Source: Bacteroidales bacterium (GTDB taxonomy: Bacteria; Bacteroidota; Bacteroidia; Bacteroidales; UBA932). Taken from it: a stretch of DNA of 64,000 bases. The position numbers and the translations under genes are program-made. How positions within the stretch are numbered: the stretch's first letter is position 1; the number at the start of each line of letters is the position of its first letter. The stretch spans positions 1-64,000 of the forward strand of contig JAFWRQ010000007.1 in the NCBI GenBank assembly GCA_017519865.1, written 5' to 3'. Shown piece by piece: positions 1 to 64,000 of the stretch. Below the pieces are notes generated by a model. The model saw nothing but the letters and a program-made list of their open reading frames with translations, did not search any database and had not been told where the DNA came from.

Positions 1-246
1 GAGCGGCTCGGGCGCGCCGGCGGCGACGGCCTCGACAGGCCCGGCCACGGCGCCCGCCACTGGCGCCGCGGACACTGCCGTCCTCAGCCGCACCAGCGGC
101 AGGACGAAGCACGCGGCGCTTCCCGCCAGCAGGGCGATGCGGTTGAAACGGAAAAGCGAAGTCCGTCTCATAACCAGCAGGAAGAAAGCGTAGAAGATTG
201 CCAGGTACAGGCTGCTTCTGCCTATATATAATAAGAACTCACACAT
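1..246 (-). CDS. M56 family (BlaR1-like) sensor peptidase, N-terminus only
   Basis: The first 82 codons are present and the gene runs off the left edge. The ATG is at 246-244 on the minus strand. The translation starts MCEFLLYIGRSSLYLAIFYA and continues with a second hydrophobic stretch followed by an Ala/Pro/Val-rich linker, the same layout as the N-terminus of the complete M56 protein at 6164. It lies 42 nt downstream of a BlaI-type repressor on the same strand, the usual BlaI-BlaR1 order. The zinc-protease part is outside the window, so the M56 assignment rests on membrane topology, similarity to the 6164 gene and context. Confidence 0.75.
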   Translation of the reverse strand, partial: MCEFLLYIGRSSLYLAIFYAFFLLVMRRTSLFRFNRIALLAGSAACFVLPLVRLRTAVSAAPVAGAVAGPVEAVAAGAPEPL

Positions 247-288
247 AGTTTCCTTCTTAGATCACAATCACATCACGTCCTTCCGGTT

Positions 289-666
289 TCATTTCACGCT
301 ATTGTTCCTGCCCTCCTCTATACGGGCGATTAGTTCCTTCAATTCGTCCAGGTCCATCCTGTCTTCCTCCACGAACTGGGATACCAATTGCGTATATGAA
401 TTGCCATAGTACCTGGCCACAACGTCCCCAATGGTCGTCCCCCTGTACTCCCTCTCGGAAATGAGAGCCGTGTACTGGAAGCTGTTCGCCATGGGTCTTC
501 TCCCGAGGAACCCCTTCTCTTCCAGGAACTTGACCTGCGTCGCGACAGTATTATAATTCGGTTTCGGCTCCGGCATCCTCGCAACGATATCCCTGATGAA
601 CATATCACCGCCATCCCACACTATCTGCATGATGGCCTCCTCTTTGGCTGTCAGTCTTGACTTCAT
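289..666 (-). CDS. BlaI/MecI-type winged-helix transcriptional repressor
   Basis: A 125-residue protein with the whole BlaI/MecI layout: an N-terminal winged helix beginning MKSRLTAKEEAIMQIVWDGG, a recognition region around YNTVATQVKFLEEKGFLGRR (residues 38-57) and a C-terminal dimerisation helix pair rich in Asp/Glu. In this family the paired M56 membrane protease triggers loss of the repressor when a signal is sensed. The frame stays open further upstream but the family start is the ATG at 666. It is a paralogue of the repressor at 5794 (shared T.KEE.IM and GDVV..YYG.SY motifs) and precedes a partial M56 gene. Confidence 0.93.
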   Translation of the reverse strand: MKSRLTAKEEAIMQIVWDGGDMFIRDIVARMPEPKPNYNTVATQVKFLEEKGFLGRRPMANSFQYTALISEREYRGTTIGDVVARYYGNSYTQLVSQFVEEDRMDLDELKELIARIEEGRNNSVK

Positions 667-787
667 ATAATTGATTGAATTAATACTCTTTATTAGCATT
701 CTCCTCCCCGCTAACCTATCCTGCCGGTCTGCTCCTTTATCCCACCCTTCACGGCAGATTCCACCAGTTTCAACCAGCTCCCCACTG

Positions 788-830
788 CAAATATAAGCAT
801 TATTTCCATATCTCCTAATTTTTTTAGTAG
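788..830 (-). promoter_or_regulatory. Promoter and probable BlaI operator of the 289-666 repressor
   Basis: On the minus strand a Bacteroidetes -7 element TATATTTG lies at 795-788. Sixteen bases upstream is the imperfect palindrome CTACTAAAAAAATTAGGAG (830-812). It matches the perfect palindrome upstream of the second BlaI gene (5727-5745) at 14 of 19 positions, with almost the same spacing to the -7 box (16 versus 15 nt). Overlap of the -33 region by the palindrome fits autorepression. The -7 box is seen directly; operator function is inferred from the shared sequence and spacing. The leader to the ATG at 666 is long, about 115 nt. Confidence 0.6.
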
Positions 831-1293
831 AAATATTATTTTTATTCGGACGCGCTCCGATTCTCACCAAGCTCAAAACCGGCCTTACAGACTCGAAAAC
901 GCACTCAACCCAGGATTGCAATCCCGGGCTAGGATCAAATACCGCCCTGAAACGATGATTACGCTCTCGCCCTATCCCCTGTCCCACGTAACCTTCGGGC
1001 TTTTCCCGAAGGATGACCCAAAAACTCCCACATCCTTCGGGATTTTCCCGAAGGACAGCCAACTGCGCAGCGGGCTGAATTCTCAGGAGGGAGACGGAGG
1101 GGTGGGAGAAGGAGTGGGAAAAGCGGGGGACGGGCGCTGCATAAGCCTGGACCTGCTTCAGTAAGAATCTTACTTTTTCATCATTCCAAACAGGGCAAAT
1201 AGCCTTTCCGGCCGCCCCTGACGGAGTTTTTTGCCTTTATCCGTTTCCATTTTGCATAAACGGACTGTGACGCGTACCTTGCGCAAAAAAAAG
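831..1293. other. Gene-poor spacer with palindromes upstream of a transposase-like gene
   Basis: Together with 667-811 this is a gap of more than 600 nt between the left BlaI gene and the transposase-like gene at 1294. An 82-codon open frame on the plus strand (916-1164) has no recognisable domain and spans the hairpins, so it is not called. The spacer holds two near-identical hairpins (992-1055), the small palindrome AGTAAGAATCTTACT at 1160-1174, and a direct approach of A-rich sequence to the ATG at 1294. I see no RNA gene here. Confidence 0.5.
992..1055. repeat. Tandem pair of near-identical hairpins
   Basis: Two perfect hairpins about 41 nt apart: CCTTCGGG with CCCGAAGG (992-999 and 1005-1012) and TCCTTCGGG with CCCGAAGGA (1033-1041 and 1047-1055), each with a short T-rich loop. 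They lie about 240 nt upstream of a Y1/HUH transposase-like gene. Paired short palindromes beside such a gene are what REP sequences look like. A stacked terminator is the alternative, but the only gene reading towards them ends far away. Confidence 0.6.
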
Positions 1294-2139
1294 ATGGACG
1301 AAGGGATAAAGGATATTTGGCATGTGTACTCTGACGGAACGAGGGCGGACATACCTTTCTTTTCCGATGAGGACAAGACGTTTGCCTGGAACAGTGTGGC
1401 AATCTGCGCCGAAAGGGCAGGAGTGAGGGTCCTGGTATCCACCGTCAACGACACTCATCTGCACGTTTTGGTACGAGGTGAAAAGGACAGGGTCCTGAGA
1501 TTCAAGGCGGCATTGCAGCAACGGTTGACAAGACGATACAACAGGATACATTTTGCATCCAATGAGGTTCAGACCAGGAAGGAGGCGATGTCCAAGTTCA
1601 TGTATGTCTACCGGAACTGCCTGGATTTCTACAAAAAGATGCCAGGAGAATACCGCTGGGGGTCAGGCAATATCTACTTTTCCGAGTTGAGCCGACGCCC
1701 TCCGGCCAACCGCCTGGGAATAATGTCGCTGAGGGAGCAATACCGTTGTTTCAAAACCAGGACAAAACTGCCTGAAGACTGGCTCGTGGATGCGGGGGGA
1801 CGCATACTCCCAGAGTGTTTTATCGACTATAACCACGTCGAACATCTGTTCGGGTCGGTCAGGACCTTCATAGCTTTTCTGTATGTCCGGCGCGAGGATG
1901 AAACGGCCATAAAGAAGGAGATACATAGCAACTATCTGGAATCCAGAAGCATCCAGGACCTCAGACGGATAGGCAACGAGTATTGTGTCGGCGTATGCGG
2001 CAAGACTCTCGTCAAAGTGGATGTCCGGATCCGCCTGGCCATAGCGGCCAGGATGATACGGGACGGCATCGCCGGCAAATCAGCCAGCCTCGCCAAGGCC
2101 CTGCTGCTCAAGCCTGACGACCTCAACATGCTCGTCTGA
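1294..2139 (+). CDS. REP-associated-type tyrosine (Y1/HUH) transposase-like protein, copy 1
   Basis: About 281 residues from the ATG at 1294, preceded by an A-rich stretch; a TTG 63 nt upstream is possible but less likely. The HUH metal-binding motif is THLHVLV, and the nucleophile region is YVYRN followed by YRWGSGNIYF, corresponding to the Y..N...YPWSS region of the Y1 transposase family. The C-terminal third ends in a predicted helix-turn-helix (LAIAARMIRDG...). Copies at 21172 and 45240 share WH near the N-terminus, the HUH motif, YxxRN and the same C-terminal region. There are no insertion-sequence ends, so it looks like a single-copy resident RAYT-type gene rather than an active IS. Confidence 0.8.
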   Translation: MDEGIKDIWHVYSDGTRADIPFFSDEDKTFAWNSVAICAERAGVRVLVSTVNDTHLHVLVRGEKDRVLRFKAALQQRLTRRYNRIHFASNEVQTRKEAMSKFMYVYRNCLDFYKKMPGEYRWGSGNIYFSELSRRPPANRLGIMSLREQYRCFKTRTKLPEDWLVDAGGRILPECFIDYNHVEHLFGSVRTFIAFLYVRREDETAIKKEIHSNYLESRSIQDLRRIGNEYCVGVCGKTLVKVDVRIRLAIAARMIRDGIAGKSASLAKALLLKPDDLNMLV

Positions 2140-2143
2140 CCTG

Positions 2144-2914
2144 TCAGCGCTCGAAATGCTGGTAATCCTTGGAACGGGTCCAGGAGCCTCCCCAGTGGAA
2201 GCCGTGCTCGAGGAAAAGGCGGTGGCAGAGGTCGCCGCGCTCTATCTTATACGGAAATGAAGCCGAACGGTCGACGTAGGGGGCTGCGGAAGCGGGCTCG
2301 ATAATGCGCGCACCCGCGGGCGTGACGCGGTAATAGGGGTTGTAGAGAGGGTTGATGTCAACGGCCTCGCCGTAGGCATGCTTGGAAACTGCATTCATGG
2401 AGGCCTTGTGGCGATAGTTGAAACAGGAACTGTTGTTGGCGGTCATGGAAGCCTCGTCGTCGGCGTCATAGTCGTCGATCAGGCGCATCTTCTCGATGGG
2501 ATAGCCTGCGTCGTAGAGAGCCCTGAATATCTCCAGAAGGTCTCCAGAAATGGATTTGTTGGCAATCATCTCCCCGACGAGCGTCCTGCCGGACAGGTCC
2601 TTGTGGAGAACGCGAAGGTAGCGCAGGTCCTCCACGACGACGGGGCAGCCGTCCTTGTAGGACCGGCCGTACATACGGGTGAAGACCGTACTGTCGACGG
2701 GGACGGCGGAGAAGAACGCGGAAGTGTCCATCCCGTCAAGAGCACCCGCAGGGATGATATCGCCGGGAACGAAAGAATCAGGACGGACTTCCGTCGGATG
2801 GATATCGGAAACGGAGGCAGAGACAGTTGAAACGTCTCCGCCGTTTCGACGGCAAGCGACCAGCGAAAGCATCGCTGCCATCATAATGGCCGATAACCTG
2901 AACGCCCTGCCCAT
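2144..2914 (-). CDS. M15-type D-alanyl-D-alanine carboxypeptidase-like lipoprotein
   Basis: A 256-residue protein with a lipoprotein signal ending SLVAC (Cys21), so probably membrane-anchored on the periplasmic side. The C-terminal half carries the M15/VanY zinc-peptidase signature SKHAYGEAVDINP and the later metal/catalytic segment DYQHFE, with GFHWGGSW between. Family members trim peptidoglycan stem peptides or cross-bridges; the exact substrate cannot be read. The start overlaps the stop of the DUF2130 gene by one base (TGATG), suggesting translational coupling. Confidence 0.85.
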   Translation of the reverse strand: MGRAFRLSAIMMAAMLSLVACRRNGGDVSTVSASVSDIHPTEVRPDSFVPGDIIPAGALDGMDTSAFFSAVPVDSTVFTRMYGRSYKDGCPVVVEDLRYLRVLHKDLSGRTLVGEMIANKSISGDLLEIFRALYDAGYPIEKMRLIDDYDADDEASMTANNSSCFNYRHKASMNAVSKHAYGEAVDINPLYNPYYRVTPAGARIIEPASAAPYVDRSASFPYKIERGDLCHRLFLEHGFHWGGSWTRSKDYQHFER

Positions 2915-4122
2915 CAGTCGATCATTCCTGACAGATCTTCGAATTTTGCCATCATAGTGGGATTGCCCTTGGTCAATTTCTTGATGGTCAGCGCATCGGC
3001 CTTGTCATTGGCCAGCCGGAGGTTGTTCTCTGAACCGATCAGCGCCTCCTTTATCTTCTGGAGATGCGCGATGGACTTGTCTATCTCATCGATGGCGGTC
3101 TTGAACTTGTCGCTGGCCAGACGGTAGTTGCGCCCGAAAGCTTCCTTGAATGCCATGAGATTCTCTTCGAAATGCGTCACGTCCAGGGACTGGCTCTTAG
3201 CCTCAGCCAACTGCTTCTGGTAGTCGACAGTCTTGCGCGCTGCCCCCACCAGAAGGGTGATCATCGACTTGAAGAACTGCGGACGTATCACGTACATCTT
3301 GGGATAGCGGTAAGACACATCCACGATGCCGCCATTGTACAGTTCGCTCTCCGGCTCCAGCAAAGACACCAGAACGGCGTACTCGCAGCCCTTGGCATTG
3401 CGGTCGGCGTCCAGTTTCTTGAAGAAATCCTCGTTCTTGTGCTTGGTCGCGGTTTCGTCCATCTCGTTCTTCATCTCGAACATAATGGAAATATACTCGA
3501 AACCGTCCACGAAATCGCGGAAAATAAAGTCGCCCTTGGAGCCCCCCGAAGCGTCATTGTCCTTCTCGAAATAGGCATTGGGGAACATCGGTCTCATCTC
3601 CCCGTTGAAGATCGTGCTGCAATGGACTTCCAGCGTCTCGCCGACCATCTTGGTCGAAAGACGGGTCTTGAGATCCTTATAATAGGCGACTTGCTCTTCG
3701 GCAGCCTTGAGTTTGCCCTCGTAGGACTCCTTGATGCTGTTCTCACGGACGCTCGCCTCGGAGCGTGCAAGTTTCGCATCAGCCTTAAGCTGCACGATCT
3801 CCGCTTCCTTGGCGCGCAATGTCTCCACCGCCCGCTGCTGCTCCTGCAGCACGGCGATGCGCAGAGCATCTGCGCTCTGCCCTGCAGCAGCCTTGAGCGC
3901 GGCAATTTCATTGTCGCGCTTGAATATTTCGCCCTGCCAGGCCTTCTCAGCCCTGGCAGCACGCGCCTGCTCCTCCGCCTGCTGCTGGCGACGCAGCTCT
4001 GCGAGCCGCTTCGCCACCTCGGCGTCGAACTCGGCGCCCTTCACTTGACTCACTATCGAGGCATAATCAGCCTCGTCCACGGAAAAAACGCTTCCGCATT
4101 TGGGACATTTCAATTCTCTCAT
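2914..4122 (-). CDS. DUF2130 family protein with zinc-ribbon-like N-terminus and coiled coil
   Basis: About 402 residues, starting at the ATG at 4122 ([20 protein letters not shown]). The N-terminus has a single CPKCG knuckle. Residues about 40-170 form a charged Ala/Glu/Gln-rich coiled coil. The C-terminal domain has GDFIFRD and then FEMKNEMDE, which resembles the D...ExK arrangement of PD-(D/E)XK nucleases. DUF2130 proteins are widespread and uncharacterised as far as I know. The gene is divergent from purA and translationally coupled to the downstream M15 lipoprotein. The nuclease idea is inference from the motif only. Confidence 0.8.
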
Positions 4123-4167
4123 ACTCCTATATACGATATCAAGGGGAGAACCTTTCAAGATTACACA

Positions 4168-4207
4168 CAAAGTTATAACTTTTTTCCGTCCATTTTTCGT
4201 ATCTTTA
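4168..4207. promoter_or_regulatory. Divergent promoters for DUF2130 gene and purA
   Basis: Two Bacteroidetes -7 elements face away from each other: TAACTTTG on the minus strand (4175-4168), 46 nt from the DUF2130 ATG, and TATCTTTA on the plus strand (4200-4207), 31 nt from the purA ATG. Both fit TAnnTTTG with at most one mismatch. Confidence 0.55.
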
Positions 4208-4238
4208 CTCGGTTGTTCCACAAACAAGTAGTGTATTT

Positions 4239-5510
4239 ATGAAATCCAACAAGATCGACGTGGTGCTCGGGCTCCAGTGGGGCGACGAGGGCAAAGGCAA
4301 GGTCGTAGACGTATTAACTCCTGATTACAAGATTATTGCACGATTCCAGGGAGGCCCCAATGCCGGGCATTCACTGGTCTTCGACGGTGACGGCTTCGTA
4401 CTGCACACCGTACCTTCCGGCATCTTCCGCGAAGGCACGGTCAACGTCATCGGCAACGGCGTCGTGATCGACCCCGTCATCCTTATGGACGAGATCCACG
4501 CCATCGAGCAGAAAGCCGGAGACATCACCGGAAAACTCGTTATCTCCAAACGTGCCCACCTCATCCTCCCTACGCACCGCATGCTTGACGCTGCAAGCGA
4601 GGCCGCCAAGGGCAAGTCCAAGATCGGCTCCACCCTCAAGGGCATCGGACCGACCTATATGGACAAGACCGGGCGCAACGGCCTGCGCATAGGCGACATC
4701 CTCTCCGCGGATTTCATCAATAAATACGAAGCCCTGAAGCAGAAGCATTTCGGTCTGCTTTCCCAATATGACTTCCAGTTCGACATCACCGATTACGAGA
4801 AGCAATGGATGCTGGCTGTCGAGGAGATGAAGCGATTCGAATTCATAGAGAGCGAGGTGTACGTCAATAAAGCCCTCGACGAGGGTACGCCCATCCTCGC
4901 CGAAGGCGCACAGGGCTCCCTCCTCGACATCGATTTCGGCACATATCCTTTCGTGACCTCATCCAACACTATGAGTGCCGGTGTATGCACCGGGCTTGGA
5001 GTGGCGCCGACGCGCGTAGGAAAGGTGTACGGCATCTTCAAGGCCTACTGCACGCGCGTCGGCAGCGGTCCTTTCCCGACCGAGCTCTTCGATGAGGACG
5101 GCGAGAAGCTGCGCCGCATCGGACACGAGTACGGCGCCACCACGGGCCGCCCGCGCCGCTGCGGCTGGCTCGACCTCGTGGCGCTCAAATATGCCGTCAT
5201 GATGAGCGGAGTCTCCGACCTTATCATGATGAAGTCCGACGTGCTCGACGGCTTCGACACCATCAAGGTCGCCGTCGCCTATAAGGAAGGGGACAAGATC
5301 CTTGACAGCTTCCCCTACGACGGAGGCGTCAACATCGAGCCCGTCTACAAGGAGTTCCCCGGCTGGAAAGCCCCTCTGAGCGGCCTTCGCCGCTTCGAGG
5401 ACTTCCCCCAGGCCTTCAAGGGCTACATCGCCTTCATCGAGGCCGAGACCGGATGCCGCATCAGCATCGTCTCCGTCGGCCCCGACCGCAACGCCACCGT
5501 CGTCCGCTAG
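4239..5510 (+). CDS. purA: Adenylosuccinate synthetase
   Basis: A 423-residue enzyme that joins IMP and aspartate using GTP, the first step from IMP to AMP, in the cytosol. The N-terminal GTP/IMP loop is QWGDEGKGK, then NAGHS and the switch-like segment GSTLKGIGPTYMDKTGRNG; the C-terminal guanine/Asp-binding part includes TTGRPRRCGWLD. Length is normal for bacteria. It stands alone behind its own promoter; the next step's enzyme, purB, lies 2.3 kb downstream on the opposite strand. A strong terminator follows at 5551. Confidence 0.98.
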   Translation: MKSNKIDVVLGLQWGDEGKGKVVDVLTPDYKIIARFQGGPNAGHSLVFDGDGFVLHTVPSGIFREGTVNVIGNGVVIDPVILMDEIHAIEQKAGDITGKLVISKRAHLILPTHRMLDAASEAAKGKSKIGSTLKGIGPTYMDKTGRNGLRIGDILSADFINKYEALKQKHFGLLSQYDFQFDITDYEKQWMLAVEEMKRFEFIESEVYVNKALDEGTPILAEGAQGSLLDIDFGTYPFVTSSNTMSAGVCTGLGVAPTRVGKVYGIFKAYCTRVGSGPFPTELFDEDGEKLRRIGHEYGATTGRPRRCGWLDLVALKYAVMMSGVSDLIMMKSDVLDGFDTIKVAVAYKEGDKILDSFPYDGGVNIEPVYKEFPGWKAPLSGLRRFEDFPQAFKGYIAFIEAETGCRISIVSVGPDRNATVVR

Positions 5511-5550
5511 CCTCCTCACTCTACCCGGAATTACTCCGGCATTCAATACA

Positions 5551-5587
5551 GGAAAAAGCACAGATCACATTGATTTGTGCTTTTTCC
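5551..5587 (+). terminator. Strong hairpin after purA
   Basis: Perfect 12-bp arms GGAAAAAGCACA (5551-5562) and TGTGCTTTTTCC (5576-5587). The T-run is inside the stem, so it can terminate transcription from either side. It is also the first of three related hairpins here. Confidence 0.7.
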
Positions 5588-5680
5588 GGCTCCAAGGGAA
5601 CAGAATAAGCACAAAACCTCACCTCTTGTGCTTGTTCCTCCTCATTTCAAGCACAAAACCGTCGTTCCTGTGCCTGAGCC
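5551..5680. repeat. Array of three related AAGCACA hairpins
   Basis: AAGCACA half-sites start at 5556, 5607 and 5649 (51- and 42-nt steps), each followed by a complementary TGTGCTT or TGTGCCT half-site. AAGCACAAAACC is repeated exactly at 5607 and 5649. The middle unit begins GGGAACAGAATAAGC (5596-5610), which matches the signature of the palindromic repeats flanking the transposase-like gene at 21172. No gene is visible in the 283-nt gap; the last 70 nt hold the BlaI operator and promoter. Confidence 0.6.
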
Positions 5681-5726
5681 GTTGCCCTCTCCACAATTCA
5701 GGAGCAACGAAAATAAGTAAAGAAAT

Positions 5727-5768
5727 CTACGAAAAAGTTTCGTAGTTTAAAATCTTTGTCTATATTTG
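5727..5768 (+). promoter_or_regulatory. BlaI operator and promoter of the second BlaI/M56 pair
   Basis: A perfect palindrome CTACGAAAAAGTTTCGTAG (5727-5745, 8-bp arms around AAG) lies 15 nt upstream of the -7 box TATATTTG (5761-5768). The ATG follows 25 nt later at 5794. The palindrome covers the -33 region, where a repressor would block polymerase. A degenerate copy at the left BlaI locus supports it as the operator of this repressor family. Confidence 0.75.
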
Positions 5769-5793
5769 TCGTGAGGACCAATCATAAGGCACT

Positions 5794-6159
5794 ATGAAAC
5801 AGAAACTCACGACAAAGGAAGAGGAGATAATGAACATCTTCTGGCAGAAGGGAGAATTGTGCATCAGGGAACTGGTGGACAGTTTCCCGGAGCCGAAGCC
5901 CGGTTATACCACCGTCTCCAAACAGGTGGGATTCCTCGAGGAGAAAGGATTCCTGCAGCGCAGGCCAATCGCCAACACCTTCCTGTACAAACCAGCCATC
6001 AGCGAACGCGATTACCACGGCATCACCATAGGAGACGTCGTGAACAAGTATTACGGCAAGTCCTACTCCAGCCTCGTCCTGCATTTCGTCGAGGACAAGA
6101 AGATGGACCTTGACGAACTCAAGGAAATAATAGACCTCATCGAGCATAAAGACAAATAA
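5794..6159 (+). CDS. BlaI/MecI-type winged-helix transcriptional repressor
   Basis: A 121-residue repressor: winged helix at residues 1-75 (MKQKLTTKEEEIMNIFWQKG, then YTTVSKQVGFLEEKGFLQRR) and a C-terminal dimerisation segment rich in acidic residues. It lies 4 nt upstream of its M56 partner, so the two are co-transcribed. The perfect palindrome at 5727 is its likely autoregulatory site. It is closely similar to the repressor at 289-666, so cross-regulation between the two loci is possible. In this order such pairs are not always linked to beta-lactamase, and none is present here. Confidence 0.95.
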   Translation: MKQKLTTKEEEIMNIFWQKGELCIRELVDSFPEPKPGYTTVSKQVGFLEEKGFLQRRPIANTFLYKPAISERDYHGITIGDVVNKYYGKSYSSLVLHFVEDKKMDLDELKEIIDLIEHKDK

Positions 6160-6163
6160 TGCC

Positions 6164-7786
6164 ATGCTGAACCTTGTCATATACGAAGCCAAAGTGGCCC
6201 TACTGCTGGCTATATTCTATATCTGCTACAGGGTTCTACTGAGCCGTGAGACCCTGCACAGGCTCAACCGTATCGTGCTCACAGGCAGTGTCTTGGTGTC
6301 CTTCATCCTGCCGTTCTGCGTGCTGACGGTCCACCGAACGGTGGAAGTGGCCGCCGGGGCGGACGCGCCCGCCTGGCCGGCCCTGCCGGCTTTGCCGCAG
6401 GGGCCGGCGGAGGCCGTGGCGGCCGCTGCCGCGGCGGAAGCCCCGAACGCTGCCGTACACGGCAGCTGGTGGCCGGCAGCCCTTGCCATGATATATATCG
6501 CAGGCGTCTTATTCTGCCTTGTAAGGATAGCGGTCGAACTGGTCCAGGTCAGCCGCATCATCCGTTCCGGGGAGTCTAACCCGCAGGATGACGGCACCGC
6601 CCTGGTCATCGTCGACCGTGACATTGCACCGTTCAGCTGGATGAAATGGATCGTTCTTTCGAGGGAAGACTATGAAAGCGGCAACACACACATACTTAAG
6701 CACGAGCGCGCGCACATCCGCCTCGGGCACGCGCGCGACCTGCTGTTCATCGACATCCTCTCCGCGATGCAGTGGTTCAACCCCGTGATGCAGATGCTCA
6801 AGGACGACCTCCGTGCCGTCTACGAGTACGAAGCGGACGATGCAGTCCTCCGCGAAGGAGCAAACATCAAGGAATACCAATACTCACTAATAAGAAAAGC
6901 TGTCAGTGCGAGCGGCTACTCCATCACCAACAGCTTTAATCACAGTATCCTTAAAAATCGTATTACTATGATGTCAAAACAAAAAAGCGTGACATTGCGG
7001 GGGCTGAGAGCCCTCTATGTCGTCCCGCTCGTCGCAGCGGGCCTGGCCTGCAACTCGCAGACCGTCACTGACTACAAAGTTAGTGAAGATTCTTCTGAAA
7101 CAAAAGCTGCCGGGCAGGAATTTCCCGGGCCGAGGGCTATTAATCTCCAGGTCGTCATGGAAGGAGAGGATGTAAGGTTTTATCTCAACGGCAATCCGGT
7201 AAGTTTGGATGAAGTCGGCAAAAAGGTGAATGACGTGCGCGGAGAAGACAATTACTTCTATGTCAACATTATCGGCGATCCTGAAGTGCAGATAGGATAT
7301 CTCCAAGATTTGAAAGAGGAACTTCGCAAGATCGATGCTCTGAAGATCATGTATTCGTGCAAAAAACCGGAAGTGAAAGTCGAAAGGAAACTCGAGCCGA
7401 TCGGGGCTGCGAAAAGCGTCCTTGAGTTTATGGAAAGATCAAGTGAAGGAGACGTCCAGATCCGTCTCAACAGCCTTGACAAGCTGTTGTATTTAAGGAC
7501 CGGAGGGAAAAAGGACATTAATGTCATCAATCAGGAAGACCTGTTTGACCTGGCGAAGAATGATATCGAGAAGAATAACGGCATCTCTTTCTTCTTCATA
7601 GCCGACCGCGGCTCCTCTTATGGAGCATATTCCGTCGCAGTCCAATCTGTCTATGACGCATTCAGGTCCGTCCGTGAAGATCTCGCCATGCAGGAATACG
7701 GTAAGACATTCGACGAGTTGGAAGAAGAACAGCAGGATGAACTGCGTGAAAAGTGCAGTGTAAGGATCTACGAAAGCAGTAAATAA
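6164..7786 (+). CDS. M56 family (BlaR1-like) membrane zinc protease with ExbD-like C-terminus
   Basis: A 540-residue integral membrane protein. Four transmembrane segments frame the M56 protease; the zinc motif HERAH is at residues 180-184 and a downstream EYEADDAV supplies the third ligand region. After the last membrane segment (around residue 285) comes a periplasmic domain. It does not have penicillin-binding motifs (no SxxK/KTG arrangement), and VNIIGDPEVQIGYLQDLKEE resembles ExbD-type domains. The sensed signal is therefore unlikely to be a beta-lactam acylating this protein. It is probably co-transcribed with the repressor 4 nt upstream. Confidence 0.88.
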   Translation: MLNLVIYEAKVALLLAIFYICYRVLLSRETLHRLNRIVLTGSVLVSFILPFCVLTVHRTVEVAAGADAPAWPALPALPQGPAEAVAAAAAAEAPNAAVHGSWWPAALAMIYIAGVLFCLVRIAVELVQVSRIIRSGESNPQDDGTALVIVDRDIAPFSWMKWIVLSREDYESGNTHILKHERAHIRLGHARDLLFIDILSAMQWFNPVMQMLKDDLRAVYEYEADDAVLREGANIKEYQYSLIRKAVSASGYSITNSFNHSILKNRITMMSKQKSVTLRGLRALYVVPLVAAGLACNSQTVTDYKVSEDSSETKAAGQEFPGPRAINLQVVMEGEDVRFYLNGNPVSLDEVGKKVNDVRGEDNYFYVNIIGDPEVQIGYLQDLKEELRKIDALKIMYSCKKPEVKVERKLEPIGAAKSVLEFMERSSEGDVQIRLNSLDKLLYLRTGGKKDINVINQEDLFDLAKNDIEKNNGISFFFIADRGSSYGAYSVAVQSVYDAFRSVREDLAMQEYGKTFDELEEEQQDELREKCSVRIYESSK

Positions 7787-7800
7787 AAGCTTTCATATGG

Positions 7801-7828
7801 AAAAAGGGCGGAATCATCCGCCCTTTTT
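7801..7828. terminator. Bidirectional terminator between M56 gene and purB
   Basis: AAAAAGGGCGG, a six-base loop, then CCGCCCTTTTT. It has A-run and T-run on opposite sides, placed between the convergent ends of the M56 gene (7786) and purB (7848). Confidence 0.85.
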
Positions 7829-7847
7829 TCCGTTAAGTGAACGGAAA

Positions 7848-9140
7848 TCAGATCCCAACGCGGCCGAAGATGAAGTCGACGTTCTTGAAGTAGTAGTCGA
7901 GGGTGAAACAGGATTCCAGCTCATCGACTGTAAGGAGGCCCATTACGTCAGGGGAATCCTTCAACAGAGTCTGATAGTCAAGACCTTCGGTCCAGGCTTT
8001 CATCGCGATGGGCTGGACGGTGTCGTATGCCTGTTCGCGGGCAAGGCCCTTGCCGATGAGGGCGTTCATCACGCGCTGGGCGAAAATGACGCCCTTGGTG
8101 CGGTAGATGTTCGCAAGCATCGTCTCGGGATAGACCACGAGATTCTCGAGGATGCCCTTGAAGCGGGTCAGCATGTAGTCCAGCAGTTCGGTGGCGTCCG
8201 GGAGGATGATGCGCTCGGTTGACGAGTGGGAAATGTCGCGCTCGTGCCAGAGCGCCACGTTCTCGTAGGACGCAGCCATATAGCCGCGCATCACGCGGGC
8301 GCAGCCGCAGATATTCTCGCTGCTGATGGGGTTGCGCTTGTGGGGCATGGCGCTGGAGCCCTTCTGACCCTTGCGGAAAGCCTCTTCCACTTCGCGGACC
8401 TCGGTCCTCTGGAGGTTGCGGACCTCGAAGGCCATCTGCTCCAGGGTGGAGGCGATCAGCGCCAGCGTACCGATGTAGTACGCGTGACGGTCGCGCTGCA
8501 GCACCTGGGTGGAGATGTTGGCGGAATTGATGCCGAGCTTCTCGCAGACATAGTCCTGGATGAACGGAGGGATGTTGGCGAAATTGCCGACGGCACCGCT
8601 CATCTTGCCGGCCTCGACGCCGGCGGCGGCGGTCTTGAAGCGCTCGATGTTGCGCTTCATCTCCTCGAACCACAGGGCCCACTTGAGGCCGAAACTGGTG
8701 ATGTCGGCGTGGATGCCGTGGGTACGACCGATACAAGGTGTCGACTTGAACTCCAAAGCCCTGCGTCGCAGGACTTCGAGGAACTCCTCAAGGTCTTTCA
8801 ACAGTATCGCATCTGCCTGCTTGATAAGATAACCGTTGGCAGTGTCCACGACGTCGGTGGAAGTCAGGCCGTAATGGACCCATTTGCGCTCCTCGCCAAG
8901 GCTCTCGCTGACGGCGCGGGTGAACGCTACGACATCGTGGCGGGTCTGCTCCTCGATCTCCTTGATGCGGTCGACCTTGAAGGTGGCGTTGGCGCGGATC
9001 TTCTCGACGTCTTCCGCAGGGATGACGCCGAGTTTGCTCCATGCCTCGCAGGAGAGTGTCTCGACTTCGAGATAGGCGCTGAACTTGTTCTCCTCGGTCC
9101 AGACGTCCCTCATTATCTTTCTGGAATATCTCTCGATCAT
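7848..9140 (-). CDS. purB: Adenylosuccinate lyase
   Basis: A 430-residue member of the fumarase/aspartase superfamily. It catalyses two fumarate eliminations in purine synthesis: SAICAR to AICAR and adenylosuccinate to AMP. Start is the ATG at 9140 ([14 protein letters not shown]). Visible motifs are [24 protein letters not shown] with the catalytic His region, and the superfamily signature [15 protein letters not shown]. The gene starts 2 nt after the purC stop, so purC-purB form a two-gene operon covering consecutive steps. Confidence 0.98.
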
Positions 9141-9142
9141 CT

Positions 9143-10090
9143 TTACCTCATGTTTTTCAGGAACCTGGCGATATTCTCGTCTATGCGGGAACGGACGTCC
9201 GCGCACTCGGTGCGCTCGAATTTCTCGCCCGTGATGCTCTCGTAGAGCTCGATGTAGCGGTCGGTGATGCCCGCGACGACCTCAGGGGTCATATCGGGGA
9301 CTTTCTGGCCTTCCTGGCCCTGGAAGCCGTTCGCCATCAGCCACTCGCGGACAAACTCCTTGGAGAGCTGACGCTGGTGCTCGCCTTTCTCCAGGCGCTC
9401 CTCGTAACCGTAGGCATAGAAATAGCGCGACGAGTCGGGGGTGTGGATCTCGTCCATCAGCATTATGCGGCCGTCCTTGCGGCCGAACTCGTACTTCGTG
9501 TCCACGAGGATGAGGCCGCGCTTGGCCGCAATCTCGGTGCCGCGCTGGAAGAGCGCGAGAGTGTAGCGCTCCAGTTCGGCGTACTCATCGGCCGGAACTA
9601 TGCCGCGGGCGATGATCTCTTCGCGGCTGATGTCCTCGTCGTGTCCCTCGGCGGCCTTGGTCGTCGGGGTGATGATGGGCTGGGGCAGGCGCTCATTCTG
9701 GCGCAGGCCGTCGGGCAGCGCGACGCCGCAGAGCGTGCGCTTGCCGGCCTTGTACTCGCGCCAGGCGTGTCCAGCGAGATAGCCGCGGACCACCATCTCG
9801 ACCTTGTAGGGCTCGCAGCAGTGGCCTATGGTGACCATCGGATCCACCTCCGCAATCTTCCAGTTGGGGATGATGTCCTCGGTGAGGTCGAGGAACTTGG
9901 AGGCAATCTGGTTCAGGACTTGGCCCTTGTAGGGTATACCTTCGGGCAGTACTACGTCGAAGGCGGAGATGCGGTCGGTGGCGACCATTACGAGATAATC
10001 CCCTTCAAGGGTATAGACATCACGGACTTTTCCGGTGTACTTGGACACCTGGCCGGGCAGATGCAGGTCGGTTTCAACGATGGCTTTCAT
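9143..10090 (-). CDS. purC: Phosphoribosylaminoimidazole-succinocarboxamide (SAICAR) synthase
   Basis: A 315-residue ATP-dependent enzyme joining CAIR and aspartate to give SAICAR. The N-terminus [20 protein letters not shown] matches the ATP-binding glycine-rich region, then [17 protein letters not shown], and [17 protein letters not shown] in the central domain. It is longer than the roughly 240-residue short form and fits the approximately 300-residue type. The promoter at 10113-10120 serves purC and purB. Confidence 0.97.
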
Positions 10091-10112
10091 CTTCTATTAC
10101 TGTTTTATTCTA

Positions 10113-10120
10113 CAAATATA
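10113..10120 (-). promoter_or_regulatory. Promoter -7 element of purC-purB
   Basis: TATATTTG on the minus strand, 23 nt upstream of the purC ATG at 10090. I see no PurR-like or riboswitch structure in the short leader. Confidence 0.6.
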
Positions 10121-10188
10121 CTTCATTTGGCTGACGAACACAAAAAAAGCAGGGGGAAACCCTTGTAGATAAAACAGCGGGGCGGTCA

Positions 10189-11454
10189 CTACTTGTATTG
10201 ATTGCAGAGACTACGGTAGTAAGAGTCGAAATCGCTCCATTTATAGTAAGGATACAGGTCGCCCGGCAACGGAAGGGTAACCTCCTCTCCGCAGAGAAGG
10301 GCCTTCACAAGGATGTCCTTGCCTGGCTTCCTGCTCTTGTAGAATATAAGCTGGATGTTGGCACCCATACCCGTGCGATAGTTCTGGTAAACAGTCTTGA
10401 AGTCGTCAGGATCAGCCGGTACCGTGCTCGAGCCGTCGAGACCCAGCAGGACCATAAGGGGCCCCAGATACGAGTCGTGGCCGAAACGAAGCGATGCGAC
10501 GTCGTGGCTCCTGCCTGAAATGACGGCCTCAGCCTTGTCCAGTATATCCTCAAGGATGGGTATCATCCTCAGGCGTCCTGACCAGAAGCCACGATATGCT
10601 CCGGCATTGGAACTCTCCCACTGTACATACAACTCCTCGGGAGTATAGGGTTCGCCCATAATGCCTTCATAGCCAATATTAGGAAGTGAAGTATAGAAGC
10701 GGTTCAAAGTACTCTGGACCTTCCTGGGCTCCCAGTTTATAAGCGAGACGTCCTTGTAGAACATATCCACGAAAGGCATCTTTCCCGCAGCCGGGGTACT
10801 GGCGCTGGAAGGCTGGCCCTGCACCGGGAACTCCTGACGGGGGAAAGTACGTTTGTAAGGATTCTCACTGTCGTCAGGAACGACGCCGTGCAGGGTTTCA
10901 CGCGAGGCGCGCTGGAAGATGTCCAGCTTGCTGTTGCACCCTGCCAGGGCCTGACAGAACGCGGCCATACTGATGATGCATCGCTTCGACAGCGACGATA
11001 TGGCATCTACGTGGCCGCCGTTCCTGAAGACCTCGGGGAACGACTTGTACATCATCTTCGCAATCCTCACGTGCTGCTCATAGCCCAACGGGGTCATTTC
11101 GCTTACGCCGTGAGTCAGTTCCGGGAGGATGCTGTAGATCTTGTCATAGAACGCTTCGCCAGCCTCGTTCAGCGCACCTTTCTCGTGCGACTCGGTCAGA
11201 AGGCTGTCCATATCCTTGTAGAGGGACTCCTCCCAGTAATAACGCGAGCCATGACGACCGTAGTGACTGATATAGAAAGGCTTATAGCCTCTGGGGGCCT
11301 TCGTGAGAGCAGGGAATTCCGTCGGATAGGGGTAATCCGTGCCGAAAGCCTTCAGGGGGTTGGCGAGGACTTCCTCGCGGACACCCGCCCTTTGCCCCCA
11401 TGCGAACACGGAAACGAAGAGAAGGGTCACGATAAAAAGGATTCTTTTTCTCAT
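10189..11454 (-). CDS. Secreted histidine-type acid phosphatase (phytase/MINPP-like)
   Basis: About 421 residues. The signal peptide MRKRILFIVTLLFVSVFAWG implies export. The branch-2 histidine phosphatase signature is HYGRHGSRY (RHGSR at residues 67-71), and the C-terminal catalytic acid motif is RFGHDSYLGPL (HD type). Relatives hydrolyse phosphate monoesters, including inositol polyphosphates. The ATG at 11454 is chosen because the signal peptide starts there and GGAG lies just upstream; an in-frame ATG at 11469 is possible. A PTP-like phytase sits 2 kb away, which supports a role in phytate phosphate release, but substrate is inference. Confidence 0.88.
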   Translation of the reverse strand: MRKRILFIVTLLFVSVFAWGQRAGVREEVLANPLKAFGTDYPYPTEFPALTKAPRGYKPFYISHYGRHGSRYYWEESLYKDMDSLLTESHEKGALNEAGEAFYDKIYSILPELTHGVSEMTPLGYEQHVRIAKMMYKSFPEVFRNGGHVDAISSLSKRCIISMAAFCQALAGCNSKLDIFQRASRETLHGVVPDDSENPYKRTFPRQEFPVQGQPSSASTPAAGKMPFVDMFYKDVSLINWEPRKVQSTLNRFYTSLPNIGYEGIMGEPYTPEELYVQWESSNAGAYRGFWSGRLRMIPILEDILDKAEAVISGRSHDVASLRFGHDSYLGPLMVLLGLDGSSTVPADPDDFKTVYQNYRTGMGANIQLIFYKSRKPGKDILVKALLCGEEVTLPLPGDLYPYYKWSDFDSYYRSLCNQYK

Positions 11455-11507
11455 GAAAGAACGCTCCATTATGAATTCGGTTTATTAGTGCGACAATCTT
11501 CCAAAGT

Positions 11508-11515
11508 CAAAGATA
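11508..11515 (-). promoter_or_regulatory. Promoter -7 element of the histidine phosphatase gene
   Basis: TATCTTTG on the minus strand, about 50 nt upstream of the start at 11454. Confidence 0.5.
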
Positions 11516-11557
11516 TACTATCATTTCCAGTATTCCAAATGTGTCCGGAAAAAGAAA

Positions 11558-11583
11558 AAGCACTTGCGTTGCCGCAAGTGCTT
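11558..11583 (-). terminator. Terminator of the tRNA-Pro gene
   Basis: Arms AAGCACTTGCG and CGCAAGTGCTT separated by four bases, followed on the minus strand by a T-rich run. It starts 13 nt after the 3' end of the tRNA. Confidence 0.85.
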
Positions 11584-11595
11584 GATTGTGATTTG

Positions 11596-11668
11596 TCTGG
11601 ATGACTGGACTTGAACCAGCGACCTCCTGGTCCCTAACCAGGTGCGCTACCAACTGCGCCACATCCAG
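11596..11668 (-). tRNA. tRNA-Pro with apparent anticodon AGG
   Basis: A 73-nt cloverleaf: perfect 7-bp acceptor stem CTGGATG/CATCCAG with discriminator A, D-stem GCGC/GCGC, anticodon stem CCTGG/CCAGG closing the loop TTAGGGA, and T-loop TTCAAGT. The anticodon reads AGG with G37. The C1-G72 pair, A73 and G37 all fit bacterial tRNA-Pro. CCA is not encoded. A34 is unusual in bacterial tRNAs other than tRNA-Arg(ACG). A promoter box lies upstream (11703-11710) and a terminator downstream. Confidence 0.9.
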
Positions 11669-11702
11669 AGGTCGTCAAAGGTCATTTACCTTTTCGGGAC
11701 TG

Positions 11703-11710
11703 CAAATATA
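11703..11710 (-). promoter_or_regulatory. Promoter -7 element of tRNA-Pro
   Basis: TATATTTG on the minus strand, 34 nt upstream of the mature 5' end of the tRNA. Confidence 0.6.
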
Positions 11711-11734
11711 AGGACTTTCAGGGAGATTCCAAAC

Positions 11735-12184
11735 ATGAAGGACGTTTTTTTATTCAATTCCCGCAGTATCGGACGATGGCAGGGTTATTGTGACGTCTTG
11801 AACCGTATGAAGATAGTCTTTCAGTCCATCCTGCTCTATGTATGGCAACTTCCCCAGAATATCCTCGGGGAGATCCTCACCTTATGTTACAGAACCGGGA
11901 AAGGACGTGATTACCACGGCATACGACTTCACTATTCCGACACTATCCCGGGAGGCATCTCACTCGGGAGGCACATCATCCTCAACAGAAGATACCGGAA
12001 CGATGACGATGAGAAAAGACATGAATGGGGCCATACGCGCCAGTCGATGATGCTTGGCTGGCTTTATCTCATCGTCATAGGCCTGCCTTCAATCATCTGG
12101 GCGAGCCGTCGTCGTAGAGACTATTATTCCTTCTGGACCGAACGCTGGGCGGACCGTCTCGGAGGGGTAAAAAGACAGGGGTAA
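11735..12184 (+). CDS. Small membrane protein with HEWGH motif, function unknown
   Basis: About 149 residues from the ATG at 11735 (MKDVFLFNSRSIGRWQGYCD); a second ATG 73 nt later (MKIVFQS) is a weaker candidate. The central motif KRHEWGHTRQS is an HExxH-type zinc-binding sequence, followed immediately by one hydrophobic helix (MLGWLYLIVIGLPSIIWA) and a charged tail ending in WTERWADRLGG. I recognise it as a conserved Bacteroidetes-type protein but not its function. A membrane metalloprotease role is only suggested by HExxH. The gene lies 28 nt upstream of a phytase-like lipoprotein gene. Confidence 0.7.
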   Translation: MKDVFLFNSRSIGRWQGYCDVLNRMKIVFQSILLYVWQLPQNILGEILTLCYRTGKGRDYHGIRLHYSDTIPGGISLGRHIILNRRYRNDDDEKRHEWGHTRQSMMLGWLYLIVIGLPSIIWASRRRRDYYSFWTERWADRLGGVKRQG

Positions 12185-12212
12185 AATGCCGGGAAATTAC
12201 TATCTTTACACC

Positions 12213-13220
12213 ATGAAGAAAATAACTGCTCTTTTATGTGCTCTTGTCCTGCTGGCATCCTGCAGTTATCAGCACTATACCTACCTCACGGCGGCGGAGG
12301 AAAGGGAAAGCGTAACTCCCTCCCAAAGGGAAGAATATGCCGCTTATACCTGGCGTCTCGAGCGTCCGGACAAGGATGGGTTACCAAGCGGTTTCAGGAC
12401 CTGCCGGGACGAGTTCCGGAGGCGGAGTCCCGTCCCGGGCTACGACCCGGACTTCGTCCCCACACGCAAAGGCTTGGATGAACTGAAGATAAGCGCCAGT
12501 TCGGACTTCAGTTCCTCCGAACTGGACGCCCTTGTCGCGGAGATCAGAAAACATCACGACGGACCAATTACGATTGTAGACCTGAGGAACGAGACCCATG
12601 GCCTGCTGAACGGCAACCACGTTTCCCTCTATGGCAAGCAGAACTGGGACAACATAGGCCTGAGCCGGGAGCAGATCGTCGAAACAGAGGCCAGGACCAT
12701 TCACGGGTTTTTAGGCCGACAAGTCGAATTGGGCACTGTCAGCGGCGGCAGGGTCTCGAACACCACCAGGCTTGACGTCAACTCCGCGGAGACAGAGGCT
12801 GAAGCCTGCGCCAAACGCGGGCTGGGCTATTTTCGTCTGACAGTGCTTGACCACTGCTTCTCCGACCCGCGCAGCATCGACGATTTCATCGCTTTCGTCC
12901 AGACCCTCCCAGAAAACACATGGCTCCACTTCCACTGCCAGGCCGGCATGGGCAGGACCAATATGTACCTGGTCTTCTACGATTTCCTGCGCAACACCGA
13001 CGTCCCCACCAAGGACATCATCTACCGCCATTTCAACCTGGGCGGCAACTTCATGCTTTACAACGGTGACAAGGAGAACGAAGAAGAGTATAAAGTCCCC
13101 CTCGCCAAGGAAAAAGCCGAGATGATCCCGCTGGTCCACCAATACATAAGGGAGCAGAAGCCCAAGGGATTCAAGGTCTCCTGGACACAATGGAAAGCCC
13201 GTCAGAAAGGCAAGAAATAG
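12213..13220 (+). CDS. PTP-like (cysteine) phytase lipoprotein
   Basis: A 335-residue protein with lipoprotein signal MKKITALLCALVLLASC (Cys17). The catalytic P-loop is HCQAGMGRT (Cys242, Arg248), the HCxxGxGRT signature of cysteine phytases. IVDLRNETHGLLNGNHVSLYG, FRLTVLDH and LPENTWLHFHC line up with what I recall of the Selenomonas ruminantium inositol polyphosphatase. This class removes phosphates stepwise from phytate; here it would act at the cell envelope. The start is chosen for the signal peptide; a TATCTTTA box just upstream (12201-12208) would give a very short leader. The nearby histidine phosphatase gene suggests a phosphate-scavenging locus. Confidence 0.9.
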   Translation: MKKITALLCALVLLASCSYQHYTYLTAAEERESVTPSQREEYAAYTWRLERPDKDGLPSGFRTCRDEFRRRSPVPGYDPDFVPTRKGLDELKISASSDFSSSELDALVAEIRKHHDGPITIVDLRNETHGLLNGNHVSLYGKQNWDNIGLSREQIVETEARTIHGFLGRQVELGTVSGGRVSNTTRLDVNSAETEAEACAKRGLGYFRLTVLDHCFSDPRSIDDFIAFVQTLPENTWLHFHCQAGMGRTNMYLVFYDFLRNTDVPTKDIIYRHFNLGGNFMLYNGDKENEEEYKVPLAKEKAEMIPLVHQYIREQKPKGFKVSWTQWKARQKGKK

Positions 13221-13255
13221 CCATCCACGGCATCTCAACATTTCCAATTGTTTTG

Positions 13256-13315
13256 CCAGTTTTACGAATTTCATACAATAGTTTTATGTTTTTCGTAAAA
13301 TTGGCATTATCTTTG
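13256..13315 (+). promoter_or_regulatory. Promoter with inverted-repeat operator of the DUF2975/XRE pair
   Basis: Arms CCAGTTTTACGAA (13256-13268) and TTCGTAAAATTGG (13292-13304) are complementary at 12 of 13 positions, separated by 23 nt. The right arm ends 3 nt before the -7 box TATCTTTG (13308-13315). The position over the -33 region suggests autoregulation by the XRE protein encoded two genes on. Confidence 0.55.
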
Positions 13316-13349
13316 TCTTTAGGTTTCGCGACTGGAAAAAGACAACGAT

Positions 13350-13817
13350 ATGAACAATCCAACTCAAAGGAGCATCAAATGGCTCTCCGTCGCCATCCTG
13401 ATTTTTGCGACTATCTACTTCGGCTTCATCTATGCCAAAACCATCAACCAGCTATGGATCCAGAAGACCATTGTCTGGAATCAGGACAAACTGGCCTGGC
13501 AGGTCTTCATCATCGCCGGAAGGCTGATCGCCACTGCCCTCCTCTATTTCTTCTGCTGGATCTTCCTGGTCCGCACGAACCGCTCGCTGAAGAATGGGGA
13601 GATCTTCCCCAGGTCCAACGTGTCCCTCCTCCGCTGGGCCGCCCTGGTCACAGCCCTTGCGACATTCGTGCAATCGAACTACGGTGACGCGATCAAGGGA
13701 GCCCAAATGTCCGTTCTCGACGGAAATACCCTGTTCTATCCCCTTGTCGTCCTGTTCTTCGCAGGACTCTACAAGATCGCCCACCTAACCGCAAAAGACA
13801 GCAGCCTCGCGATATGA
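13350..13817 (+). CDS. DUF2975 family membrane protein
   Basis: A 155-residue protein with four hydrophobic segments (for example WLSVAILIFATIYFGFIYA and ALLYFFCWIFLVR) and the characteristic NRSLKNGEIF turn of the family. DUF2975 proteins are typically encoded with a small Cro/XRE-type regulator, which is the case here: the next gene overlaps by four bases (ATGA). The role of the family is unknown; the pair looks like a membrane protein with its own regulator. Confidence 0.85.
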   Translation: MNNPTQRSIKWLSVAILIFATIYFGFIYAKTINQLWIQKTIVWNQDKLAWQVFIIAGRLIATALLYFFCWIFLVRTNRSLKNGEIFPRSNVSLLRWAALVTALATFVQSNYGDAIKGAQMSVLDGNTLFYPLVVLFFAGLYKIAHLTAKDSSLAI

Positions 13818-14056
13818 TAACCGTCAATCTCGACAAAATGCTCTGGGAGCGTCATATGAAGCTCTCGGAACTCTCTGAGAGGATCGGAATCTCCATGACC
13901 AATCTTTCCCTGCTCAAGACGGGGAAGGGCCGTGCCATACGCTTTTCTACGCTCAACAAGCTCTGCAAGGTGCTGGAATGCGTTCCAGGCGACATCCTGG
14001 ACTACCAGCCAGACCCGGAAGGCACCGAGATGGAGGAGGATATCTATGCGGATTAA
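13814..14056 (+). CDS. XRE/Cro-family HTH regulator (YozG-like)
   Basis: An 80-residue protein that is almost entirely one helix-turn-helix domain: KLSELSERIGISMTNLSLLKTGKG forms the HTH, followed by LNKLCKVLECVPGDILDY, a hallmark of the YozG-like group. It overlaps the DUF2975 gene by four bases and the next gene by eleven. It probably binds the inverted repeat at 13256-13304. Confidence 0.92.
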   Translation: MITVNLDKMLWERHMKLSELSERIGISMTNLSLLKTGKGRAIRFSTLNKLCKVLECVPGDILDYQPDPEGTEMEEDIYAD

Positions 14057-14903
14057 GCTTCTCCTAGCCCTCGCAGTGTTCCCGGCTATGCTGTCGGCAC
14101 AAGAACGCGTTACCGTCAGAGGGCGGGTCGTCAACGGGCAGGGCGAAAGCATCGAATACGTCCAGCTTGGTATGCCAGGATCCGGCATCGGAACAATCTC
14201 TACGGCGGACGGCCGCTTCGAGATCGAAGTCCCTTCCGATACCCTGGAATTCCACCACGTATCCTACCAGACCGGCTACTATCCCGTCTCCGGGCCTGCG
14301 GATGACGTGGTAATCGTACTGAAGGACTCCGAACTGCCCCCCGCCGTATTCATCGGCGGCAACACGAAAGAAAAGTACCTTCTGCGGCCCGGAACCAGAT
14401 TTCCGGGAGCCGCAGGAGGCTTCGATGCCCGGGACGGCATAAACAAGGGAACAGAGGTCGGATCGGTTGCCAAACTGCGTAAACCGTTCCTGATCAAGGA
14501 CATCCTGTTCACCATTACTGGTAACAGAATCCCCGGATGTGTCGTATCAATCAACATCTACCGCATCGAGGGAGAACCTAGAGAGTTCATCAACATCCTG
14601 CACAGGCCCATCTATGCCGATGTCGCCGTATCTGACGGAATACAGGATTTCGACATCCAGCCCGAAGAATCCCTCCTGCTGGAACCGGGGAGTTATTATA
14701 TATCCTTTTCGCTGGTCGACTGCGATATGGACGCTGTCCGCAGGTATCAGGAGACGCCGGAGTCAGAGCGCACTCCGACGGACATGCAATTATACACCAA
14801 CATCTATTTCAAGAGCAGCTATTATCGTGAATCCTCCCTGGCCGAACTCAAGTACGTCCCCATCAACATCGGAATCTCCGTCAAGGGCCTGGAGTACCAG
14901 TAG
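14046..14903 (+). CDS. Secreted protein with carboxypeptidase-regulatory-like domain
   Basis: About 285 residues with signal peptide MRIKLLLALAVFPAMLSAQ. Residues about 20-95 form a CarboxypepD_reg-like beta sandwich (VTVRGRVVNGQGESIEYVQL, then STADGRFEIEVPSDTLEFHHVSY), common on Bacteroidetes surface and TonB-linked proteins. The remaining 190 residues are beta-rich and unrecognised. The start lies inside the XRE gene (11-nt overlap), so it probably belongs to the same operon. A hairpin follows at 14938. Confidence 0.75.
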   Translation: MRIKLLLALAVFPAMLSAQERVTVRGRVVNGQGESIEYVQLGMPGSGIGTISTADGRFEIEVPSDTLEFHHVSYQTGYYPVSGPADDVVIVLKDSELPPAVFIGGNTKEKYLLRPGTRFPGAAGGFDARDGINKGTEVGSVAKLRKPFLIKDILFTITGNRIPGCVVSINIYRIEGEPREFINILHRPIYADVAVSDGIQDFDIQPEESLLLEPGSYYISFSLVDCDMDAVRRYQETPESERTPTDMQLYTNIYFKSSYYRESSLAELKYVPINIGISVKGLEYQ

Positions 14904-14937
14904 GACCCGCGCGAAACGCCCCCTCCAACCAACACAA

Positions 14938-14960
14938 AAGCGCCTGAAAATCAGGCGCTT
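14938..14960. terminator. Hairpin between 14903 gene and tRNA-Ser
   Basis: AAGCGCCTGA, three A, TCAGGCGCTT: a perfect 10-bp stem. It lies between the end of the plus-strand operon and the 3' end of the minus-strand tRNA-Ser and could end transcription from both sides. The T-run is short. Confidence 0.65.
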
Positions 14961-14964
14961 ACAG

Positions 14965-15049
14965 CGGTGAGTGAGGGATTCGAACCCCCGGAACCTTGCA
15001 GTTCATTGGTTTTCAAGACCAACGCCATCGACCACTCGGCCAACTCACC
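14965..15049 (-). tRNA. tRNA-Ser (anticodon TGA)
   Basis: An 85-nt class II tRNA: acceptor GGTGAGT/ACTCACC with discriminator G, anticodon loop CTTGAAA giving TGA, and an extended variable arm (GAACTGCAAGGTTC region). CCA is not encoded. A TATATTTG -7 box is at 15074-15067, 18 nt from the 5' end. Confidence 0.95.
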
Positions 15050-15066
15050 ATTTATTTGAAGGAGTG

Positions 15067-15074
15067 CAAATATA
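15067..15074 (-). promoter_or_regulatory. Promoter -7 element of tRNA-Ser
   Basis: TATATTTG on the minus strand immediately upstream of the tRNA. Confidence 0.55.
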
Positions 15075-15111
15075 GACAAATTTCATTGTCCGGCAAAACG
15101 CACGACCAAAA

Positions 15112-15705
15112 TCACTTGTCGCTCTTTGCAAAGAACTTCCACTGGAACAGGATCAGATAGAAGGCACCTACGGTCACGCAGCTGTCCGCGAAATTGAAGA
15201 CAGGCTCGAAGAAGATATGGCCTCCGAGCAGCGGCAACCAATCCGGCCAGGTCCATAACGGGAAGTAGAACATATCCACTACCTTGCCGAAAAGGAAAGG
15301 CGCATAGTCCCAGATAATCCCGTAGAAGAGACTGTCGACGATGTTTCCGAATGCGCCGGCGGTGATGAGCGTCAAGCCGACAAGCACCCCTGTGGGGATG
15401 GGCGCAGCATCTCCGTCCTTCAGCGCCGCAGCATTCTTCCTGCACATGCCGCGTATCCACCAGATGAGCACACCGCAGAGGCAGATGCGGAAAAGCGAAA
15501 GGAGGAGTTTTCCTACCTTGCCGCCGAAGGCCCAGCCGAAAGCCATCCCTTCATTCTCGACGAACAGGATCTTGAACCAGTTGCCTGCCACGTCTATATG
15601 CTCGCCAAGCCCCATGTTGGTCTTGACCAGGACCTTGATGACCTGGTCAATGACTACGAGGATGACGCCAAGGATGACGAGTTTCCGGCCTGTCGATCTT
15701 TTCAT
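15112..15705 (-). CDS. lspA: Lipoprotein signal peptidase (signal peptidase II)
   Basis: A 197-residue inner-membrane aspartyl protease that removes the signal peptide of prolipoproteins. It has four transmembrane helices, the family start VILVVIDQVIKVLVKTNM, FVENEGMAFG, and the two catalytic Asp motifs GNIVDSLFYG and NFADSCVTVG. It lies 5 nt downstream of the ileS-dksA frame; the ileS-dksA-lspA order is familiar in Bacteroidetes. Confidence 0.96.
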   Translation of the reverse strand: MKRSTGRKLVILGVILVVIDQVIKVLVKTNMGLGEHIDVAGNWFKILFVENEGMAFGWAFGGKVGKLLLSLFRICLCGVLIWWIRGMCRKNAAALKDGDAAPIPTGVLVGLTLITAGAFGNIVDSLFYGIIWDYAPFLFGKVVDMFYFPLWTWPDWLPLLGGHIFFEPVFNFADSCVTVGAFYLILFQWKFFAKSDK

Positions 15706-15710
15706 GAGGC

Positions 15711-18700
15711 CTACTTCCTTCCGTTCTTGGCCAACATTTCCTTGGCCTCCACCGTCAGAGTGGCATGAGGCACGAGGCGGAGACGCTCCTTGGGGATGAG
15801 TTTGCCGGTCACACGGCAGATGCCGTAAGTCTTGTTCTCGATACGGGCCAGGGCGGCCTCGAGATTCTGGATGAACTTGTACTGACGGGCTGCGAGCTGG
15901 CTGGCCTCTTCCTTGGAAAGCTGGTTGGCGCCATCGTCCTCGACGGTCTTGAACGAGGGGGAGGTGTCCTCGATGTCATTGCTGGAGGTACGCATCACCG
16001 TGCCGCGAAGGGTCGTGTACTCAGCCTTCGCCTTTGCCAGCATGTCAAGGATAATCTCCTTGAACTCAGCGAGTTCCTCGTCACTGTAACGGGTCTTCTC
16101 GATGGTCTCCTCGACCTTCTTGTTCTGTTCTGCCATAGTCTTATCACTTGTTAATTTTGTTTCCTTGGTTACTTTTATGCGGATGCTTCCGTCATTCCAC
16201 TCGACCTCGACGGCCCCTTCGGGGGCGTTGGCCAGCGAAGTGGTGTCCACGGACACCGCGAGCGTCTGCGAGGCGAGGTAGTCGCCGAACGACTCCAGGG
16301 ACTCGCGGATCTGCGCAAGGTCGTCGCCTTCGGCGCAGATCGTTACCGCCACCTTGTCGGTGACGTCGAATCCGCTGTCCTTGCGGATGTTCTGTATGCG
16401 GTTGACGAGCTCACGCGCCGTGCCCTCGGCACGCAGTTCGGGGGTGATTTCGAGGTCAAGGGCGATGGTAAGCTGTCCCTCGGACGCTACGAGCCAGCCT
16501 GGCATGTCCTCGGACGAAATGGTATAGTCGCCGGGATTAAGGATTACGTCGCCGGAAGCCAGATTGAGCGTATACGGCGCTCCGGCGGTCTCGGCCGACT
16601 GAATGTCGGTGATGGCCTGCTGTGAAAGCTCTCCGAACGCTGCGGCAATCTCCTTCATATGCTTGCCGTAGACCTTGCCCAAAGTCTTGAAATTGGGTTT
16701 GATGCGCTTGGTGATGATGCCGGTGGTGTCCTGGATGAACTGTGCTTCCTTGACATTGACCTCGGTCAGGAGGATGCCCTTTACCTTCTCGAGGTTTTCC
16801 TTTACCGAGTCGCTGATGACGGGGATGAGCAGGCGCGCGAGCGGCTTGCGGACGTTGATGCCGGCCTTCTTGCGAAGGGCGAGCACCATCGACGAAGCCT
16901 GTTGCGCAAGCGCCATCCTCTCCTCAAGGGAAGCGTCGACAAGCGAAGCGTCGCTCTTCGGCATAGGCTGATAATGCACGCTGTCTGCCTCGGGAACGAG
17001 GTCAACCCAGAGGTTGTCCATATAGAACGGAGCGATAGGGGCGGAGAGCAGTGCGACGTCCTTCAGGACCTCGTAAAGGGTCTGATACGCCGCAAGTTTG
17101 TCCGAAGCGAGGCCGGAGCCCCAGAGGCGTTTCTTGTTCAGGCGGATATACCAGTTGGAAAGGTCGTCGATGACGAAATCCTGGATCAGGCGGCCGGCCA
17201 GGGTGATATCATAATCCTCATATGCGGCCACGACACCCTTGATGAGGGTATTGAGCCTGCTGATGATCCACTTGTCGAACTCGGGACGCTCCGAATAAGG
17301 CACCTGAGCGGCCTTGATGTCGAACTTGTCGATGTTGGCATACAGCGCGAACATCGAGTAGCAGTTGTAGAGGGTGCCGAAGAACTTGCGGCTGACCTCG
17401 ACCACGCCCGCCTCGTCGAACTTGAGGTTGTCCCAGGGCTGTGCATTGGTGAGCATATACCAGCGCAAAGCGTCAGGGCCGTAGGTGTCAAGTGCCTTGA
17501 AGGGATCGACGGCGTTGCCGAGACGCTTGGACATCTTGTCGCCGTTCTTGTCCAGGACAAGACCGTTGGAGATCACGCGTTTGAAAGCGGGGGTGCCGCT
17601 TACCATGGTATGGATGGCGTGGAGGGTGTAGAACCAGCCGCGGGTCTGGTCGACGCCTTCGGCGATGAAGTCGGCCGTGCAGCCGAACTTGTCGCTGCCG
17701 AGGGCGCGCAGGCCTTCCTGCGCATACGGCATCGAACCGGAGTCGAACCATACGTCGATCAGGTCGCTCTCGCGGACCATCTTTCTGCCGCTGTCGCTGA
17801 CCAGGAAGATCTCGTCGACATACGGCCTGTGCAGGTCGATGCGGTTGTAATTCTCAAGACTCATGTCTTCAGGATCGAAACCCTTGTCAGCCAACGGATT
17901 GGAGGCCATGATGCCCGCCTTTACCGCCTTGTCTATCTCGGCATAGAGCTCCTTGACGGAGCCGATGCATTTCTCTTCCTTGCCGTCCTCGGTGCGCCAG
18001 ATCGGCAGCGGGGTGCCCCAGTAGCGGCTGCGGCTGAGGTTCCAGTCCTGGATATTCTCCAGCCACTTGCCGAAACGGCCGGTGCCGGTGGCCTCAGGCT
18101 TCCACATGATCTGCTCGTTGAGGGCCATCATCTGCTCGCGGACAGCAGTGGCTTTGATGAACCAGGAATTCAGCGGATAATAGAGCACGGGCTTGTCGGT
18201 ACGCCAGCAGTGAGGATATGTATGGACGTGCTTCTCGATCTTGAAGGCTTTGCCCTGTGACTTCAGCATTACGCTGAGGTCGATGTCGAGGGTCGGGTCG
18301 TCGGGGCCGAGCGCGGGGTCGTAGGCGTTCTTCACGAAACGGCCGGACCATTCGGCATAATCAGGACTGACACGATCTTCGACATACTTCGGATCAAGAT
18401 CCTCGATGCGACAGAAGCGTCCCTGATAGTCCACCTGGGCCTGAGGGTCACCGTTGCGGTCGATCACCATCAGCGGGGGAACGCCGGCGGCTTTGCCGAC
18501 CTTCATGTCGTCCGCGCCGAAGGTAGGTGCGATGTGGACGATGCCCGTACCGTCCTCCGTGGTGACGTAATCGCCGGGGATCACGCGGAATGCGCCCTCT
18601 TCAGGACGGAACCACGGGATCAGCTGCTTGTAACGGATCTCCAGCAGGTCGGAACCCTTGAACTCTCCGGGAAGGACCTGATAGGGGACAAGTTTGTCAC

Positions 18701-19592
18701 CGGGCTTGTATGCATCGAGCGCGACGTCAGCAGCCTTGGGGTTGAACCAGGCGCCGACGAGGGCCTTGGCCAGCAGATAGACCGCTTCCTTGCCGGAATA
18801 AGGATTGAACGAGTGTACGCGGACATAGTCGATGTTCGGACCGACGCAGAGGGCTGTATTTGAAGGAAGGGTCCAGGGCGTCGTGGTCCAGGCAAGGATG
18901 TACAGCGGGAGGTCGCCCTCGAAGAGGGCCTCGGAGCGCGCATCGCGGATGACTTCGAACTGCACGGCGGCGGTAGTGTCCTTGACGTCGCGGTAGCAGC
19001 CGGGCTGGTTGAGCTCGTGCGAGCTCAGGCCCGTGCCCGCCGCGGGCGAATAAGGCTGTATGGACTTGCCCTTGTAAAGGTATCCCTTCTTGTAGATGTC
19101 CTTGAGAAGATACCAGAGGGTCTCTATGTAGCGGTTGTCGTAGGTGATGTAAGGGTCGTCCATGTCGACCCAGTAGCCGATGCGCTCGGTGAGGTTGCGC
19201 CACTCGGCGGTATATTTCATGACTTCCTTGCGGCAGGCGTCGTTATACTCCGCAACGCTGATCTTGGAGCCAATGTCTTCCTTGGTGATGCCGAGTTTCT
19301 TCTCGACGCCGAGCTCCACGGGCAGGCCGTGGGTGTCCCAGCCCGCGCGGCGGTTCACCTTGAAGCCGGACTGGGTCTTGTAACGGCAGATCGCGTCCTT
19401 GATGGAGCGGGCCATCACGTGATGGATGCCCGGCATGCCGTTGGCGGACGGAGGCCCTTCGAAGAAAATGAACTCCGGAGCGCCTTCGCGCAGTTCGAGT
19501 GATTTCTCGAAAGCGCGGTCTTTCTTCCATCTCTCCAGCGTCCCGTTTCCGATCGAGACCAGATCCAAGCCCTTATACTCTTTGAATGTCAT
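15711..19592 (-). CDS. ileS: Isoleucyl-tRNA synthetase fused in frame to a DksA/TraR-like domain
   Basis: A 1293-residue open frame. Residues 1 to about 1140 are a complete class I IleRS: EGPPSANGMPGIHHVMAR at the first signature (GIHH at residues 55-58, not HxGH), WDTHGLPVE, the editing domain, KMSKR in the Rossmann fold (near residue 686) and the C-terminal tRNA-binding region. From Met1153 (ATG at 16136) a DksA/TraR-like protein follows (141 residues: coiled coil, then YGICRVTGKLIPKERL). In relatives these are normally adjacent separate genes; here no stop intervenes. GxHH is typical of the type 2, mupirocin-insensitive IleRS. The DksA part may still be translated separately from 16136. 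Confidence 0.93.
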   Translation of the reverse strand: MTFKEYKGLDLVSIGNGTLERWKKDRAFEKSLELREGAPEFIFFEGPPSANGMPGIHHVMARSIKDAICRYKTQSGFKVNRRAGWDTHGLPVELGVEKKLGITKEDIGSKISVAEYNDACRKEVMKYTAEWRNLTERIGYWVDMDDPYITYDNRYIETLWYLLKDIYKKGYLYKGKSIQPYSPAAGTGLSSHELNQPGCYRDVKDTTAAVQFEVIRDARSEALFEGDLPLYILAWTTTPWTLPSNTALCVGPNIDYVRVHSFNPYSGKEAVYLLAKALVGAWFNPKAADVALDAYKPGDKLVPYQVLPGEFKGSDLLEIRYKQLIPWFRPEEGAFRVIPGDYVTTEDGTGIVHIAPTFGADDMKVGKAAGVPPLMVIDRNGDPQAQVDYQGRFCRIEDLDPKYVEDRVSPDYAEWSGRFVKNAYDPALGPDDPTLDIDLSVMLKSQGKAFKIEKHVHTYPHCWRTDKPVLYYPLNSWFIKATAVREQMMALNEQIMWKPEATGTGRFGKWLENIQDWNLSRSRYWGTPLPIWRTEDGKEEKCIGSVKELYAEIDKAVKAGIMASNPLADKGFDPEDMSLENYNRIDLHRPYVDEIFLVSDSGRKMVRESDLIDVWFDSGSMPYAQEGLRALGSDKFGCTADFIAEGVDQTRGWFYTLHAIHTMVSGTPAFKRVISNGLVLDKNGDKMSKRLGNAVDPFKALDTYGPDALRWYMLTNAQPWDNLKFDEAGVVEVSRKFFGTLYNCYSMFALYANIDKFDIKAAQVPYSERPEFDKWIISRLNTLIKGVVAAYEDYDITLAGRLIQDFVIDDLSNWYIRLNKKRLWGSGLASDKLAAYQTLYEVLKDVALLSAPIAPFYMDNLWVDLVPEADSVHYQPMPKSDASLVDASLEERMALAQQASSMVLALRKKAGINVRKPLARLLIPVISDSVKENLEKVKGILLTEVNVKEAQFIQDTTGIITKRIKPNFKTLGKVYGKHMKEIAAAFGELSQQAITDIQSAETAGAPYTLNLASGDVILNPGDYTISSEDMPGWLVASEGQLTIALDLEITPELRAEGTARELVNRIQNIRKDSGFDVTDKVAVTICAEGDDLAQIRESLESFGDYLASQTLAVSVDTTSLANAPEGAVEVEWNDGSIRIKVTKETKLTSDKTMAEQNKKVEETIEKTRYSDEELAEFKEIILDMLAKAKAEYTTLRGTVMRTSSNDIEDTSPSFKTVEDDGANQLSKEEASQLAARQYKFIQNLEAALARIENKTYGICRVTGKLIPKERLRLVPHATLTVEAKEMLAKNGRK

Positions 19593-19650
19593 ATTTTTTG
19601 CCTATTTTTGCATCCGGACTTCGTCCGGCGACAGTCTGTTTTATAGTCTG

Positions 19651-19658
19651 CAAATATA
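19651..19658 (-). promoter_or_regulatory. Promoter -7 element of ileS-dksA-lspA
   Basis: TATATTTG on the minus strand, 58 nt upstream of the ileS ATG. A small GGAC/GTCC hairpin (GGACTTCGTCC, around 19617-19627) lies in the leader. I do not see a full T-box. Confidence 0.55.
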
Positions 19659-19685
19659 ATCAATCCGTGCGTTTTATACAAAACT

Positions 19686-20180
19686 ATGAGCACGCCTGAC
19701 ATCATAATTCTTCTATGCTTCCTTCCCGCCGTAATCGGCGGGATTACCAAAGGCTTTATCCAGCAGGCTCTGGCATTGGTTTCCCTTATTCTGGGTGCCT
19801 GGATGGCCTTCATGTTTTCCAGCGTAGTCGGAGACTGGCTCATGCCATATTTCAAGATTTCCGAGACCGTAATGCACGTCATAAGCTTCGCCGTCATAAT
19901 GGTGGCGGTCGTGCTGGTACTTTTCGTCCTGGCAAAGATACTTACAGGTGTAACGAAACTTGTTATGCTTGGATGGCTCGACTGGATACTCGGGGTGGTC
20001 TTCGCCCTTCTGAAGGCCGGGTTGTTCATCGGTATATGCATCGTGCTCTTCGACACCCTTAATGCCAAGTTCGAGTTCGTGGACAACGCCGTGCTCGACG
20101 AGTCAGTACTCTACAGCCCCATCAGGGACATCGCCTACACGGTATTCCCCTACCTCAAGGAGCTGTTACTCAAGCAATAG
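19686..20180 (+). CDS. CvpA family membrane protein
   Basis: A 164-residue inner-membrane protein with four hydrophobic segments and the family opening DIIILLCFLPAVIGGITKGFIQQ, then LALVSLILGAWMAFMF. CvpA proteins are linked to colicin V production and envelope homeostasis; the molecular role is unclear. It lies 3 nt upstream of tsaB, so the two are probably co-transcribed. Confidence 0.85.
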   Translation: MSTPDIIILLCFLPAVIGGITKGFIQQALALVSLILGAWMAFMFSSVVGDWLMPYFKISETVMHVISFAVIMVAVVLVLFVLAKILTGVTKLVMLGWLDWILGVVFALLKAGLFIGICIVLFDTLNAKFEFVDNAVLDESVLYSPIRDIAYTVFPYLKELLLKQ

Positions 20181-20183
20181 ACA

Positions 20184-20876
20184 ATGGCCAGAATCATATT
20201 CTTAGAGACCTCCACCGCACTATGCTCCACGGCATTGGCCGAGGACGGGCGGATCGTAGCCTACAAGGAAAGCACGACGCCGCGGGCGCAGGCGTCGCTC
20301 ACGGCGCCTTTCGTGGCGGAGATGCTGAACGAGCGCGGCCTCGGCGTACGCGACTGCGACGCAGTCTGCGTCAGCAAGGGCCCGGGCTCGTACACAGGCC
20401 TGCGCGTGGGCGTCTCCACGGCCAAGGGCCTGTGCTTCGGCGCCGGCATCCCGCTGATCGCCGTCGGTACCCTGGACACCCTGGTGTATCAGGCCGCCGA
20501 CGAAGGCCTGCTGCCGGACGACTGCCGCTACGTCGTCCCTATGGTCGACGCACGGCGGATGGAAGTCTATACTTCGGTGTTCACTCCTGACGGAAAACAA
20601 CTGACGGAGACCCGGCCGCAGGTTGTCTCGGCAGGCGACTTCGCCGATATCCTGGCCGAAGGTCCCGTGCTCTTCATCGGCGACGGAGCCGGCAAGTGCC
20701 AGGAAGCGCTCGCCCACCCCAACGCGCATTTCGTCCAGTGCTGCCCCAAGGCTTCGGCAATGCTCCGCCCCGCTTTTGCCGCCCTGGAAGCAAGCCGCTT
20801 CGAGGACACGGCTTACTTCGAACCTTTCTACTTGAAAGAATTCATCGCCACGGTCCCCCGCAACAAGATCTTCTGA
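20184..20876 (+). CDS. tsaB: tRNA threonylcarbamoyladenosine (t6A) biosynthesis protein TsaB
   Basis: A 230-residue ASKHA-fold protein. It acts as the scaffold that pairs with TsaD for t6A37 modification of ANN-decoding tRNAs. The N-terminal IIFLETSTALCSTAL and VSKGPGSYTGLRVGVSTAKGL are diagnostic. The length matches the family. It follows the cvpA gene by 3 nt and is followed by a palindromic repeat array. Confidence 0.95.
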   Translation: MARIIFLETSTALCSTALAEDGRIVAYKESTTPRAQASLTAPFVAEMLNERGLGVRDCDAVCVSKGPGSYTGLRVGVSTAKGLCFGAGIPLIAVGTLDTLVYQAADEGLLPDDCRYVVPMVDARRMEVYTSVFTPDGKQLTETRPQVVSAGDFADILAEGPVLFIGDGAGKCQEALAHPNAHFVQCCPKASAMLRPAFAALEASRFEDTAYFEPFYLKEFIATVPRNKIF

Positions 20877-20918
20877 ATCCTCGCCAATTCCCTTTCGACC
20901 TGCCTCTTTCCCTTAATT

Positions 20919-21050
20919 CGGGCGCAGAACCGGCTTCCCCACTCCCGTTTTAGAAAAAAACTCTCTTTCGGGAGCAGAATATGCCTTTCCACTCCCGTTT
21001 TAGGGAAAAACCCTCTCACGGGCGCGTGGCAAGCTATTTCACTCCCGTTT
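20919..21050. repeat. Fifty-bp periodic palindromic repeat array, left of the transposase-like gene
   Basis: ACTCCCGTTT recurs at 20941, 20991 and 21041, exactly 50 bp apart. The complementary signature CGGGMGC recurs at 20919, 20969 and 21019, also 50 bp apart (for example CGGGAGCAGAATATGC at 20969-20984). Each unit can form a CTCCCG/CGGGAG stem around an A-rich loop. Units differ at many positions, so this is a degenerate array. It occupies most of the 295-nt gap between tsaB and the transposase-like gene. A TATCTTTT box at 21114-21121 may be that gene's promoter. Confidence 0.8.
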
Positions 21051-21171
21051 GTGCAAAAAAAGAGACTGAATTTTATCGAAAACATATAATAATTCATTTA
21101 CCCCTCAGAAACTTATCTTTTTATACGCCGGATCCTTTGAAAATGCTCATCTTTGGGAAAAACCTGAAACT

Positions 21172-22104
21172 ATGAAAAGATCATTCAGTGATGAAGAACG
21201 TAGGTGCGAATCATTATTCCACCTGCTTAACCCCTGCTGGCATTTTTACACACCTGAGGATTTCCCTGTCATCCTCACCTGCGAAGCGGATTTCAAGGCA
21301 GCAATGACACTGCTTGCAGTCTGTGCACTAAGCTTCCCAAACCTCCGTATCCTTACATTCCAGTGGATGAGCAATCACCTCCATATAACACTGTCAGGCA
21401 CGGAGAAAGACATTTCATCCATGTTTGCGATGCTTAGGAAGTATCTAGGTAAACACTTGAAAGCCAGAGGCAGGATAATTCCCATAGCATCGTGGGCTTA
21501 CAACCTCCGGCGTATAAAGAGTCTAAAGGACCTGCGCAACGTTATCGCTTACAACAATCGTAACGGTTTCTTGGTGAATCCCGATTCAACTCCCCTTACC
21601 TACCCTTGGGGTGCGAACAGATTCTTCTTCAACCCAGATACGATTAAACTGGTCGAGAACAGCAAAGAGACATTGCAGCATAAGGTTATCCGGGGCCTCT
21701 ACCATACACATAAACTTGACGGTTTTACAGGGCAAACGATCCTGGACGGGTACATCCCACCTGCAGTATTCTGCGACATCGGATCCGCCGAAAATGTTTT
21801 CAGGGATGCCAGGCACTATTTCACCTCCGTTTCAAGGAATCTGGAGGGAATGAAAGATATAGCCAAAGAAATCGGTGAGAGCATTTATTATACTGACGAA
21901 GACCTATATGGCGTCATTCTCAAAATCTGCAGAGAAGGATTCGGGGTCAGCAGCCCTGCCCTCCTCCCTGCGCAGGCAAAGGTTGAGGTCGCCAGAAAGA
22001 TGTATTTCGAATACAATGCCTCTGCCAAGCAAATATCGCGAATCCTCAAGGCGGACCTTGCCCTAGTGAAGAGCATCCTTCCGGACGCAGGGAGCAAAGG
22101 CTGA
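21172..22104 (+). CDS. REP-associated-type tyrosine (Y1/HUH) transposase-like protein, copy 2
   Basis: A 310-residue protein. HUH motif NHLHITLSG, nucleophile region YNNRNGFLVNPD followed by YPWGANRFFF, and a C-terminal region GYIPPAVFCD...ENVFRDARHYF shared with the other two copies, ending in a helix-turn-helix (YNASAKQISRILKADLALVKS). It is flanked on both sides by related about 50-bp palindromic units in opposite orientations (20919-21050 and 22131-22215), the arrangement expected of a RAYT with its REP elements. RAYT proteins cut and join single-stranded REP hairpins in vitro; a housekeeping role is debated. Confidence 0.85.
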   Translation: MKRSFSDEERRCESLFHLLNPCWHFYTPEDFPVILTCEADFKAAMTLLAVCALSFPNLRILTFQWMSNHLHITLSGTEKDISSMFAMLRKYLGKHLKARGRIIPIASWAYNLRRIKSLKDLRNVIAYNNRNGFLVNPDSTPLTYPWGANRFFFNPDTIKLVENSKETLQHKVIRGLYHTHKLDGFTGQTILDGYIPPAVFCDIGSAENVFRDARHYFTSVSRNLEGMKDIAKEIGESIYYTDEDLYGVILKICREGFGVSSPALLPAQAKVEVARKMYFEYNASAKQISRILKADLALVKSILPDAGSKG

Positions 22105-22130
22105 GCAATGCTCTACGCCTCCGCTCTCAT

Positions 22131-22215
22131 AACGGGAGCGAGGAGAGCGATTCTGCGCCCGAATGAAGGAAAAAAGGGGAAACGGGAGCGAAAAGGAAGA
22201 TTCCGCTCCCGATTA
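22131..22215. repeat. Palindromic repeat pair, right of the transposase-like gene
   Basis: AACGGGAGCG occurs at 22131 and 22181, again 50 bp apart, each closed by GATTCTGCGCCCG (22149-22161) and GATTCCGCTCCCG (22199-22211). Read on the minus strand these are CGGGCGCAGAATCGC and CGGGAGCGGAATCTTC, the same signature as the left array but inverted. They fill the short gap between the transposase-like gene and the DUF4249 stop at 22248. Confidence 0.8.
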
Positions 22216-22247
22216 TCATTTTGGGGGAAGGTCGGACGGCGAGGGGG

Positions 22248-23300
22248 CTACTTGACGGGAGGGAGTTCCAGCCACTCGGATTCGCTGACAATGTAGGCGC
22301 CGCAGACACCGGCGCCCCCTTTGACGTTGGAGTAGACGAATGAAGCAGGCGAAAGGCCGAGTTCGGAGAACTCGTTGTTGCTGCTGTTGTAACGCGCTTT
22401 CAGGTAATTGTAGTAGCTCTCAGAGAAGCGGTACAGAACCAGCTTGTATTTGTAGTGATACTCCGCCCAGCCATCAAAACGGCCACCGGTATAGTCAACA
22501 TGGGCAGGCGACTCACGGCAAAGCGACGCGAATGTCATACGCCGACGTCCATCCTTGGGTGCGGAATCAGCCGAATCGCTCCATATCTGAACTTCCGGAT
22601 ACCTTCCTGAAAGATAATTGTTCTTCTTCGGCGAAACGGTGATCGGCTCTTCACCCATGGCGGACAACGCATCGCTGTCCACCATCGGCCAGGGCGAAAG
22701 GGTACCGGTGTGACTGCTATGGGAAATCTCCCCCCAGAATTTCTCGCCGGTTTCCGGGTCCTGGTCCTCAAACTGACTGTCATCTTCGCTGTACTGCATG
22801 ACCACGGCGCCGTAGTATCCTCCGTCGCCAGGGTCGGTATAGTCGATGTCCACCATCATCAAATAGGAGTTCGGCGAAGATCTGGGTACCCTCCTGGCGG
22901 TCCAGGAAAAGGACGGGAAAGGTTCAGGGACCTCACAGGAAGCGCTGACGGAGCCCGCTCCGGGCACGGTTACGGCAGTCTCCACCCGGTCACCTGGTGA
23001 AAACACATGGTCGGTAGCATAAAACTGGATGCGGTCCTGGATAGAGCGTCCGTTCTTCTCCAGGACTAGCGGCTGCCCGTTTACCTTCACCTCGATGGAC
23101 TCGCCGCGGGTAAGGACAGGCTCCGTGGCTCCGACGAGCGGCGTAGTCGCCTGGAGGATAAAGAAAGTCGTATCGTAGTCGTTGGACGGTATGAAACTCA
23201 TCCAGACCGTGCTCTCCCCGACCTGTTTCGAGATGTCGAAACTCCGTTCGCACGAGACTGCGACGGCAAATATGGATAATAAGTACAAAGCCTTTCTCAT
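22248..23300 (-). CDS. DUF4249 family lipoprotein (TonB-receptor partner)
   Basis: About 350 residues with lipoprotein signal MRKALYLLSIFAVAVSCE (Cys17). The C-terminal motif FVYSNVKGGAGVCGAY is diagnostic for DUF4249. Members are encoded next to TonB-dependent receptors and are thought to sit on the outer surface as receptor partners; cargo is not known. The start is the ATG at 23300, 4 nt after the receptor stop, so it is the last gene of the operon starting near 26305. Confidence 0.88.
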   Translation of the reverse strand: MRKALYLLSIFAVAVSCERSFDISKQVGESTVWMSFIPSNDYDTTFFILQATTPLVGATEPVLTRGESIEVKVNGQPLVLEKNGRSIQDRIQFYATDHVFSPGDRVETAVTVPGAGSVSASCEVPEPFPSFSWTARRVPRSSPNSYLMMVDIDYTDPGDGGYYGAVVMQYSEDDSQFEDQDPETGEKFWGEISHSSHTGTLSPWPMVDSDALSAMGEEPITVSPKKNNYLSGRYPEVQIWSDSADSAPKDGRRRMTFASLCRESPAHVDYTGGRFDGWAEYHYKYKLVLYRFSESYYNYLKARYNSSNNEFSELGLSPASFVYSNVKGGAGVCGAYIVSESEWLELPPVK

Positions 23301-23304
23301 GGTC

Positions 23305-25533
23305 TCAGAATCTAAGCGTGTAACTGAATGTCGGGATGATTGGAACGATGCCGTAAGAATTACCGACGTATTTACCGTCCTCGACCTGGATGTCGGCATA
23401 GACGGTATTCAGACGGCAATAGGCGTTGTAAACGCTGAAATTCCAGGTCCTGATCTTTCCGTCTTTCCTCTGCTTGATGAAGTTCATTCCGACGTCCAGA
23501 CGGTGGTAGTCAGGGAGTTTGATATTGTTCGGCCCGGTGTAAACCCTGTCGTAATAATGGAAAATCCTCCCGTCAGCCTGCTCTATCGTACCCTGGTACT
23601 TGCCCTGTGAACCGACGGACATGCGGCTTCCGGAATGGTAAACCCATCCGCCGTATATCTCGAAGCGTTTGGTGAACCTGTGAGTGGCGGTTATGTTGAA
23701 CTTGTGGCGGTTGTCGTTGCGGTCGCGGAACCATCGGTCGCTGAACTCCGGGAAGAAGCGTTCCGACCACGAAAGCGTATACGCCACATCTACATCGGTC
23801 TTTTCGCCCTCCCAGCCGAAGGCAACCTCGGCGCCGTAAGCGCGGCCGCGGCCTTCGGTGAAGGCTGTCTCCCAGCGGTCCACAGGCGGATAGATCGATG
23901 CGGGGCCTGCATACTCATAGATATGTTCCAGAGATTTCCAGAAGCCCTCCACGTCCAGGTGCATGCCGTGCGGCAGGCGCGTGTAGATGCCGGCTGCCGC
24001 CTGCTGAGAATGCATGGGGCGGATGCCGGAGGTCGTGGGCAGCCAGAGGTATGTCGGCAGGTCCACATAGGTGGTCTGAAGCCTATGCTCGAACTGGTTC
24101 ATCAGGGTATACGAGCCCTTCAATGCTACTGCGTCCGAGACGTCGTAGCGAAGGGCGAAGCGCGGCTCGGGCAGCACGTAGGCCTTTCCCTTTACAAGGA
24201 AAAGGGCTGCGCGCACGCCGGCATTCGCCGTCAGGCCGGGCAGCAAGGTCATCTCATCCTCGATATATACTGACGGTTCCTCACCGTAATAACTGCTTCC
24301 TACTGCCTGGTTGGAAAACTCTTTCTTCTGCTTGCCAAACTCTTCCCACTGCCTCAACGAGCGGTCGGGGAGATAGGCGTGATGCTCCCAGGATGCGCCG
24401 AAGCGGATATGGTGCGCCGCGGCAGGCTCCCAGTCGAAATCCGCAGCGGCCCGGATGCCGTCGATGCCCGAGCGGTCGGACTCCTCCGCGCACATATAAT
24501 AATCCATCCCATCGTCCCAGTCCCAGTAGCGTGTGGAGAACCTGACGCTGGACACGTTGTAAGAATAATAGAGTCCAGCACGGGAAGCAAGACGGTCGGA
24601 AAAAGTGTGGTTCCACATAAGGCCGGCCGTCGTCGAACCCCACTTAAGGACTCCTCCAAGGTCGTCATAGCCGGAATGGAGGACTTCCCCGGATTCTCCA
24701 TAATCCTTATTCAGTTGCTTATCACCCAACTTCAAACGGTCCATGCCGTTGAAGAAGCGCAGACGGAGGACGTCCCTGCTGCCCAGATGGTGCGTCACGC
24801 CGAAATTCAGGTCCCAGAACGCATAGTGTCCACGGATTATGTCTTCCCCCCGGTTCTCCTTGTTGGCATATGCGATAAGAGGTATCGTGACCGTATCCAT
24901 CCAGGTACGGCGAAGGCCGAACTGGAAGGAGGTACGACCCCGCACCAGCGGACCTTCCAGCTGGAGGCGGCCGTCGATAAGACCCAGAGAGAACGTTCCG
25001 TGGAGGTCATAGAGGTCGCCGTCACGGGTCGTGACATCCACCACCGACGACAGACGGCCGCCGTAGCGCGCCGGGAAGCCGCTCTTGTAGAAGTCCACCC
25101 CGTCCACGACGTCTGTATTGAACGCCGAGAACAGGCCGATGAGATGGCTGGTATTGTAAATGGAAGAGCCGTCCAGCAGGAAAAGGTTGTCACCGCCGGT
25201 GCCTCCGTGGACGAACAGGCCGGACATCAGTTCAGTACCTGAAGCGACGCCCGGCAGGAGCTGCAGGGTCTTGATGAGGTCCGGAGTGCTGAACACGGCG
25301 AAGCCTCTGTTGAGTTCCTTGGAATCCAGGCGGACCAGGCCGGTCTGCGTCCGCATCGCGGTCCGCAGACGGTCGGCGGACACGCGCGCGGCCGTCAGCG
25401 TGTCCTGCAGCTCCGGCGCGGCAGTGGCGGCGGCCTGCCGGCGGGGCTCCTGCGGAGCCTGCGCCGCCGCCTGCGCCGCACCAGCGCACAGCACTGCCGC
25501 CACACTCAGTATCTTCAATGCATCTGTTCTCAT
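23305..25533 (-). CDS. TonB-dependent outer membrane receptor
   Basis: A 742-residue receptor with signal peptide MRTDALKILSVAAVLCAGAAQAAAQ. The plug domain includes FSTPDLIKTLQLLPGVASG, VHGGTGGDNLFLLDGSSIYN and FYKSGFPARYGGRLSSVVDV, then a 22-strand-type barrel ending in YTLRF. It lacks the N-terminal carboxypeptidase-regulatory domain found on most receptors of this size in Bacteroidetes; a short Ala/Pro/Gln-rich linker replaces it. The start overlaps the upstream lipoprotein by four bases and DUF4249 follows. Substrate unknown. Confidence 0.93.
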   Translation of the reverse strand: MRTDALKILSVAAVLCAGAAQAAAQAPQEPRRQAAATAAPELQDTLTAARVSADRLRTAMRTQTGLVRLDSKELNRGFAVFSTPDLIKTLQLLPGVASGTELMSGLFVHGGTGGDNLFLLDGSSIYNTSHLIGLFSAFNTDVVDGVDFYKSGFPARYGGRLSSVVDVTTRDGDLYDLHGTFSLGLIDGRLQLEGPLVRGRTSFQFGLRRTWMDTVTIPLIAYANKENRGEDIIRGHYAFWDLNFGVTHHLGSRDVLRLRFFNGMDRLKLGDKQLNKDYGESGEVLHSGYDDLGGVLKWGSTTAGLMWNHTFSDRLASRAGLYYSYNVSSVRFSTRYWDWDDGMDYYMCAEESDRSGIDGIRAAADFDWEPAAAHHIRFGASWEHHAYLPDRSLRQWEEFGKQKKEFSNQAVGSSYYGEEPSVYIEDEMTLLPGLTANAGVRAALFLVKGKAYVLPEPRFALRYDVSDAVALKGSYTLMNQFEHRLQTTYVDLPTYLWLPTTSGIRPMHSQQAAAGIYTRLPHGMHLDVEGFWKSLEHIYEYAGPASIYPPVDRWETAFTEGRGRAYGAEVAFGWEGEKTDVDVAYTLSWSERFFPEFSDRWFRDRNDNRHKFNITATHRFTKRFEIYGGWVYHSGSRMSVGSQGKYQGTIEQADGRIFHYYDRVYTGPNNIKLPDYHRLDVGMNFIKQRKDGKIRTWNFSVYNAYCRLNTVYADIQVEDGKYVGNSYGIVPIIPTFSYTLRF

Positions 25534-25988
25534 TCTGCTTTCTCGTAGAGCTGATCCGTAATCTTGAACGTCATCTTATAAATACCATCCACAATCTCCC
25601 GTGGATAAGATGCAACGTTGACCGGGTTGCTCTTGTCGTAGATAACTTCGTTGACGTCTTCTTTCTCATAACTGTACACCTTCCCGTCGTCAAACAGGAC
25701 AGTTACCGAATAGAAACTATACAATTCACTGGTCCTCATATCCTTAACCACCCGTGAATGCGCAGGGATGTCAAGGGAAAAGAACAACTTCCGGTCAATC
25801 GCCTTATGGGTCTCACGGTCAACTCCGGCGTAACTGAATATCTCCATATGTACGTCATGCTCCGTCGTGTTCTCATAGACAATCGTACACAACATTGGAC
25901 CCGGGTCTTCGTTGATGTCCCTCGTGCATCCAACCGCCACAACCATCATTGCAACAATCGCGCTATAAGATAACTTCATCATTCTCAT
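25530..25988 (-). CDS. Small lipoprotein upstream of the TonB receptor, function unknown
   Basis: About 152 residues with lipoprotein signal ending MMVVAVGC. The body is beta-rich (CTIVYENTTEHDVHMEIF, VTVLFDDGKVYSYE) and ends YPREIVDGIYKMTFKITDQLYEKAE. This tail is similar to the tail of the frameshifted gene upstream (REVDGKFHLLHKITEDIYNEA), so the two are tandem paralogues. The start chosen is the ATG at 25988. The stop overlaps the receptor start by four bases, implying coupled translation and a shared surface function. Confidence 0.75.
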   Translation of the reverse strand: MRMMKLSYSAIVAMMVVAVGCTRDINEDPGPMLCTIVYENTTEHDVHMEIFSYAGVDRETHKAIDRKLFFSLDIPAHSRVVKDMRTSELYSFYSVTVLFDDGKVYSYEKEDVNEVIYDKSNPVNVASYPREIVDGIYKMTFKITDQLYEKAE

Positions 25989-26000
25989 ACTCAATAAACA

Positions 26001-26305
26001 TTACTGATTCATAGCTTCATTATATATATCCTCGGTTATCTTGTGCAGGAGATGAAACTTTCCATCCACCTCCCGGACCGTATAGTTATTCTCCAACAGC
26101 AGGTTACCTATCTTCCCGTCATATGTGACACCCCCGTCTCCTTTAGTATACTCGATGCGGGAGCCGTCTGAAAACTCTATGGATGCATTCCCATACCTCC
26201 CCAGAACGCAGGAACCCAACCCATTCCGGACTCCTCTTTCATGCAGGCGCAGACCAGAAGGAGCAATGCCGCTACGCCAATGATCGTGGTTCCCAAAGTC
26301 TTCAT
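26001..26305 (-). pseudogene. Frameshifted small lipoprotein, paralogue of the next gene
   Basis: An ATG at 26305 opens a lipoprotein signal MKTLGTTIIGVAALLLLVCAC that continues MKEESGMGWVPAFWGG and stops about 40 codons in. The reading frame offset by one base then encodes GRYGNASIEFSDGSRIEY through to DGKFHLLHKITEDIYNEAMNQ, stopping at 26001. The two halves together would make one lipoprotein of about 100 residues. The shift lies near 26185-26220. It could be a recent mutation, a sequence error or, less likely, programmed frameshifting; no slippery heptamer is obvious. Confidence 0.65.
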
Positions 26306-26328
26306 CTTCAGTTTTTCATATAATGCCG

Positions 26329-26336
26329 CAAATATA
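26329..26336 (-). promoter_or_regulatory. Promoter -7 element of the TonB receptor operon
   Basis: TATATTTG on the minus strand, 23 nt upstream of the ATG at 26305. Confidence 0.55.
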
Positions 26337-26375
26337 ACTCCTCCCTCCCGATAATCCTGCGTCCCGATAACAAAA

Positions 26376-26404
26376 CGGGAACAGAATCGGCAATTCTGTT
26401 CCCG
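26376..26404. repeat. Solo palindromic repeat acting as a terminator-like hairpin
   Basis: CGGGAACAGAAT and ATTCTGTTCCCG (26376-26387 and 26393-26404) form a perfect 12-bp stem with a five-base loop. On the minus strand it is followed by TTTTG and sits 24 nt after the stop of the 26429 gene, as a terminator would. The sequence CGGGAACAGAATCGGC is the same signature as in the repeats flanking the transposase-like gene 4 kb away. Confidence 0.7.
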
Positions 26405-26428
26405 CTGAAGTGTCAGAGTGGGCAGGGG

Positions 26429-27529
26429 CTATTTGAGGACCTTGTCGAGCTCGCGGCGGAGGGCTTTCTCGCCCTCTACCTTGCGGTCGAGGATCTTGCC
26501 GTCGAGGATGAGGTATGCCTGAGGAAGCGAGGTGACGTTGAAGAGTGTCACCACCGGCGAGGCGGAGCCGAGGCCGTCGTTGACGTTGACCCAAGGGAGT
26601 TCCTGGCTGCGGACGACGCTTGCCCATGCGGCCTTGTCGGTGTCGAGGGACACGGCGAAGATCTCGAGGCCCTTGTCGTGATAGTCCTCATAGACAGGCT
26701 TGTAGGTCTCCTGGTTCAGTATCTTGCTCTCTGCATCGGTTACCGTCCAGAAATAGAGGATAATCGCCTTGGAGTCAAGGGCATACAGCGACACGGTGTT
26801 TCCATTGACATCCTTGGAAGTGATGTCCGGATACTCGGTCTCGGTCGCCATGCTCAACTGGCTGTTGAGTTTCAAGATGTTCTCGCGGCGCAACGTCTCC
26901 CTCTCCAAAGCCTTGACATACTTGGAGTCAGGATAGACGGTCATCAGCGAATCCAGCGCACCGCGGAAATGCAGGGCATCGGTATTCTGGCTGAAAACCG
27001 GCAGTTCAGGACTTGCGTTCTGGAAGAGCACGGGCACCACGGTGAGCGAATATGGATTGGAAATCACATACTTGACAGCATCGCGGTAATACTGTATATA
27101 AGAATTGCGCAGCGTGGCATTGTCGTCGGCCTGCTCCACTTCGCGAAGGAAGGAGGCAAACCTGCGCTCGATCTCCTGGAGCCTCTCGCTCTCTACGGAA
27201 CCGACTACGGAACCGAAACCGAGTGTGTCGGTCACTACCTTGACCTCGTCACCTTCCTGAAGCAGGAGGGACGAAATCTTGGTGTCGCCGTAATAGAGAT
27301 AGACGAACTCAGGCTGGCCGGGCTGAACGGGTACCTTGTACTTATAGTGACCCGAGGCATCGGTCTTGAGCGTGTCGAGAACCTTGTAATTATTGACATC
27401 CAAAAGCTTGACAATAACTTGCTTACCAGGTGCGTCGGTAAGGGTGCCGTCGATGCTGGCAGACGGCTTGCCGCACGCGGCGGCGAGGAGGGCGCAAAGG
27501 CCCGCAAGAACTATCTTAGAGATTTTCAT
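26429..27529 (-). CDS. Thioredoxin-fold lipoprotein (DUF4369/TlpA type) lacking CXXC
   Basis: A 366-residue lipoprotein (signal MKISKIVLAGLCALLAAAC). Residues about 20-120 are a DUF4369-like beta domain (IDGTLTDAPGKQVIVKLLD). A helical middle follows and then a thioredoxin-like domain from about residue 235 (YPDITSKDVNGNTVSLYAL). Where family members have FWxxWCxxC this protein has FWTVTDAESK, so the redox cysteines are absent while the cis-Pro region SLPQAYLI is kept. It may bind rather than reduce thiols. It overlaps the HIT gene by 14 nt. Confidence 0.85.
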   Translation of the reverse strand: MKISKIVLAGLCALLAAACGKPSASIDGTLTDAPGKQVIVKLLDVNNYKVLDTLKTDASGHYKYKVPVQPGQPEFVYLYYGDTKISSLLLQEGDEVKVVTDTLGFGSVVGSVESERLQEIERRFASFLREVEQADDNATLRNSYIQYYRDAVKYVISNPYSLTVVPVLFQNASPELPVFSQNTDALHFRGALDSLMTVYPDSKYVKALERETLRRENILKLNSQLSMATETEYPDITSKDVNGNTVSLYALDSKAIILYFWTVTDAESKILNQETYKPVYEDYHDKGLEIFAVSLDTDKAAWASVVRSQELPWVNVNDGLGSASPVVTLFNVTSLPQAYLILDGKILDRKVEGEKALRRELDKVLK

Positions 27530-27920
27530 ATTCCTTAAGGATTGAAGCAGCGATCCTTTTCATCTCATCCTCCGGCACAACGGGTTTCTGCTTGCGGAAA
27601 TCCAGGTCTCCCTCAGTCTGAAGCGGCACAAGGTGGATGTGCGTGTGCGGTACTTCCATGCCCAACACGGCCACGCCTACGCGCTTGCAGGGCACTGCGG
27701 CCTTGACGGCCACCGCTACCTCGCGCGCGAAGGCCCAAAGGCCCTCATAGGTCTTCTCGTCCAGATGGAAGATGTAATCGTCCTCGACGTTCTTGGGGAT
27801 GACGAGGGTATGACCGGGAGCGAGGGGGCTGATGTCGAGGAATGCGTAGAAGTCTTCGCTCTCGGCACATTTGTACGAAGGGATCTCGCCCTTCGCGATA
27901 CGGGTGAAAATCGTTGCCAT
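27516..27920 (-). CDS. HIT family nucleotide-binding hydrolase
   Basis: A 134-residue histidine-triad protein. Motifs are FTRIAKGEIPSYK, FLDISPLAPGHTLVIPK and the triad HTHIHLVPL. HIT proteins of this branch hydrolyse adenosine phosphoramidates or dinucleoside polyphosphates. It lies 6 nt after greA and overlaps the following gene by 14 nt, so greA, HIT and the lipoprotein form one operon. Confidence 0.95.
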   Translation of the reverse strand: MATIFTRIAKGEIPSYKCAESEDFYAFLDISPLAPGHTLVIPKNVEDDYIFHLDEKTYEGLWAFAREVAVAVKAAVPCKRVGVAVLGMEVPHTHIHLVPLQTEGDLDFRKQKPVVPEDEMKRIAASILKEYENL

Positions 27921-27926
27921 AATCTA

Positions 27927-28397
27927 TCAGAGACTGATGTCAAGAATCTTGAACTTGAGTATGCCGGAAGGTACCTTGGCCTCCACGACTTCGCCCTTGG
28001 CATGGCCCAGGAGGGCCTTGGCGATGGGGGTGGTGACGGCCAGACGGCCCTTGGAAAAGTCGGCCTCGGTCTCGCCGACGATGGTGAACTCCATGACACG
28101 CTTCATAGTGAGGTTCTCCACCTTCACCTTGTTCATCATGGACACCTTGTCGGTGCCGATCTGCGACTCGTCGATAACCTTGGCGTTGGCCACCTGATTC
28201 TTGAGGTTCGCGATCTTGACCTCAAGAAGGCCCTGCGCTTCGCGGGCCGCGTCGTACTCTGCATTCTCGGAGAGGTCGCCCTTCTCCCGAGCCTCGGCGA
28301 TCGCCGCCGAGATGACCGGGCGCTGCGCCAGTGCGTCGGCAAGCTCCTTCTTGAGCTTCTCCAGGCCGTCCGCGGTCATGTAATGGATGTCTGCCAT
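27927..28397 (-). CDS. greA: Transcription elongation factor GreA
   Basis: A 156-residue cytosolic factor that rescues backtracked RNA polymerase. The N-terminal coiled-coil hairpin carries the tip acidic residues in EKGDLSENAEYDAAREAQ; the C-terminal FKBP-like domain ends VVEAKVPSGILKFKILDI. Start is the ATG at 28397 (MADIHYMTADGLEKLKKEL). The leader is about 95 nt and contains a CCGCC/GGCGG hairpin (28462-28475). Confidence 0.97.
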   Translation of the reverse strand: MADIHYMTADGLEKLKKELADALAQRPVISAAIAEAREKGDLSENAEYDAAREAQGLLEVKIANLKNQVANAKVIDESQIGTDKVSMMNKVKVENLTMKRVMEFTIVGETEADFSKGRLAVTTPIAKALLGHAKGEVVEAKVPSGILKFKILDISL

Positions 28398-28493
28398 AAT
28401 AATGTAGTTTGTTATCAATAAAGCCCCCTGAGGGACCGGGTCAGTCAACTAAAAGAGAGTCCCGCCGCGAGGCGGAACCCTGTGTCAACAATG

Positions 28494-28501
28494 CAAATAT
28501 A
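28494..28501 (-). promoter_or_regulatory. Promoter -7 element of greA operon
   Basis: TATATTTG on the minus strand in the 139-nt gap after ribF. Confidence 0.55.
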
Positions 28502-28536
28502 CGAATTTTTTAGAAAAAAACACCCTCGCGGCGCGC

Positions 28537-29499
28537 TTATTTTGACAGCATCGCGCGGCAGAGGGCCTCGTCGGCCTCGAGCTGGGCCTTCAGTCCGTCG
28601 AGCGAGTCGAAGCGCCGCTCGTCGCGGATCTTGGAGATGAAGCGAAGGCGGAGGTCCAGTCCATAGATGAGTTCGTCAAAATCGAAGATATTCGTCTCGA
28701 TGGTACGCGCACCCGCACCGGAAACCGTCGGCCGCACGCCTATATTGGTCATCCCGTAGTAATGCCCACCCAGCGTTTCAACCTCAACGAGGTACACTCC
28801 GTTCGCAGGCACGAGTTTGAGCGGCTCGTAGAGCAGCATGTTCGCCGTCGGGTATCCCAGAGTCCGTCCCAGCCGGTTCCCTGCCACCACGACGCCATGC
28901 AGCCCGTACCGGTACCCCAGCATGGCCTCAGCTTCCTCGACCTCCCCTCTCTCCAGCGCCGCCCTTATCTTCGTAGAAGAGATCGCAGCATCCGGCTGTT
29001 TCCGGAGAGTGGGGGTCTGAAAATCTGTGCCACCCTCGGCATTCCGAGCCGCTGCATCTCCCGTTCCGGAGGGGATAACTGCGTCACATTCAATGACTTT
29101 GAGGCCGAGGGACTGCGCCAGGGGGACGATGGCGTCGTGCTGCAGTCCGTCAGAGCCCATGCGGTTGTCATAGCCCAGCACGATGGCAGTCCCGCCGAGC
29201 CGGCCGATGACCCACTCGCGGAGATACTGCTCCGCCGTAAGCATCCGGAATTCCCTGGAAAAATCAACTACCTCGACCCGGTCAACACCAAGGGCAGAAA
29301 GGATCGCGCGCTTTTCCTGAAGCGAATTGAGAAGCCTCAACTCGCGCGCGTCCTTTTGCAGGACCGTACGCGGATGGGGCCAGAATGTGACGACCACACT
29401 CTGCTCCCCGCGCTCATGCGCGGCACGGAGCAGAGTGTCGATCACCAGACGGTGCCCAAGATGGACCCCGTCGAAGAATCCTGTAGCGACTACAGCCAT
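28537..29499 (-). CDS. ribF: Bifunctional riboflavin kinase/FAD synthetase
   Basis: A 320-residue enzyme making FMN and FAD. The N-terminal adenylyltransferase has FFDGVHLGHRLV (nucleotidyltransferase HxGH) and ISSTKIRAALERG; the C-terminal kinase has GRTLGYPTANM and GVYLVEVE...MTNIGVRPTV. The N-terminus is slightly short before TGFFDG. It overlaps the end of the glycogen synthase-phosphorylase gene by 10 nt, so it is the last gene of the long minus-strand operon. Confidence 0.96.
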   Translation of the reverse strand: MAVVATGFFDGVHLGHRLVIDTLLRAAHERGEQSVVVTFWPHPRTVLQKDARELRLLNSLQEKRAILSALGVDRVEVVDFSREFRMLTAEQYLREWVIGRLGGTAIVLGYDNRMGSDGLQHDAIVPLAQSLGLKVIECDAVIPSGTGDAAARNAEGGTDFQTPTLRKQPDAAISSTKIRAALERGEVEEAEAMLGYRYGLHGVVVAGNRLGRTLGYPTANMLLYEPLKLVPANGVYLVEVETLGGHYYGMTNIGVRPTVSGAGARTIETNIFDFDELIYGLDLRLRFISKIRDERRFDSLDGLKAQLEADEALCRAMLSK

Positions 29500-32400
29500 T
29501 TCACGAGGGCGAAATCCTGCCTGTGGGGCAGGAGCGCGTTCTTGGGATAGATACGCGTCGCCACCTGATACATACCGGTACGCTCGGGAAGGATGGAAGC
29601 CTGGAACTTCGCCACGCCGTCATTGAACTCGACGAGCGAGAACTCACACTTCTCCTGGATATGGAGCCTTCCCTTACGGTCGGATGTCACGAACAGCATC
29701 TCGACACCGATCTCCTCGGGAAGGATGTCGCCGAGGTTCAGCACCACCTCGCTCTTCATGTAATTCTTGCTGGAGAGCGTGTAGGAAGCCTCGGGCTGCG
29801 TGTGTGACACCACCTCGAGGTTCTGCCACTGGCGGCCGATACGCTTCTTCCATGCTGCGATCTCGCGGGCGACCTTGAAATCGTCGGCCCTGAGCTTGGC
29901 TGCGCGGGCGGCCTGAGGAGCATAGTACTGGTCGATGTAGTCGGTCAGCATACGGTTGGTCGTGAAGTTGCACGCAACCTTAGCGATGGTATTCTTGATG
30001 TACTCGATCCAGCGCGTGGACATACCGGTAGCCTTGTCGACATCGTAGTATGCAGGGACGATCTCGTTCTCGAGGATATTGTAGATAGTGGCGGAATCAA
30101 GGTCGTTCTGGAAGCCCTGGTCGTCATAGGTACGCTCCTGAGGGAGCGCCCAGCCGGCGCCTTCCTTGTAGCCCTCAACCCACCAGCCGTCGAGCACCGA
30201 GAAATGCATGACACCGTTCATCGAAGCCTTCTCTCCGGAAGTACCGGAGGCCTCCTGAGGGCGTGTAGGATTGTTGAGCCAGACGTCGACGCCCTGGACC
30301 ATACGTTTCGCCAGAGTGATGTCATAGCCCGGAACGAAGATGATCTTGCCGATGAAGCGGTCCTGCTTGGAGATCTCGACGATCTGCTTGATCAGGTCCT
30401 GGCCAGCCCTGTCTGCGGGGTGAGCCTTTCCGGCGAAGATGAACTGAACCGGATGCTTGGGATTGTTGACGATGGAATCGAGCCTGTTGAGGTCGGTGAA
30501 AAGCAGCGTCGCGCGCTTGTAGGTCGCGAAGCGGCGGGCGAAGCCGATGGTAAGGACGTCGTCGCGCAGAGTCTCCTTGATGGTAACTACCTGACGGGGA
30601 GAGTAATGCACCGAGATCTGAGGGTCGGAAAGACGCTTCTTGATGGTGCTCACGAGGTTGCCCTTGAGCTTCTTGCGGACGGTCCACACCTGTTCGTCGG
30701 AGAGTTCATACACACCGTCGAAGCATTTCTTGTCATAGTGGTGCGTCTTGAACTCGGGGCCGAAGACAGTGGCGTGGAGTTCCTTCCACTCCCTGGCAGC
30801 CCAGGTCGGATAGTGCACTCCGTTGGTGACATAACTCACGTGGAGTTCCTCCGGGAGATAGCCCGGATACATCCTTGCGAAGATGTCCTGGCTGACCTTG
30901 CCGTGAAGCATCGACACGCCATTGACGTTCTGCGAGATATTGGCTGCAAGGACACTCATCGAGAACTTTTCGCCCGGATCGCCGGCATTGACCTTGCCAA
31001 GCCCGAGGAGGGTGATCCAGTCAACCTTAAGGCGTGCGGGATAGTGACCGAGGTACTTGCGCAGCAGGCCTTCGTCGAAGGCGTCGTGGCCGGCAGGGAC
31101 CGGGGTATGGGTGGTGAAGAGCGAAGATGCACGGACGACTTCCATCGCCTCGCCGAACTCGAGATTGTCGTTCTCGATATACTCACGCAGGCGCTCCACG
31201 CCTATGAGGGCGGCGTGGCCTTCATTGCAATGATAAATGTTGGTATGGATGCCGAGTGCACGCAGGGCGCGGATGCCGCCGATGCCAAGGAGGACCTCCT
31301 GCTTGAGGCGGTTCTCCCAGTCGCCACCGTAAAGCTGATGGGTGATAGATCGGTCCTCGGGGAGGTTGGCCTCCCAGTCGGTATCGAGGAGGTAGAGGTC
31401 GGTACGGCCGACCGCAACCTTCCAGATGCGTGCTACGACGTTGCGTCCGGGGAAGGCGACGGTGGAAGTCTTCCAGTTGCCTTCCTCGTCAAGGACGGGC
31501 TGGGCAGGGATCTTGAGGAAGTCCTGCGGTTCATACTCGGCGACCTGGTCGCCATAGGCGGTAAGTTTCTGGGTGAAATAGCCGTAGCGGTACAGGAAAC
31601 CGACCGCGACCATATTGACGTTCATGTCACTCGACTCCTTGAGGTAGTCTCCGGCGAGGATGCCGAGACCTCCGGAATAGATCTTGAGCGAGGTGTCGAG
31701 ACCGTACTCCATGCAGAAGTATGCGATGGAAGGATCGGTCCTCTCCTCCTTCGCCGCCATATAGGCGTCGAACTCCGCCATCACCCCCTCGAGCTGTGCG
31801 AGGAAGGCCTCGTCTGAAGCCAGCGCATTGAAACGCTTGATGCTGACGCGGTCGAGGATATACATGGGATTGTGTCCCGATTCCGTCCACAAAGCGGAGT
31901 CAATGGTCTTGAAGAGGAGCTTGGCGCTGTCATTCCAGCACCACCAGAGGTTCTTGCATAGTCTTTCGAGGCCGGAGAGTTTCTCCGGGAGATGACGGGT
32001 CACCATGACGCTTTTCCAGGAGGGAGCGTCGATGTTGAAACTAGGATATTGCATTTTCTTTTCTTCTTTGACGGACGGGTACTCTCCTATCCGTGCTATA
32101 ACCTTTTCGATGGCAGTCGAATAGGCCTGGTTATAATATTTGATCTGATTCTCCCAAAGTGCGATGTCTGCCACATCCCTGGCGGAAGCACGGTAACGTA
32201 TCCTGCCGCCTTCGTCCAGGCCGGCGATCTCCCGCACACGTGCGGCTACCGCGTCCACTACTGCGAAATAGTTGTCATCGTCGCGGTCGACGACGGCGAT
32301 GCCGGGATGGTCCTTGCCGTAATAATCCCGCACCCACTGGCCGAAGCCGGCCAGCGAGGTAGTCAGAGTGGGGACGCTGAAAGCCAGGCTCTCAAGCGGA

Positions 32401-33725
32401 GTATAGCCCCAAGGCTCGTAATATGACGGGAACAGGGTGGTGTCGAGGCCGACCATCAGGTCGTAATACTTCATGTTGAAGATGCCGTCGCTGCCGTTCA
32501 GATACGACGGTATGAAATAGACCTTGACCCTGTCGCCGGGGAGATTGTTCAAACCCACTTCGTCGAAACGCCTGGTGACGGTATCCCATTCGGGATTCAT
32601 CAGGGCATGTGAGACTTGCGTTGTATAGTCGCCGGTCCCTGATGCGAGTTTCTGCATCAAGGCGCGGTCCGGGCCATTGTGCCCGCTGGGAATCATGATG
32701 AAGGCGTGTACCTCACGGCCGCCGAGATCGGCATCGCGAAGTTTGGCCAAGGCGTCGATGAAGACATCGATGCCCTTGTTGCGGTATTCATAGCGGCCAC
32801 CGATGCCTACGAGTACGGAGTCCGCAGGCACCTCTGTGCCGGACATCGCGGAAGCGATGCTGATCAGCCGCTCACGAGCGGCCACCCGCTTCGCGTTCCA
32901 CTCCTCGTCCGTAGCGGGGGTGAAACTGTTCTCGAAACCGTTCGGCGTGACGATGTCGACGGGGCGCCCGTGGAACTGCAGGCACTCGCGTGCCGTGATG
33001 TCGCTCACGGTGGTGAACACGTCGGCATTGCGCGCGGACATCTTCTCCAACGAATGGCGGGCAACCACGTTGAAACGCCGTGCCATCTCGTCGCCGTCGT
33101 ACTCCTTCAAGTGCTTGTACAGCGGGAGGTTGTTGCCGCAGATGCAGCGGCCCATCATGGTGGCGTGGGTCGTAAACACCGTGGCGACGGGGATGCCGGC
33201 AGACTTGATGTACAGCAGGCCGGCTCCGGTCTGCCACTCGTGGAACTGCGCCACCACCTTGTCGGTGGAGTAAAGGTTGAACTTGTAGAAACTCTCGATA
33301 ACCCGCCCCGCGGCATAGCCGAAAAGGGCGGATTCCTTGTAGTCCCAGTTGCCGGAGAGCGAATCCACTCCGAAGCGTTTCCACAGCTCGGCAAGGATGG
33401 TATCGGTCTTGGTGAGGAGGGCCTTGTAGTCCACGAGGATGGCGACTGGCTTGCCGGGGACATTCCAGCGTCCTATCCGGATGCGGATGCCCTCTTCCGC
33501 CGCCTTGGCCTTCCAGTTCCTGTACAGCGCATTGTCCTCGAGGAAATCGGGATTGCCCTGGGTGTGCATCCACACGTCGGGGCCTACCATGATGTGATGC
33601 CGGCCAAGCTGCTCCTTCTGGTGCAGCGCCTTGGTCGAGATCACTGTATAGATGCCGCCTACCTTGTTGCAGACTTCCCAGCTGACTTCAAACAGGTAGT
33701 CGGGGCTCAGTAATTTCTTACTCAT
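29490..33725 (-). CDS. Glycogen synthase-glycogen phosphorylase fusion (GT3 + GT35)
   Basis: A 1411-residue, two-enzyme protein. Residues 1 to about 545 are a GT3-like (eukaryote-type) glycogen synthase: FEVSWEVCNKVGGIYTVI at the N-terminus, FTTHATMMGR, and YYEPWGYTPLESLAF in the nucleotide-sugar domain. From about residue 558 (MQYPSFNIDAPSWKS) begins an alpha-glucan phosphorylase of the short GT35 type, with YCNEGHAALIGVERLRE-like segments, FTTHTPVPAGHDAF and the PLP region EASGTSGEKASMNGV. Fusion of both activities is known in Bacteroidetes. The start is the ATG at 33725, overlapping the GH57 stop by one base (TGATG). Confidence 0.93.
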   Translation of the reverse strand: MSKKLLSPDYLFEVSWEVCNKVGGIYTVISTKALHQKEQLGRHHIMVGPDVWMHTQGNPDFLEDNALYRNWKAKAAEEGIRIRIGRWNVPGKPVAILVDYKALLTKTDTILAELWKRFGVDSLSGNWDYKESALFGYAAGRVIESFYKFNLYSTDKVVAQFHEWQTGAGLLYIKSAGIPVATVFTTHATMMGRCICGNNLPLYKHLKEYDGDEMARRFNVVARHSLEKMSARNADVFTTVSDITARECLQFHGRPVDIVTPNGFENSFTPATDEEWNAKRVAARERLISIASAMSGTEVPADSVLVGIGGRYEYRNKGIDVFIDALAKLRDADLGGREVHAFIMIPSGHNGPDRALMQKLASGTGDYTTQVSHALMNPEWDTVTRRFDEVGLNNLPGDRVKVYFIPSYLNGSDGIFNMKYYDLMVGLDTTLFPSYYEPWGYTPLESLAFSVPTLTTSLAGFGQWVRDYYGKDHPGIAVVDRDDDNYFAVVDAVAARVREIAGLDEGGRIRYRASARDVADIALWENQIKYYNQAYSTAIEKVIARIGEYPSVKEEKKMQYPSFNIDAPSWKSVMVTRHLPEKLSGLERLCKNLWWCWNDSAKLLFKTIDSALWTESGHNPMYILDRVSIKRFNALASDEAFLAQLEGVMAEFDAYMAAKEERTDPSIAYFCMEYGLDTSLKIYSGGLGILAGDYLKESSDMNVNMVAVGFLYRYGYFTQKLTAYGDQVAEYEPQDFLKIPAQPVLDEEGNWKTSTVAFPGRNVVARIWKVAVGRTDLYLLDTDWEANLPEDRSITHQLYGGDWENRLKQEVLLGIGGIRALRALGIHTNIYHCNEGHAALIGVERLREYIENDNLEFGEAMEVVRASSLFTTHTPVPAGHDAFDEGLLRKYLGHYPARLKVDWITLLGLGKVNAGDPGEKFSMSVLAANISQNVNGVSMLHGKVSQDIFARMYPGYLPEELHVSYVTNGVHYPTWAAREWKELHATVFGPEFKTHHYDKKCFDGVYELSDEQVWTVRKKLKGNLVSTIKKRLSDPQISVHYSPRQVVTIKETLRDDVLTIGFARRFATYKRATLLFTDLNRLDSIVNNPKHPVQFIFAGKAHPADRAGQDLIKQIVEISKQDRFIGKIIFVPGYDITLAKRMVQGVDVWLNNPTRPQEASGTSGEKASMNGVMHFSVLDGWWVEGYKEGAGWALPQERTYDDQGFQNDLDSATIYNILENEIVPAYYDVDKATGMSTRWIEYIKNTIAKVACNFTTNRMLTDYIDQYYAPQAARAAKLRADDFKVAREIAAWKKRIGRQWQNLEVVSHTQPEASYTLSSKNYMKSEVVLNLGDILPEEIGVEMLFVTSDRKGRLHIQEKCEFSLVEFNDGVAKFQASILPERTGMYQVATRIYPKNALLPHRQDFALVKWL

Positions 33726-34942
33726 CAATTATTTTCAGCAATATTGAGCGCGTACGCCTCATCAGTACGGATGGTGAAGTCACTCAGGACGTTCATGTAG
33801 TTGATGAAAGCCTCGTAAGGCGTGTCGTACGGGTTGAAATACTTGTGCACCTCGCCGTCAGAGAAGAACTTGGTACACATATAATACAGGTGGTCGCTCT
33901 CCTGGAGATGTCCGAAATCGGACCACAGGACGGGATCGTTGAGGATGGACAATTTCTCAGTGAGGCCGTAGAGCTTGGAGAATGCGTCATTCTGCAGTTC
34001 GTTTCCGAGCCATGCGGTGACGTCGCGCTCCTCATCCGCCCAGGAGATGGACTCAGGCACTGAAAGCGAGTCGACAGCCTTGTGCTTGCGTGCGGCGCGA
34101 GCCGGGGTTACGAACTCGAAGGTACCGTCGGCGATGACGGCCTTGGGCAGGGCCTTCATGAAATCGAAGATACCGCTCTGGGCGTTCTGGTGCTCGCCGA
34201 AGGTCTCGTAATCCATGAAAAGGTTGATGATGTCGCCACCGTCGGAGACGGCGTTCTTAAGCCAGTCGACATACTTCTCGGTGGTCAGCGGCCAGTTCTC
34301 CCAGCCACGGTCGGAGAAGCGGAATGCTATGTCGTCGCTCAGCTGATAGTTCCTGAGGAGGAGCTTGAGCTTGGGCTGGATATCGTCGGTGTAGATGTAG
34401 TTGGGGCTCCTCCAGCCCATGATGTGACGCGCGCCCTCGGTAAGCATGGTCTTGAAGCCAAGCTCATAGACGGCATCGCCGATGGCATCGGAGTAGATGA
34501 GCTCGGTGTTGCGGAAGGACACCGGCTTGACGCCGAAATACTGCTCGATGGCGGCCTGGTGCTTCTCCACCTGATGCTTGAACTCGGCGGGGGAGATGAG
34601 CGAGGCGAGAGAATGATAGTAGGTCTCGCAGAGGAACTCCACGCTGCCGGTCTCGGCCAGGCGGCGGAAACTGTCGATCACCTCCGGGGCATAACGGTCG
34701 AACTGCTCGAGGGCGGAACCGGTGATGGAGAACGCCACCTTGAAGGCTCCCTTGCTCTCCTTGATCGCCTCCAGCAGAAGTTCGTTCATGGGAAGATAGC
34801 ACTTCTGCGCGATCCTCTTCAGGATGGTCCTGTTGGCAAAGTCGTCATAGTAGTGAGAGTCCTTGCCGATATCGAAGAACCTGTACAATCTGAGTCTTGT
34901 AGGCTGGTGTACCTGGAAGTACAGACATATACTCTTTTTCAT
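33725..34942 (-). CDS. GH57 family alpha-amylase-type glycoside hydrolase
   Basis: A 405-residue cytosolic enzyme (no signal peptide). Region 1 is FQVHQPTRL, the nucleophile region is FRNTELIYSDAIG (Glu147), the acid region is FMDYETFGEHQN, and MGWRSPNYIY lies between. GH57 includes alpha-amylases, 4-alpha-glucanotransferases and branching enzymes; at about 400 residues this is the short alpha-amylase-like type. It is the fourth gene of the glycogen cluster, 22 nt after the GT4 gene. Confidence 0.93.
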   Translation of the reverse strand: MKKSICLYFQVHQPTRLRLYRFFDIGKDSHYYDDFANRTILKRIAQKCYLPMNELLLEAIKESKGAFKVAFSITGSALEQFDRYAPEVIDSFRRLAETGSVEFLCETYYHSLASLISPAEFKHQVEKHQAAIEQYFGVKPVSFRNTELIYSDAIGDAVYELGFKTMLTEGARHIMGWRSPNYIYTDDIQPKLKLLLRNYQLSDDIAFRFSDRGWENWPLTTEKYVDWLKNAVSDGGDIINLFMDYETFGEHQNAQSGIFDFMKALPKAVIADGTFEFVTPARAARKHKAVDSLSVPESISWADEERDVTAWLGNELQNDAFSKLYGLTEKLSILNDPVLWSDFGHLQESDHLYYMCTKFFSDGEVHKYFNPYDTPYEAFINYMNVLSDFTIRTDEAYALNIAENN

Positions 34943-34964
34943 ATCGTTGTGTTTTTATTGTTTC

Positions 34965-36251
34965 TTATACCAGTGATTCGTAAACCTTCTTGAGCTTGGC
35001 GGTGGCACCGTTCCATTTGAGGGCGTTCACCTCGTCGAACCCCTTGTCGGCGGCGAAGCGCGCGAGGGCGGGATACTGGAGGAGGGCATAGATGTCGTCG
35101 GCCAGCATGTCCACGTCCCAGAAATCCACCTTGAAGGCATATTTCAGGACCTCGGCGGCGCCTGACTGCTTGGAGATGACGGACGGGACGTTGGTGCGCA
35201 TGGCTTCGAGAGGCGAGATGCCGAAAGGCTCGGAGACCGACGGCATGATGTACACGTCGGAAAGGGCGAACATCTTCTGCACGTCGGCTCCGCGGAGGAA
35301 GCCGGTGAAATGGAAGCGGTCGGAGATGCCGAGACGGGCGACGTGGCGGATGCAGCGGTTCATCATATCGCCGCTGCCGGCCATGACGAAGCGGACGTTC
35401 TCAGTCCTCTTGAGGACCTTGGCCGCAGCCTCGATGAAGTATTCGGGACCCTTCTGGAAGGTGATACGACCCAGGAAGGTGACGACCTTGTCTTTCACTC
35501 CCCTCTCGACGCGGATGTTCTCGCGTCCGCTGAAGTCGACGGCGTTGTGGACCGTGACAACCTTGGCAGGGTCGATGTGATACTTGTTCACGACGATATT
35601 GCGCGTGAGGTCGCTGACGGTGACCACGCGGTCGGCAGCCAGCATGCCGCGCGTCTCGATGTCGAGGACGCGGGTGTCGATGTGCTGCTCGTCACCGCGG
35701 TCATAGGATGTGGCGTGGACATGGACCACAAGCGGCTTTCCGGTGAGTTCCTTGGCGGCGATGCCGGCAAGGTAGGTCAGCCAGTCGTGGGCGTGGATCA
35801 CGTCGAACTCGTCCTTGTGCTGCATGGCGATGGTACCACCGACCATGGCGTAACGTGCGACTTCCTCCATGAGGTTGGCGCCGTACTTTCCGGAGAACTT
35901 GTACTTGACCCCGTACTGGACGTTGAAATCCTTGACCTGGCGGCGACGCTCCTCCTCGACGAGGGTTTCGAACTCGTCGGGATTGACGTAAGGCACGAGG
36001 TTGCTGTCGATATGTATGAACTTGACCTTGTCGAGGAACTCGTCCACGGTGGAACTGACGGTGTCGACCGCCACGTCGCTGGCGTTGATGATGGTGGTGG
36101 CGCTCTGGTCCTCGTCGCCTGATGCCGAAGGCATCACGAAGAGGGTCTCGACGCCGTTGTACGCCAGTCCTTTGACTATTCCTTCACAGGCGGTGCCGAG
36201 ACCGCCGGCGATATGGGGAGGAAACTCCCAGCCGAACATGAGTACTTTCAT
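34965..36251 (-). CDS. GT4 family glycosyltransferase (glycogen/starch synthase-like)
   Basis: A 428-residue GT-B transferase. N-terminal VLMFGWEFPPHIAGGLGTACEGIVKGL is the donor-lid region of starch synthase-like enzymes. The C-terminal half has FLGRITFQKGPEYFIEAA and MPSVSEPFGISPLEAMRTNVP, the GT4 nucleotide-sugar site. Its position between the debrancher and GH57 genes, 3 nt from the former, indicates a role in glycogen or maltodextrin synthesis. Confidence 0.9.
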   Translation of the reverse strand: MKVLMFGWEFPPHIAGGLGTACEGIVKGLAYNGVETLFVMPSASGDEDQSATTIINASDVAVDTVSSTVDEFLDKVKFIHIDSNLVPYVNPDEFETLVEEERRRQVKDFNVQYGVKYKFSGKYGANLMEEVARYAMVGGTIAMQHKDEFDVIHAHDWLTYLAGIAAKELTGKPLVVHVHATSYDRGDEQHIDTRVLDIETRGMLAADRVVTVSDLTRNIVVNKYHIDPAKVVTVHNAVDFSGRENIRVERGVKDKVVTFLGRITFQKGPEYFIEAAAKVLKRTENVRFVMAGSGDMMNRCIRHVARLGISDRFHFTGFLRGADVQKMFALSDVYIMPSVSEPFGISPLEAMRTNVPSVISKQSGAAEVLKYAFKVDFWDVDMLADDIYALLQYPALARFAADKGFDEVNALKWNGATAKLKKVYESLV

Positions 36252-36254
36252 ATC

Positions 36255-38195
36255 CTAGTCCTCCTTGTATTTGTTGATGATGTAGTCTACAGCCAGGAGC
36301 GCAGCGGTACTGAGCGCCGAGGAGATGGCTCCGTGCGCCTCGTGCGGCGGGTCTCCGTCGTAGAGTTCGGAGAAGGCGCCGACGCCGTGCTTGGAAAGGT
36401 CCTCATAGAAGCCCTCGATGAGCCACTGTGCCTTCTTTACGAAAGACTGGCCCTTGACCCTGAAGCTTACGTCGCAGTAAGGCTCGAGCAGGAACGGACG
36501 GGTGCAGCCCTGATGATATGCCAGGTCACGGTCGATCTGCGTACCCTCGTACACGCCCTTGTACTTGGAGTCGCGGGGCGAAAGGGTGCGGATGCCGCGG
36601 GAAGTGACAAGCTCGTTGTCGATCACGCGCAGGATGGACGGGAAGAGGTCCTCATCAACGGGAGAATACTTGACCCAGATGGCGTAAACCTGGTTGGGAC
36701 GGATGTCGAGGTTCTGTCCGGAGCCGTCGACATAGTCGGCGAGGCAGCCCTTGGACTCGTTCCAGAACATGGGAAGATAGTTCTGCTTTACGAGGTCGCG
36801 GACGGGAGTCCAACGGGCGACGAAGCCGCCGTCCTTGGACCCGAAGCGGGTCTCCATCTCAATGGCGAAGCAGAGGGCGTTGTACCAAAAGGCGTTGGTC
36901 TCGACCTGGTAGCCGGCGCGCTCGGTGACGGGGATGCCATGGATGTAGGCATTCATCCAGGTGAGGGCGACGCGGTCCATCTGGGCCCACAGGAGGCCGT
37001 TGGGCTGCATGGTCACCTCCTTGCGCTCACCGGGGCCATAGCTCTCGATGATGCCCTTGACGGTGTTTCCGTACTTCTTCCAGACCTTTGCGGGATCCGC
37101 GCCGAAGTCATCGATGTACTCCTGCAGGATGATGGGCATATAGAGCGGCGACTCGACCTGGGTGGTGCGGCGGAACAGACGCTCCTGCTCGTCGGCGATG
37201 AGGTTGTCGAGGATCTCCTCGAACTCAGCGGCATTGCCGGTGGCATAAAGCGTAAGGCCGGGAAGGGCGATTAGCGTCTCGCGGAGCAGTCCTGTATACA
37301 TCCAGGAGAAACCCGCGGTAATCTTCTTGCGGTTGTTGTGGTTGCAGATGAGGGTGTCGGCGCAGCGGACAAGCTGCTCGCGGCTGTTGGTGACCTCCGG
37401 GGTCTTGGCCAGCAGGTCGCTGAACTTGCGCTTGATCGAGGCGGGATTGGCTTCGACGGTGGAAGCGGAGAAGACCACGGAATCGCCTTCCTTCATGTCA
37501 ACCTCGAAAGAACCGGGGACGAGAAGGTCCTCGCGGCAGTCGAAGCCGCGGCGGTACTCGTCGGAATAAGTGATGCCCTCATACCAGTAAGGCATGTGCT
37601 TGTAGACGGCTGACTTGGTGTTCAGCTGCAGGAACAGGTCCGGGAAATTGGAGTACATCCGGAAGGAAGCTCCGCCGGGAACGGGGGTGTAGCCGATGTT
37701 GGCTACGGGATTCTGGCTGGTCAGCGAATGGATGTTGCGGAAGGCCAGGAAAGGCTTGAGCTGCAGGACGGCCTTAGAGGGGGCCTTGACAAGCTCATAG
37801 CGGATGAGGACCTGGTCGGTATCCGGCACCAGCAGGAGGCTCTTCGTGAACACGACCTGACCGACCTTGTAGGTGATCTGGGGCACCGGGTCGGCCTTGA
37901 AATCGACGACGTATTTGTGTCCGCGCGGCTCGTAGATGTCCCCATAGCAATGGATGCCGAGGTTGAACTGCTTGCGGTTGACCACAAGACTTTCGTCAAG
38001 CGAGGAGAGAAGCAGGAACTTGTCCCCGCCGAAGCGGTCCAGGGTCACGGCCAGGAGTCCGTGGTAGCGTCGGGTGTTGCAGGTCACGATGGACGTGTTG
38101 CAATACGCACCCGTCTTGTTGGCGCTGATGATCTCCCTCTTGAGCGAATAGGAGAGATTGACCAGCTCAGACTTGTTGAACTTCAAAAAAGCCAT
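36255..38195 (-). CDS. Glycogen debranching enzyme (amylo-alpha-1,6-glucosidase, GH133)
   Basis: A 646-residue cytosolic enzyme. N-terminal domain NTSIVTCNTRRYHGLLAV is typical of GDE-type proteins. The C-terminal (alpha/alpha)6 catalytic barrel includes SRGIRTLSPRDSKYKGVYEG, DRDLAYHQGCTRPFLLEPY and WMYTGLLRETLIALPGLTLYA. It removes alpha-1,6 stubs so the phosphorylase can proceed. It lies 33 nt after glgB. Confidence 0.94.
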   Translation of the reverse strand: MAFLKFNKSELVNLSYSLKREIISANKTGAYCNTSIVTCNTRRYHGLLAVTLDRFGGDKFLLLSSLDESLVVNRKQFNLGIHCYGDIYEPRGHKYVVDFKADPVPQITYKVGQVVFTKSLLLVPDTDQVLIRYELVKAPSKAVLQLKPFLAFRNIHSLTSQNPVANIGYTPVPGGASFRMYSNFPDLFLQLNTKSAVYKHMPYWYEGITYSDEYRRGFDCREDLLVPGSFEVDMKEGDSVVFSASTVEANPASIKRKFSDLLAKTPEVTNSREQLVRCADTLICNHNNRKKITAGFSWMYTGLLRETLIALPGLTLYATGNAAEFEEILDNLIADEQERLFRRTTQVESPLYMPIILQEYIDDFGADPAKVWKKYGNTVKGIIESYGPGERKEVTMQPNGLLWAQMDRVALTWMNAYIHGIPVTERAGYQVETNAFWYNALCFAIEMETRFGSKDGGFVARWTPVRDLVKQNYLPMFWNESKGCLADYVDGSGQNLDIRPNQVYAIWVKYSPVDEDLFPSILRVIDNELVTSRGIRTLSPRDSKYKGVYEGTQIDRDLAYHQGCTRPFLLEPYCDVSFRVKGQSFVKKAQWLIEGFYEDLSKHGVGAFSELYDGDPPHEAHGAISSALSTAALLAVDYIINKYKED

Positions 38196-38228
38196 AACTA
38201 TATTGTGTTTCTTACTTTATAACAGGTT

Positions 38229-40235
38229 TCAATCGTCAAGTTCCAAAACCAAAGCGCACCGGCACGGCAAATACAGATACAGCGTATCGTCCAGGTTCTG
38301 CGGACCGTTCGGCGATTTCGCGTGGACCGTGAAGTGCTCTTCCCCTCGTTTCACGCGTTCGAAACCGTTGAACTCCGCCTGATCGGTGTCCAGTGTTATC
38401 GTGTATTTTCCGGCAGGTGCCGCGAATCCGTAATCGGCAAATGATGCCACAGGATTGAAATTGAATGCAAAGATACTGCTTTTTCTGCTGAATATCAAGA
38501 TTTTCTTCTCCTCGTCGGCGACGAGCAGCCTCGGCGCCTCTGCGAGCAGGGCTTTTTTCCGGGCGAACCTGATCATGGCTCCGTCGAAATTGCGCAGGTA
38601 CTTGTAGCGCAGGTAATCGGGTTCGGCGAGCGACCACTGCCTGCGGGCGTGCTTGTAGGACCAGCCGTTGCCCTCGCGGGGAAAGTCGATCCACTCGGGA
38701 TGGCCGAACTCGTTGCCCATGAAGTTGAGGTAGCCGTTGCCGGCCGTGGCCAGCGTAAGCAGGCGTATCATCTTGTGCAGGGCGATGCCGCGGTCAACGA
38801 GTGGATTGGAGGATTCCATGTTCATGGAGAAATACATCTCCTTGTCCATCAGGCGGAAGATGAGGGTCTTGTCCCCCACCAGCGCCTGGTCGTGGCACTC
38901 GGCGTAGCTGATGGTCTTCTCGTCGGCGCGCTTGTTGGTGAGTTCGTACCACACTTCGCCCATGGACCACTGCTCGTCGCTCTTCTCCTTGATCCACTTG
39001 ATCCAGTGGTCGGCAACCCCCATGGCCATCCTGAAGTCGAAGCCGACTCCGCCCGCGGCGAAGGGCGCGGCGAGGCCGGCCATGCCGCTGACGTCCTCGG
39101 CGATGGTCAGTGCGTTGGGATCGATCTCCTTGACCAGCATGTTGGCGAGCGCCAGGTAGGTGACGGCATTCTCGTCGACTCCGTCGTTGAAGTAATTGTC
39201 ATATCCGACGAAATCCTTGCCGAGGCCGTGGTCCCAGTAAAGCATGCTGGTGACTCCGTCGAAGCGGAATCCGTCTAGGTGGTACTCCTCCATCCAGAAC
39301 TTGCAGTTGGACAGGAGGAAGTACTTCGTCTCGGACTTGCCGTAGTCGTAGCAGCGGCTGTCCCAGGCGGGATGATGGCCCTGAGGGCCGGAATAGAAGT
39401 ACAGCGTGTCGTGCCCGTCGAAATTGCTCAGGCCCTCGGCCTCGTTCTTGACCATGTGCGAATGCACTATGTCCATCACGACGGCGATGCCCTTGGCATG
39501 CGCGGCATCCACCAGGGCCTTGAACTCCTCGGGGGTTCCGAAACGGGAACTGAGGGCGAAGATGTTGGAGACCTGGTAGCCGAAGGAACCGTAGTAGGGA
39601 TGCTCCTGAAGGGCCATGATCTGGAGGACGTTGTATCCCAACTCCGCGACCTTGGGCAGGACGTCGCGGCGGAACTCGTCGAAGGTGGAGACTCCCTCCT
39701 TCTCACCGCTCATTCCGATGTGGCACTCGTAGATGAGGGGATTGGGACGCTTGCCGGGACGGCGGTGCTTCCAGACGTAGGGCTGCCCGGGGTCCCAGAC
39801 CTGGGCGCAGAAGGTCTTGGTATCGGGGTCCTGGACGGCGCGCGTGACATACGCGGGCAGACGCTCGCCGCCGCCGCCGACCCACTCGATATAAAGCTTG
39901 TAGAGGTCGCCGTGGGCAAGGAACATCTTAGGCAGCCTGATCTCCCAGTTGCCGCCGCCGATGGGTTTCAGGGCATAGCCTTCGGTCCGGTGCCAGTTGT
40001 TGAAATCGCCAACCAGGCAGATGCGCGTCGCATTGGGCGCCCATTCGCGGAAAACCCAGCCGCCGTCCTCCGTATGATGGAGACCGTAGAAGAGATGGTT
40101 GTTTACTCCGGCGGAAAGGGAGCCGTCGCGGGCGATGGCGTCGCGTTCCTGGAGGATGCGGGCGTGCCGCACGTCGATGGCCGTCTTGAATGGCATCAAG
40201 TACGGGTCGGTATCGTAGATCATCCGTTTCTTCAT
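38229..40235 (-). CDS. glgB: 1,4-alpha-glucan branching enzyme (GH13)
   Basis: About 668 residues from the ATG at 40235 (MKKRMIYDTDPYLMPFK). A CBM48-like N-terminal domain (FREWAPNATRICLVGDFNNW) precedes the GH13 barrel: VVMDIVHSHM, GFRFDGVTSMLYW with the catalytic Asp, TIAEDVSGM with the acid Glu, and AECHDQAL. It follows the eukaryote/GlgB2-like branching-enzyme pattern. It starts 4 nt after xseB, which ties the glycogen genes to the upstream GTPase genes. Confidence 0.96.
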   Translation of the reverse strand: MKKRMIYDTDPYLMPFKTAIDVRHARILQERDAIARDGSLSAGVNNHLFYGLHHTEDGGWVFREWAPNATRICLVGDFNNWHRTEGYALKPIGGGNWEIRLPKMFLAHGDLYKLYIEWVGGGGERLPAYVTRAVQDPDTKTFCAQVWDPGQPYVWKHRRPGKRPNPLIYECHIGMSGEKEGVSTFDEFRRDVLPKVAELGYNVLQIMALQEHPYYGSFGYQVSNIFALSSRFGTPEEFKALVDAAHAKGIAVVMDIVHSHMVKNEAEGLSNFDGHDTLYFYSGPQGHHPAWDSRCYDYGKSETKYFLLSNCKFWMEEYHLDGFRFDGVTSMLYWDHGLGKDFVGYDNYFNDGVDENAVTYLALANMLVKEIDPNALTIAEDVSGMAGLAAPFAAGGVGFDFRMAMGVADHWIKWIKEKSDEQWSMGEVWYELTNKRADEKTISYAECHDQALVGDKTLIFRLMDKEMYFSMNMESSNPLVDRGIALHKMIRLLTLATAGNGYLNFMGNEFGHPEWIDFPREGNGWSYKHARRQWSLAEPDYLRYKYLRNFDGAMIRFARKKALLAEAPRLLVADEEKKILIFSRKSSIFAFNFNPVASFADYGFAAPAGKYTITLDTDQAEFNGFERVKRGEEHFTVHAKSPNGPQNLDDTLYLYLPCRCALVLELDD

Positions 40236-40239
40236 GGCA

Positions 40240-40440
40240 TCAGTTTTCAAAAGAAGAGTCGACCTTTTCGCGGACGGTGCGGAGGTAAGCCCTGCACCTT
40301 GCGATCAGCTCTTCGGACTGTTTGACATAGCGGTCTATATCCTCGAGGCCGGTGGAAGGGTCCTCGACCTTCACCGCTATCTCCTCGAGGGCGGCGAGCG
40401 CCTTCTGATAATCAAAGTCTTCCATAATCACGTCCGTCAT
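40240..40440 (-). CDS. xseB: Exodeoxyribonuclease VII small subunit
   Basis: About 66 residues, mostly a helical hairpin: [39 protein letters not shown] matches XseB closely. Several small subunits wrap one XseA. The ATG at 40440 overlaps the der stop by four bases (ATGA); the ATG at 40425 is the alternative family-like start. xseA is 3.3 kb away on the other strand at 43693. Confidence 0.93.
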
Positions 40441-41747
40441 TTCTGCCTGCAATAGATCTGGACCGGACAACCGGTCAGGTCGAAGTTGTCCCTGAGCTGG
40501 TTCTCAAGGAAGCGCTTGTACGGATCCTTGATGTACTGGGGGAGATTGCAGAAGAAGGCGAAGGCGGGGAACTTGGTAGGAAGCTGCGTCACGTACTTCA
40601 CCTTGATGTACTTGCCCTTCCAGGCCGGCGGAGGGGTCTCCTCGATGATGGGGAGAAGCACTTCGTTGAGCCTGGCGGTGGGTATCTTCCTGAGATAGTT
40701 CTCGGAAACCCTGGCGGCAGCGTCCAGCACGTCCATGACGCGCTGCATCTTCACTACGGAAGTGAAGACTAAAGGCACGTCGTCGAAGGGGGCGAGCCTC
40801 GCCCGAAGCCCTTCGGTGTACTCGCGCATGGTGTTCTGGTCCTTGATGAAAAGGTCCCACTTGTTCACCACCAGTACGCATCCCTTGCGGTTCTTCTGGA
40901 TGATATTGAAGATGCTCATGTCCTGAGCCTCCATGCCGGTGGTGGCGTCGATCATAAGGATGCAGACGTCGGCCCGCTCGATGGCGCGCATGGAGCGCAG
41001 CACGGAATAGAACTCCAGGTCCTCGTGGACCTTGGACTTCTTGCGGATGCCGGCGGTGTCCACGAGGATGAACTCGTGGCCGAACTTGTTGTAAAGAGTT
41101 TCGATGGAGTCGCGGGTGGTGCCGGCGACCGGGGTGACGATGTTGCGCTCCTCGCCCAGCAGGGCGTTGGTCAGGGAGGATTTGCCGACATTGGGCTTGC
41201 CGACGATGGCTATCCTCGGAATGCCCTCGTAGGGGTCGGCGGCGGGCTGTTCCTCCTTCGGGAGTACCCGCACGACTTCGTCGAGCAGGTCTCCCGTCCC
41301 GGAGCCGTTGGCCGCCGAGATGCTCCAGACCTCGCCCAGGCCGAGGGAATAGAACTGGTACACATCATACATCTTGTCGCCCGTATCGACTTTGTTGACA
41401 CAGAGTATGACGGGTTTCCTGGAACGGCGGAGCACGTCGGCTATCTCCGCGTCGTAGTCGGTGATGCCGGTGGCGGCCTCGACCAGGAAAATCACGGCGT
41501 CAGCCTCTTCGATGGCGATCTCCACCTGACGGCGGATGGCTTTCTCGAATACGTCCTCGGAATTGGAGGTATAGCCTCCGGTGTCGACCACAGAGAACTC
41601 CGAGCCGCACCACTCGCACTTGCCGTAATGCCTGTCGCGGGTGACACCGGCGGTGTCATCCACGATGGCCTTCCTCATGCCTACCAGACGGTTGAAGAGG
41701 GTCGATTTTCCTACATTCGGTCTCCCGACTATTGCTACCAGGCTCAT
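40437..41747 (-). CDS. der: Ribosome biogenesis GTPase Der (EngA)
   Basis: A 436-residue protein with two tandem GTPase domains (P-loops GRPNVGKST near the N-terminus and GKPNVGKSS in the second domain; NKVD and NKWD specificity motifs) and a C-terminal KH-like domain ([17 protein letters not shown]). It is needed for 50S assembly. Start is the ATG at 41747; frames upstream of it belong to the preceding small gene. It is coupled by 4-nt overlaps to both neighbours. Confidence 0.97.
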
Positions 41748-42004
41748 ATCTTTTCTTCTTTGTAGAGCGCGCAGCCCGCGCATGCTTCCGTGACTTCCCC
41801 TTTGCAATGCTCAGGGACCTGTTTCCTCTTGCCCGTAAGGGCGGCTTCCTCCTCGTGTACGCACCGGATGCCGAGCCGGCGCATGTCCTTGTTCTTGCTC
41901 ACCTCGTACTCGGGGAACTCCCCGTCCTTACGGAATATGATGTTGAAACACATCCCGAAGACGCAGAGTGCGACGACTGCAAGGGTGAGGAGAAAGACTT
42001 TCAT
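41744..42004 (-). CDS. Small conserved membrane protein with cysteine-rich tail
   Basis: An 86-residue protein with one N-terminal membrane helix ([22 protein letters not shown]) followed by [30 protein letters not shown] and four further cysteines in a C-terminal region [18 protein letters not shown] recognise the [13 protein letters not shown] motif as a recurring small protein in Bacteroidales, function unknown. The Cys spacing could hold a metal or a disulfide. It lies 6 nt after prs and overlaps der by four bases. Confidence 0.8.
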
Positions 42005-42010
42005 GAGGGT

Positions 42011-42988
42011 CTAGAAGATGAATTCGGGGCTGATGGGCTCGTAGTTATAAACTTTCCTGATGATGGAGGCGAAGGTGCCGGTCATGCTCAGGACCTTGAT
42101 CTTGCGGGTGTCCACCGCCGGGTCGACCGGCAGGGGGATGGTGTCGGTGATGAACACCTCGGTGAGTTTGGACGCATTGATGCGGTCGTAGGCGGGGCCT
42201 GAAAGGATGCCGTGCGTGGCGCAGGCGCGCACGCTGGCCGCACCCATGTCGATGAGCACATCGGCAGCCTTGGTGAGGGTGCCGGCGGTGTCGATCATGT
42301 CGTCGACGATGATGATGTTCTTGCCCTCGACTTCGCCGATGGCGGTGATCTTGGAGACAACGTTGGCCTTGGCGCGGGACTTATGGCAGATGATGACCGG
42401 GCAGCCGAGGTCCTTGGCGTAGGCATTGGCGCGCTTGGCACCGCCCATGTCGGGCGCCGCTATCGCGAGGTTGGGGATGCGCATGGCCTTGATGGCGGGG
42501 ATGAAGACCTTGCTGGCGTAGACGTGGTCCACCGGGAAGTCGAAGAATCCCTGGATCTGGTCGGCGTGCAGGTCGCAGGTCATGACACGGTCGGCTCCGG
42601 CCGCACGGAGGAGGTTGGCGGCCAGCTTGGCGCCGATGGATACGCGGGGCTTGTCCTTGCGGTCCTGGCGTGCCCATCCGAAATAAGGGATGACGGCTAT
42701 GACCTTGTCGGCCGAGGCGCGCTTGGCGGCATCGATGCAGAGCAGGAGCTCCATAAGGTTGTCCGCCGGTGGAAATGTTGACTGGATGAGGAACACGGTG
42801 GCTCCACGGACGCTCTCCATATAGGCTGGCTGGAACTCGCCGTCGCTGAAAGGAGTGACTTCGAGGTCGCCGAGATGATACTCAGGCTCCTCCGGCGACT
42901 TGATGGCGTTCAATCCGTCAATAACCTTGCGTGCAAAGTCGCGTGAAGCCCTGCATGCAAAGATTTCCAATTTGTGTACGTTGTTCAT
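42011..42988 (-). CDS. prs: Ribose-phosphate pyrophosphokinase (PRPP synthetase)
   Basis: A 325-residue enzyme producing PRPP from ribose 5-phosphate and ATP for nucleotide, His and Trp synthesis. Motifs are YFGWARQDRKDKPRVSIGAK (ATP flexible loop), MTCDLHADQIQGFFDFPVDH and the PRPP loop IIIVDDMIDTAGTL. It follows engB by 21 nt. Confidence 0.97.
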   Translation of the reverse strand: MNNVHKLEIFACRASRDFARKVIDGLNAIKSPEEPEYHLGDLEVTPFSDGEFQPAYMESVRGATVFLIQSTFPPADNLMELLLCIDAAKRASADKVIAVIPYFGWARQDRKDKPRVSIGAKLAANLLRAAGADRVMTCDLHADQIQGFFDFPVDHVYASKVFIPAIKAMRIPNLAIAAPDMGGAKRANAYAKDLGCPVIICHKSRAKANVVSKITAIGEVEGKNIIIVDDMIDTAGTLTKAADVLIDMGAASVRACATHGILSGPAYDRINASKLTEVFITDTIPLPVDPAVDTRKIKVLSMTGTFASIIRKVYNYEPISPEFIF

Positions 42989-43009
42989 ATATACCTGTTA
43001 TAGTGTGTG

Positions 43010-43606
43010 TTATAGTGTTGAAAGTATATTTCCGATATAGTCGAGGATCTCGTCGCGGCCCATTCCGGACTCAGAAGAGCTCCGGAACGAGGGTGGGAGG
43101 TCCTCCCAATCCTTGAGCAGGCGCTCCTCGTTGCGTGCTATCTGTGCGGCGAGGACGTTGGGGCCCTGTTTGTCGCACTTGGTGTAGATGATGCCGAAAG
43201 GGATGCCGTTTTCACCGAGCTCGGCCATGAAGTCGAGGTCGATGCTGCCGATGTCATGCCTCGAGTCAACAAGGACGAAGAGCATGACAAGCTCTTCGGA
43301 GTTGTGGATGTAGTCGCGGATGAGGGCCTTGAGCTCCTCGCGGGCCTTCTGGGGGAGCTTGGCATAGCCGTAGCCAGGGAGGTCGACAAGGTACCAGCTG
43401 TCGTTGATGAGGAAGTGGTTGACGACCTTGGTCTTGCCGGGAGTGGAGGAAGTCATGGCGAGTTTCTTCCGGCCGGTGAGCATGTTGATGAGGGAGGACT
43501 TGCCGACATTGGATCGCCCGATGAAGGCGAACTCAGGCAGTTTCTGCTTGGGCTTCTGTATGACTCTTGTGCTGCTGCCCGCAAAGCTGGCGTCAATGAT
43601 CTTCAT
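43010..43606 (-). CDS. engB: Ribosome biogenesis GTP-binding protein EngB (YihA/YsxC)
   Basis: A 198-residue single-domain GTPase. P-loop FIGRSNVGKSSLIN, switch SSTPGKTKVVNHF, Walker B VDLPGYGYAKLP and the TKCDK specificity motif define the family. It is the first gene of an apparently continuous eleven-gene minus-strand operon ending with ribF. Confidence 0.97.
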   Translation of the reverse strand: MKIIDASFAGSSTRVIQKPKQKLPEFAFIGRSNVGKSSLINMLTGRKKLAMTSSTPGKTKVVNHFLINDSWYLVDLPGYGYAKLPQKAREELKALIRDYIHNSEELVMLFVLVDSRHDIGSIDLDFMAELGENGIPFGIIYTKCDKQGPNVLAAQIARNEERLLKDWEDLPPSFRSSSESGMGRDEILDYIGNILSTL

Positions 43607-43629
43607 CGGGGTCCTCTTTAATACGCGTG

Positions 43630-43669
43630 CAAAGATAGCAATTTTCCAGCAATTATTTTCCTACCTTTG
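43630..43669. promoter_or_regulatory. Divergent promoters of the engB operon and xseA
   Basis: TATCTTTG on the minus strand (43637-43630), 24 nt from the engB ATG, and TACCTTTG on the plus strand (43662-43669), 24 nt from the xseA ATG. The plus-strand box includes a GTG that could be mistaken for the xseA start. Confidence 0.6.
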
Positions 43670-43692
43670 TGAGGAATAAAAGCCTATTCGAC

Positions 43693-44802
43693 ATGGAAAT
43701 GGAATATATCGACCTGTACACCCTGCAAAGCCGTCTGAAACTGGGTTTGGAGGACCTGTTTCCGGAGAAACTATGGGTCAGGGCGGAGATAGCCTCGGTC
43801 AGCGTGAAGGCCAACGGTCACTGCTATCTCGACCTCTCCCAGAACGACTCCGGAGGCATCTCCGCACGGGCCAAGGCGGTGATCTGGAGGTCCAGATACT
43901 ACCAGCTCAACCAGTTCTTCGTGGCTGCGACAGGCTCGTCATTGCAGGCGGGCATGTCGGTGCTCGTAAGGGTCCAGGTCACGTACAGCGAACTGTACGG
44001 GCTGACCCTCGTCATAGATGACCTTGACCCGCAGTTCACACTGGGAGAGCAGGAGCTTGAGAAGCGCCGCACGATAGCGCGCCTGGAGGCCGAAGGCCTG
44101 CTAGGGCGGCAGAAGTCGCTCGAGCCCGCGGCGCTGCCGTACGCGCTCGCCGTCGTCACGGCGCGCGACGCCGCCGGCTACGGCGACTTCCATCGCCATC
44201 TCCATGGCAACGAATACGGTTTCGTGTTCCGCACCGACCTCTTCGAGGCGACGATGCAGGGGCCGACCGCCCCGGAGTCGATAGTCGACGCCATCGACCG
44301 CATCGAAAGTTCGGACACGCGTTACGACGCCATCCTCATAATGCGCGGCGGCGGCTCGGTCCTCGACCTCGCCTGCTTCGATGACTACGGGCTCTGCTGG
44401 CGCATCGCCCAGTGCCCCGTCCCGGTCTACACGGCCATAGGCCACGACCGGGACCACCACGTCGCCGACATGGTCGCCTATTCTTACGTCAAGACTCCCA
44501 CGGCGCTTGCAGACCTGTTCCTGGACTGTTACATGGCTGAGGACGAGCGAATTAGCGCTTTCAGTACGCGCCTCCGTCTGGCGTTCCTGAACAAGGTGAA
44601 CGCCCTCGCTTCGCGAGTCGACCTGCTGGAAGCGCGCATCAAGGCGGCGGACCCGCGCGCCATACTGAAGCGCGGGTACCTGCTGGCGGCGGACGCCCGC
44701 GGACGCGTGCTCAAGTCCGCCTCAGCCGCCGCCCCCGGCGACCGCATCTCGCTGCTTTTCTCCGACGGCACCCTCGACTGCGAAGTCAAGTCCCGCCGCT
44801 GA
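43693..44802 (+). CDS. xseA: Exodeoxyribonuclease VII large subunit
   Basis: A 369-residue protein from the ATG at 43693. OB-fold domain: LWVRAEIASVSVKANGHCYLDL; catalytic region: ILIMRGGGSVLDLACFDDYGLCWRIAQCPVPVYTAIGHDRDHHVADMVAYSYVKTPTALADL, quoted here only as positions about 222-283 with its key DxxC..GHxxD residues. The C-terminal coiled coil is shorter than in the roughly 450-residue E. coli protein. The partner xseB is at 40240. Confidence 0.95.
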   Translation: MEMEYIDLYTLQSRLKLGLEDLFPEKLWVRAEIASVSVKANGHCYLDLSQNDSGGISARAKAVIWRSRYYQLNQFFVAATGSSLQAGMSVLVRVQVTYSELYGLTLVIDDLDPQFTLGEQELEKRRTIARLEAEGLLGRQKSLEPAALPYALAVVTARDAAGYGDFHRHLHGNEYGFVFRTDLFEATMQGPTAPESIVDAIDRIESSDTRYDAILIMRGGGSVLDLACFDDYGLCWRIAQCPVPVYTAIGHDRDHHVADMVAYSYVKTPTALADLFLDCYMAEDERISAFSTRLRLAFLNKVNALASRVDLLEARIKAADPRAILKRGYLLAADARGRVLKSASAAAPGDRISLLFSDGTLDCEVKSRR

Positions 44803-44873
44803 CCACCGTCCCCGGCCATTCTTCCACCGTCCGACGCTGTCATAGCCCCACACCGGTACCCTACCCGCCTCCA

Positions 44874-45018
44874 GCCAAAACCCATTGGACCGGCAAAGAC
44901 CTCACACTGGCCTGCACGGCCCGTTCCGGGCCAATGGCCAGTTCCTCGACCGGGTCATTGGCCCGGGCATTGCCACAGAGAGCGATAAGGGCCGACTGCC
45001 GGTCCGATGGGTTTTGAC
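44874..45018. repeat. Large inverted repeat with nested palindromes upstream of copy 3
   Basis: Outer arms at 44874-44895 and 44997-45018 are 22 nt long and complementary at 20 positions (core AAAACCCATTGGACCGGCA). The enclosed 100 nt contain the hairpin GGCCCG/CGGGCC (44918-44932) and a second inverted pair built on GGCCAATGGCC and GGTCATTGGCC. It fills much of the 437-nt gap between xseA and the transposase-like gene. No coding frame or known RNA family is recognised. Confidence 0.75.
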
Positions 45019-45077
45019 AATCATCTGAAATAGAGAGTTTTTCAGAGAAACACTTGCTATTCCCCCTCCTTGAAACT

Positions 45078-45131
45078 ATCTTTGTACAAGCAAGCACGAG
45101 AAGATGCCCCGACGACATCCCCAACGGGGCG
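45078..45131 (+). promoter_or_regulatory. Promoter and structured leader of transposase-like copy 3
   Basis: TATCTTTG at 45078-45085, followed by a leader of about 150 nt to the ATG at 45240. The leader has a GCCCCG/CGGGGC hairpin (45107-45112 and 45126-45131) and a GGCGT/ACGCC hairpin around 45159-45175. Structure near the ribosome-binding region could limit translation. Confidence 0.4.
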
Positions 45132-45239
45132 AAGGGCTGCGGAGAAACGCTCCGGGCCCGGCGTATCTGGGACGCCGAACCATCCGGCCAGGGAAAGTAG
45201 TCGCCACCGACCCGGCCGACATTTTTCAAACGCTTGCTT

Positions 45240-46238
45240 ATGACTGTCACAACCACGCTCCTAGAGCAACTCCGTATTGATTTATCCATAGGGCATCCGT
45301 TCATCAAGGGACATTTGCGTCCGGTCAGGAACTGTTGGCACTTCTCATCGGACGGCAACTGTGCTTTCGCCCTGTTCGAAACGGAAGCAGACTTCAAGGC
45401 CGCAATGAACAGGCTTGCCCGTCTGGCACTGAGGAGCCGTGTCCTCATCCTGGCATTCTGCCTGATGGACAACCACGTCCACTTCGTCCTGTACGGTGAG
45501 TTGCAGGACTGCGAGGCCTTTACCCGTGAATTCCTCAACCTCACTGCCCATTACAACTCCCGCAAACACGGTATCGGGAAAGCAGCCGCCATTCCGGTCA
45601 ACCATCAGCGTATCGACGATGAGGAGTATCTGCTGAACTGCATATGTTATGACCTTCGCAACCCGCCCGTAAACGGCCTAAGATATATGTTTTACGACTA
45701 CCCCTGGTCCAGCGGTCCGCTATATTTCCGCTCCGCCGGAACCTGGGCGGCACCGTTGTGGACATACATCGGCAAAGACTGTCCCACTCCTGTCGCCGCA
45801 TTCTTCAAGGTCTGCCGGGCTGGAGAATTGGGGCCAAAAGCCTTGAAAAAACTGCTCGGTTCTGAACAGTCTGTTCCAGAAGACTGGATGATCTGCGACG
45901 GTATGGTCCTTCCTTCATCCTACATCCCTGTAGGTACCGTCGAAGCCCTGTTCAAATCACACCGGGCCTTCAACTTCTTCATCGGCCGCAACAAGGAAAA
46001 GGAGATGGAGGACATAATGGGAGTGTGGACGTCGCTCAATCTGCAGGACACTGAAATGCGCAGGCACAGGGATGAGGAGATCACGGCATTATACGGCTCA
46101 ACCAGCATCCGGGACCTAAACATGCCGCAGCGGATCGAAGTGGGCAGGATTCTCAGGAAGAAGTATATGACCTCCGTAAAACAGATTGCAAGGACAGTCT
46201 GCATCCCGTTGGAGGAGGCGGAGAAAGCCATCCGATGA
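45240..46238 (+). CDS. REP-associated-type tyrosine (Y1/HUH) transposase-like protein, copy 3
   Basis: About 332 residues from the ATG at 45240. It is the clearest family member of the three: CWHFSSDGNCAFALFETEADF, HUH motif NHVHFVLYG, and nucleophile region CYDLRNPPVNGL followed by YPWSSGPLYF. The C-terminal region (GMVLPSSYIPVGTVEALF) and the final helix-turn-helix (MTSVKQIARTVCIPLEEAEKA) match copies 1 and 2. Sequence divergence between copies is high, so they are old paralogues, not recent insertions. The upstream inverted repeat is its probable partner sequence. Confidence 0.87.
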   Translation: MTVTTTLLEQLRIDLSIGHPFIKGHLRPVRNCWHFSSDGNCAFALFETEADFKAAMNRLARLALRSRVLILAFCLMDNHVHFVLYGELQDCEAFTREFLNLTAHYNSRKHGIGKAAAIPVNHQRIDDEEYLLNCICYDLRNPPVNGLRYMFYDYPWSSGPLYFRSAGTWAAPLWTYIGKDCPTPVAAFFKVCRAGELGPKALKKLLGSEQSVPEDWMICDGMVLPSSYIPVGTVEALFKSHRAFNFFIGRNKEKEMEDIMGVWTSLNLQDTEMRRHRDEEITALYGSTSIRDLNMPQRIEVGRILRKKYMTSVKQIARTVCIPLEEAEKAIR

Positions 46239-46240
46239 GA

Positions 46241-49200
46241 TTATCCCTTGGGGTATCGGATGGTGAAGCAGGCACCGCCGAATGAGAAGGATTTGGAGTA
46301 GGTAATGTCGGCGCTGCACTTCTCGAGGATGCTGCGGCAGATGGCCAGGCCGAGGCCGGTACCGGCATTCTTGGTCGTGAAGTTGGGGGTGAAGAGTTTC
46401 GGCTGGTTCTCCCGGGGGACACCGGGGCCGTTGTCTTCGAATACGATGTCATAATACCCGTCCTGAACGGAGTTGCGCAGCGATACGGCGACACGGCCCA
46501 TGACCGGCTCCTGCCCGGCGTCGATGGCCTCCTGACGCTGTATCTCGATGGCCTGTACTGAGTTGGTGATGAGGTTTACGAACACACGGGTCAGCTGAGG
46601 CTTGGGCCCCATTACGGAGGCGCCTTCCATGCCATAATAACTGAACTCGATGTTGTCCCTGTTGTCGAACATCGATATCTCTTCCTGCAGCAGGGCGTCA
46701 AGGTCGATGTGCGAAGGCTCCTCGGTATACAGTTTGGCGAAAGTGGAGAACTCGTTGGCCGTGTCTGTCAGGATGTCGATATGGTCCAGAACCACCTTCG
46801 CCACCTCGTCGAACTTGTCCTCCCAGCCGGCTGCACCGCGCTGCTTCAGGCGTATGAGCCTCTGCAGCTGGAGTTTCATGGGAGTAAGAGGATTCTTGAT
46901 CTCGTGGGCGACCTGCCGGGCCATGGCGCTCCAGGCCTTGTCGCGTTCGGCCTGGGCAAGCTGCTTGGTACTCTCCGCGAGGTCGTCGACCATCAGGTTG
47001 TAGGCGTCCACGAGCGAAGATATCTCGTCCTTGCGGTCGTAGTCGATGTACTCGAGGTTGTCGATGTTGGTCCGGTGCATCTTGCGCCCGATCTCCACGA
47101 TAGGGCCCAGCATCTTGTCAACGACCGTCGAGACCATGAACCGCGCCAGCAGGAGGAGGATAAGGAACACCGACATGATGGTTACGAGATGCATCACGGC
47201 CTCCAGTTCGAAGTCGTAGTTCTCGTCGGTGTAAGGCGAACAGAGGATGGCCACCATCTGCCCGTTGTCGTTGAAAAGGGGCGCATAAAGCGAGTAGAAA
47301 CGCTTCTGTCCGAGGGTCTCCCTGTTGATGAAGTATCGGGCGTGCTTATAGACGATGTTCTCGTAGGCGTCCTCGTCCATACGGTCGCTCACCAGCATGC
47401 GGTCGAACACGTCCGGAGCGGTGGATTTGAAGGCCTTGCCCTGCGGGGAATAGAGGGTGATGTCGGCCTTGGCCATATTGCGGGCGTTTTCCAGAAGCCC
47501 GGTCAACTCCTGCGCGTTAATCTGGCGATAGTCGTCTATATAGCGGAAACTGCCGGCCATCATGGTCTGCAGCGAGTTGATCTTGTCAGACATCATCTCC
47601 TGCTTGTTGGCGTCGTTGCGCTCGTATACGAAGAAGACGCTCACGGTGGCCATGGCGATAAGTGTCACGATCAGAGAGGCCATGAGCACGGTACTGATGC
47701 GGTTCTTGTAGTACGAAGTCTCGAAGATGCGCTGGCGGCGCCGTGTCAGGGCAACCAGCGAGAAGAGCAGGAAGGCGAAGAGGGCAAGGAATACGACAGC
47801 CACGGCATAGTTCATCACTCCGTCCTTCTTTCGGGAGATGATGACCGTCTCGTCGTCCTCGACATCGGTGATGAAATGCAGGTATCCGTCCTGCACCATG
47901 TTGGACCCGCCCCAGGCAGAGGTGGCCATCATCTCCTCCGGGAGTACGGTAGGATAGGCGAAATTGCCCTTGTAACTGACGAGGTTACGGTTGCTGTACT
48001 TGGCGTAGGAGTAGCGCGGCGGAAGATTCACCCGCCCGGGGTCCGTGATGTCCAGCAGCGACGAATACCCTCCGTACTCCCTGCTGGACTTAGGTTCCAC
48101 GCCCACCAGCATGTACGAGACGCCGTAACGCTGGTTGAAATATGTGAACAGTCCCGTGTAACGGGGATGTCCGGAAACCGTCGTGGTATAGACGAACCGT
48201 GAATTGTCGTTGATCTTGACTCCGGTGCGGATGCGTTCGTTGAAATATGCCACGAGGGCAGGGTCGCGCTCCTCGGGTTCCATCACCAGCACCGAGATGT
48301 CATAGTCCTGCGAGATGCTGTACATGTAACTGTCCACGATGCGGTTCAGGATGGTCGGAGCCGTGCTGGGAAGGACTGACAGGGACGAGATGAAGAAGTC
48401 GTTGGCGATCGAGGACTCCACGCGCCTCAACTGCAGCTCAAGCGATATGTCGCGGTCGACTGACAGGCGGTTTGCCCAAACCTCCACGCGGTTCATCTCC
48501 TTGCGGTACCCGAGCTGCGCGGACACCAGCACGAAATAAATGCCGATGGCAAGGGCCACGAGCGTACGATTCATTCCGGTGAACGAATCGAAGCTCTTGC
48601 CTGTCAGGCGCTTGAACTCAGGCCGCAGGAACTGCGCCAGAAGCGGCAGGCTGACCAGCATGGTCAAGAACGACACATAGACCACGCCGCTGTAGAATGA
48701 AAGCTCATTGAGTTTGTACAGTTCGAGGTTGATGTTCGAGTTGAGGACGATGCTGCTGAAAGCAGCGTGGGTATACACCACTATGGCAGCGATGGCCAGG
48801 ACCGTAGCCAGGGGGAACAGCGCCCTTACAAGGCCGGAACGGACCTTCACCTGGATGAAACGGAAAAGTTCGAAACGAACCAGATAGACGCAAAGCGTCA
48901 GGCAGAGGATCGCGAGGTTGATGATGAGCACCGCTCCGAGCGAATACAGGACCGGGCCGCCGGCATAGAGCGTCGGAGAGAAGAGGTCGGAACCGCTGCG
49001 CGCACGTATTCCCCACAGGTACAGGGAAACAAGTGCGGCTGCAATGCATCCCAGGCACGCCCAGAACCGTCGCAATGTCCGGTGCGCGGAAAGATGGAAC
49101 AGTACCGCGGCCACGAAAAGGAGCAGCGCGAGCCAGACCAGGTAAGTGTTGGCCATAGGGGCACTCCGGAGAGTCTCCTGGACGACCTTGAACAACTGTC

Positions 49201-49795
49201 TCCCCTCTATGCTGACCGTCGACCCCCCGCTTGTGGAAAGGGGCTCTATCGAGAAGCGGTCGTCGAGGTGCAGGACGGGATTGGCGCTGTTCGTGCCCTG
49301 CACGTCGATGGCGTCGGACACCCGCAGGCCGCCGATGACCTTGCACTCGTTCCTCACTGCCATCTTGACCAGATACCACCCCTGTCCGATATTCAGGAAC
49401 GAAGTCTCTTCCGTCAGGTCTGAGAACGGAGATGCGAGATTATTGTTGGGGTCCGTGAGCCGCTGGAAGAGCATCCGCGACTGGACGTCGTCGTTAAGGA
49501 CGATGAAAGTATGGTCCCAGGACTGGAGAACATTGTCGACATAGCGGTACACGACCATGTCGGACGGGAGGTTGTCGAGTTCCATCCAACCGGTCCAATC
49601 CCCGTCCAGGGCCTTCTGCATATAGCCGTCCAGCCTGGCCATGCGGCGCGAAAGGACCTTCTCGACGCGCCTGGCGGCCTGCTCGGTATTGCCCGGGGAG
49701 CTGTCTATCGCCGTAGCCCAGAGCAGGATGAAGGCGCTGAGAAGCAGCAGCCCCCAGGACAGATAATCTCGCCAGCCGAATCTCTTTTCTCCCAT
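46241..49795 (-). CDS. NtrY-like membrane sensor histidine kinase
   Basis: About 1184 residues. The N-terminal 700 contain several transmembrane segments and two extracytoplasmic regions; a HAMP-like linker follows the last helix (VVDKMLGPIVEIGRKMH). The H-box is MARQVAHEIKNPLTPMKLQLQRL in part, the N-box VFVNLITNSVQAI, and G boxes FEDNGPGVP and GTGLGLAICRSI. HEIKNPLTPMKL is typical of NtrY-type kinases. No response regulator lies nearby. Start is the ATG at 49795, next to the rlmH stop. Confidence 0.92.
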   Translation of the reverse strand: MGEKRFGWRDYLSWGLLLLSAFILLWATAIDSSPGNTEQAARRVEKVLSRRMARLDGYMQKALDGDWTGWMELDNLPSDMVVYRYVDNVLQSWDHTFIVLNDDVQSRMLFQRLTDPNNNLASPFSDLTEETSFLNIGQGWYLVKMAVRNECKVIGGLRVSDAIDVQGTNSANPVLHLDDRFSIEPLSTSGGSTVSIEGRQLFKVVQETLRSAPMANTYLVWLALLLFVAAVLFHLSAHRTLRRFWACLGCIAAALVSLYLWGIRARSGSDLFSPTLYAGGPVLYSLGAVLIINLAILCLTLCVYLVRFELFRFIQVKVRSGLVRALFPLATVLAIAAIVVYTHAAFSSIVLNSNINLELYKLNELSFYSGVVYVSFLTMLVSLPLLAQFLRPEFKRLTGKSFDSFTGMNRTLVALAIGIYFVLVSAQLGYRKEMNRVEVWANRLSVDRDISLELQLRRVESSIANDFFISSLSVLPSTAPTILNRIVDSYMYSISQDYDISVLVMEPEERDPALVAYFNERIRTGVKINDNSRFVYTTTVSGHPRYTGLFTYFNQRYGVSYMLVGVEPKSSREYGGYSSLLDITDPGRVNLPPRYSYAKYSNRNLVSYKGNFAYPTVLPEEMMATSAWGGSNMVQDGYLHFITDVEDDETVIISRKKDGVMNYAVAVVFLALFAFLLFSLVALTRRRQRIFETSYYKNRISTVLMASLIVTLIAMATVSVFFVYERNDANKQEMMSDKINSLQTMMAGSFRYIDDYRQINAQELTGLLENARNMAKADITLYSPQGKAFKSTAPDVFDRMLVSDRMDEDAYENIVYKHARYFINRETLGQKRFYSLYAPLFNDNGQMVAILCSPYTDENYDFELEAVMHLVTIMSVFLILLLLARFMVSTVVDKMLGPIVEIGRKMHRTNIDNLEYIDYDRKDEISSLVDAYNLMVDDLAESTKQLAQAERDKAWSAMARQVAHEIKNPLTPMKLQLQRLIRLKQRGAAGWEDKFDEVAKVVLDHIDILTDTANEFSTFAKLYTEEPSHIDLDALLQEEISMFDNRDNIEFSYYGMEGASVMGPKPQLTRVFVNLITNSVQAIEIQRQEAIDAGQEPVMGRVAVSLRNSVQDGYYDIVFEDNGPGVPRENQPKLFTPNFTTKNAGTGLGLAICRSILEKCSADITYSKSFSFGGACFTIRYPKG

Positions 49796-49796
49796 T

Positions 49797-50270
49797 TCAC
49801 TCGTGATGATAGGGTTCGCCCCGCATGATGGTGAACGCACGGTAGAGCTGCTCTGCAAAAATCGTTCTAACCATCTGGTGCGGGAAAGTCATCTTCGAAA
49901 GCGACAGCTTGGAATCGGCACGGGAATAGACGTCGGGGGAGAATCCGTAGGCGCCGCCGACCACGAAGACCAGGTCCCTGGAACCCCTGGAGACCCTCTC
50001 CTCCAGCCAGCCGGCGAAGTCCGCGGAGCGGAACTCCCGGCCGCCCTCGTCGAGGAGTACGACCTCGTCCGTCGGCCGGACGGCCTTGAGGACGAGAACG
50101 CCCTCACGGGCCTTGACCTGCTCCCGGCTCAGGGCCGAGACATTCTTCAGCTCGGGAATCTCCCTCACCTGGAAGGGGACGTAATGCGCGAGCCTGGACA
50201 CATACATGTCCAGCCCCTCCTTGACCCACTTGACGTCGGTCTTTCCTACGGTGAGCAGAGTGATCCTCAT
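49797..50270 (-). CDS. rlmH: 23S rRNA pseudouridine-1915 N3-methyltransferase RlmH
   Basis: A 157-residue SPOUT methyltransferase: MRITLLTVGKTDVKWVKEGL at the start, LVFVVGGAYGFSPDVYSRAD (SAM knot) and KMTFPHQMVRTIFAEQLYRAF...GEPYHHE at the C-terminus, all diagnostic. The true start is the ATG at 50270. It is followed within 2 nt by the sensor kinase. Confidence 0.97.
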   Translation of the reverse strand: MRITLLTVGKTDVKWVKEGLDMYVSRLAHYVPFQVREIPELKNVSALSREQVKAREGVLVLKAVRPTDEVVLLDEGGREFRSADFAGWLEERVSRGSRDLVFVVGGAYGFSPDVYSRADSKLSLSKMTFPHQMVRTIFAEQLYRAFTIMRGEPYHHE

Positions 50271-50290
50271 AAGGTCCGAAAGTACTTCCG

Positions 50291-50319
50291 CAAAGATAGC
50301 AACGTGGCGCAATATTTGC
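50291..50319. promoter_or_regulatory. Divergent promoters of rlmH and DUF4783 gene
   Basis: TATCTTTG on the minus strand (50298-50291), 21 nt from the rlmH ATG; AATATTTG on the plus strand near 50311-50318, one mismatch from consensus, about 20 nt from the 50338 ATG. Confidence 0.5.
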
Positions 50320-50337
50320 AATGAAAATGTGTTCGAT

Positions 50338-50742
50338 ATGAAAGCATTCCTCAAAATAGCGGCCTGCATATTGGCCCTCACTTCATGCCTCTGTCTCAAA
50401 GCGCAGAACGAGGGCAACGACATGTTCGTCCCCATCTCAAAATACCTCGCACAGGGCAATGCGGAGAACCTTTCCGCATGGTTTGCCGACAACCTTGAGA
50501 TCTCGGTCATATCCACGCTGCGCAACTCGAGCAAGAGCCAGGCCAAGCAGATCCTGAAGTCCTTCTTCGAAAGTTATACCCCACGTTCGTTCGACATAAG
50601 CCACATCGCCGGCCGGCCCAACATGAAGTATGCCCTGGGCACCCTCAACGCCGGAGGCGAGACCTTCAACGTCACCATTTTCGCGAGCGTAAAGGAGGGC
50701 GAATGCAAGATCCAGCAATTGAAAATCGAACGGGTCAAATAG
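50338..50742 (+). CDS. DUF4783 family secreted protein
   Basis: A 134-residue protein with signal peptide MKAFLKIAACILALTSCLCLKA. The body (ISKYLAQGNAENLSAWFADNLEISVI, QAKQILKSFFESYTPRSFDI) matches DUF4783, a small NTF2/SnoaL-like family in Bacteroidetes of unknown function. It is a single gene ended by the terminator at 50821. Confidence 0.85.
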   Translation: MKAFLKIAACILALTSCLCLKAQNEGNDMFVPISKYLAQGNAENLSAWFADNLEISVISTLRNSSKSQAKQILKSFFESYTPRSFDISHIAGRPNMKYALGTLNAGGETFNVTIFASVKEGECKIQQLKIERVK

Positions 50743-50820
50743 TTTGGCACGAGAGTTGCTTTTTGTTAAGTCGATCGTTAAAAAGACTGTTTTGGTTAAT
50801 AAGTTGGTTTATGAAAATGT

Positions 50821-50847
50821 AAAACCCCGCTGCGACAGCGGGGTTTT
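50821..50847. terminator. Bidirectional terminator
   Basis: AAAACCCCGCT, five-base loop, AGCGGGGTTTT: a perfect 11-bp stem between the convergent ends at 50742 and 50854. Confidence 0.9.
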
Positions 50848-50853
50848 ACATTT

Positions 50854-51987
50854 TCAGTCCGTATAGTACTTGAATATCATCGGGGCGAAATTGTTCAGGA
50901 ACTGTCTCCAGATGCGCCAGTCGCGCCCGCCCGTCATCACGTAGAAAGTATGGTCCAGATGGATGTACGACAAGGTTTCGTGCAGGGTCTGTGAAGGCGC
51001 GTATGCCACGCTGTCCATCGTGCCGCATCCGGTCCAGAAAAGCTTGACGCCGGCTTTCTTGACCCTGAGGAAGTCGTCGACGAGATGACCGTTGTCCTCG
51101 ACCCCGCAGCTCAAAGGAAGGATGAAATCGAAAAGGCCGGGATACATGACCACGGCGTTGATGACCGTCGTGCCTCCGGTGCCGATTCCGCAGACGGCCC
51201 TCGAGGCCTTGCGCGGAATCGCGCGGTAATGCGATTCCACATAAGGGATAATCTCATTGATGAAACTGCTCATGAACACCGATGAGGAGATGGTCCGGGG
51301 GTTGATCACTTCGTCGATCCCGAGGGTGCGCGAAGCCTCTTCCGTCGACGTGCAGTTGGGCATCACCGCGATCATGGGCACTGCGCGGCCCTGCTCTATA
51401 AGGTTGTCCAGCACCTGGGCGAGGCGGCCCATGGAAAGCCATGCCTCCTCATCGTCTCCCTCGCCGTGCAGCAGATACAGCACGGGATACTGCTTCCTGG
51501 TGTCGGTGCGATAGCCATAAGGCGTGTAAACGGCCATCCTGCGGTTGGTGCCCAGAAGCTTGCTGTCATACCACACGAACGAGACCTCGCCCCGGCGCGA
51601 AGCCTGGGCATATCCCCGCGCAGTGAAACCGTCCACGACGAAGAAATTGCGGAATTCTCCGCCTGAACGCTGGACGCAGACATTGGAGGGGTCGAGCGCA
51701 GGCACTCCGTCCACTATGAAACGGTAGGAATAGAAATCGGGGATAAGGCCGGTCAGCCTGGCCTCCCACACGCCCTCACGCTTCTGCATGAGCACAGGCG
51801 CTGTCAACCAACTCCCCTCGAGTCGCACCTGGGAGGCATACTCCCCGGCAAAGCGGAGGATGACGGTATCCCCCACCGTTTCGGGCGATACTATCCGGTC
51901 GGGAACGCGGAAATTGGGGAAATCCTGGGCTTGCAGGGAATTGAGGAAGGCCGTAAGGAAGGCCGCGAGAAGCAGGAAGCGTTTCAT
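50854..51987 (-). CDS. Esterase-fold protein with degenerate catalytic site
   Basis: About 377 residues with signal peptide MKRFLLLAAFLTAFLNSLQAQ. The N-terminal CBM48/E-set-like domain (RLEGSWLTAPVLMQKREGVWEARL) is followed by an esterase D-type alpha/beta hydrolase (YPVLYLLHGEGDDEEAWLSMGRLAQ). The nucleophile elbow reads CGIGTGG instead of GLSMGG, and the catalytic His position reads TGGRDWRIW instead of GGHIWRNW. It is a clear paralogue of the intact esterase at 52812. Hydrolysis is unlikely; glycan binding is possible. Confidence 0.85.
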   Translation of the reverse strand: MKRFLLLAAFLTAFLNSLQAQDFPNFRVPDRIVSPETVGDTVILRFAGEYASQVRLEGSWLTAPVLMQKREGVWEARLTGLIPDFYSYRFIVDGVPALDPSNVCVQRSGGEFRNFFVVDGFTARGYAQASRRGEVSFVWYDSKLLGTNRRMAVYTPYGYRTDTRKQYPVLYLLHGEGDDEEAWLSMGRLAQVLDNLIEQGRAVPMIAVMPNCTSTEEASRTLGIDEVINPRTISSSVFMSSFINEIIPYVESHYRAIPRKASRAVCGIGTGGTTVINAVVMYPGLFDFILPLSCGVEDNGHLVDDFLRVKKAGVKLFWTGCGTMDSVAYAPSQTLHETLSYIHLDHTFYVMTGGRDWRIWRQFLNNFAPMIFKYYTD

Positions 51988-52007
51988 CGGGTTCTGAATA
52001 ATCGGAA

Positions 52008-52045
52008 CAAATATAACCATAATGCGGGATTTTTTCCTATCTTTA
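52008..52045. promoter_or_regulatory. Divergent promoters of the degenerate esterase and DUF554 genes
   Basis: TATATTTG on the minus strand (52015-52008) and TATCTTTA on the plus strand (52038-52045), each 20 nt from the ATG it serves. Confidence 0.55.
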
Positions 52046-52065
52046 CGAGGAGTTAGTGGTTATTT

Positions 52066-52749
52066 ATGCTCGGAACGATTGTCAACACATGCTGCATCGT
52101 CGTCGGTACGCTTGTAGGGACCCTTTTCAAGAAGGGGCTCGGCGAGAAATACACGACGACGCTTTTCAATGCCATGGGACTCGCATCGCTGGTCCTGGGT
52201 GCCAACTCCTTCATACAGAACATGCCCAAGAGCGAGTTCCCGGTGCTCTTCATCCTGAGCCTCGCCATAGGCGGGATCATCGGCACGGCGCTCGACCTCG
52301 ACGGGCGCGTGAAGCGCGTGGTCGCAAGCCGCACCGGCGAGGGCCTCGCCAAGGGCCTCATCTCGGCCTGCCTGCTCTACTGCATCGGCACGTTCTCCAT
52401 CGTCGGCCCCGTCATGAGCGCCCTTAACGGCGACAATACCTTCCTTTACACCAACTCCACCCTGGACCTCGTCACGTCGATGGTTTTCGCAACGACTTTC
52501 GGCATCGGGATGATCCTCGCCGCGCCGGTGCTGTTCTGCTGGCAGGGGATGTTCTATCTCATCGCCAAGCTAGCGTCGAACTCGCCGCTGCTGCAGGGAA
52601 CGCTTGTGAACGAGCTGGCCATCGTCGGAGGCGTCCTGATCGTTTCTTCCGGCCTTTCCATCCTGAACATCAAGGACTGCAAGACCCTGAACTACCTCCC
52701 CGCGCTCCTGGTTCCGGTCGCGTGGTTCCTCATCAAGTCGATAATATGA
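52066..52749 (+). CDS. DUF554 family membrane protein
   Basis: A 227-residue protein with about seven hydrophobic helices. MLGTIVNTCCIVVGTLVGTLFKK, GGIIGTALDLDGRVKR and FIVG-like LLYCIGTFSIVGPVMSAL are characteristic of DUF554 (YdfK-type), likely transporters of unknown substrate. It stands alone between two esterase paralogues on opposite strands. Confidence 0.92.
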   Translation: MLGTIVNTCCIVVGTLVGTLFKKGLGEKYTTTLFNAMGLASLVLGANSFIQNMPKSEFPVLFILSLAIGGIIGTALDLDGRVKRVVASRTGEGLAKGLISACLLYCIGTFSIVGPVMSALNGDNTFLYTNSTLDLVTSMVFATTFGIGMILAAPVLFCWQGMFYLIAKLASNSPLLQGTLVNELAIVGGVLIVSSGLSILNIKDCKTLNYLPALLVPVAWFLIKSII

Positions 52750-52778
52750 AGAACCTGTTCTTATTGAAAAGAAATCGC

Positions 52779-52786
52779 TATATTTG
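52779..52786 (+). promoter_or_regulatory. Promoter -7 element of the intact esterase gene
   Basis: TATATTTG, 25 nt upstream of the ATG at 52812. Confidence 0.6.
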
Positions 52787-52808
52787 TGCAGACACTAAAA
52801 CCCATTGA

Positions 52809-53951
<1,143 letters not shown>

Positions 53952-53991
53952 ACAAGTGTAAGTTGTAGCAGGGTGAATGCAGTTTTTTTCT

Positions 53992-53999
53992 TATCTTTG
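53992..53999 (+). promoter_or_regulatory. Promoter -7 element of the patatin-like gene
   Basis: TATCTTTG, 21 nt upstream of the ATG at 54021. Confidence 0.6.
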
Positions 54000-54020
54000 T
54001 CCAGCTAAAACTGATAAGGA

Positions 54021-56444
54021 ATGAAAAGACTGCTCATCCTGCTTACATTGTCTTTCTCATTACAGGGCTTTGCCCAAAACACATTAATCGCCCCCAGTGT
54101 CGACCCCGTCGGAGACTCGCTAGCAATTGCGAGTGTCAAGGCGCGTCTTGACTCCATCCGCCAGCACAGGCCCACCGTCGCGGTGGTACTCGGCGGCGGA
54201 GGTGCGCGCGGAATGGCCCATCTGGGCGTCCTCCGCTATATGGAGGAGCTGGGCATCCCCGTCGATCTCATCGGCGGCACCAGCATGGGTGGCCTGGTCT
54301 CAGGCCTTTACTCCATGGGTTACGGAGCCACATACCTCGACTCGCTCGTCCGCGCCATCGACTGGACCGTTATGATGTCCGACAAGGTGCCGGACAGTTT
54401 CCAGACCTACAAAGTCCGCCGCAACAAGGAGCGCTTCGCGATATCCATCCCGTTCCATTATGACAACGAGGACATGAAGGCCCGCATCGAGAGGCAGACA
54501 CGCTACGACAAGAATTATGAGCAGAGCGACACCCGTACCGGCGACATGGGCCAGGAGATGATGGCCAAGATCGGAATGGGCCTCCCTGACGGCTTCCTCT
54601 TCGGTTTCAACGTCCGCAACACACTGAGTTCAGTATCTGTCGGATACCAGGATTCCCTGGCATTCGACAAGCTCCCGGTCCCGTTCTACTGTGTCGCTAC
54701 GGATATGCTCAGCCTCAAGGAGAAGAACTGGACTTCGGGACAGCTCGTCGATGCGATGCGCTCCACGATGGCCATCCCCGGCTATTTCCGTCCGGTCCGT
54801 CTCGAAGGAATGGTGCTGGTCGACGGAGGTACGCGCAACAATTTCCCTGTCGACCTGGCAAAGGCTATGGGAGCGGATATCATCATCGGCTCAGAAATGC
54901 CTTCGGTCCGCACCCTCGCCGACCTTGGCAACTTCGCCAACATTGCCATGCAGCACATCACACTGCTGTCGGCCGATATCAGCGAGAACAACCGCGAATA
55001 CACCGACATCCTGCTCCAGCACGAACTGAAAGGATACACGATGCTATCCTTCGACTCCGAGAGCGTCGCTGACATCATCTCCCAGGGATATGCCCTGGCG
55101 AAGGAGAACAAGGAAGCCTTCGAGGATATAGCCCGCAGGGTGGGGAACAACGCCACGGAAGCGCAGAAGCATTCGGCCACAGACATCAACAAGCGGAAAG
55201 TCAAAGTCAAGGAAATCCGTTACGAGGGCATCAGTCCCAAGGAATCGGAGTTTCTGATCAGCCCCTCCCTCCTGCCCCGTGACGACATGTACGGTGCCAA
55301 GGAGATTGAATACCTGCTCTCCGCCATCTACGGCACGAAGGCATTCGAGTCCGTCACATACAGGCTCAGCGGATCAGAAGAGCCCTACGTGCTGGTCTTC
55401 GACTGCCAGAAGGGCCAGGCCCACGAAGTCGGCGTAGGTGTCCACCTCGACAATGACGAAGTCGTCTATCTCGCCGCCCATCTCGGCCTCGGCACAAGGA
55501 AACTTTCCGGGCTGCGCTTCATCACCGAGGTGAAGGCCGGGCAGGTCACGGAACTCAACTGCGACCTTTCTTACAAGCCCCTCGCACAGCTTCCTGTGTT
55601 CGGAATCGCTTCCAAGAATTCATACAAGAACTTCAGTTACTGGGACGACGGATCCAAGGTCCGCTACAATGGTGTCAATACTAGGGCCGAGGCCTATTTC
55701 GAGGACTCGCGCCTGATCTATGGCAGCGTCCGCATCGGCTTCGCCTACGACACGGAGCCGTATGAGAACTATCTGGACAACACGATGGAGTGGAAAGGAT
55801 GGGACTTCAAAAGCAAGTGGTATTCGACTTTCGCTAACCTGCGTTACGACACCTTCAATGACAGTTACTTCCCTACCAAGGGATTCCGGCTGTCGCTCGA
55901 CACCCACTATACTTTCAGCGGATACTCGATATATATGGAGGATGAAGGTATGGAGGCAGGGGATCACTATGAGGGTGAGGTCCAACCCTACAGTGTCGGC
56001 GTTGCCAACGCTACGGCCGTCCTGCCACTCTCAGGACGCTTTTTCATCCAGCCGTCAGTCTATTTCGGATGGCAGACGGAGGAACCGGGGCACATGAACT
56101 TCGTCCACACGCTCGTGGCCGGAGGCACCAGGGCAGGCCGCTACATCGAAAACCAGATGCCATTCTTCGGATACAACATAGGATTCCGGTCCTGCGGCAA
56201 TTTCGCCGCCACGGCCCAGTTGGATCTCCGTTACCGTATCAATCACAAGAATTACTTGACGCTCAGGGGAGCAGTCCTCCAGGACAAGGATTTCCTGAAG
56301 GATATTGTCAAGACGGCGCCCACCTCATACGCATTCGGCTTGGAGATAGGGCAGAAATCCATCATAGGGCCGATGAAACTGGGATTCCAATGGTGCGACC
56401 GCACCAACTTCTCGGTGGCACTTTCAGTGGGATTCGACTTCTAG
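54021..56444 (+). CDS. Patatin-like phospholipase with Omp85-type barrel
   Basis: An 807-residue protein with signal peptide MKRLLILLTLSFSLQGFAQ. The patatin domain has the oxyanion loop GGGGARG (residues 58-64), nucleophile GTSMGG (Ser88) and the catalytic DGG near residue 270. A POTRA-like segment (KVKVKEIRYEGISPKE) follows at about residue 395, then a bacterial surface antigen barrel (from about residue 475) ending WCDRTNFSVALSVGFDF. This matches two-part RssA-type proteins of Bacteroidetes related to type Vd autotransporters such as PlpD. Its TAG stop overlaps the TAG of the convergent DUF4421 gene in the palindrome CTAG. Confidence 0.92.
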   Translation: MKRLLILLTLSFSLQGFAQNTLIAPSVDPVGDSLAIASVKARLDSIRQHRPTVAVVLGGGGARGMAHLGVLRYMEELGIPVDLIGGTSMGGLVSGLYSMGYGATYLDSLVRAIDWTVMMSDKVPDSFQTYKVRRNKERFAISIPFHYDNEDMKARIERQTRYDKNYEQSDTRTGDMGQEMMAKIGMGLPDGFLFGFNVRNTLSSVSVGYQDSLAFDKLPVPFYCVATDMLSLKEKNWTSGQLVDAMRSTMAIPGYFRPVRLEGMVLVDGGTRNNFPVDLAKAMGADIIIGSEMPSVRTLADLGNFANIAMQHITLLSADISENNREYTDILLQHELKGYTMLSFDSESVADIISQGYALAKENKEAFEDIARRVGNNATEAQKHSATDINKRKVKVKEIRYEGISPKESEFLISPSLLPRDDMYGAKEIEYLLSAIYGTKAFESVTYRLSGSEEPYVLVFDCQKGQAHEVGVGVHLDNDEVVYLAAHLGLGTRKLSGLRFITEVKAGQVTELNCDLSYKPLAQLPVFGIASKNSYKNFSYWDDGSKVRYNGVNTRAEAYFEDSRLIYGSVRIGFAYDTEPYENYLDNTMEWKGWDFKSKWYSTFANLRYDTFNDSYFPTKGFRLSLDTHYTFSGYSIYMEDEGMEAGDHYEGEVQPYSVGVANATAVLPLSGRFFIQPSVYFGWQTEEPGHMNFVHTLVAGGTRAGRYIENQMPFFGYNIGFRSCGNFAATAQLDLRYRINHKNYLTLRGAVLQDKDFLKDIVKTAPTSYAFGLEIGQKSIIGPMKLGFQWCDRTNFSVALSVGFDF

Positions 56445-57598
56445 AAATGCTTGCACAGCCGCAGGGAAACGTTCCAGCGGAAGAACTTCCCCGAAGTGTC
56501 GACCTCGTCGTTCGAGACGCCCTGGTAGACGATCGAGGAAGTACCCCTGTAGGCGAAATTGTCACTGCTGGCCGACAGGTTGAAAGTATAAAGGTCGTGG
56601 GTATAGCCTACGCCGAACCGCGCCATGTAGTTGAGCAGAAGCTTGCCGTTCATCACGTCCTTGCCTGATGGGACAAAGCCGCTATCCTTAGCCTCATAAC
56701 TCGTCACGGTGAACTGGTTGAAAAGGGTCACCATGGGGATGCCCGTGACATTGAATGTGAGATTCCTAAGGCCCTTTTCCTTGTCACCGTAAGGTTGTCT
56801 GTGCAAGGCGACCAGATTGAGGGAATAGCCGCCTCCGAACGACACCTGCGCCGAAGACTGCCGCGCCTGTCCGCCGCTCCAGGCCGCGATGATCTCATCC
56901 GGATCGATGATGAAATCGCTCAGGATAAGCTTGCCGCCGAACACCCAGCTGCCGGCGCTGCGGCGCTGCAGGACGTTCCCTTTATATGCGGCGGAGTATG
57001 CGAATGTCCTTTGGTTGTACGCGTAGAAGGCATCGACGATGAAGGCGCGCATCTGGCCCGGTTCATTCGTCACGTCGCTGTAAATGGTGTATAGCGGATA
57101 ACTCTCATCTCCAAAAATGAGGTCATAGGCCACTTCGTGGGAAAGCTTGAAATACTGGACCGATATGCCCGAGCCTGCGCTGAGATAATCGAAGGAAAAA
57201 GAACTGTTGCTCCCCTCGCCGTGGAATCTCTTGCTGAGGGCGAGGTTGAGCTTGCCGTATCCGACCTGGAAGCCTATGGCCTTGTCCACACTGCCCCTTA
57301 GGCTGCTGTTGATGACCACGGGGATTTCATCTATTTCGAGATTGCCGTACTCATCCAGATTATACATTGCGGTTTTGAAGTTTCGGTCCTGGGAGGTGCC
57401 TGCCTGGCGGAGGTCACCGGTGAGGGCAAAGGACCAACGCGCAGCGGGCTGATAGACCGCATTCGGGTCGAGTCCGGCAGTTGGCTGTCCGAACTTATCC
57501 AATAAACGGTGGAACAATCCGGGACCGTCCTGTGCGGATGCCGGGAGTGACAGGAAGGCGAGAACGGCTATTACGGTAAAGAGGCGGCGATAATGCAT
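56441..57598 (-). CDS. DUF4421 family outer membrane protein
   Basis: A 385-residue protein with signal peptide MHYRRLFTVIAVLAFLSLPASAQ and a body of alternating beta strands ending in an aromatic residue (WNVSLRLCKHF), as for a beta barrel. Segments such as SISVQYFKLSH-type GSGISVQYFKLSHEVAYDLIFG and RRSAGSWVFGGKLILSDF are typical of DUF4421. Function unknown. It converges on the patatin gene with a four-base stop overlap. Confidence 0.8.
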   Translation of the reverse strand: MHYRRLFTVIAVLAFLSLPASAQDGPGLFHRLLDKFGQPTAGLDPNAVYQPAARWSFALTGDLRQAGTSQDRNFKTAMYNLDEYGNLEIDEIPVVINSSLRGSVDKAIGFQVGYGKLNLALSKRFHGEGSNSSFSFDYLSAGSGISVQYFKLSHEVAYDLIFGDESYPLYTIYSDVTNEPGQMRAFIVDAFYAYNQRTFAYSAAYKGNVLQRRSAGSWVFGGKLILSDFIIDPDEIIAAWSGGQARQSSAQVSFGGGYSLNLVALHRQPYGDKEKGLRNLTFNVTGIPMVTLFNQFTVTSYEAKDSGFVPSGKDVMNGKLLLNYMARFGVGYTHDLYTFNLSASSDNFAYRGTSSIVYQGVSNDEVDTSGKFFRWNVSLRLCKHF

Positions 57599-57617
57599 TG
57601 TATCTTGTTTTGAGTTA

Positions 57618-57655
57618 CAAAAATACCACTTTTTAAATAAAGATTATTATATTTG
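57618..57655. promoter_or_regulatory. Divergent promoters of DUF4421 and the 57677 operon
   Basis: TATTTTTG on the minus strand (57625-57618) close to the DUF4421 ATG, and TATATTTG on the plus strand (57648-57655), 21 nt before the ATG at 57677. Confidence 0.5.
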
Positions 57656-57676
57656 AGAAACAATTCCCCGCCGGCA

Positions 57677-58375
57677 ATGAGCTCCAAAGATAATTTTATC
57701 AATTTCGTCATAAGTTTCCTTGCCATCTTCTTCGGTATGCTGTGCACCTTCGTGGGGCAGGGCATCATCGATCGCGCCGCGGACCGCAACGAGGTCCGCT
57801 CGGCGCTCGAACTGGTAAGGTCCGAACTCGCATCGAACATTGAGGACATCAATACGATGGCCGATTACCTGAAGCAGGAGAAAAGGTCGGCGGACTATTT
57901 CCTGGAGAACAGGGCGAAACTCGACAAATGTCCCATAGATTCCGTGAACTTTCATGCCGGAATGCTTCTCGCCGACGCCTCCATGACCCTGCCCCACAAT
58001 GCATTGGAACTGCTCAAGATGTCCTCGCTGTTCCAGAAGCTGGGTGACGACCAGTTGTCGATGGACATCATCCGCGCATACGACAGCTGCGAGTACAGCG
58101 TTGCGAAATACAACGAGTTCATCAGCGACCGGGACGAGAAGTTCAACCAGACGATCAACGAAAATTCCATAACGCAGTTCGCCTCTTCGGGCTATATAGA
58201 CATCAAGAAATTCATCAACACCACGAACGGGTTATACACCATCAGGTGGATTACCACCCAGGTCACCCCTGACAAAGAACAGTTCATCAACGACGTCGAG
58301 AGGGCCATCAGTTCCATCGACAGGTACCTGGCCGCAGGCCGTCAGTCACACAATAAGAAACTCAGGAAAAACTAA
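57677..58375 (+). CDS. Membrane-anchored protein of unknown function, paralogue A
   Basis: A 232-residue protein from the ATG at 57677. One N-terminal membrane helix (FVISFLAIFFGMLCTFVGQ) is followed by a helical extramembrane domain: EVRSALELVRSELASNIEDI, RAKLDKCPIDSVNFH and IIRAYDSCEYSV. The next gene encodes a clear paralogue sharing DKCPxDSVxFH and IIRAYDxC, so two cysteines are conserved. I do not recognise a characterised family, though the layout recalls DUF6090-like proteins. It is the first of five tightly spaced genes (11, 18, 22 and 12 nt gaps). Confidence 0.78.
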   Translation: MSSKDNFINFVISFLAIFFGMLCTFVGQGIIDRAADRNEVRSALELVRSELASNIEDINTMADYLKQEKRSADYFLENRAKLDKCPIDSVNFHAGMLLADASMTLPHNALELLKMSSLFQKLGDDQLSMDIIRAYDSCEYSVAKYNEFISDRDEKFNQTINENSITQFASSGYIDIKKFINTTNGLYTIRWITTQVTPDKEQFINDVERAISSIDRYLAAGRQSHNKKLRKN

Positions 58376-58386
58376 TTGTATAACTG

Positions 58387-59061
58387 ATGCACAGGCTCGT
58401 ATTCAAGTGTTTGGTGAAGTTCCTCGCCGTGATTGTCTCGTTTCTCATCCATGGAGTGGCGAACAAGGAGGCGGACCGCAAGGACATACGCTATACCTTG
58501 GAGACGGTCCGTGCGGAACTCATCACCAACGCCGAACACATCAGTCAGATACGCGAATACATCGACCAGGAGCGCAAGTCAGCGGAATACCTGATTGAGC
58601 ATCGCACCTCTTTGGACAAGTGCCCTGCCGATTCCGTAACCTTCCACAGCGATATCATCAACAGGGAGTTGGAGGTCAAGCTGAGCGACAACGCCACGGA
58701 TCTTTTACAGTCTTCCTCGGTATCCCGTATTATCGACGGCAACGGTCTCCTGATGACTATCATCCGCGCCTACGACACCTGCGACTGGATTGTCTCTGAC
58801 CAAAACAGGAGGGCGGAGGCGCGCAAGGCCCTGCTCGACATCCTCATCAACGACCAGACCCTCTTCCTGGCCGGCAACACGATCGACATCCCCAGGTTCA
58901 TCGGGACGGAGTCCGGGCTCTTCGCGGTCAATTGGATCTCACAGCAGCCCGATCCGTCGATCACCGCCGACATCGCTGACATCCAGGACGCCATCGACGG
59001 TATCGACGAATTCCTCGCAATCAAACGCCTGCCTGTCCGCAGGTTCAAAATACTGAACTAA
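58387..59061 (+). CDS. Membrane-anchored protein of unknown function, paralogue B
   Basis: A 224-residue tandem paralogue of the preceding protein. Membrane helix VKFLAVIVSFLIHGVAN is shorter; the body aligns through DIRYTLETVRAELITNAEHI, TSLDKCPADSVTFH and IIRAYDTCDWIV. The tandem pair probably arose by duplication and could form a heteromer in the membrane. It starts 11 nt after paralogue A. Confidence 0.78.
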   Translation: MHRLVFKCLVKFLAVIVSFLIHGVANKEADRKDIRYTLETVRAELITNAEHISQIREYIDQERKSAEYLIEHRTSLDKCPADSVTFHSDIINRELEVKLSDNATDLLQSSSVSRIIDGNGLLMTIIRAYDTCDWIVSDQNRRAEARKALLDILINDQTLFLAGNTIDIPRFIGTESGLFAVNWISQQPDPSITADIADIQDAIDGIDEFLAIKRLPVRRFKILN

Positions 59062-59079
59062 CCATCCAATACACAAGTC

Positions 59080-59289
59080 ATGGAAAATAAAACTCCTTCC
59101 AAAGTCGTAATCATTCCGCGACCTCCAGTATCTTCCACAACAGAGGATTCCAACGATCAGGGCCCTGTCATGGCCCCCAAGTCATCCGCACCTGCATCGA
59201 TGCCTCCCGTACCCGAGACAGAAATGCCGGAGACCCCGGAAGAGGAGATCGACAACACTACACTCCCCCAAAAGCCCAAAGCGAAATAA
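59080..59289 (+). CDS. Short proline-rich, probably disordered protein
   Basis: A 69-residue protein with no hydrophobic core: Pro, Ser, Thr and Glu rich (IIPRPPVSSTTEDSND, PASMPPVPETEMPETPEEE), Lys at both ends. No domain is recognised. Its place between two membrane-anchored paralogues and two exported proteins, with 18- and 22-nt gaps, supports it as a real gene and suggests an adaptor or linker partner. Confidence 0.6.
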   Translation: MENKTPSKVVIIPRPPVSSTTEDSNDQGPVMAPKSSAPASMPPVPETEMPETPEEEIDNTTLPQKPKAK

Positions 59290-59311
59290 TAATCCACAAA
59301 AAACGGATAGT

Positions 59312-61189
59312 ATGAAAAGATTCATCCAAGCGTTGGCATTGCTGATGCTGGCCATGGCTGTTACCATCCCGGCCCAGGCCAAGCACAAGAATTTCAAGGT
59401 ATCCGTCTATGTCCGCGCCTACGAAGTCGACAAGATGAAGGATACCGAATGGCTCGAGTCGACCTGGAAGACCATTTCCGATCAGCTTGACGTCGACAAG
59501 ATCTATCTCGAGACCCATAGGGACCTCCTCATCGTCGACGACGCCACGCTGGAGAAGGCCAAGGCTTTCTTCCAGAAACAGGGCATCGAAGTGGCCGGTG
59601 GCATCACCTATACCATCAACGAATCCAACAATTTCGAGACCTTCAGTTATTCCGACCCCGAGGACAGGGCGATGGTCAAGAAAATTGCCGAGCACACGGC
59701 GAAGCATTTCGACGAGTTCCTCCTCGACGACTTCTTCTTCACCAGCAGCAAGAAGGATGTCGAGATCAAGGCCAAGGGCAACCGCAGCTGGACGGAGTAC
59801 CGTCTCGAACTGATGAACGAGGCCGGCCGCAACCTCGTCGTCGGTCCGGCAAAGGCCGTCAACCCCAAGGTCAAGGTCATCATCAAATACCCCAACTGGT
59901 ATGACGACTTCCAGGGCCTCGGATTCAACCTCAAGGACGGTCCGCAGATCTTCGATGGCGTATGGACCGGCACCGAGACCCGCGATCCCTCCGGCGCCCA
60001 GCATCTCCAGAACTACCTCAGTTACAACATCATGAGGTACTTCGAGAATATTTCCGGAGGCCGTAATGGCGGCGGCTGGGTCGATTCCGGCGGCATCTCC
60101 ATGAGCATGGACCGATATGCCGAGCAGCTCTTCCTCACGGCAATCGCAAAGGGACGTGACGTCATGCTGTTCGACTACAGGCAGCTCATCGGGGTGAACC
60201 TCAACCCCATGTACCGCGGCCCCTGGCAGGGTACCGGCACCAGTTGGAACTATGACGAGATGACCGCCCCGTTCCAGAAGGGCAGGGAGACCGTCACTCC
60301 TACAACGATGGCCCGCATTGCCGATGTCGTCCTCCGCAAGACAGACGAACTCTGCGGAAAACTCGGCGAGCCCCTGGGCATCCAGTCCTACAAGGTCTTC
60401 CACGCCACCGGCGAGGAGTTCCTCCAGAACTATCTCGGCATGATAGGACTCCCGATGGACATGCGCTCCGAATTCCCTGAAGGCAGGAAGGCAGTCCTCC
60501 TGACCCGCCAGGCCGCCACCGACCCCGATCTGGTGGCAAAGATGCAGAAACAACTCATGGCGGGAGGTGAAGTGTTCATCACCACCGGCCTGCTCGAGGC
60601 GGCGCCCGAGAAAGTCGCCGAGATCTGCGAACTCCGCACCGACTACCACAAAGCCATCGTCAACGATTTCGGACGCTACGGCAAGAGCGCCAAAGACATC
60701 ATCATCCCTGAGATCAACTATCTGACCAACGACAGCTGGGAGATCATCAGCGCCGGCCGCCCCCTTACCAACGGCGTTTCCGGCTATCCTTTCCTCCACA
60801 GGGCGATATACTCGCAAGGCAATCTTTATGTCATCGCTATACCCGAGGACTTCGGCAACCTCTACGACCTTCCCGAAGGTGTGCTCAACGAACTGCGCCG
60901 CTATATGAGCAAGGACCTCGACCTCTATATGGAAGGCCCGGCAAAGGTCAGCGTGTTCCTCTATGACAACAAGACCGTCATCGTCGAGAACTTCAACGAC
61001 GAGCCTGTGGACGTCAAGCTCGTTGGCAACGGCGAGTTCAGCAAACTCACCAACCTGGAGACAGGCGAAGTGATCGAGTTCGCCGCCGGATCGAGTGCGA
61101 TGGGAGGTTTCTTCCGGATGGGTCCTGCCGCCAAGAAGGCTCCGATGACCATCAAACCGCACTCATATATGGCATTCAGCTACGAATAG
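59312..61189 (+). CDS. Secreted protein with barrel-like N-terminal domain, putative glycosidase
   Basis: A 625-residue protein with signal peptide MKRFIQALALLMLAMAVTIPAQA. The first 330 residues look like a TIM barrel: VSVYVRAYEVDKM, DKIYLETHRDLLIVDD, HFDEFLLDDFFFTSSKK with paired Asp at a strand end, KVKVIIKYPNWYDDFQG and DGVWTGTETRDPSG. A Rossmann-like middle domain and a small C-terminal beta domain (KVSVFLYDNKTVIVENF) follow, as in some retaining glycosidases with a beta-galactosidase-like arrangement. No GH family can be named. The GH5 gene 12 nt downstream supports a glycan-active role. Confidence 0.7.
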   Translation: MKRFIQALALLMLAMAVTIPAQAKHKNFKVSVYVRAYEVDKMKDTEWLESTWKTISDQLDVDKIYLETHRDLLIVDDATLEKAKAFFQKQGIEVAGGITYTINESNNFETFSYSDPEDRAMVKKIAEHTAKHFDEFLLDDFFFTSSKKDVEIKAKGNRSWTEYRLELMNEAGRNLVVGPAKAVNPKVKVIIKYPNWYDDFQGLGFNLKDGPQIFDGVWTGTETRDPSGAQHLQNYLSYNIMRYFENISGGRNGGGWVDSGGISMSMDRYAEQLFLTAIAKGRDVMLFDYRQLIGVNLNPMYRGPWQGTGTSWNYDEMTAPFQKGRETVTPTTMARIADVVLRKTDELCGKLGEPLGIQSYKVFHATGEEFLQNYLGMIGLPMDMRSEFPEGRKAVLLTRQAATDPDLVAKMQKQLMAGGEVFITTGLLEAAPEKVAEICELRTDYHKAIVNDFGRYGKSAKDIIIPEINYLTNDSWEIISAGRPLTNGVSGYPFLHRAIYSQGNLYVIAIPEDFGNLYDLPEGVLNELRRYMSKDLDLYMEGPAKVSVFLYDNKTVIVENFNDEPVDVKLVGNGEFSKLTNLETGEVIEFAAGSSAMGGFFRMGPAAKKAPMTIKPHSYMAFSYE

Positions 61190-61201
61190 CCCAGGTGTTC
61201 T

Positions 61202-62305
61202 ATGAGAAGGATCTGCAATTTCATCCTTGCGGCCGTCCTAGGCGCAGCCCTCCTCACCGGCTGCGCCAAGGACAAGCCGACGGAGTTCAATATCTCCAAG
61301 GGCGTCAACATCGGCAACTGGCTCTCTCAGAGCTGGGTGATGGGTGAAGCCCGCGAGCGGATATTCACTGACGAGGATATCGCCCTGCTGGTCGAAAAAG
61401 GTTTCGACCACCTGCGCCTCCCCGTCGACGAAACCCAGCTCTTCAACCGCGACATGACCCTGAACGAGAGTACCGTCGCACTCATCCACAAGACCATCGG
61501 CAGCTGTATCGAGCATGGCCTCAAGGTCATCTTTGATCTTCACACCCTGCGTTCCTTCAACTTCATGGACAACGACGCCCCTCTGTGGAAAAGCGAGGCG
61601 GAACAGGACAAGCTCGTGGACATGTGGAGGACCATCCAAGGCATCCTCTGCGAGTATCCTGTCACCGACGTGGCCTACGAAATCCTCAACGAAGCTGTTG
61701 CTCCTACCGACGAGCAGTGGTCCCAGGTGCTGCTGCGCGTCGTATCCATGATACGCGAGACCGAGAAGGACCGTATCATCGTCATGGGAGCGAACATGCA
61801 GAACCAGGTCGGGCACGTCAAGAACATAGTCGTCCCCGAGGGCGACAGGAACATCCTCCTGTCCTTCCACTTCTACGAGCCGCTCCTCATCACGCACTAT
61901 CAGGCATCATGGACCCCGCTCCGCATCCTCCATTTCAACGGGCAGATGAAGTATCCCGGACAGTTGATACCCGACGAAGTGTATGCGGAACTGAACGATG
62001 AGGAAAAGGCCGTCGTGGAGCCGTACAACCACTCCTACGACAAGGAATGGATCCGCGGCCAATGGCAGGAAGCCGTCGACTACGCCAGGGAGAAAGGCCT
62101 GCGCCTGTACCTCGGCGAGTTCGGCTGCCTTGTCAATTGCGGCGAGGAAGTGCGCCTGGCCTGGCTCAAGGACGTAGTGAGCCTCGCCCGCGAGTTCGGC
62201 ATCGCCTACTCGATGTGGGAATACAACTCACAGTTCGGATTTGCCGACAGGGTCAACAAGGGCGTGATTACCAATCAGCCACTCTTGGACGTTTTCGTGA
62301 AATAG
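61202..62305 (+). CDS. GH5 family endoglucanase-type lipoprotein
   Basis: A 367-residue protein with lipoprotein signal MRRICNFILAAVLGAALLTGC (Cys21). GH5 signatures: KGVNIGNWLSQ, HLRLPVDE, YEILNEAV with acid/base Glu164, and LYLGEFGC with nucleophile Glu306; HFYEP carries the conserved His-Tyr. The 142-residue spacing of the two Glu is normal for the family. Substrate could be cellulose, glucomannan or another beta-glucan. It is the last gene of the five-gene operon. Confidence 0.93.
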   Translation: MRRICNFILAAVLGAALLTGCAKDKPTEFNISKGVNIGNWLSQSWVMGEARERIFTDEDIALLVEKGFDHLRLPVDETQLFNRDMTLNESTVALIHKTIGSCIEHGLKVIFDLHTLRSFNFMDNDAPLWKSEAEQDKLVDMWRTIQGILCEYPVTDVAYEILNEAVAPTDEQWSQVLLRVVSMIRETEKDRIIVMGANMQNQVGHVKNIVVPEGDRNILLSFHFYEPLLITHYQASWTPLRILHFNGQMKYPGQLIPDEVYAELNDEEKAVVEPYNHSYDKEWIRGQWQEAVDYAREKGLRLYLGEFGCLVNCGEEVRLAWLKDVVSLAREFGIAYSMWEYNSQFGFADRVNKGVITNQPLLDVFVK

Positions 62306-62319
62306 ACTCCTGCGGAGTC
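62305..62319. terminator. Short hairpin between convergent genes
   Basis: GACTCC, TGC, GGAGTC: a 6-bp stem between the GH5 stop and the S15 hydrolase stop. No T-run, so termination is uncertain. Confidence 0.35.
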
Positions 62320-64000
62320 ATTCCAATACAGGCAGTTGCAGGACACAGTTCCTGCGGCTGCCTGTAAATATTCTCTGATGGGCGATTTCCACGTCGGCCT
62401 GCTCGGCCCATACGCCCGCCTTGTTGGGGTGGACGGCATACTCCGGGAAATTGGATGACTTGATGTCGAGGCGCAGGCTGTTGCCGGCACGCACTGTCCA
62501 TACCATCGGCAGGGCGACGATCTCTATGCGGACCTTGCGGCCCTTCCTGTACGTCTGCCGCTTGCCTAGAAGGTCATTGCGATAGCCCAGGGTGGTTATG
62601 GAGGTGCGCATGTTGTAGGCCTTGCCGTCCGGCGTTATCTCGCTCAGGGTGAATGCGAAAGCGGTGTCGTCCACGTCCGTGCTGACCTTCAGCCTCACCT
62701 TGACCGTCCCGGCGATGGTCAAATCCTCGGCGAGCGGCTCGCTGATAAAGCTCAGTACGTCGTCGCGCCATCCGGCCTCCGGCTGCTGCCGGCTGCCGCG
62801 CCTCTGCTGCGAGGTGAAGAGCGTCTCCCCGCCTACGGCGTAGACAGGGTCGGCGGGGTCGTAGACATAGCCGACCTTCTTGCGCCCGGGCTTCCGGTCG
62901 GAGAGCGTGAGGACGTTCCATTTGTCCCCCTTCTGCTTCGCCGAGAGATAGAAATCCTTCTCTTCGGAGGGCTTCAACGGCCATCCGTCAAGTTTCATCC
63001 ATTCGTCCTTGCCGATGGCATAGGCAAGGATCTCCTGCTCGGGAGTCTCCTTCTTCACCAGGATACGGTAGAACCAGTCGAACTGGTCGGAAGTGGTATT
63101 GAAGTCCCTGGAATGGTCGTGAGGCAGGTGTGTCGGTGTGGGCTGGAAACTGTGGTTCCACGCACCGAGGATAAGCCGACTGTGTGCACGAACCTCTTCC
63201 GAAAGCCGCTCGAAACCCAGCAGGGTCCCCTCTTCGTGATGGTCGAACTGCCCGGCCACGATGGTAATCGGGACGTTCACCGCGCGGCTGGCCGACTTCA
63301 GGTCCGCCCATACTCCGGTATTCCAGTAAGGATCGGTATAGTCCGTATGCGTGATCCAGTCGCGGTAATACTGCAGTCTCTGGCCGAGGATGGCCTCGTC
63401 GGCCTCGACCTGGGGCCTGTAGAGGTAGAAATCATAGTAGTTTTCGCCGACAGGCTGTCCCGGCACCCTGGGCGGGCGGACGATGTCCTCCTCGGCGTTA
63501 TCGATGACCCATCCGCTCATAATGTCCTCGCGGAAAAGGCCGGCGCGGAAGCAGGAGATGTGCCTGTCCACGCCGTAGTGGCTCAGATACATCGCCTTGA
63601 CCTTGTCCGGGAGCGAATCGGCCACTATCCAGCCCGTCAGGGCAGTATACGACGATCCGAAGATGCCGATATCCCCGCACCAGGGCTGTGCGTCGAGCCA
63701 CTTGTACAAGGCTATGCCGTCGGCGCGTTCGTCGACATTGGGCCTGTAGAATCCGCCCGAACCGCCCTTGCCACGGCAGTCCTGCTGGATGTAGCCGATG
63801 CCGCGACGAGCGTATTCGCGCGCCAGCGCGTTGTTGTCGCCGCGGCCGCCGTAAACGTACGGGGTCCTGGTCACGACGACAGGGTGCGGGCCCTCACCCT
63901 CGGGGAGGTATATCCGCGTCAGGAGACGGACGGTGTCGCCGCCCGGAATCATTTCCTCGAAATAGGTATATTCCCCCACGATGGGAGCGTTCAGGATTGA
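62318..64000 (-). CDS. CocE/NonD (S15, X-Pro dipeptidyl-peptidase) family hydrolase, 5' end missing
   Basis: At least 560 residues; the frame stays open to the right edge (codons upstream of the GTG at 63979 read SILNAPI), so the N-terminus is outside the window. The alpha/beta hydrolase part has RTPYVYGG, QQDCRGKGGSGG and the nucleophile elbow IGIFGSSYTALTGW; the C-terminal jelly-roll domain has RLKVSTDVDDTAFAFTLSEI and NSLRLDIKSSNFPEY. Family members are X-Pro dipeptidyl peptidases, cocaine-esterase-like or antibiotic-acylase-like enzymes. The gene converges on GH5 with a 12-nt gap. Confidence 0.92.
   Translation of the reverse strand, partial: SILNAPIVGEYTYFEEMIPGGDTVRLLTRIYLPEGEGPHPVVVTRTPYVYGGRGDNNALAREYARRGIGYIQQDCRGKGGSGGFYRPNVDERADGIALYKWLDAQPWCGDIGIFGSSYTALTGWIVADSLPDKVKAMYLSHYGVDRHISCFRAGLFREDIMSGWVIDNAEEDIVRPPRVPGQPVGENYYDFYLYRPQVEADEAILGQRLQYYRDWITHTDYTDPYWNTGVWADLKSASRAVNVPITIVAGQFDHHEEGTLLGFERLSEEVRAHSRLILGAWNHSFQPTPTHLPHDHSRDFNTTSDQFDWFYRILVKKETPEQEILAYAIGKDEWMKLDGWPLKPSEEKDFYLSAKQKGDKWNVLTLSDRKPGRKKVGYVYDPADPVYAVGGETLFTSQQRRGSRQQPEAGWRDDVLSFISEPLAEDLTIAGTVKVRLKVSTDVDDTAFAFTLSEITPDGKAYNMRTSITTLGYRNDLLGKRQTYRKGRKVRIEIVALPMVWTVRAGNSLRLDIKSSNFPEYAVHPNKAGVWAEQADVEIAHQRIFTGSRRNCVLQLPVLE

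Follow-up and report, generated by a model that had tools for sequence, protein, structure and literature searches.

Long RAYT-like proteins of a Bacteroidales genus and the hairpin repeats flanking many of their genes

Three RAYT-like genes and the palindromes around them

The window, a 64,000-nt stretch of DNA from a Bacteroidales bacterium, carries three genes for RAYT-like proteins, each from a different clade (Table 1). The features W-H, Y-x-x-R-N and W[GS] ahead of an aromatic patch are common to all three proteins, and the HUH motifs read THLH, NHLH and NHVH; these shared motifs, listed in a preliminary description of the window, are borne out by the open frames. The proline that may follow Y-x-x-R-N is present in the protein of locus 3 (YDLRNP) and absent from those of locus 2 (YNNRNG) and locus 1 (YVYRNC). 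Scans with Pfam and NCBIfam found nothing above cut-off in the three proteins; only that of locus 3 shows a weak likeness to REP_Tyr_transpos (E 5e-4, 19.9 bits for a cut-off of 80). PHROGs and PADLOC gave no match at E<=0.01. In viral contigs, the protein of locus 3 has no match and the clade A alignment has one. A search of PDB by sequence with a profile query returned only the ISDra2 transposase (E 0.026), matched in the HUH region; the protein of locus 2 alone gave three weak matches, all unrelated and discarded. Judged by sequence, the window genes encode real, divergent HUH/Y1 (RAYT/TnpA_REP-like) proteins.

Table 1. RAYT-like genes and palindromic features of the window
Feature	Position	Strand	Remarks
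Locus 1, RAYT-like protein, clade C	1294..2139	+	start uncertain, open frame from 1231
Locus 2, RAYT-like protein, clade A	21172..22104	+	H69, H71, Y127, N131
Locus 3, RAYT-like protein, clade B	45240..46238	+	open frame from 45234
Degenerate hairpin, tentatively the repeat of locus 1	909..928		identified by eye only
Two CCTTCGGG hairpins	992..1055		42 nt apart; dispersed family flanking the C9:38308 RAYT
Three AAGCACA..TGTGCTT-type hairpins	5556..5675		between two genes, away from any RAYT
Three CGGGMGC..CACTCCCG units upstream of locus 2	20919-20947, 20969-20997, 21019-21047	+	50-nt period
Two CGGGMGC..CACTCCCG units downstream of locus 2	22133-22161, 22183-22211	-	50-nt period
Four-arm element upstream of locus 3	44876..45016		141 nt; arms 44876-44895, 44926-44937, 44956-44966, 44997-45016

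All three genes have palindromic DNA on their upstream side, as described before. The further claim that each gene stands beside its own palindromes holds for locus 2, which has three units upstream and two downstream and is the only one of the three to pass a flank-to-flank test for shared repeats (score 50), but fails for the CCTTCGGG array at locus 1. At locus 3, palindromic DNA occurs on the upstream side only and the test score is at background (22); a solo copy of its four-arm element, identical in layout, lies at C25:57471-57611. Locus 1 also scores at background (18). The CCTTCGGG pattern occurs at 54 sites of the genome versus 4 for a control, the pair near locus 1 accounting for 2 of these, and such hairpins stand on both sides of the RAYT gene at C9:38308. 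They were therefore rejected as the repeat of locus 1 and assigned to the C9:38308 gene. Tentatively, the repeat of locus 1 is the degenerate hairpin at its upstream side: by eye, its position matches that of the own hairpin of L195, a 73% relative, with similar surroundings and a ATTGCAAT loop. The AAGCACA-type hairpins belong to the type that flanks the gene at C19:56232.

The protein family

All 171 proteins of the family keep both histidines of the HUH motif and the tyrosine; the asparagine is found in 98%. By hhalign (97%, E 7e-11), the N-terminal domain aligns with a protein that scores over the cut-off for Y1_Tnp. Of 18 clade A members, 7 give a match to Y1_Tnp at E<=0.1, the best at 3e-4. 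Proteins are 281-334 aa long. Their last ~65 residues align with the C-terminal ends of other Bacteroidales RAYTs (L226/L229/L225; hhalign 92%, E 5.6e-7), two of which have HTH matches that fall short of the Pfam cut-off (20.5 bits where 21.9 are required, and 15.3 where 23.8 are). The preliminary description had proposed a Bacteroidales RAYT-type subfamily with an extra C-terminal domain ending in an HTH. The subfamily and the added domain are upheld, but Pfam calls no C-terminal HTH in the window proteins. The added end also has a relative in the RAYTs of a second genus within the same taxonomic family.

The three genes noted at the outset are present, but this count is too low: 11 such genes were found in the incomplete genome of origin, and very many exist across one genus. 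The clade A profile has matches in 124 of 249 genomes and the clade B profile in 146 of 298, in both cases within one genus. In an order-wide sample, matches spanning both domains are confined to the source genus, while 46 other genomes match the N-terminal domain only.

Flanking repeats across the genus

Clade A was sampled at 99 non-redundant loci, a locus passing the flank-to-flank test when the repeat shared by its upstream and downstream sides beats 99% of mismatched flank pairs. Sixty-four loci pass and 35 have no clear flank-shared repeat; such repeats were also found at 17 of 30 clade B loci, 12 of 30 clade C loci and 7 of the 11 genes of the genome of origin. A hairpin arm is common to both flanks at 60/99 clade A loci versus 666/9,702 mismatched pairs. 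The hairpin-score level attained by 48/99 loci is reached by 1/990 shuffles, in a search that skips two-letter arms and misses the GGGCCC of L007. The hairpins are ~25-35 nt long and have an A/T-rich inner stem; of 132 spacings between them, 106 measure 50-52 nt, though the arms differ from locus to locus. Single-linkage grouping of the arms gives 20 classes among 48 loci; the number is approximate, as unlike arms become linked through short words that they share. A GT[AG]G foot accompanies 6 of 224 hairpins (2.7%), less often than at 1,920 random positions (6.0%).

Palindromes are common mainly to close proteins, being shared by 0/42 pairs at 50-60% protein identity and by 4/4 pairs at 80-95%; below 50%, 36 of 1,948 pairs (about 2%) also score as sharing, partly through neighbouring coding sequence. 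Among within-genome clade A pairs with repeats, 1 of 21 shares its palindrome. The proteins of C20 and C19 are 58% and 49% identical to that of locus 2, and their arms are not the same as its arms. By eye, neither N-terminal nor C-terminal identity separates the sharing (11) from the non-sharing (29) among 40 pairs at 55-95% identity. At many RAYT genes of this genus of gut Bacteroidales, both flanks carry a private hairpin; its sequence varies from enzyme to enzyme, its spacing does not. The earlier statement that palindromes differ between loci is accurate for the arms; for the layout it needs correction, as this is what diverged paralogues keep.

Copies also occur away from the genes. In a scan covering types other than those of C28 and locus 1, 7 of the 11 RAYT genes of the genome of origin (C9:38k, 21172, C20 by eye, C19, C2, C14 and 45240) have matching palindromes elsewhere, and the types of C9:170k and C23 have no distant copy in a 306-kb sample. 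Distant copies are few for all types but CCTTCGGG, and no scanned type of this genome exceeds 100 copies. The palindromes are thus neither absent from the rest of the genome nor unconserved beside orthologues, close relatives having them in common.

It is improbable that the palindromes are terminators, attenuators or chance repeats unrelated to the proteins. Intergenic hairpins are common in general and a clear shared repeat is missing at the 35 clade A loci mentioned above, but the two flanks of a gene agree in their arms far more often than mismatched flanks do, the period is fixed, sharing depends on protein identity, and the only Rfam matches in the window are two tRNAs, with none to its palindromes.

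Ordinary insertion sequences with hairpin ends provide a still less credible explanation. The TnpA proteins of IS200/IS605 elements (ISDra2, IS608) have an HUH-Y1 core and recognize hairpins; the core is found here too, hairpin recognition is putative, hairpins flank both sides, and among proteins of solved structure the ISDra2 transposase is the closest in sequence. However, insertion sequences are near-identical and multi-copy, while the 46 within-genome clade A pairs seen in 22 genomes (fetched loci only) reach 68% identity at most. The repeats form arrays and solo copies elsewhere, frames are full-length at 112 of 113 clade A loci, and a search of 50,697 phage and 72,556 plasmid records with the protein of locus 2 gave no match at E<=0.001.

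Proposed function and relation to known systems

The favoured reading, with a probability of roughly 0.7, is that the genes all code for long RAYT/TnpA_REP-like HUH-Y1 single-stranded DNA nucleases/strand transferases, and that many of these have a REP-like hairpin repeat of their own as partner. A single-stranded repeat, for instance on the lagging-strand template, would fold into a hairpin, the arms and A/T-rich inner stem of which would be read by the protein. The tyrosine would nick beside the hairpin, and units would be moved or copied, building the arrays of 50-52-nt period beside the gene and seeding small arrays elsewhere. Paralogues of one genome would have drifted to different arms, so that cross-reaction is not expected. 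Cleavage, mobilisation, this lack of cross-reaction and the choice of domain for reading the arms are all inferred.

Alternatively, the proteins may be mainly regulators, with the C-terminal HTH binding the palindromes as double-stranded operators and the nuclease core unused on them. Palindromes fit a dimeric HTH, arrays adjoin the gene, the C-terminal end is related to ends with weak HTH matches, and a period of 50-52 nt corresponds to about five turns of the helix. This alternative is nevertheless unlikely: the histidines and tyrosine kept in every protein argue for a working core, arrays are also found away from genes, and the A/T-rich inner stem suits a folded hairpin.

Among known systems, TnpA_REP/RAYT proteins with REPtrons form subclass 2.2/group 2 and subclass 2.5/group 3, with median lengths of 165 and 151 (PMC6006769, PMC8266576). 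Likenesses are the HUH-Y1 core, one gene per repeat type, hairpins on both sides, copies elsewhere and low identity between copies within one genome. The family differs by its longer proteins, by Y-x-x-R-N instead of the class 2 Y-x-x-x-N-P, with P often missing, by the lack of a GT[AG]G foot, and by the few dispersed copies of most types. Short RAYTs of other Bacteroidales have matched flanking repeats in 4 of 5 cases looked at.

In their length and their HTH-like C-terminal end, the proteins recall TnpA_Y1 subclass 2.1/group 1 and the TIRYTs, which carry a C-terminal HTH (PMC6006769, PMC3733652). For subclass 2.1, a large survey reports no REPs (PMC6006769), and long terminal inverted repeats are described for its TIRYT members (PMC6006769, PMC3733652). 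As with TIRYTs, the flanking repeats here can form low-copy families; unlike them, they are periodic hairpin arrays differing locus by locus. Unlike the REP-free genes published for subclass 2.1, the 64 passing clade A loci have arrays on both sides. According to the same survey, subclass 2.6/group 5 and class 3 are also without GT[AG]G, and subclass 2.6/group 5 is a Bacteroidetes group (median 179 aa, Y motif YIH[QN]NP) with atypical GT[AG]G-less flanking structures and copies elsewhere (PMC6006769). Its proteins are shorter, with another Y motif, and periodic locus-specific arrays are not described for it in the sections consulted. Most likely, the family is a radiation, specific to this genus, of long RAYTs accompanied by cognate REP arrays that lack GTAG.

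A bolder and somewhat doubtful idea is that the genus may hold a natural library of orthogonal single-stranded DNA hairpin nucleases, with one fixed scaffold (the 50-52-nt unit, the hairpin of ~25-35 nt and its A/T-rich inner stem) and hypervariable arms. With the avoidance of cross-talk among paralogues of one genome as the driving force, enzyme and arms would switch together at the same chromosomal site, and the recognition code could be read from sequence alone. The family would extend RAYT/REP systems to long proteins that end in an HTH-like tail, the class without reported REPs in the large survey, and to a group that the Pfam filter of that survey probably missed. With dozens of natural enzyme-hairpin pairs built on one scaffold, the recognition of single-stranded DNA hairpins could be tested directly, and cassette switches at the same site would allow the co-evolution of nuclease and target to be traced.

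Protein core and relatives

The three open frames are real, and the motifs named in the preliminary description are present in all of them. No curated family (Pfam, NCBIfam) is matched at its cut-off by any of the three window proteins; the locus 3 protein (45234) scores 19.9 bits against REP_Tyr_transpos, where 80 are required, and Y1_Tnp is matched at E<=0.1 by seven of 18 members of clade A, the clade of locus 2 (best 3e-4). In a profile comparison, ~140 N-terminal residues align to the RAYT L225 (hhalign 97%, E 7e-11), which itself passes the Y1_Tnp cut-off, with the HUH motif, the tyrosine and the W-aromatic patch in register. HUH and tyrosine are invariant in 171/171 proteins, near-duplicates counted in (alignment numbering is that of the window protein + 1). 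By sequence profile, the top match among solved structures is the ISDra2 transposase (E 0.026), the matched part being the HUH region. At the C-terminal end, ~65 residues align with the ends of the RAYTs L226, L229 and L225; of these three, two belong to a different genus within the same family and one to a different family.

In an order-wide draw of 393 genomes, the family profile is matched by 49 (E<=1e-6); matches covering both domains are confined to the three drawn genomes of the window's genus, and the remaining 46 match in the N-terminal part only. With the clade A profile, built from four proteins and applied at E<=1e-10, members are found in 124 of 249 genomes, the genome of origin among them; of the 99 genera sampled, a single one accounts for all these matches. 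For clade B (locus 3), the figures are 146 of 298 genomes at E<=1e-15 and one genus of 119. The locus 1 protein (clade C) has matches in 84 of 161 genomes of the same genus. Relatives bearing names are gut and rumen Bacteroidales assemblies, including one Candidatus Cryptobacteroides and one Candidatus Cacconaster; the window's genus is putatively Cryptobacteroides. A clade A member (44% identity across 303 residues) also lies near the end of a viral-class contig, IMGVR_UViG_3300020112_002877. Many of the relatives' contigs among L036-L144 (for example L089, L091, L096, L098 and L100) stop within a few hundred bases of the RAYT, as if its repeats broke assemblies.

The literature search, mostly at title level, brought no recognised description of this group. 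PMC6006769 classifies TnpA_Y1 proteins collected with Y1_Tnp at E<0.01, states that the C-terminally extended subclasses 2.1 and 2.3 lack REPs, puts TIR-flanked proteins in 2.1 and describes a Bacteroidetes subclass, 2.6, of median 179 aa with atypical structures. TIR-flanked relatives are described in PMC3733652, and hairpin-specific processing by known TnpA_REP in PMC8266576.

Palindromes in the genome of origin

Searches with Y1_Tnp and the three window proteins found 11 RAYT-type genes in the own assembly (2.12 Mb, completeness rating 75%), and their flanking palindromes, read from the flanks, are unlike from gene to gene (see table). A candidate on C27, a weak match (E 0.19) inside a 927-aa frame, was dropped.

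RAYT-type genes, palindromes and dispersed elements in the own genome (C, contig; L, fetched locus; plain numbers, window positions)
Feature	Position	Palindrome or structure
Locus 1 gene	1294	
Locus 2 gene	21172	CGGGMGC..CACTCCCG
Locus 3 gene	45240	longer structure
RAYT gene	C20:114413	GGGCCC
RAYT gene	C19:56232	AAGMACA..TGTKCTT
RAYT gene	C9:170047	GGTGTGCA..TGCACACC
RAYT gene	C9:38308	CATCCTTCGGG..CCCGAAGGATG
RAYT gene	C23:27828	longer structure
RAYT gene	C2:27918	CACAGAATGAA..TTCATTCTGTG
RAYT gene	C14:~363	GCGACGCC..GGCGTCGC
RAYT gene	C28:68881	longer structure
Stretches bounding C28 gene	L002:1243-1352, 2422-2532	~110 nt, CGTGGCA start, TGCCACG end
Element upstream of locus 3	44876-45016	four arms
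Solo copy of that element	C25:57471-57611	four arms
Arrays away from any RAYT found	C16:149313-149441; C9:184194-184272	CGGGMGC, same period as at 21172
Arrays	5556-5675; C21	AAGMACA
Site pair, 72 nt apart	C16:10652, 10724	CACAGAATG, one substitution each
Site pair, 72 nt apart	C7:8599, 8671	GCGACGCC, exact
Variant arrays, 42-nt period	C1:23704-23892, C1:25614-25760, C30:14246-14476	CCTTCGGC..GCCGAAGG
Further palindrome and variants	L234:1210-1236; L237:1015-1040, 2358-2440	AACCCTCAACC..GGTTGAGGGTT

Copies away from the gene are present for seven of the 11 types, mostly few in number; the scan covered nine types, all except those of C28 and locus 1. Most widespread is CCTTCGGG: at <=2 mismatches it has 54 sites on 8 contigs, where the reversed pattern has 4. 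Exact matches make up 21 of the 54, and 42 nt is a frequent spacing. CGGGMGC has five exact sites, every one beside gene 21172, and its counts at <=2 mismatches (35 and 28 versus 8 and 9) are in part due to chance. The CACAGAATG and GCGACGCC pairs come from a scan of the window and a further 306 kb on other contigs, in which the C9:170047 and C23 types gave no convincing site.

Palindrome families also abut. GGGCCC units, identified by eye, adjoin the C16 CGGGMGC array (L233), and on C9 (L234, 184.2k) CGGGMGC meets CCTTCGGG. The AACCCTCAACC..GGTTGAGGGTT palindrome has no RAYT partner among the genes found, and the CCTTCGGC..GCCGAAGG arrays are distinct from those of CCTTCGGG. One CCTTCGGG hairpin (L001:1195-1221, on C9) lies inside an intact open frame, L001:427-1383, which we take to be a ComF-type phosphoribosyltransferase.

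The CCTTCGGG units at 992-1055, previously read as locus 1's own hairpins, are members of this dispersed family. Its gene partner is probably C9:38308, around which three copies lie. In the 73% relative L195, repeats of its own occupy the equivalent position; there the window holds a single degenerate hairpin (909-928) with similar surround and loop, by eye a tentative counterpart of the L195 repeats.

Matched flanks and repeat architecture

Upstream and downstream flanks were compared by local alignment score. In the own genome, the two flanks share a repeat at seven of the 11 genes, with scores of 37-76; by score, none is shared between the flanks at locus 1 (18), locus 3 (22), C23 (22) or C28 (27). 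The two stretches bounding C28 are alike in layout and low in sequence identity.

The clade A set comprised 113 loci (4 own, 29 + 20 from profile and relative searches, 60 by place), those from the genus-wide profile search being the stronger ones among the matches listed. All but one (112) were full length, and 109 offered both flanks; removal of proteins >=95% identical to one retained left a non-redundant set of 99. The median flank score is 57 for the same gene versus 21 for mismatched genes (9,702 flank pairs). Scores exceed the mismatched 99th percentile (34) at 64 of the 99 loci and do not at 35; the own downstream flank ranks best of all at 57. A hairpin arm is present on both sides at 60/99 loci versus 666/9,702 mismatched pairs, and one-arm recurrent hairpins score 4 or more at 48/99 loci versus 1/990 shuffles. 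In clades B and C, 17/30 and 12/30 loci exceed their own 99th percentiles, redundant loci retained.

Across the best 48 loci of clade A, the distance from one hairpin to the next is 50-52 nt in 106 of 132 cases. Hairpins measure 25-35 nt (5th-95th percentile; only loops of 10-24 nt considered). A makes up 52% of the four bases inside the 5' arm, versus a 25% background (47 loci). The arms themselves vary from locus to locus. GT[AG]G, the foot of canonical REPs, is absent, occurring in 6/224 hairpins versus 6.0% at random positions. Five of 10 clade B loci drawn (L166, L170, L173, L177, L180) have ~150-nt direct repeats, in each of which four alternating arms are read; at the remaining five the repeats are shorter or of other kinds, in two cases inverted. 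The element at locus 3, upstream only, has the same four-arm layout with different arms.

Divergence of protein and palindrome

Among pairs in which both loci carry their own repeats, sharing between the loci is scored for 36/1,948 at protein identity <50%, 0/42 at 50-60%, 5/18 at 60-70%, 2/4 at 70-80% and 4/4 at 80-95%. One of the five at 60-70% (L109/L125) is a neighbour's coding sequence, as L109/L126 probably is too; some low-identity sharing pairs (L079/L089) are likewise. In the fetched set, one of 21 within-genome pairs with repeats has a palindrome in common. Identity reaches no more than 68% in any of the 46 pairs from a single genome.

A neighbouring gene is common to 20 locus pairs. 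In L037/L087, the neighbours are 85% and 97% identical and the RAYTs 58%, the arms are unlike and DNA identity drops across the cassette only. Both neighbours are matched in 10 pairs, some of which are not independent of one another; in six of the 10 the RAYTs are less alike than either neighbour. Four pairs (L036/L067, L077/L082, L093/L097, L101/L112) show an opposite or mixed trend; therefore, faster evolution of the RAYT than of its neighbours is only suggested.

Flanks were also scored for five RAYTs of other Bacteroidales that are shorter or come from a sister genus: four reach 45-49 (mismatched, at most 30), and the flanks of the fifth are not matched. Matched flanking repeats are thus not confined to this protein family. 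We conclude that the family most likely consists of long relatives of TnpA_REP that carry an HTH-like tail and are accompanied by cognate hairpin arrays.
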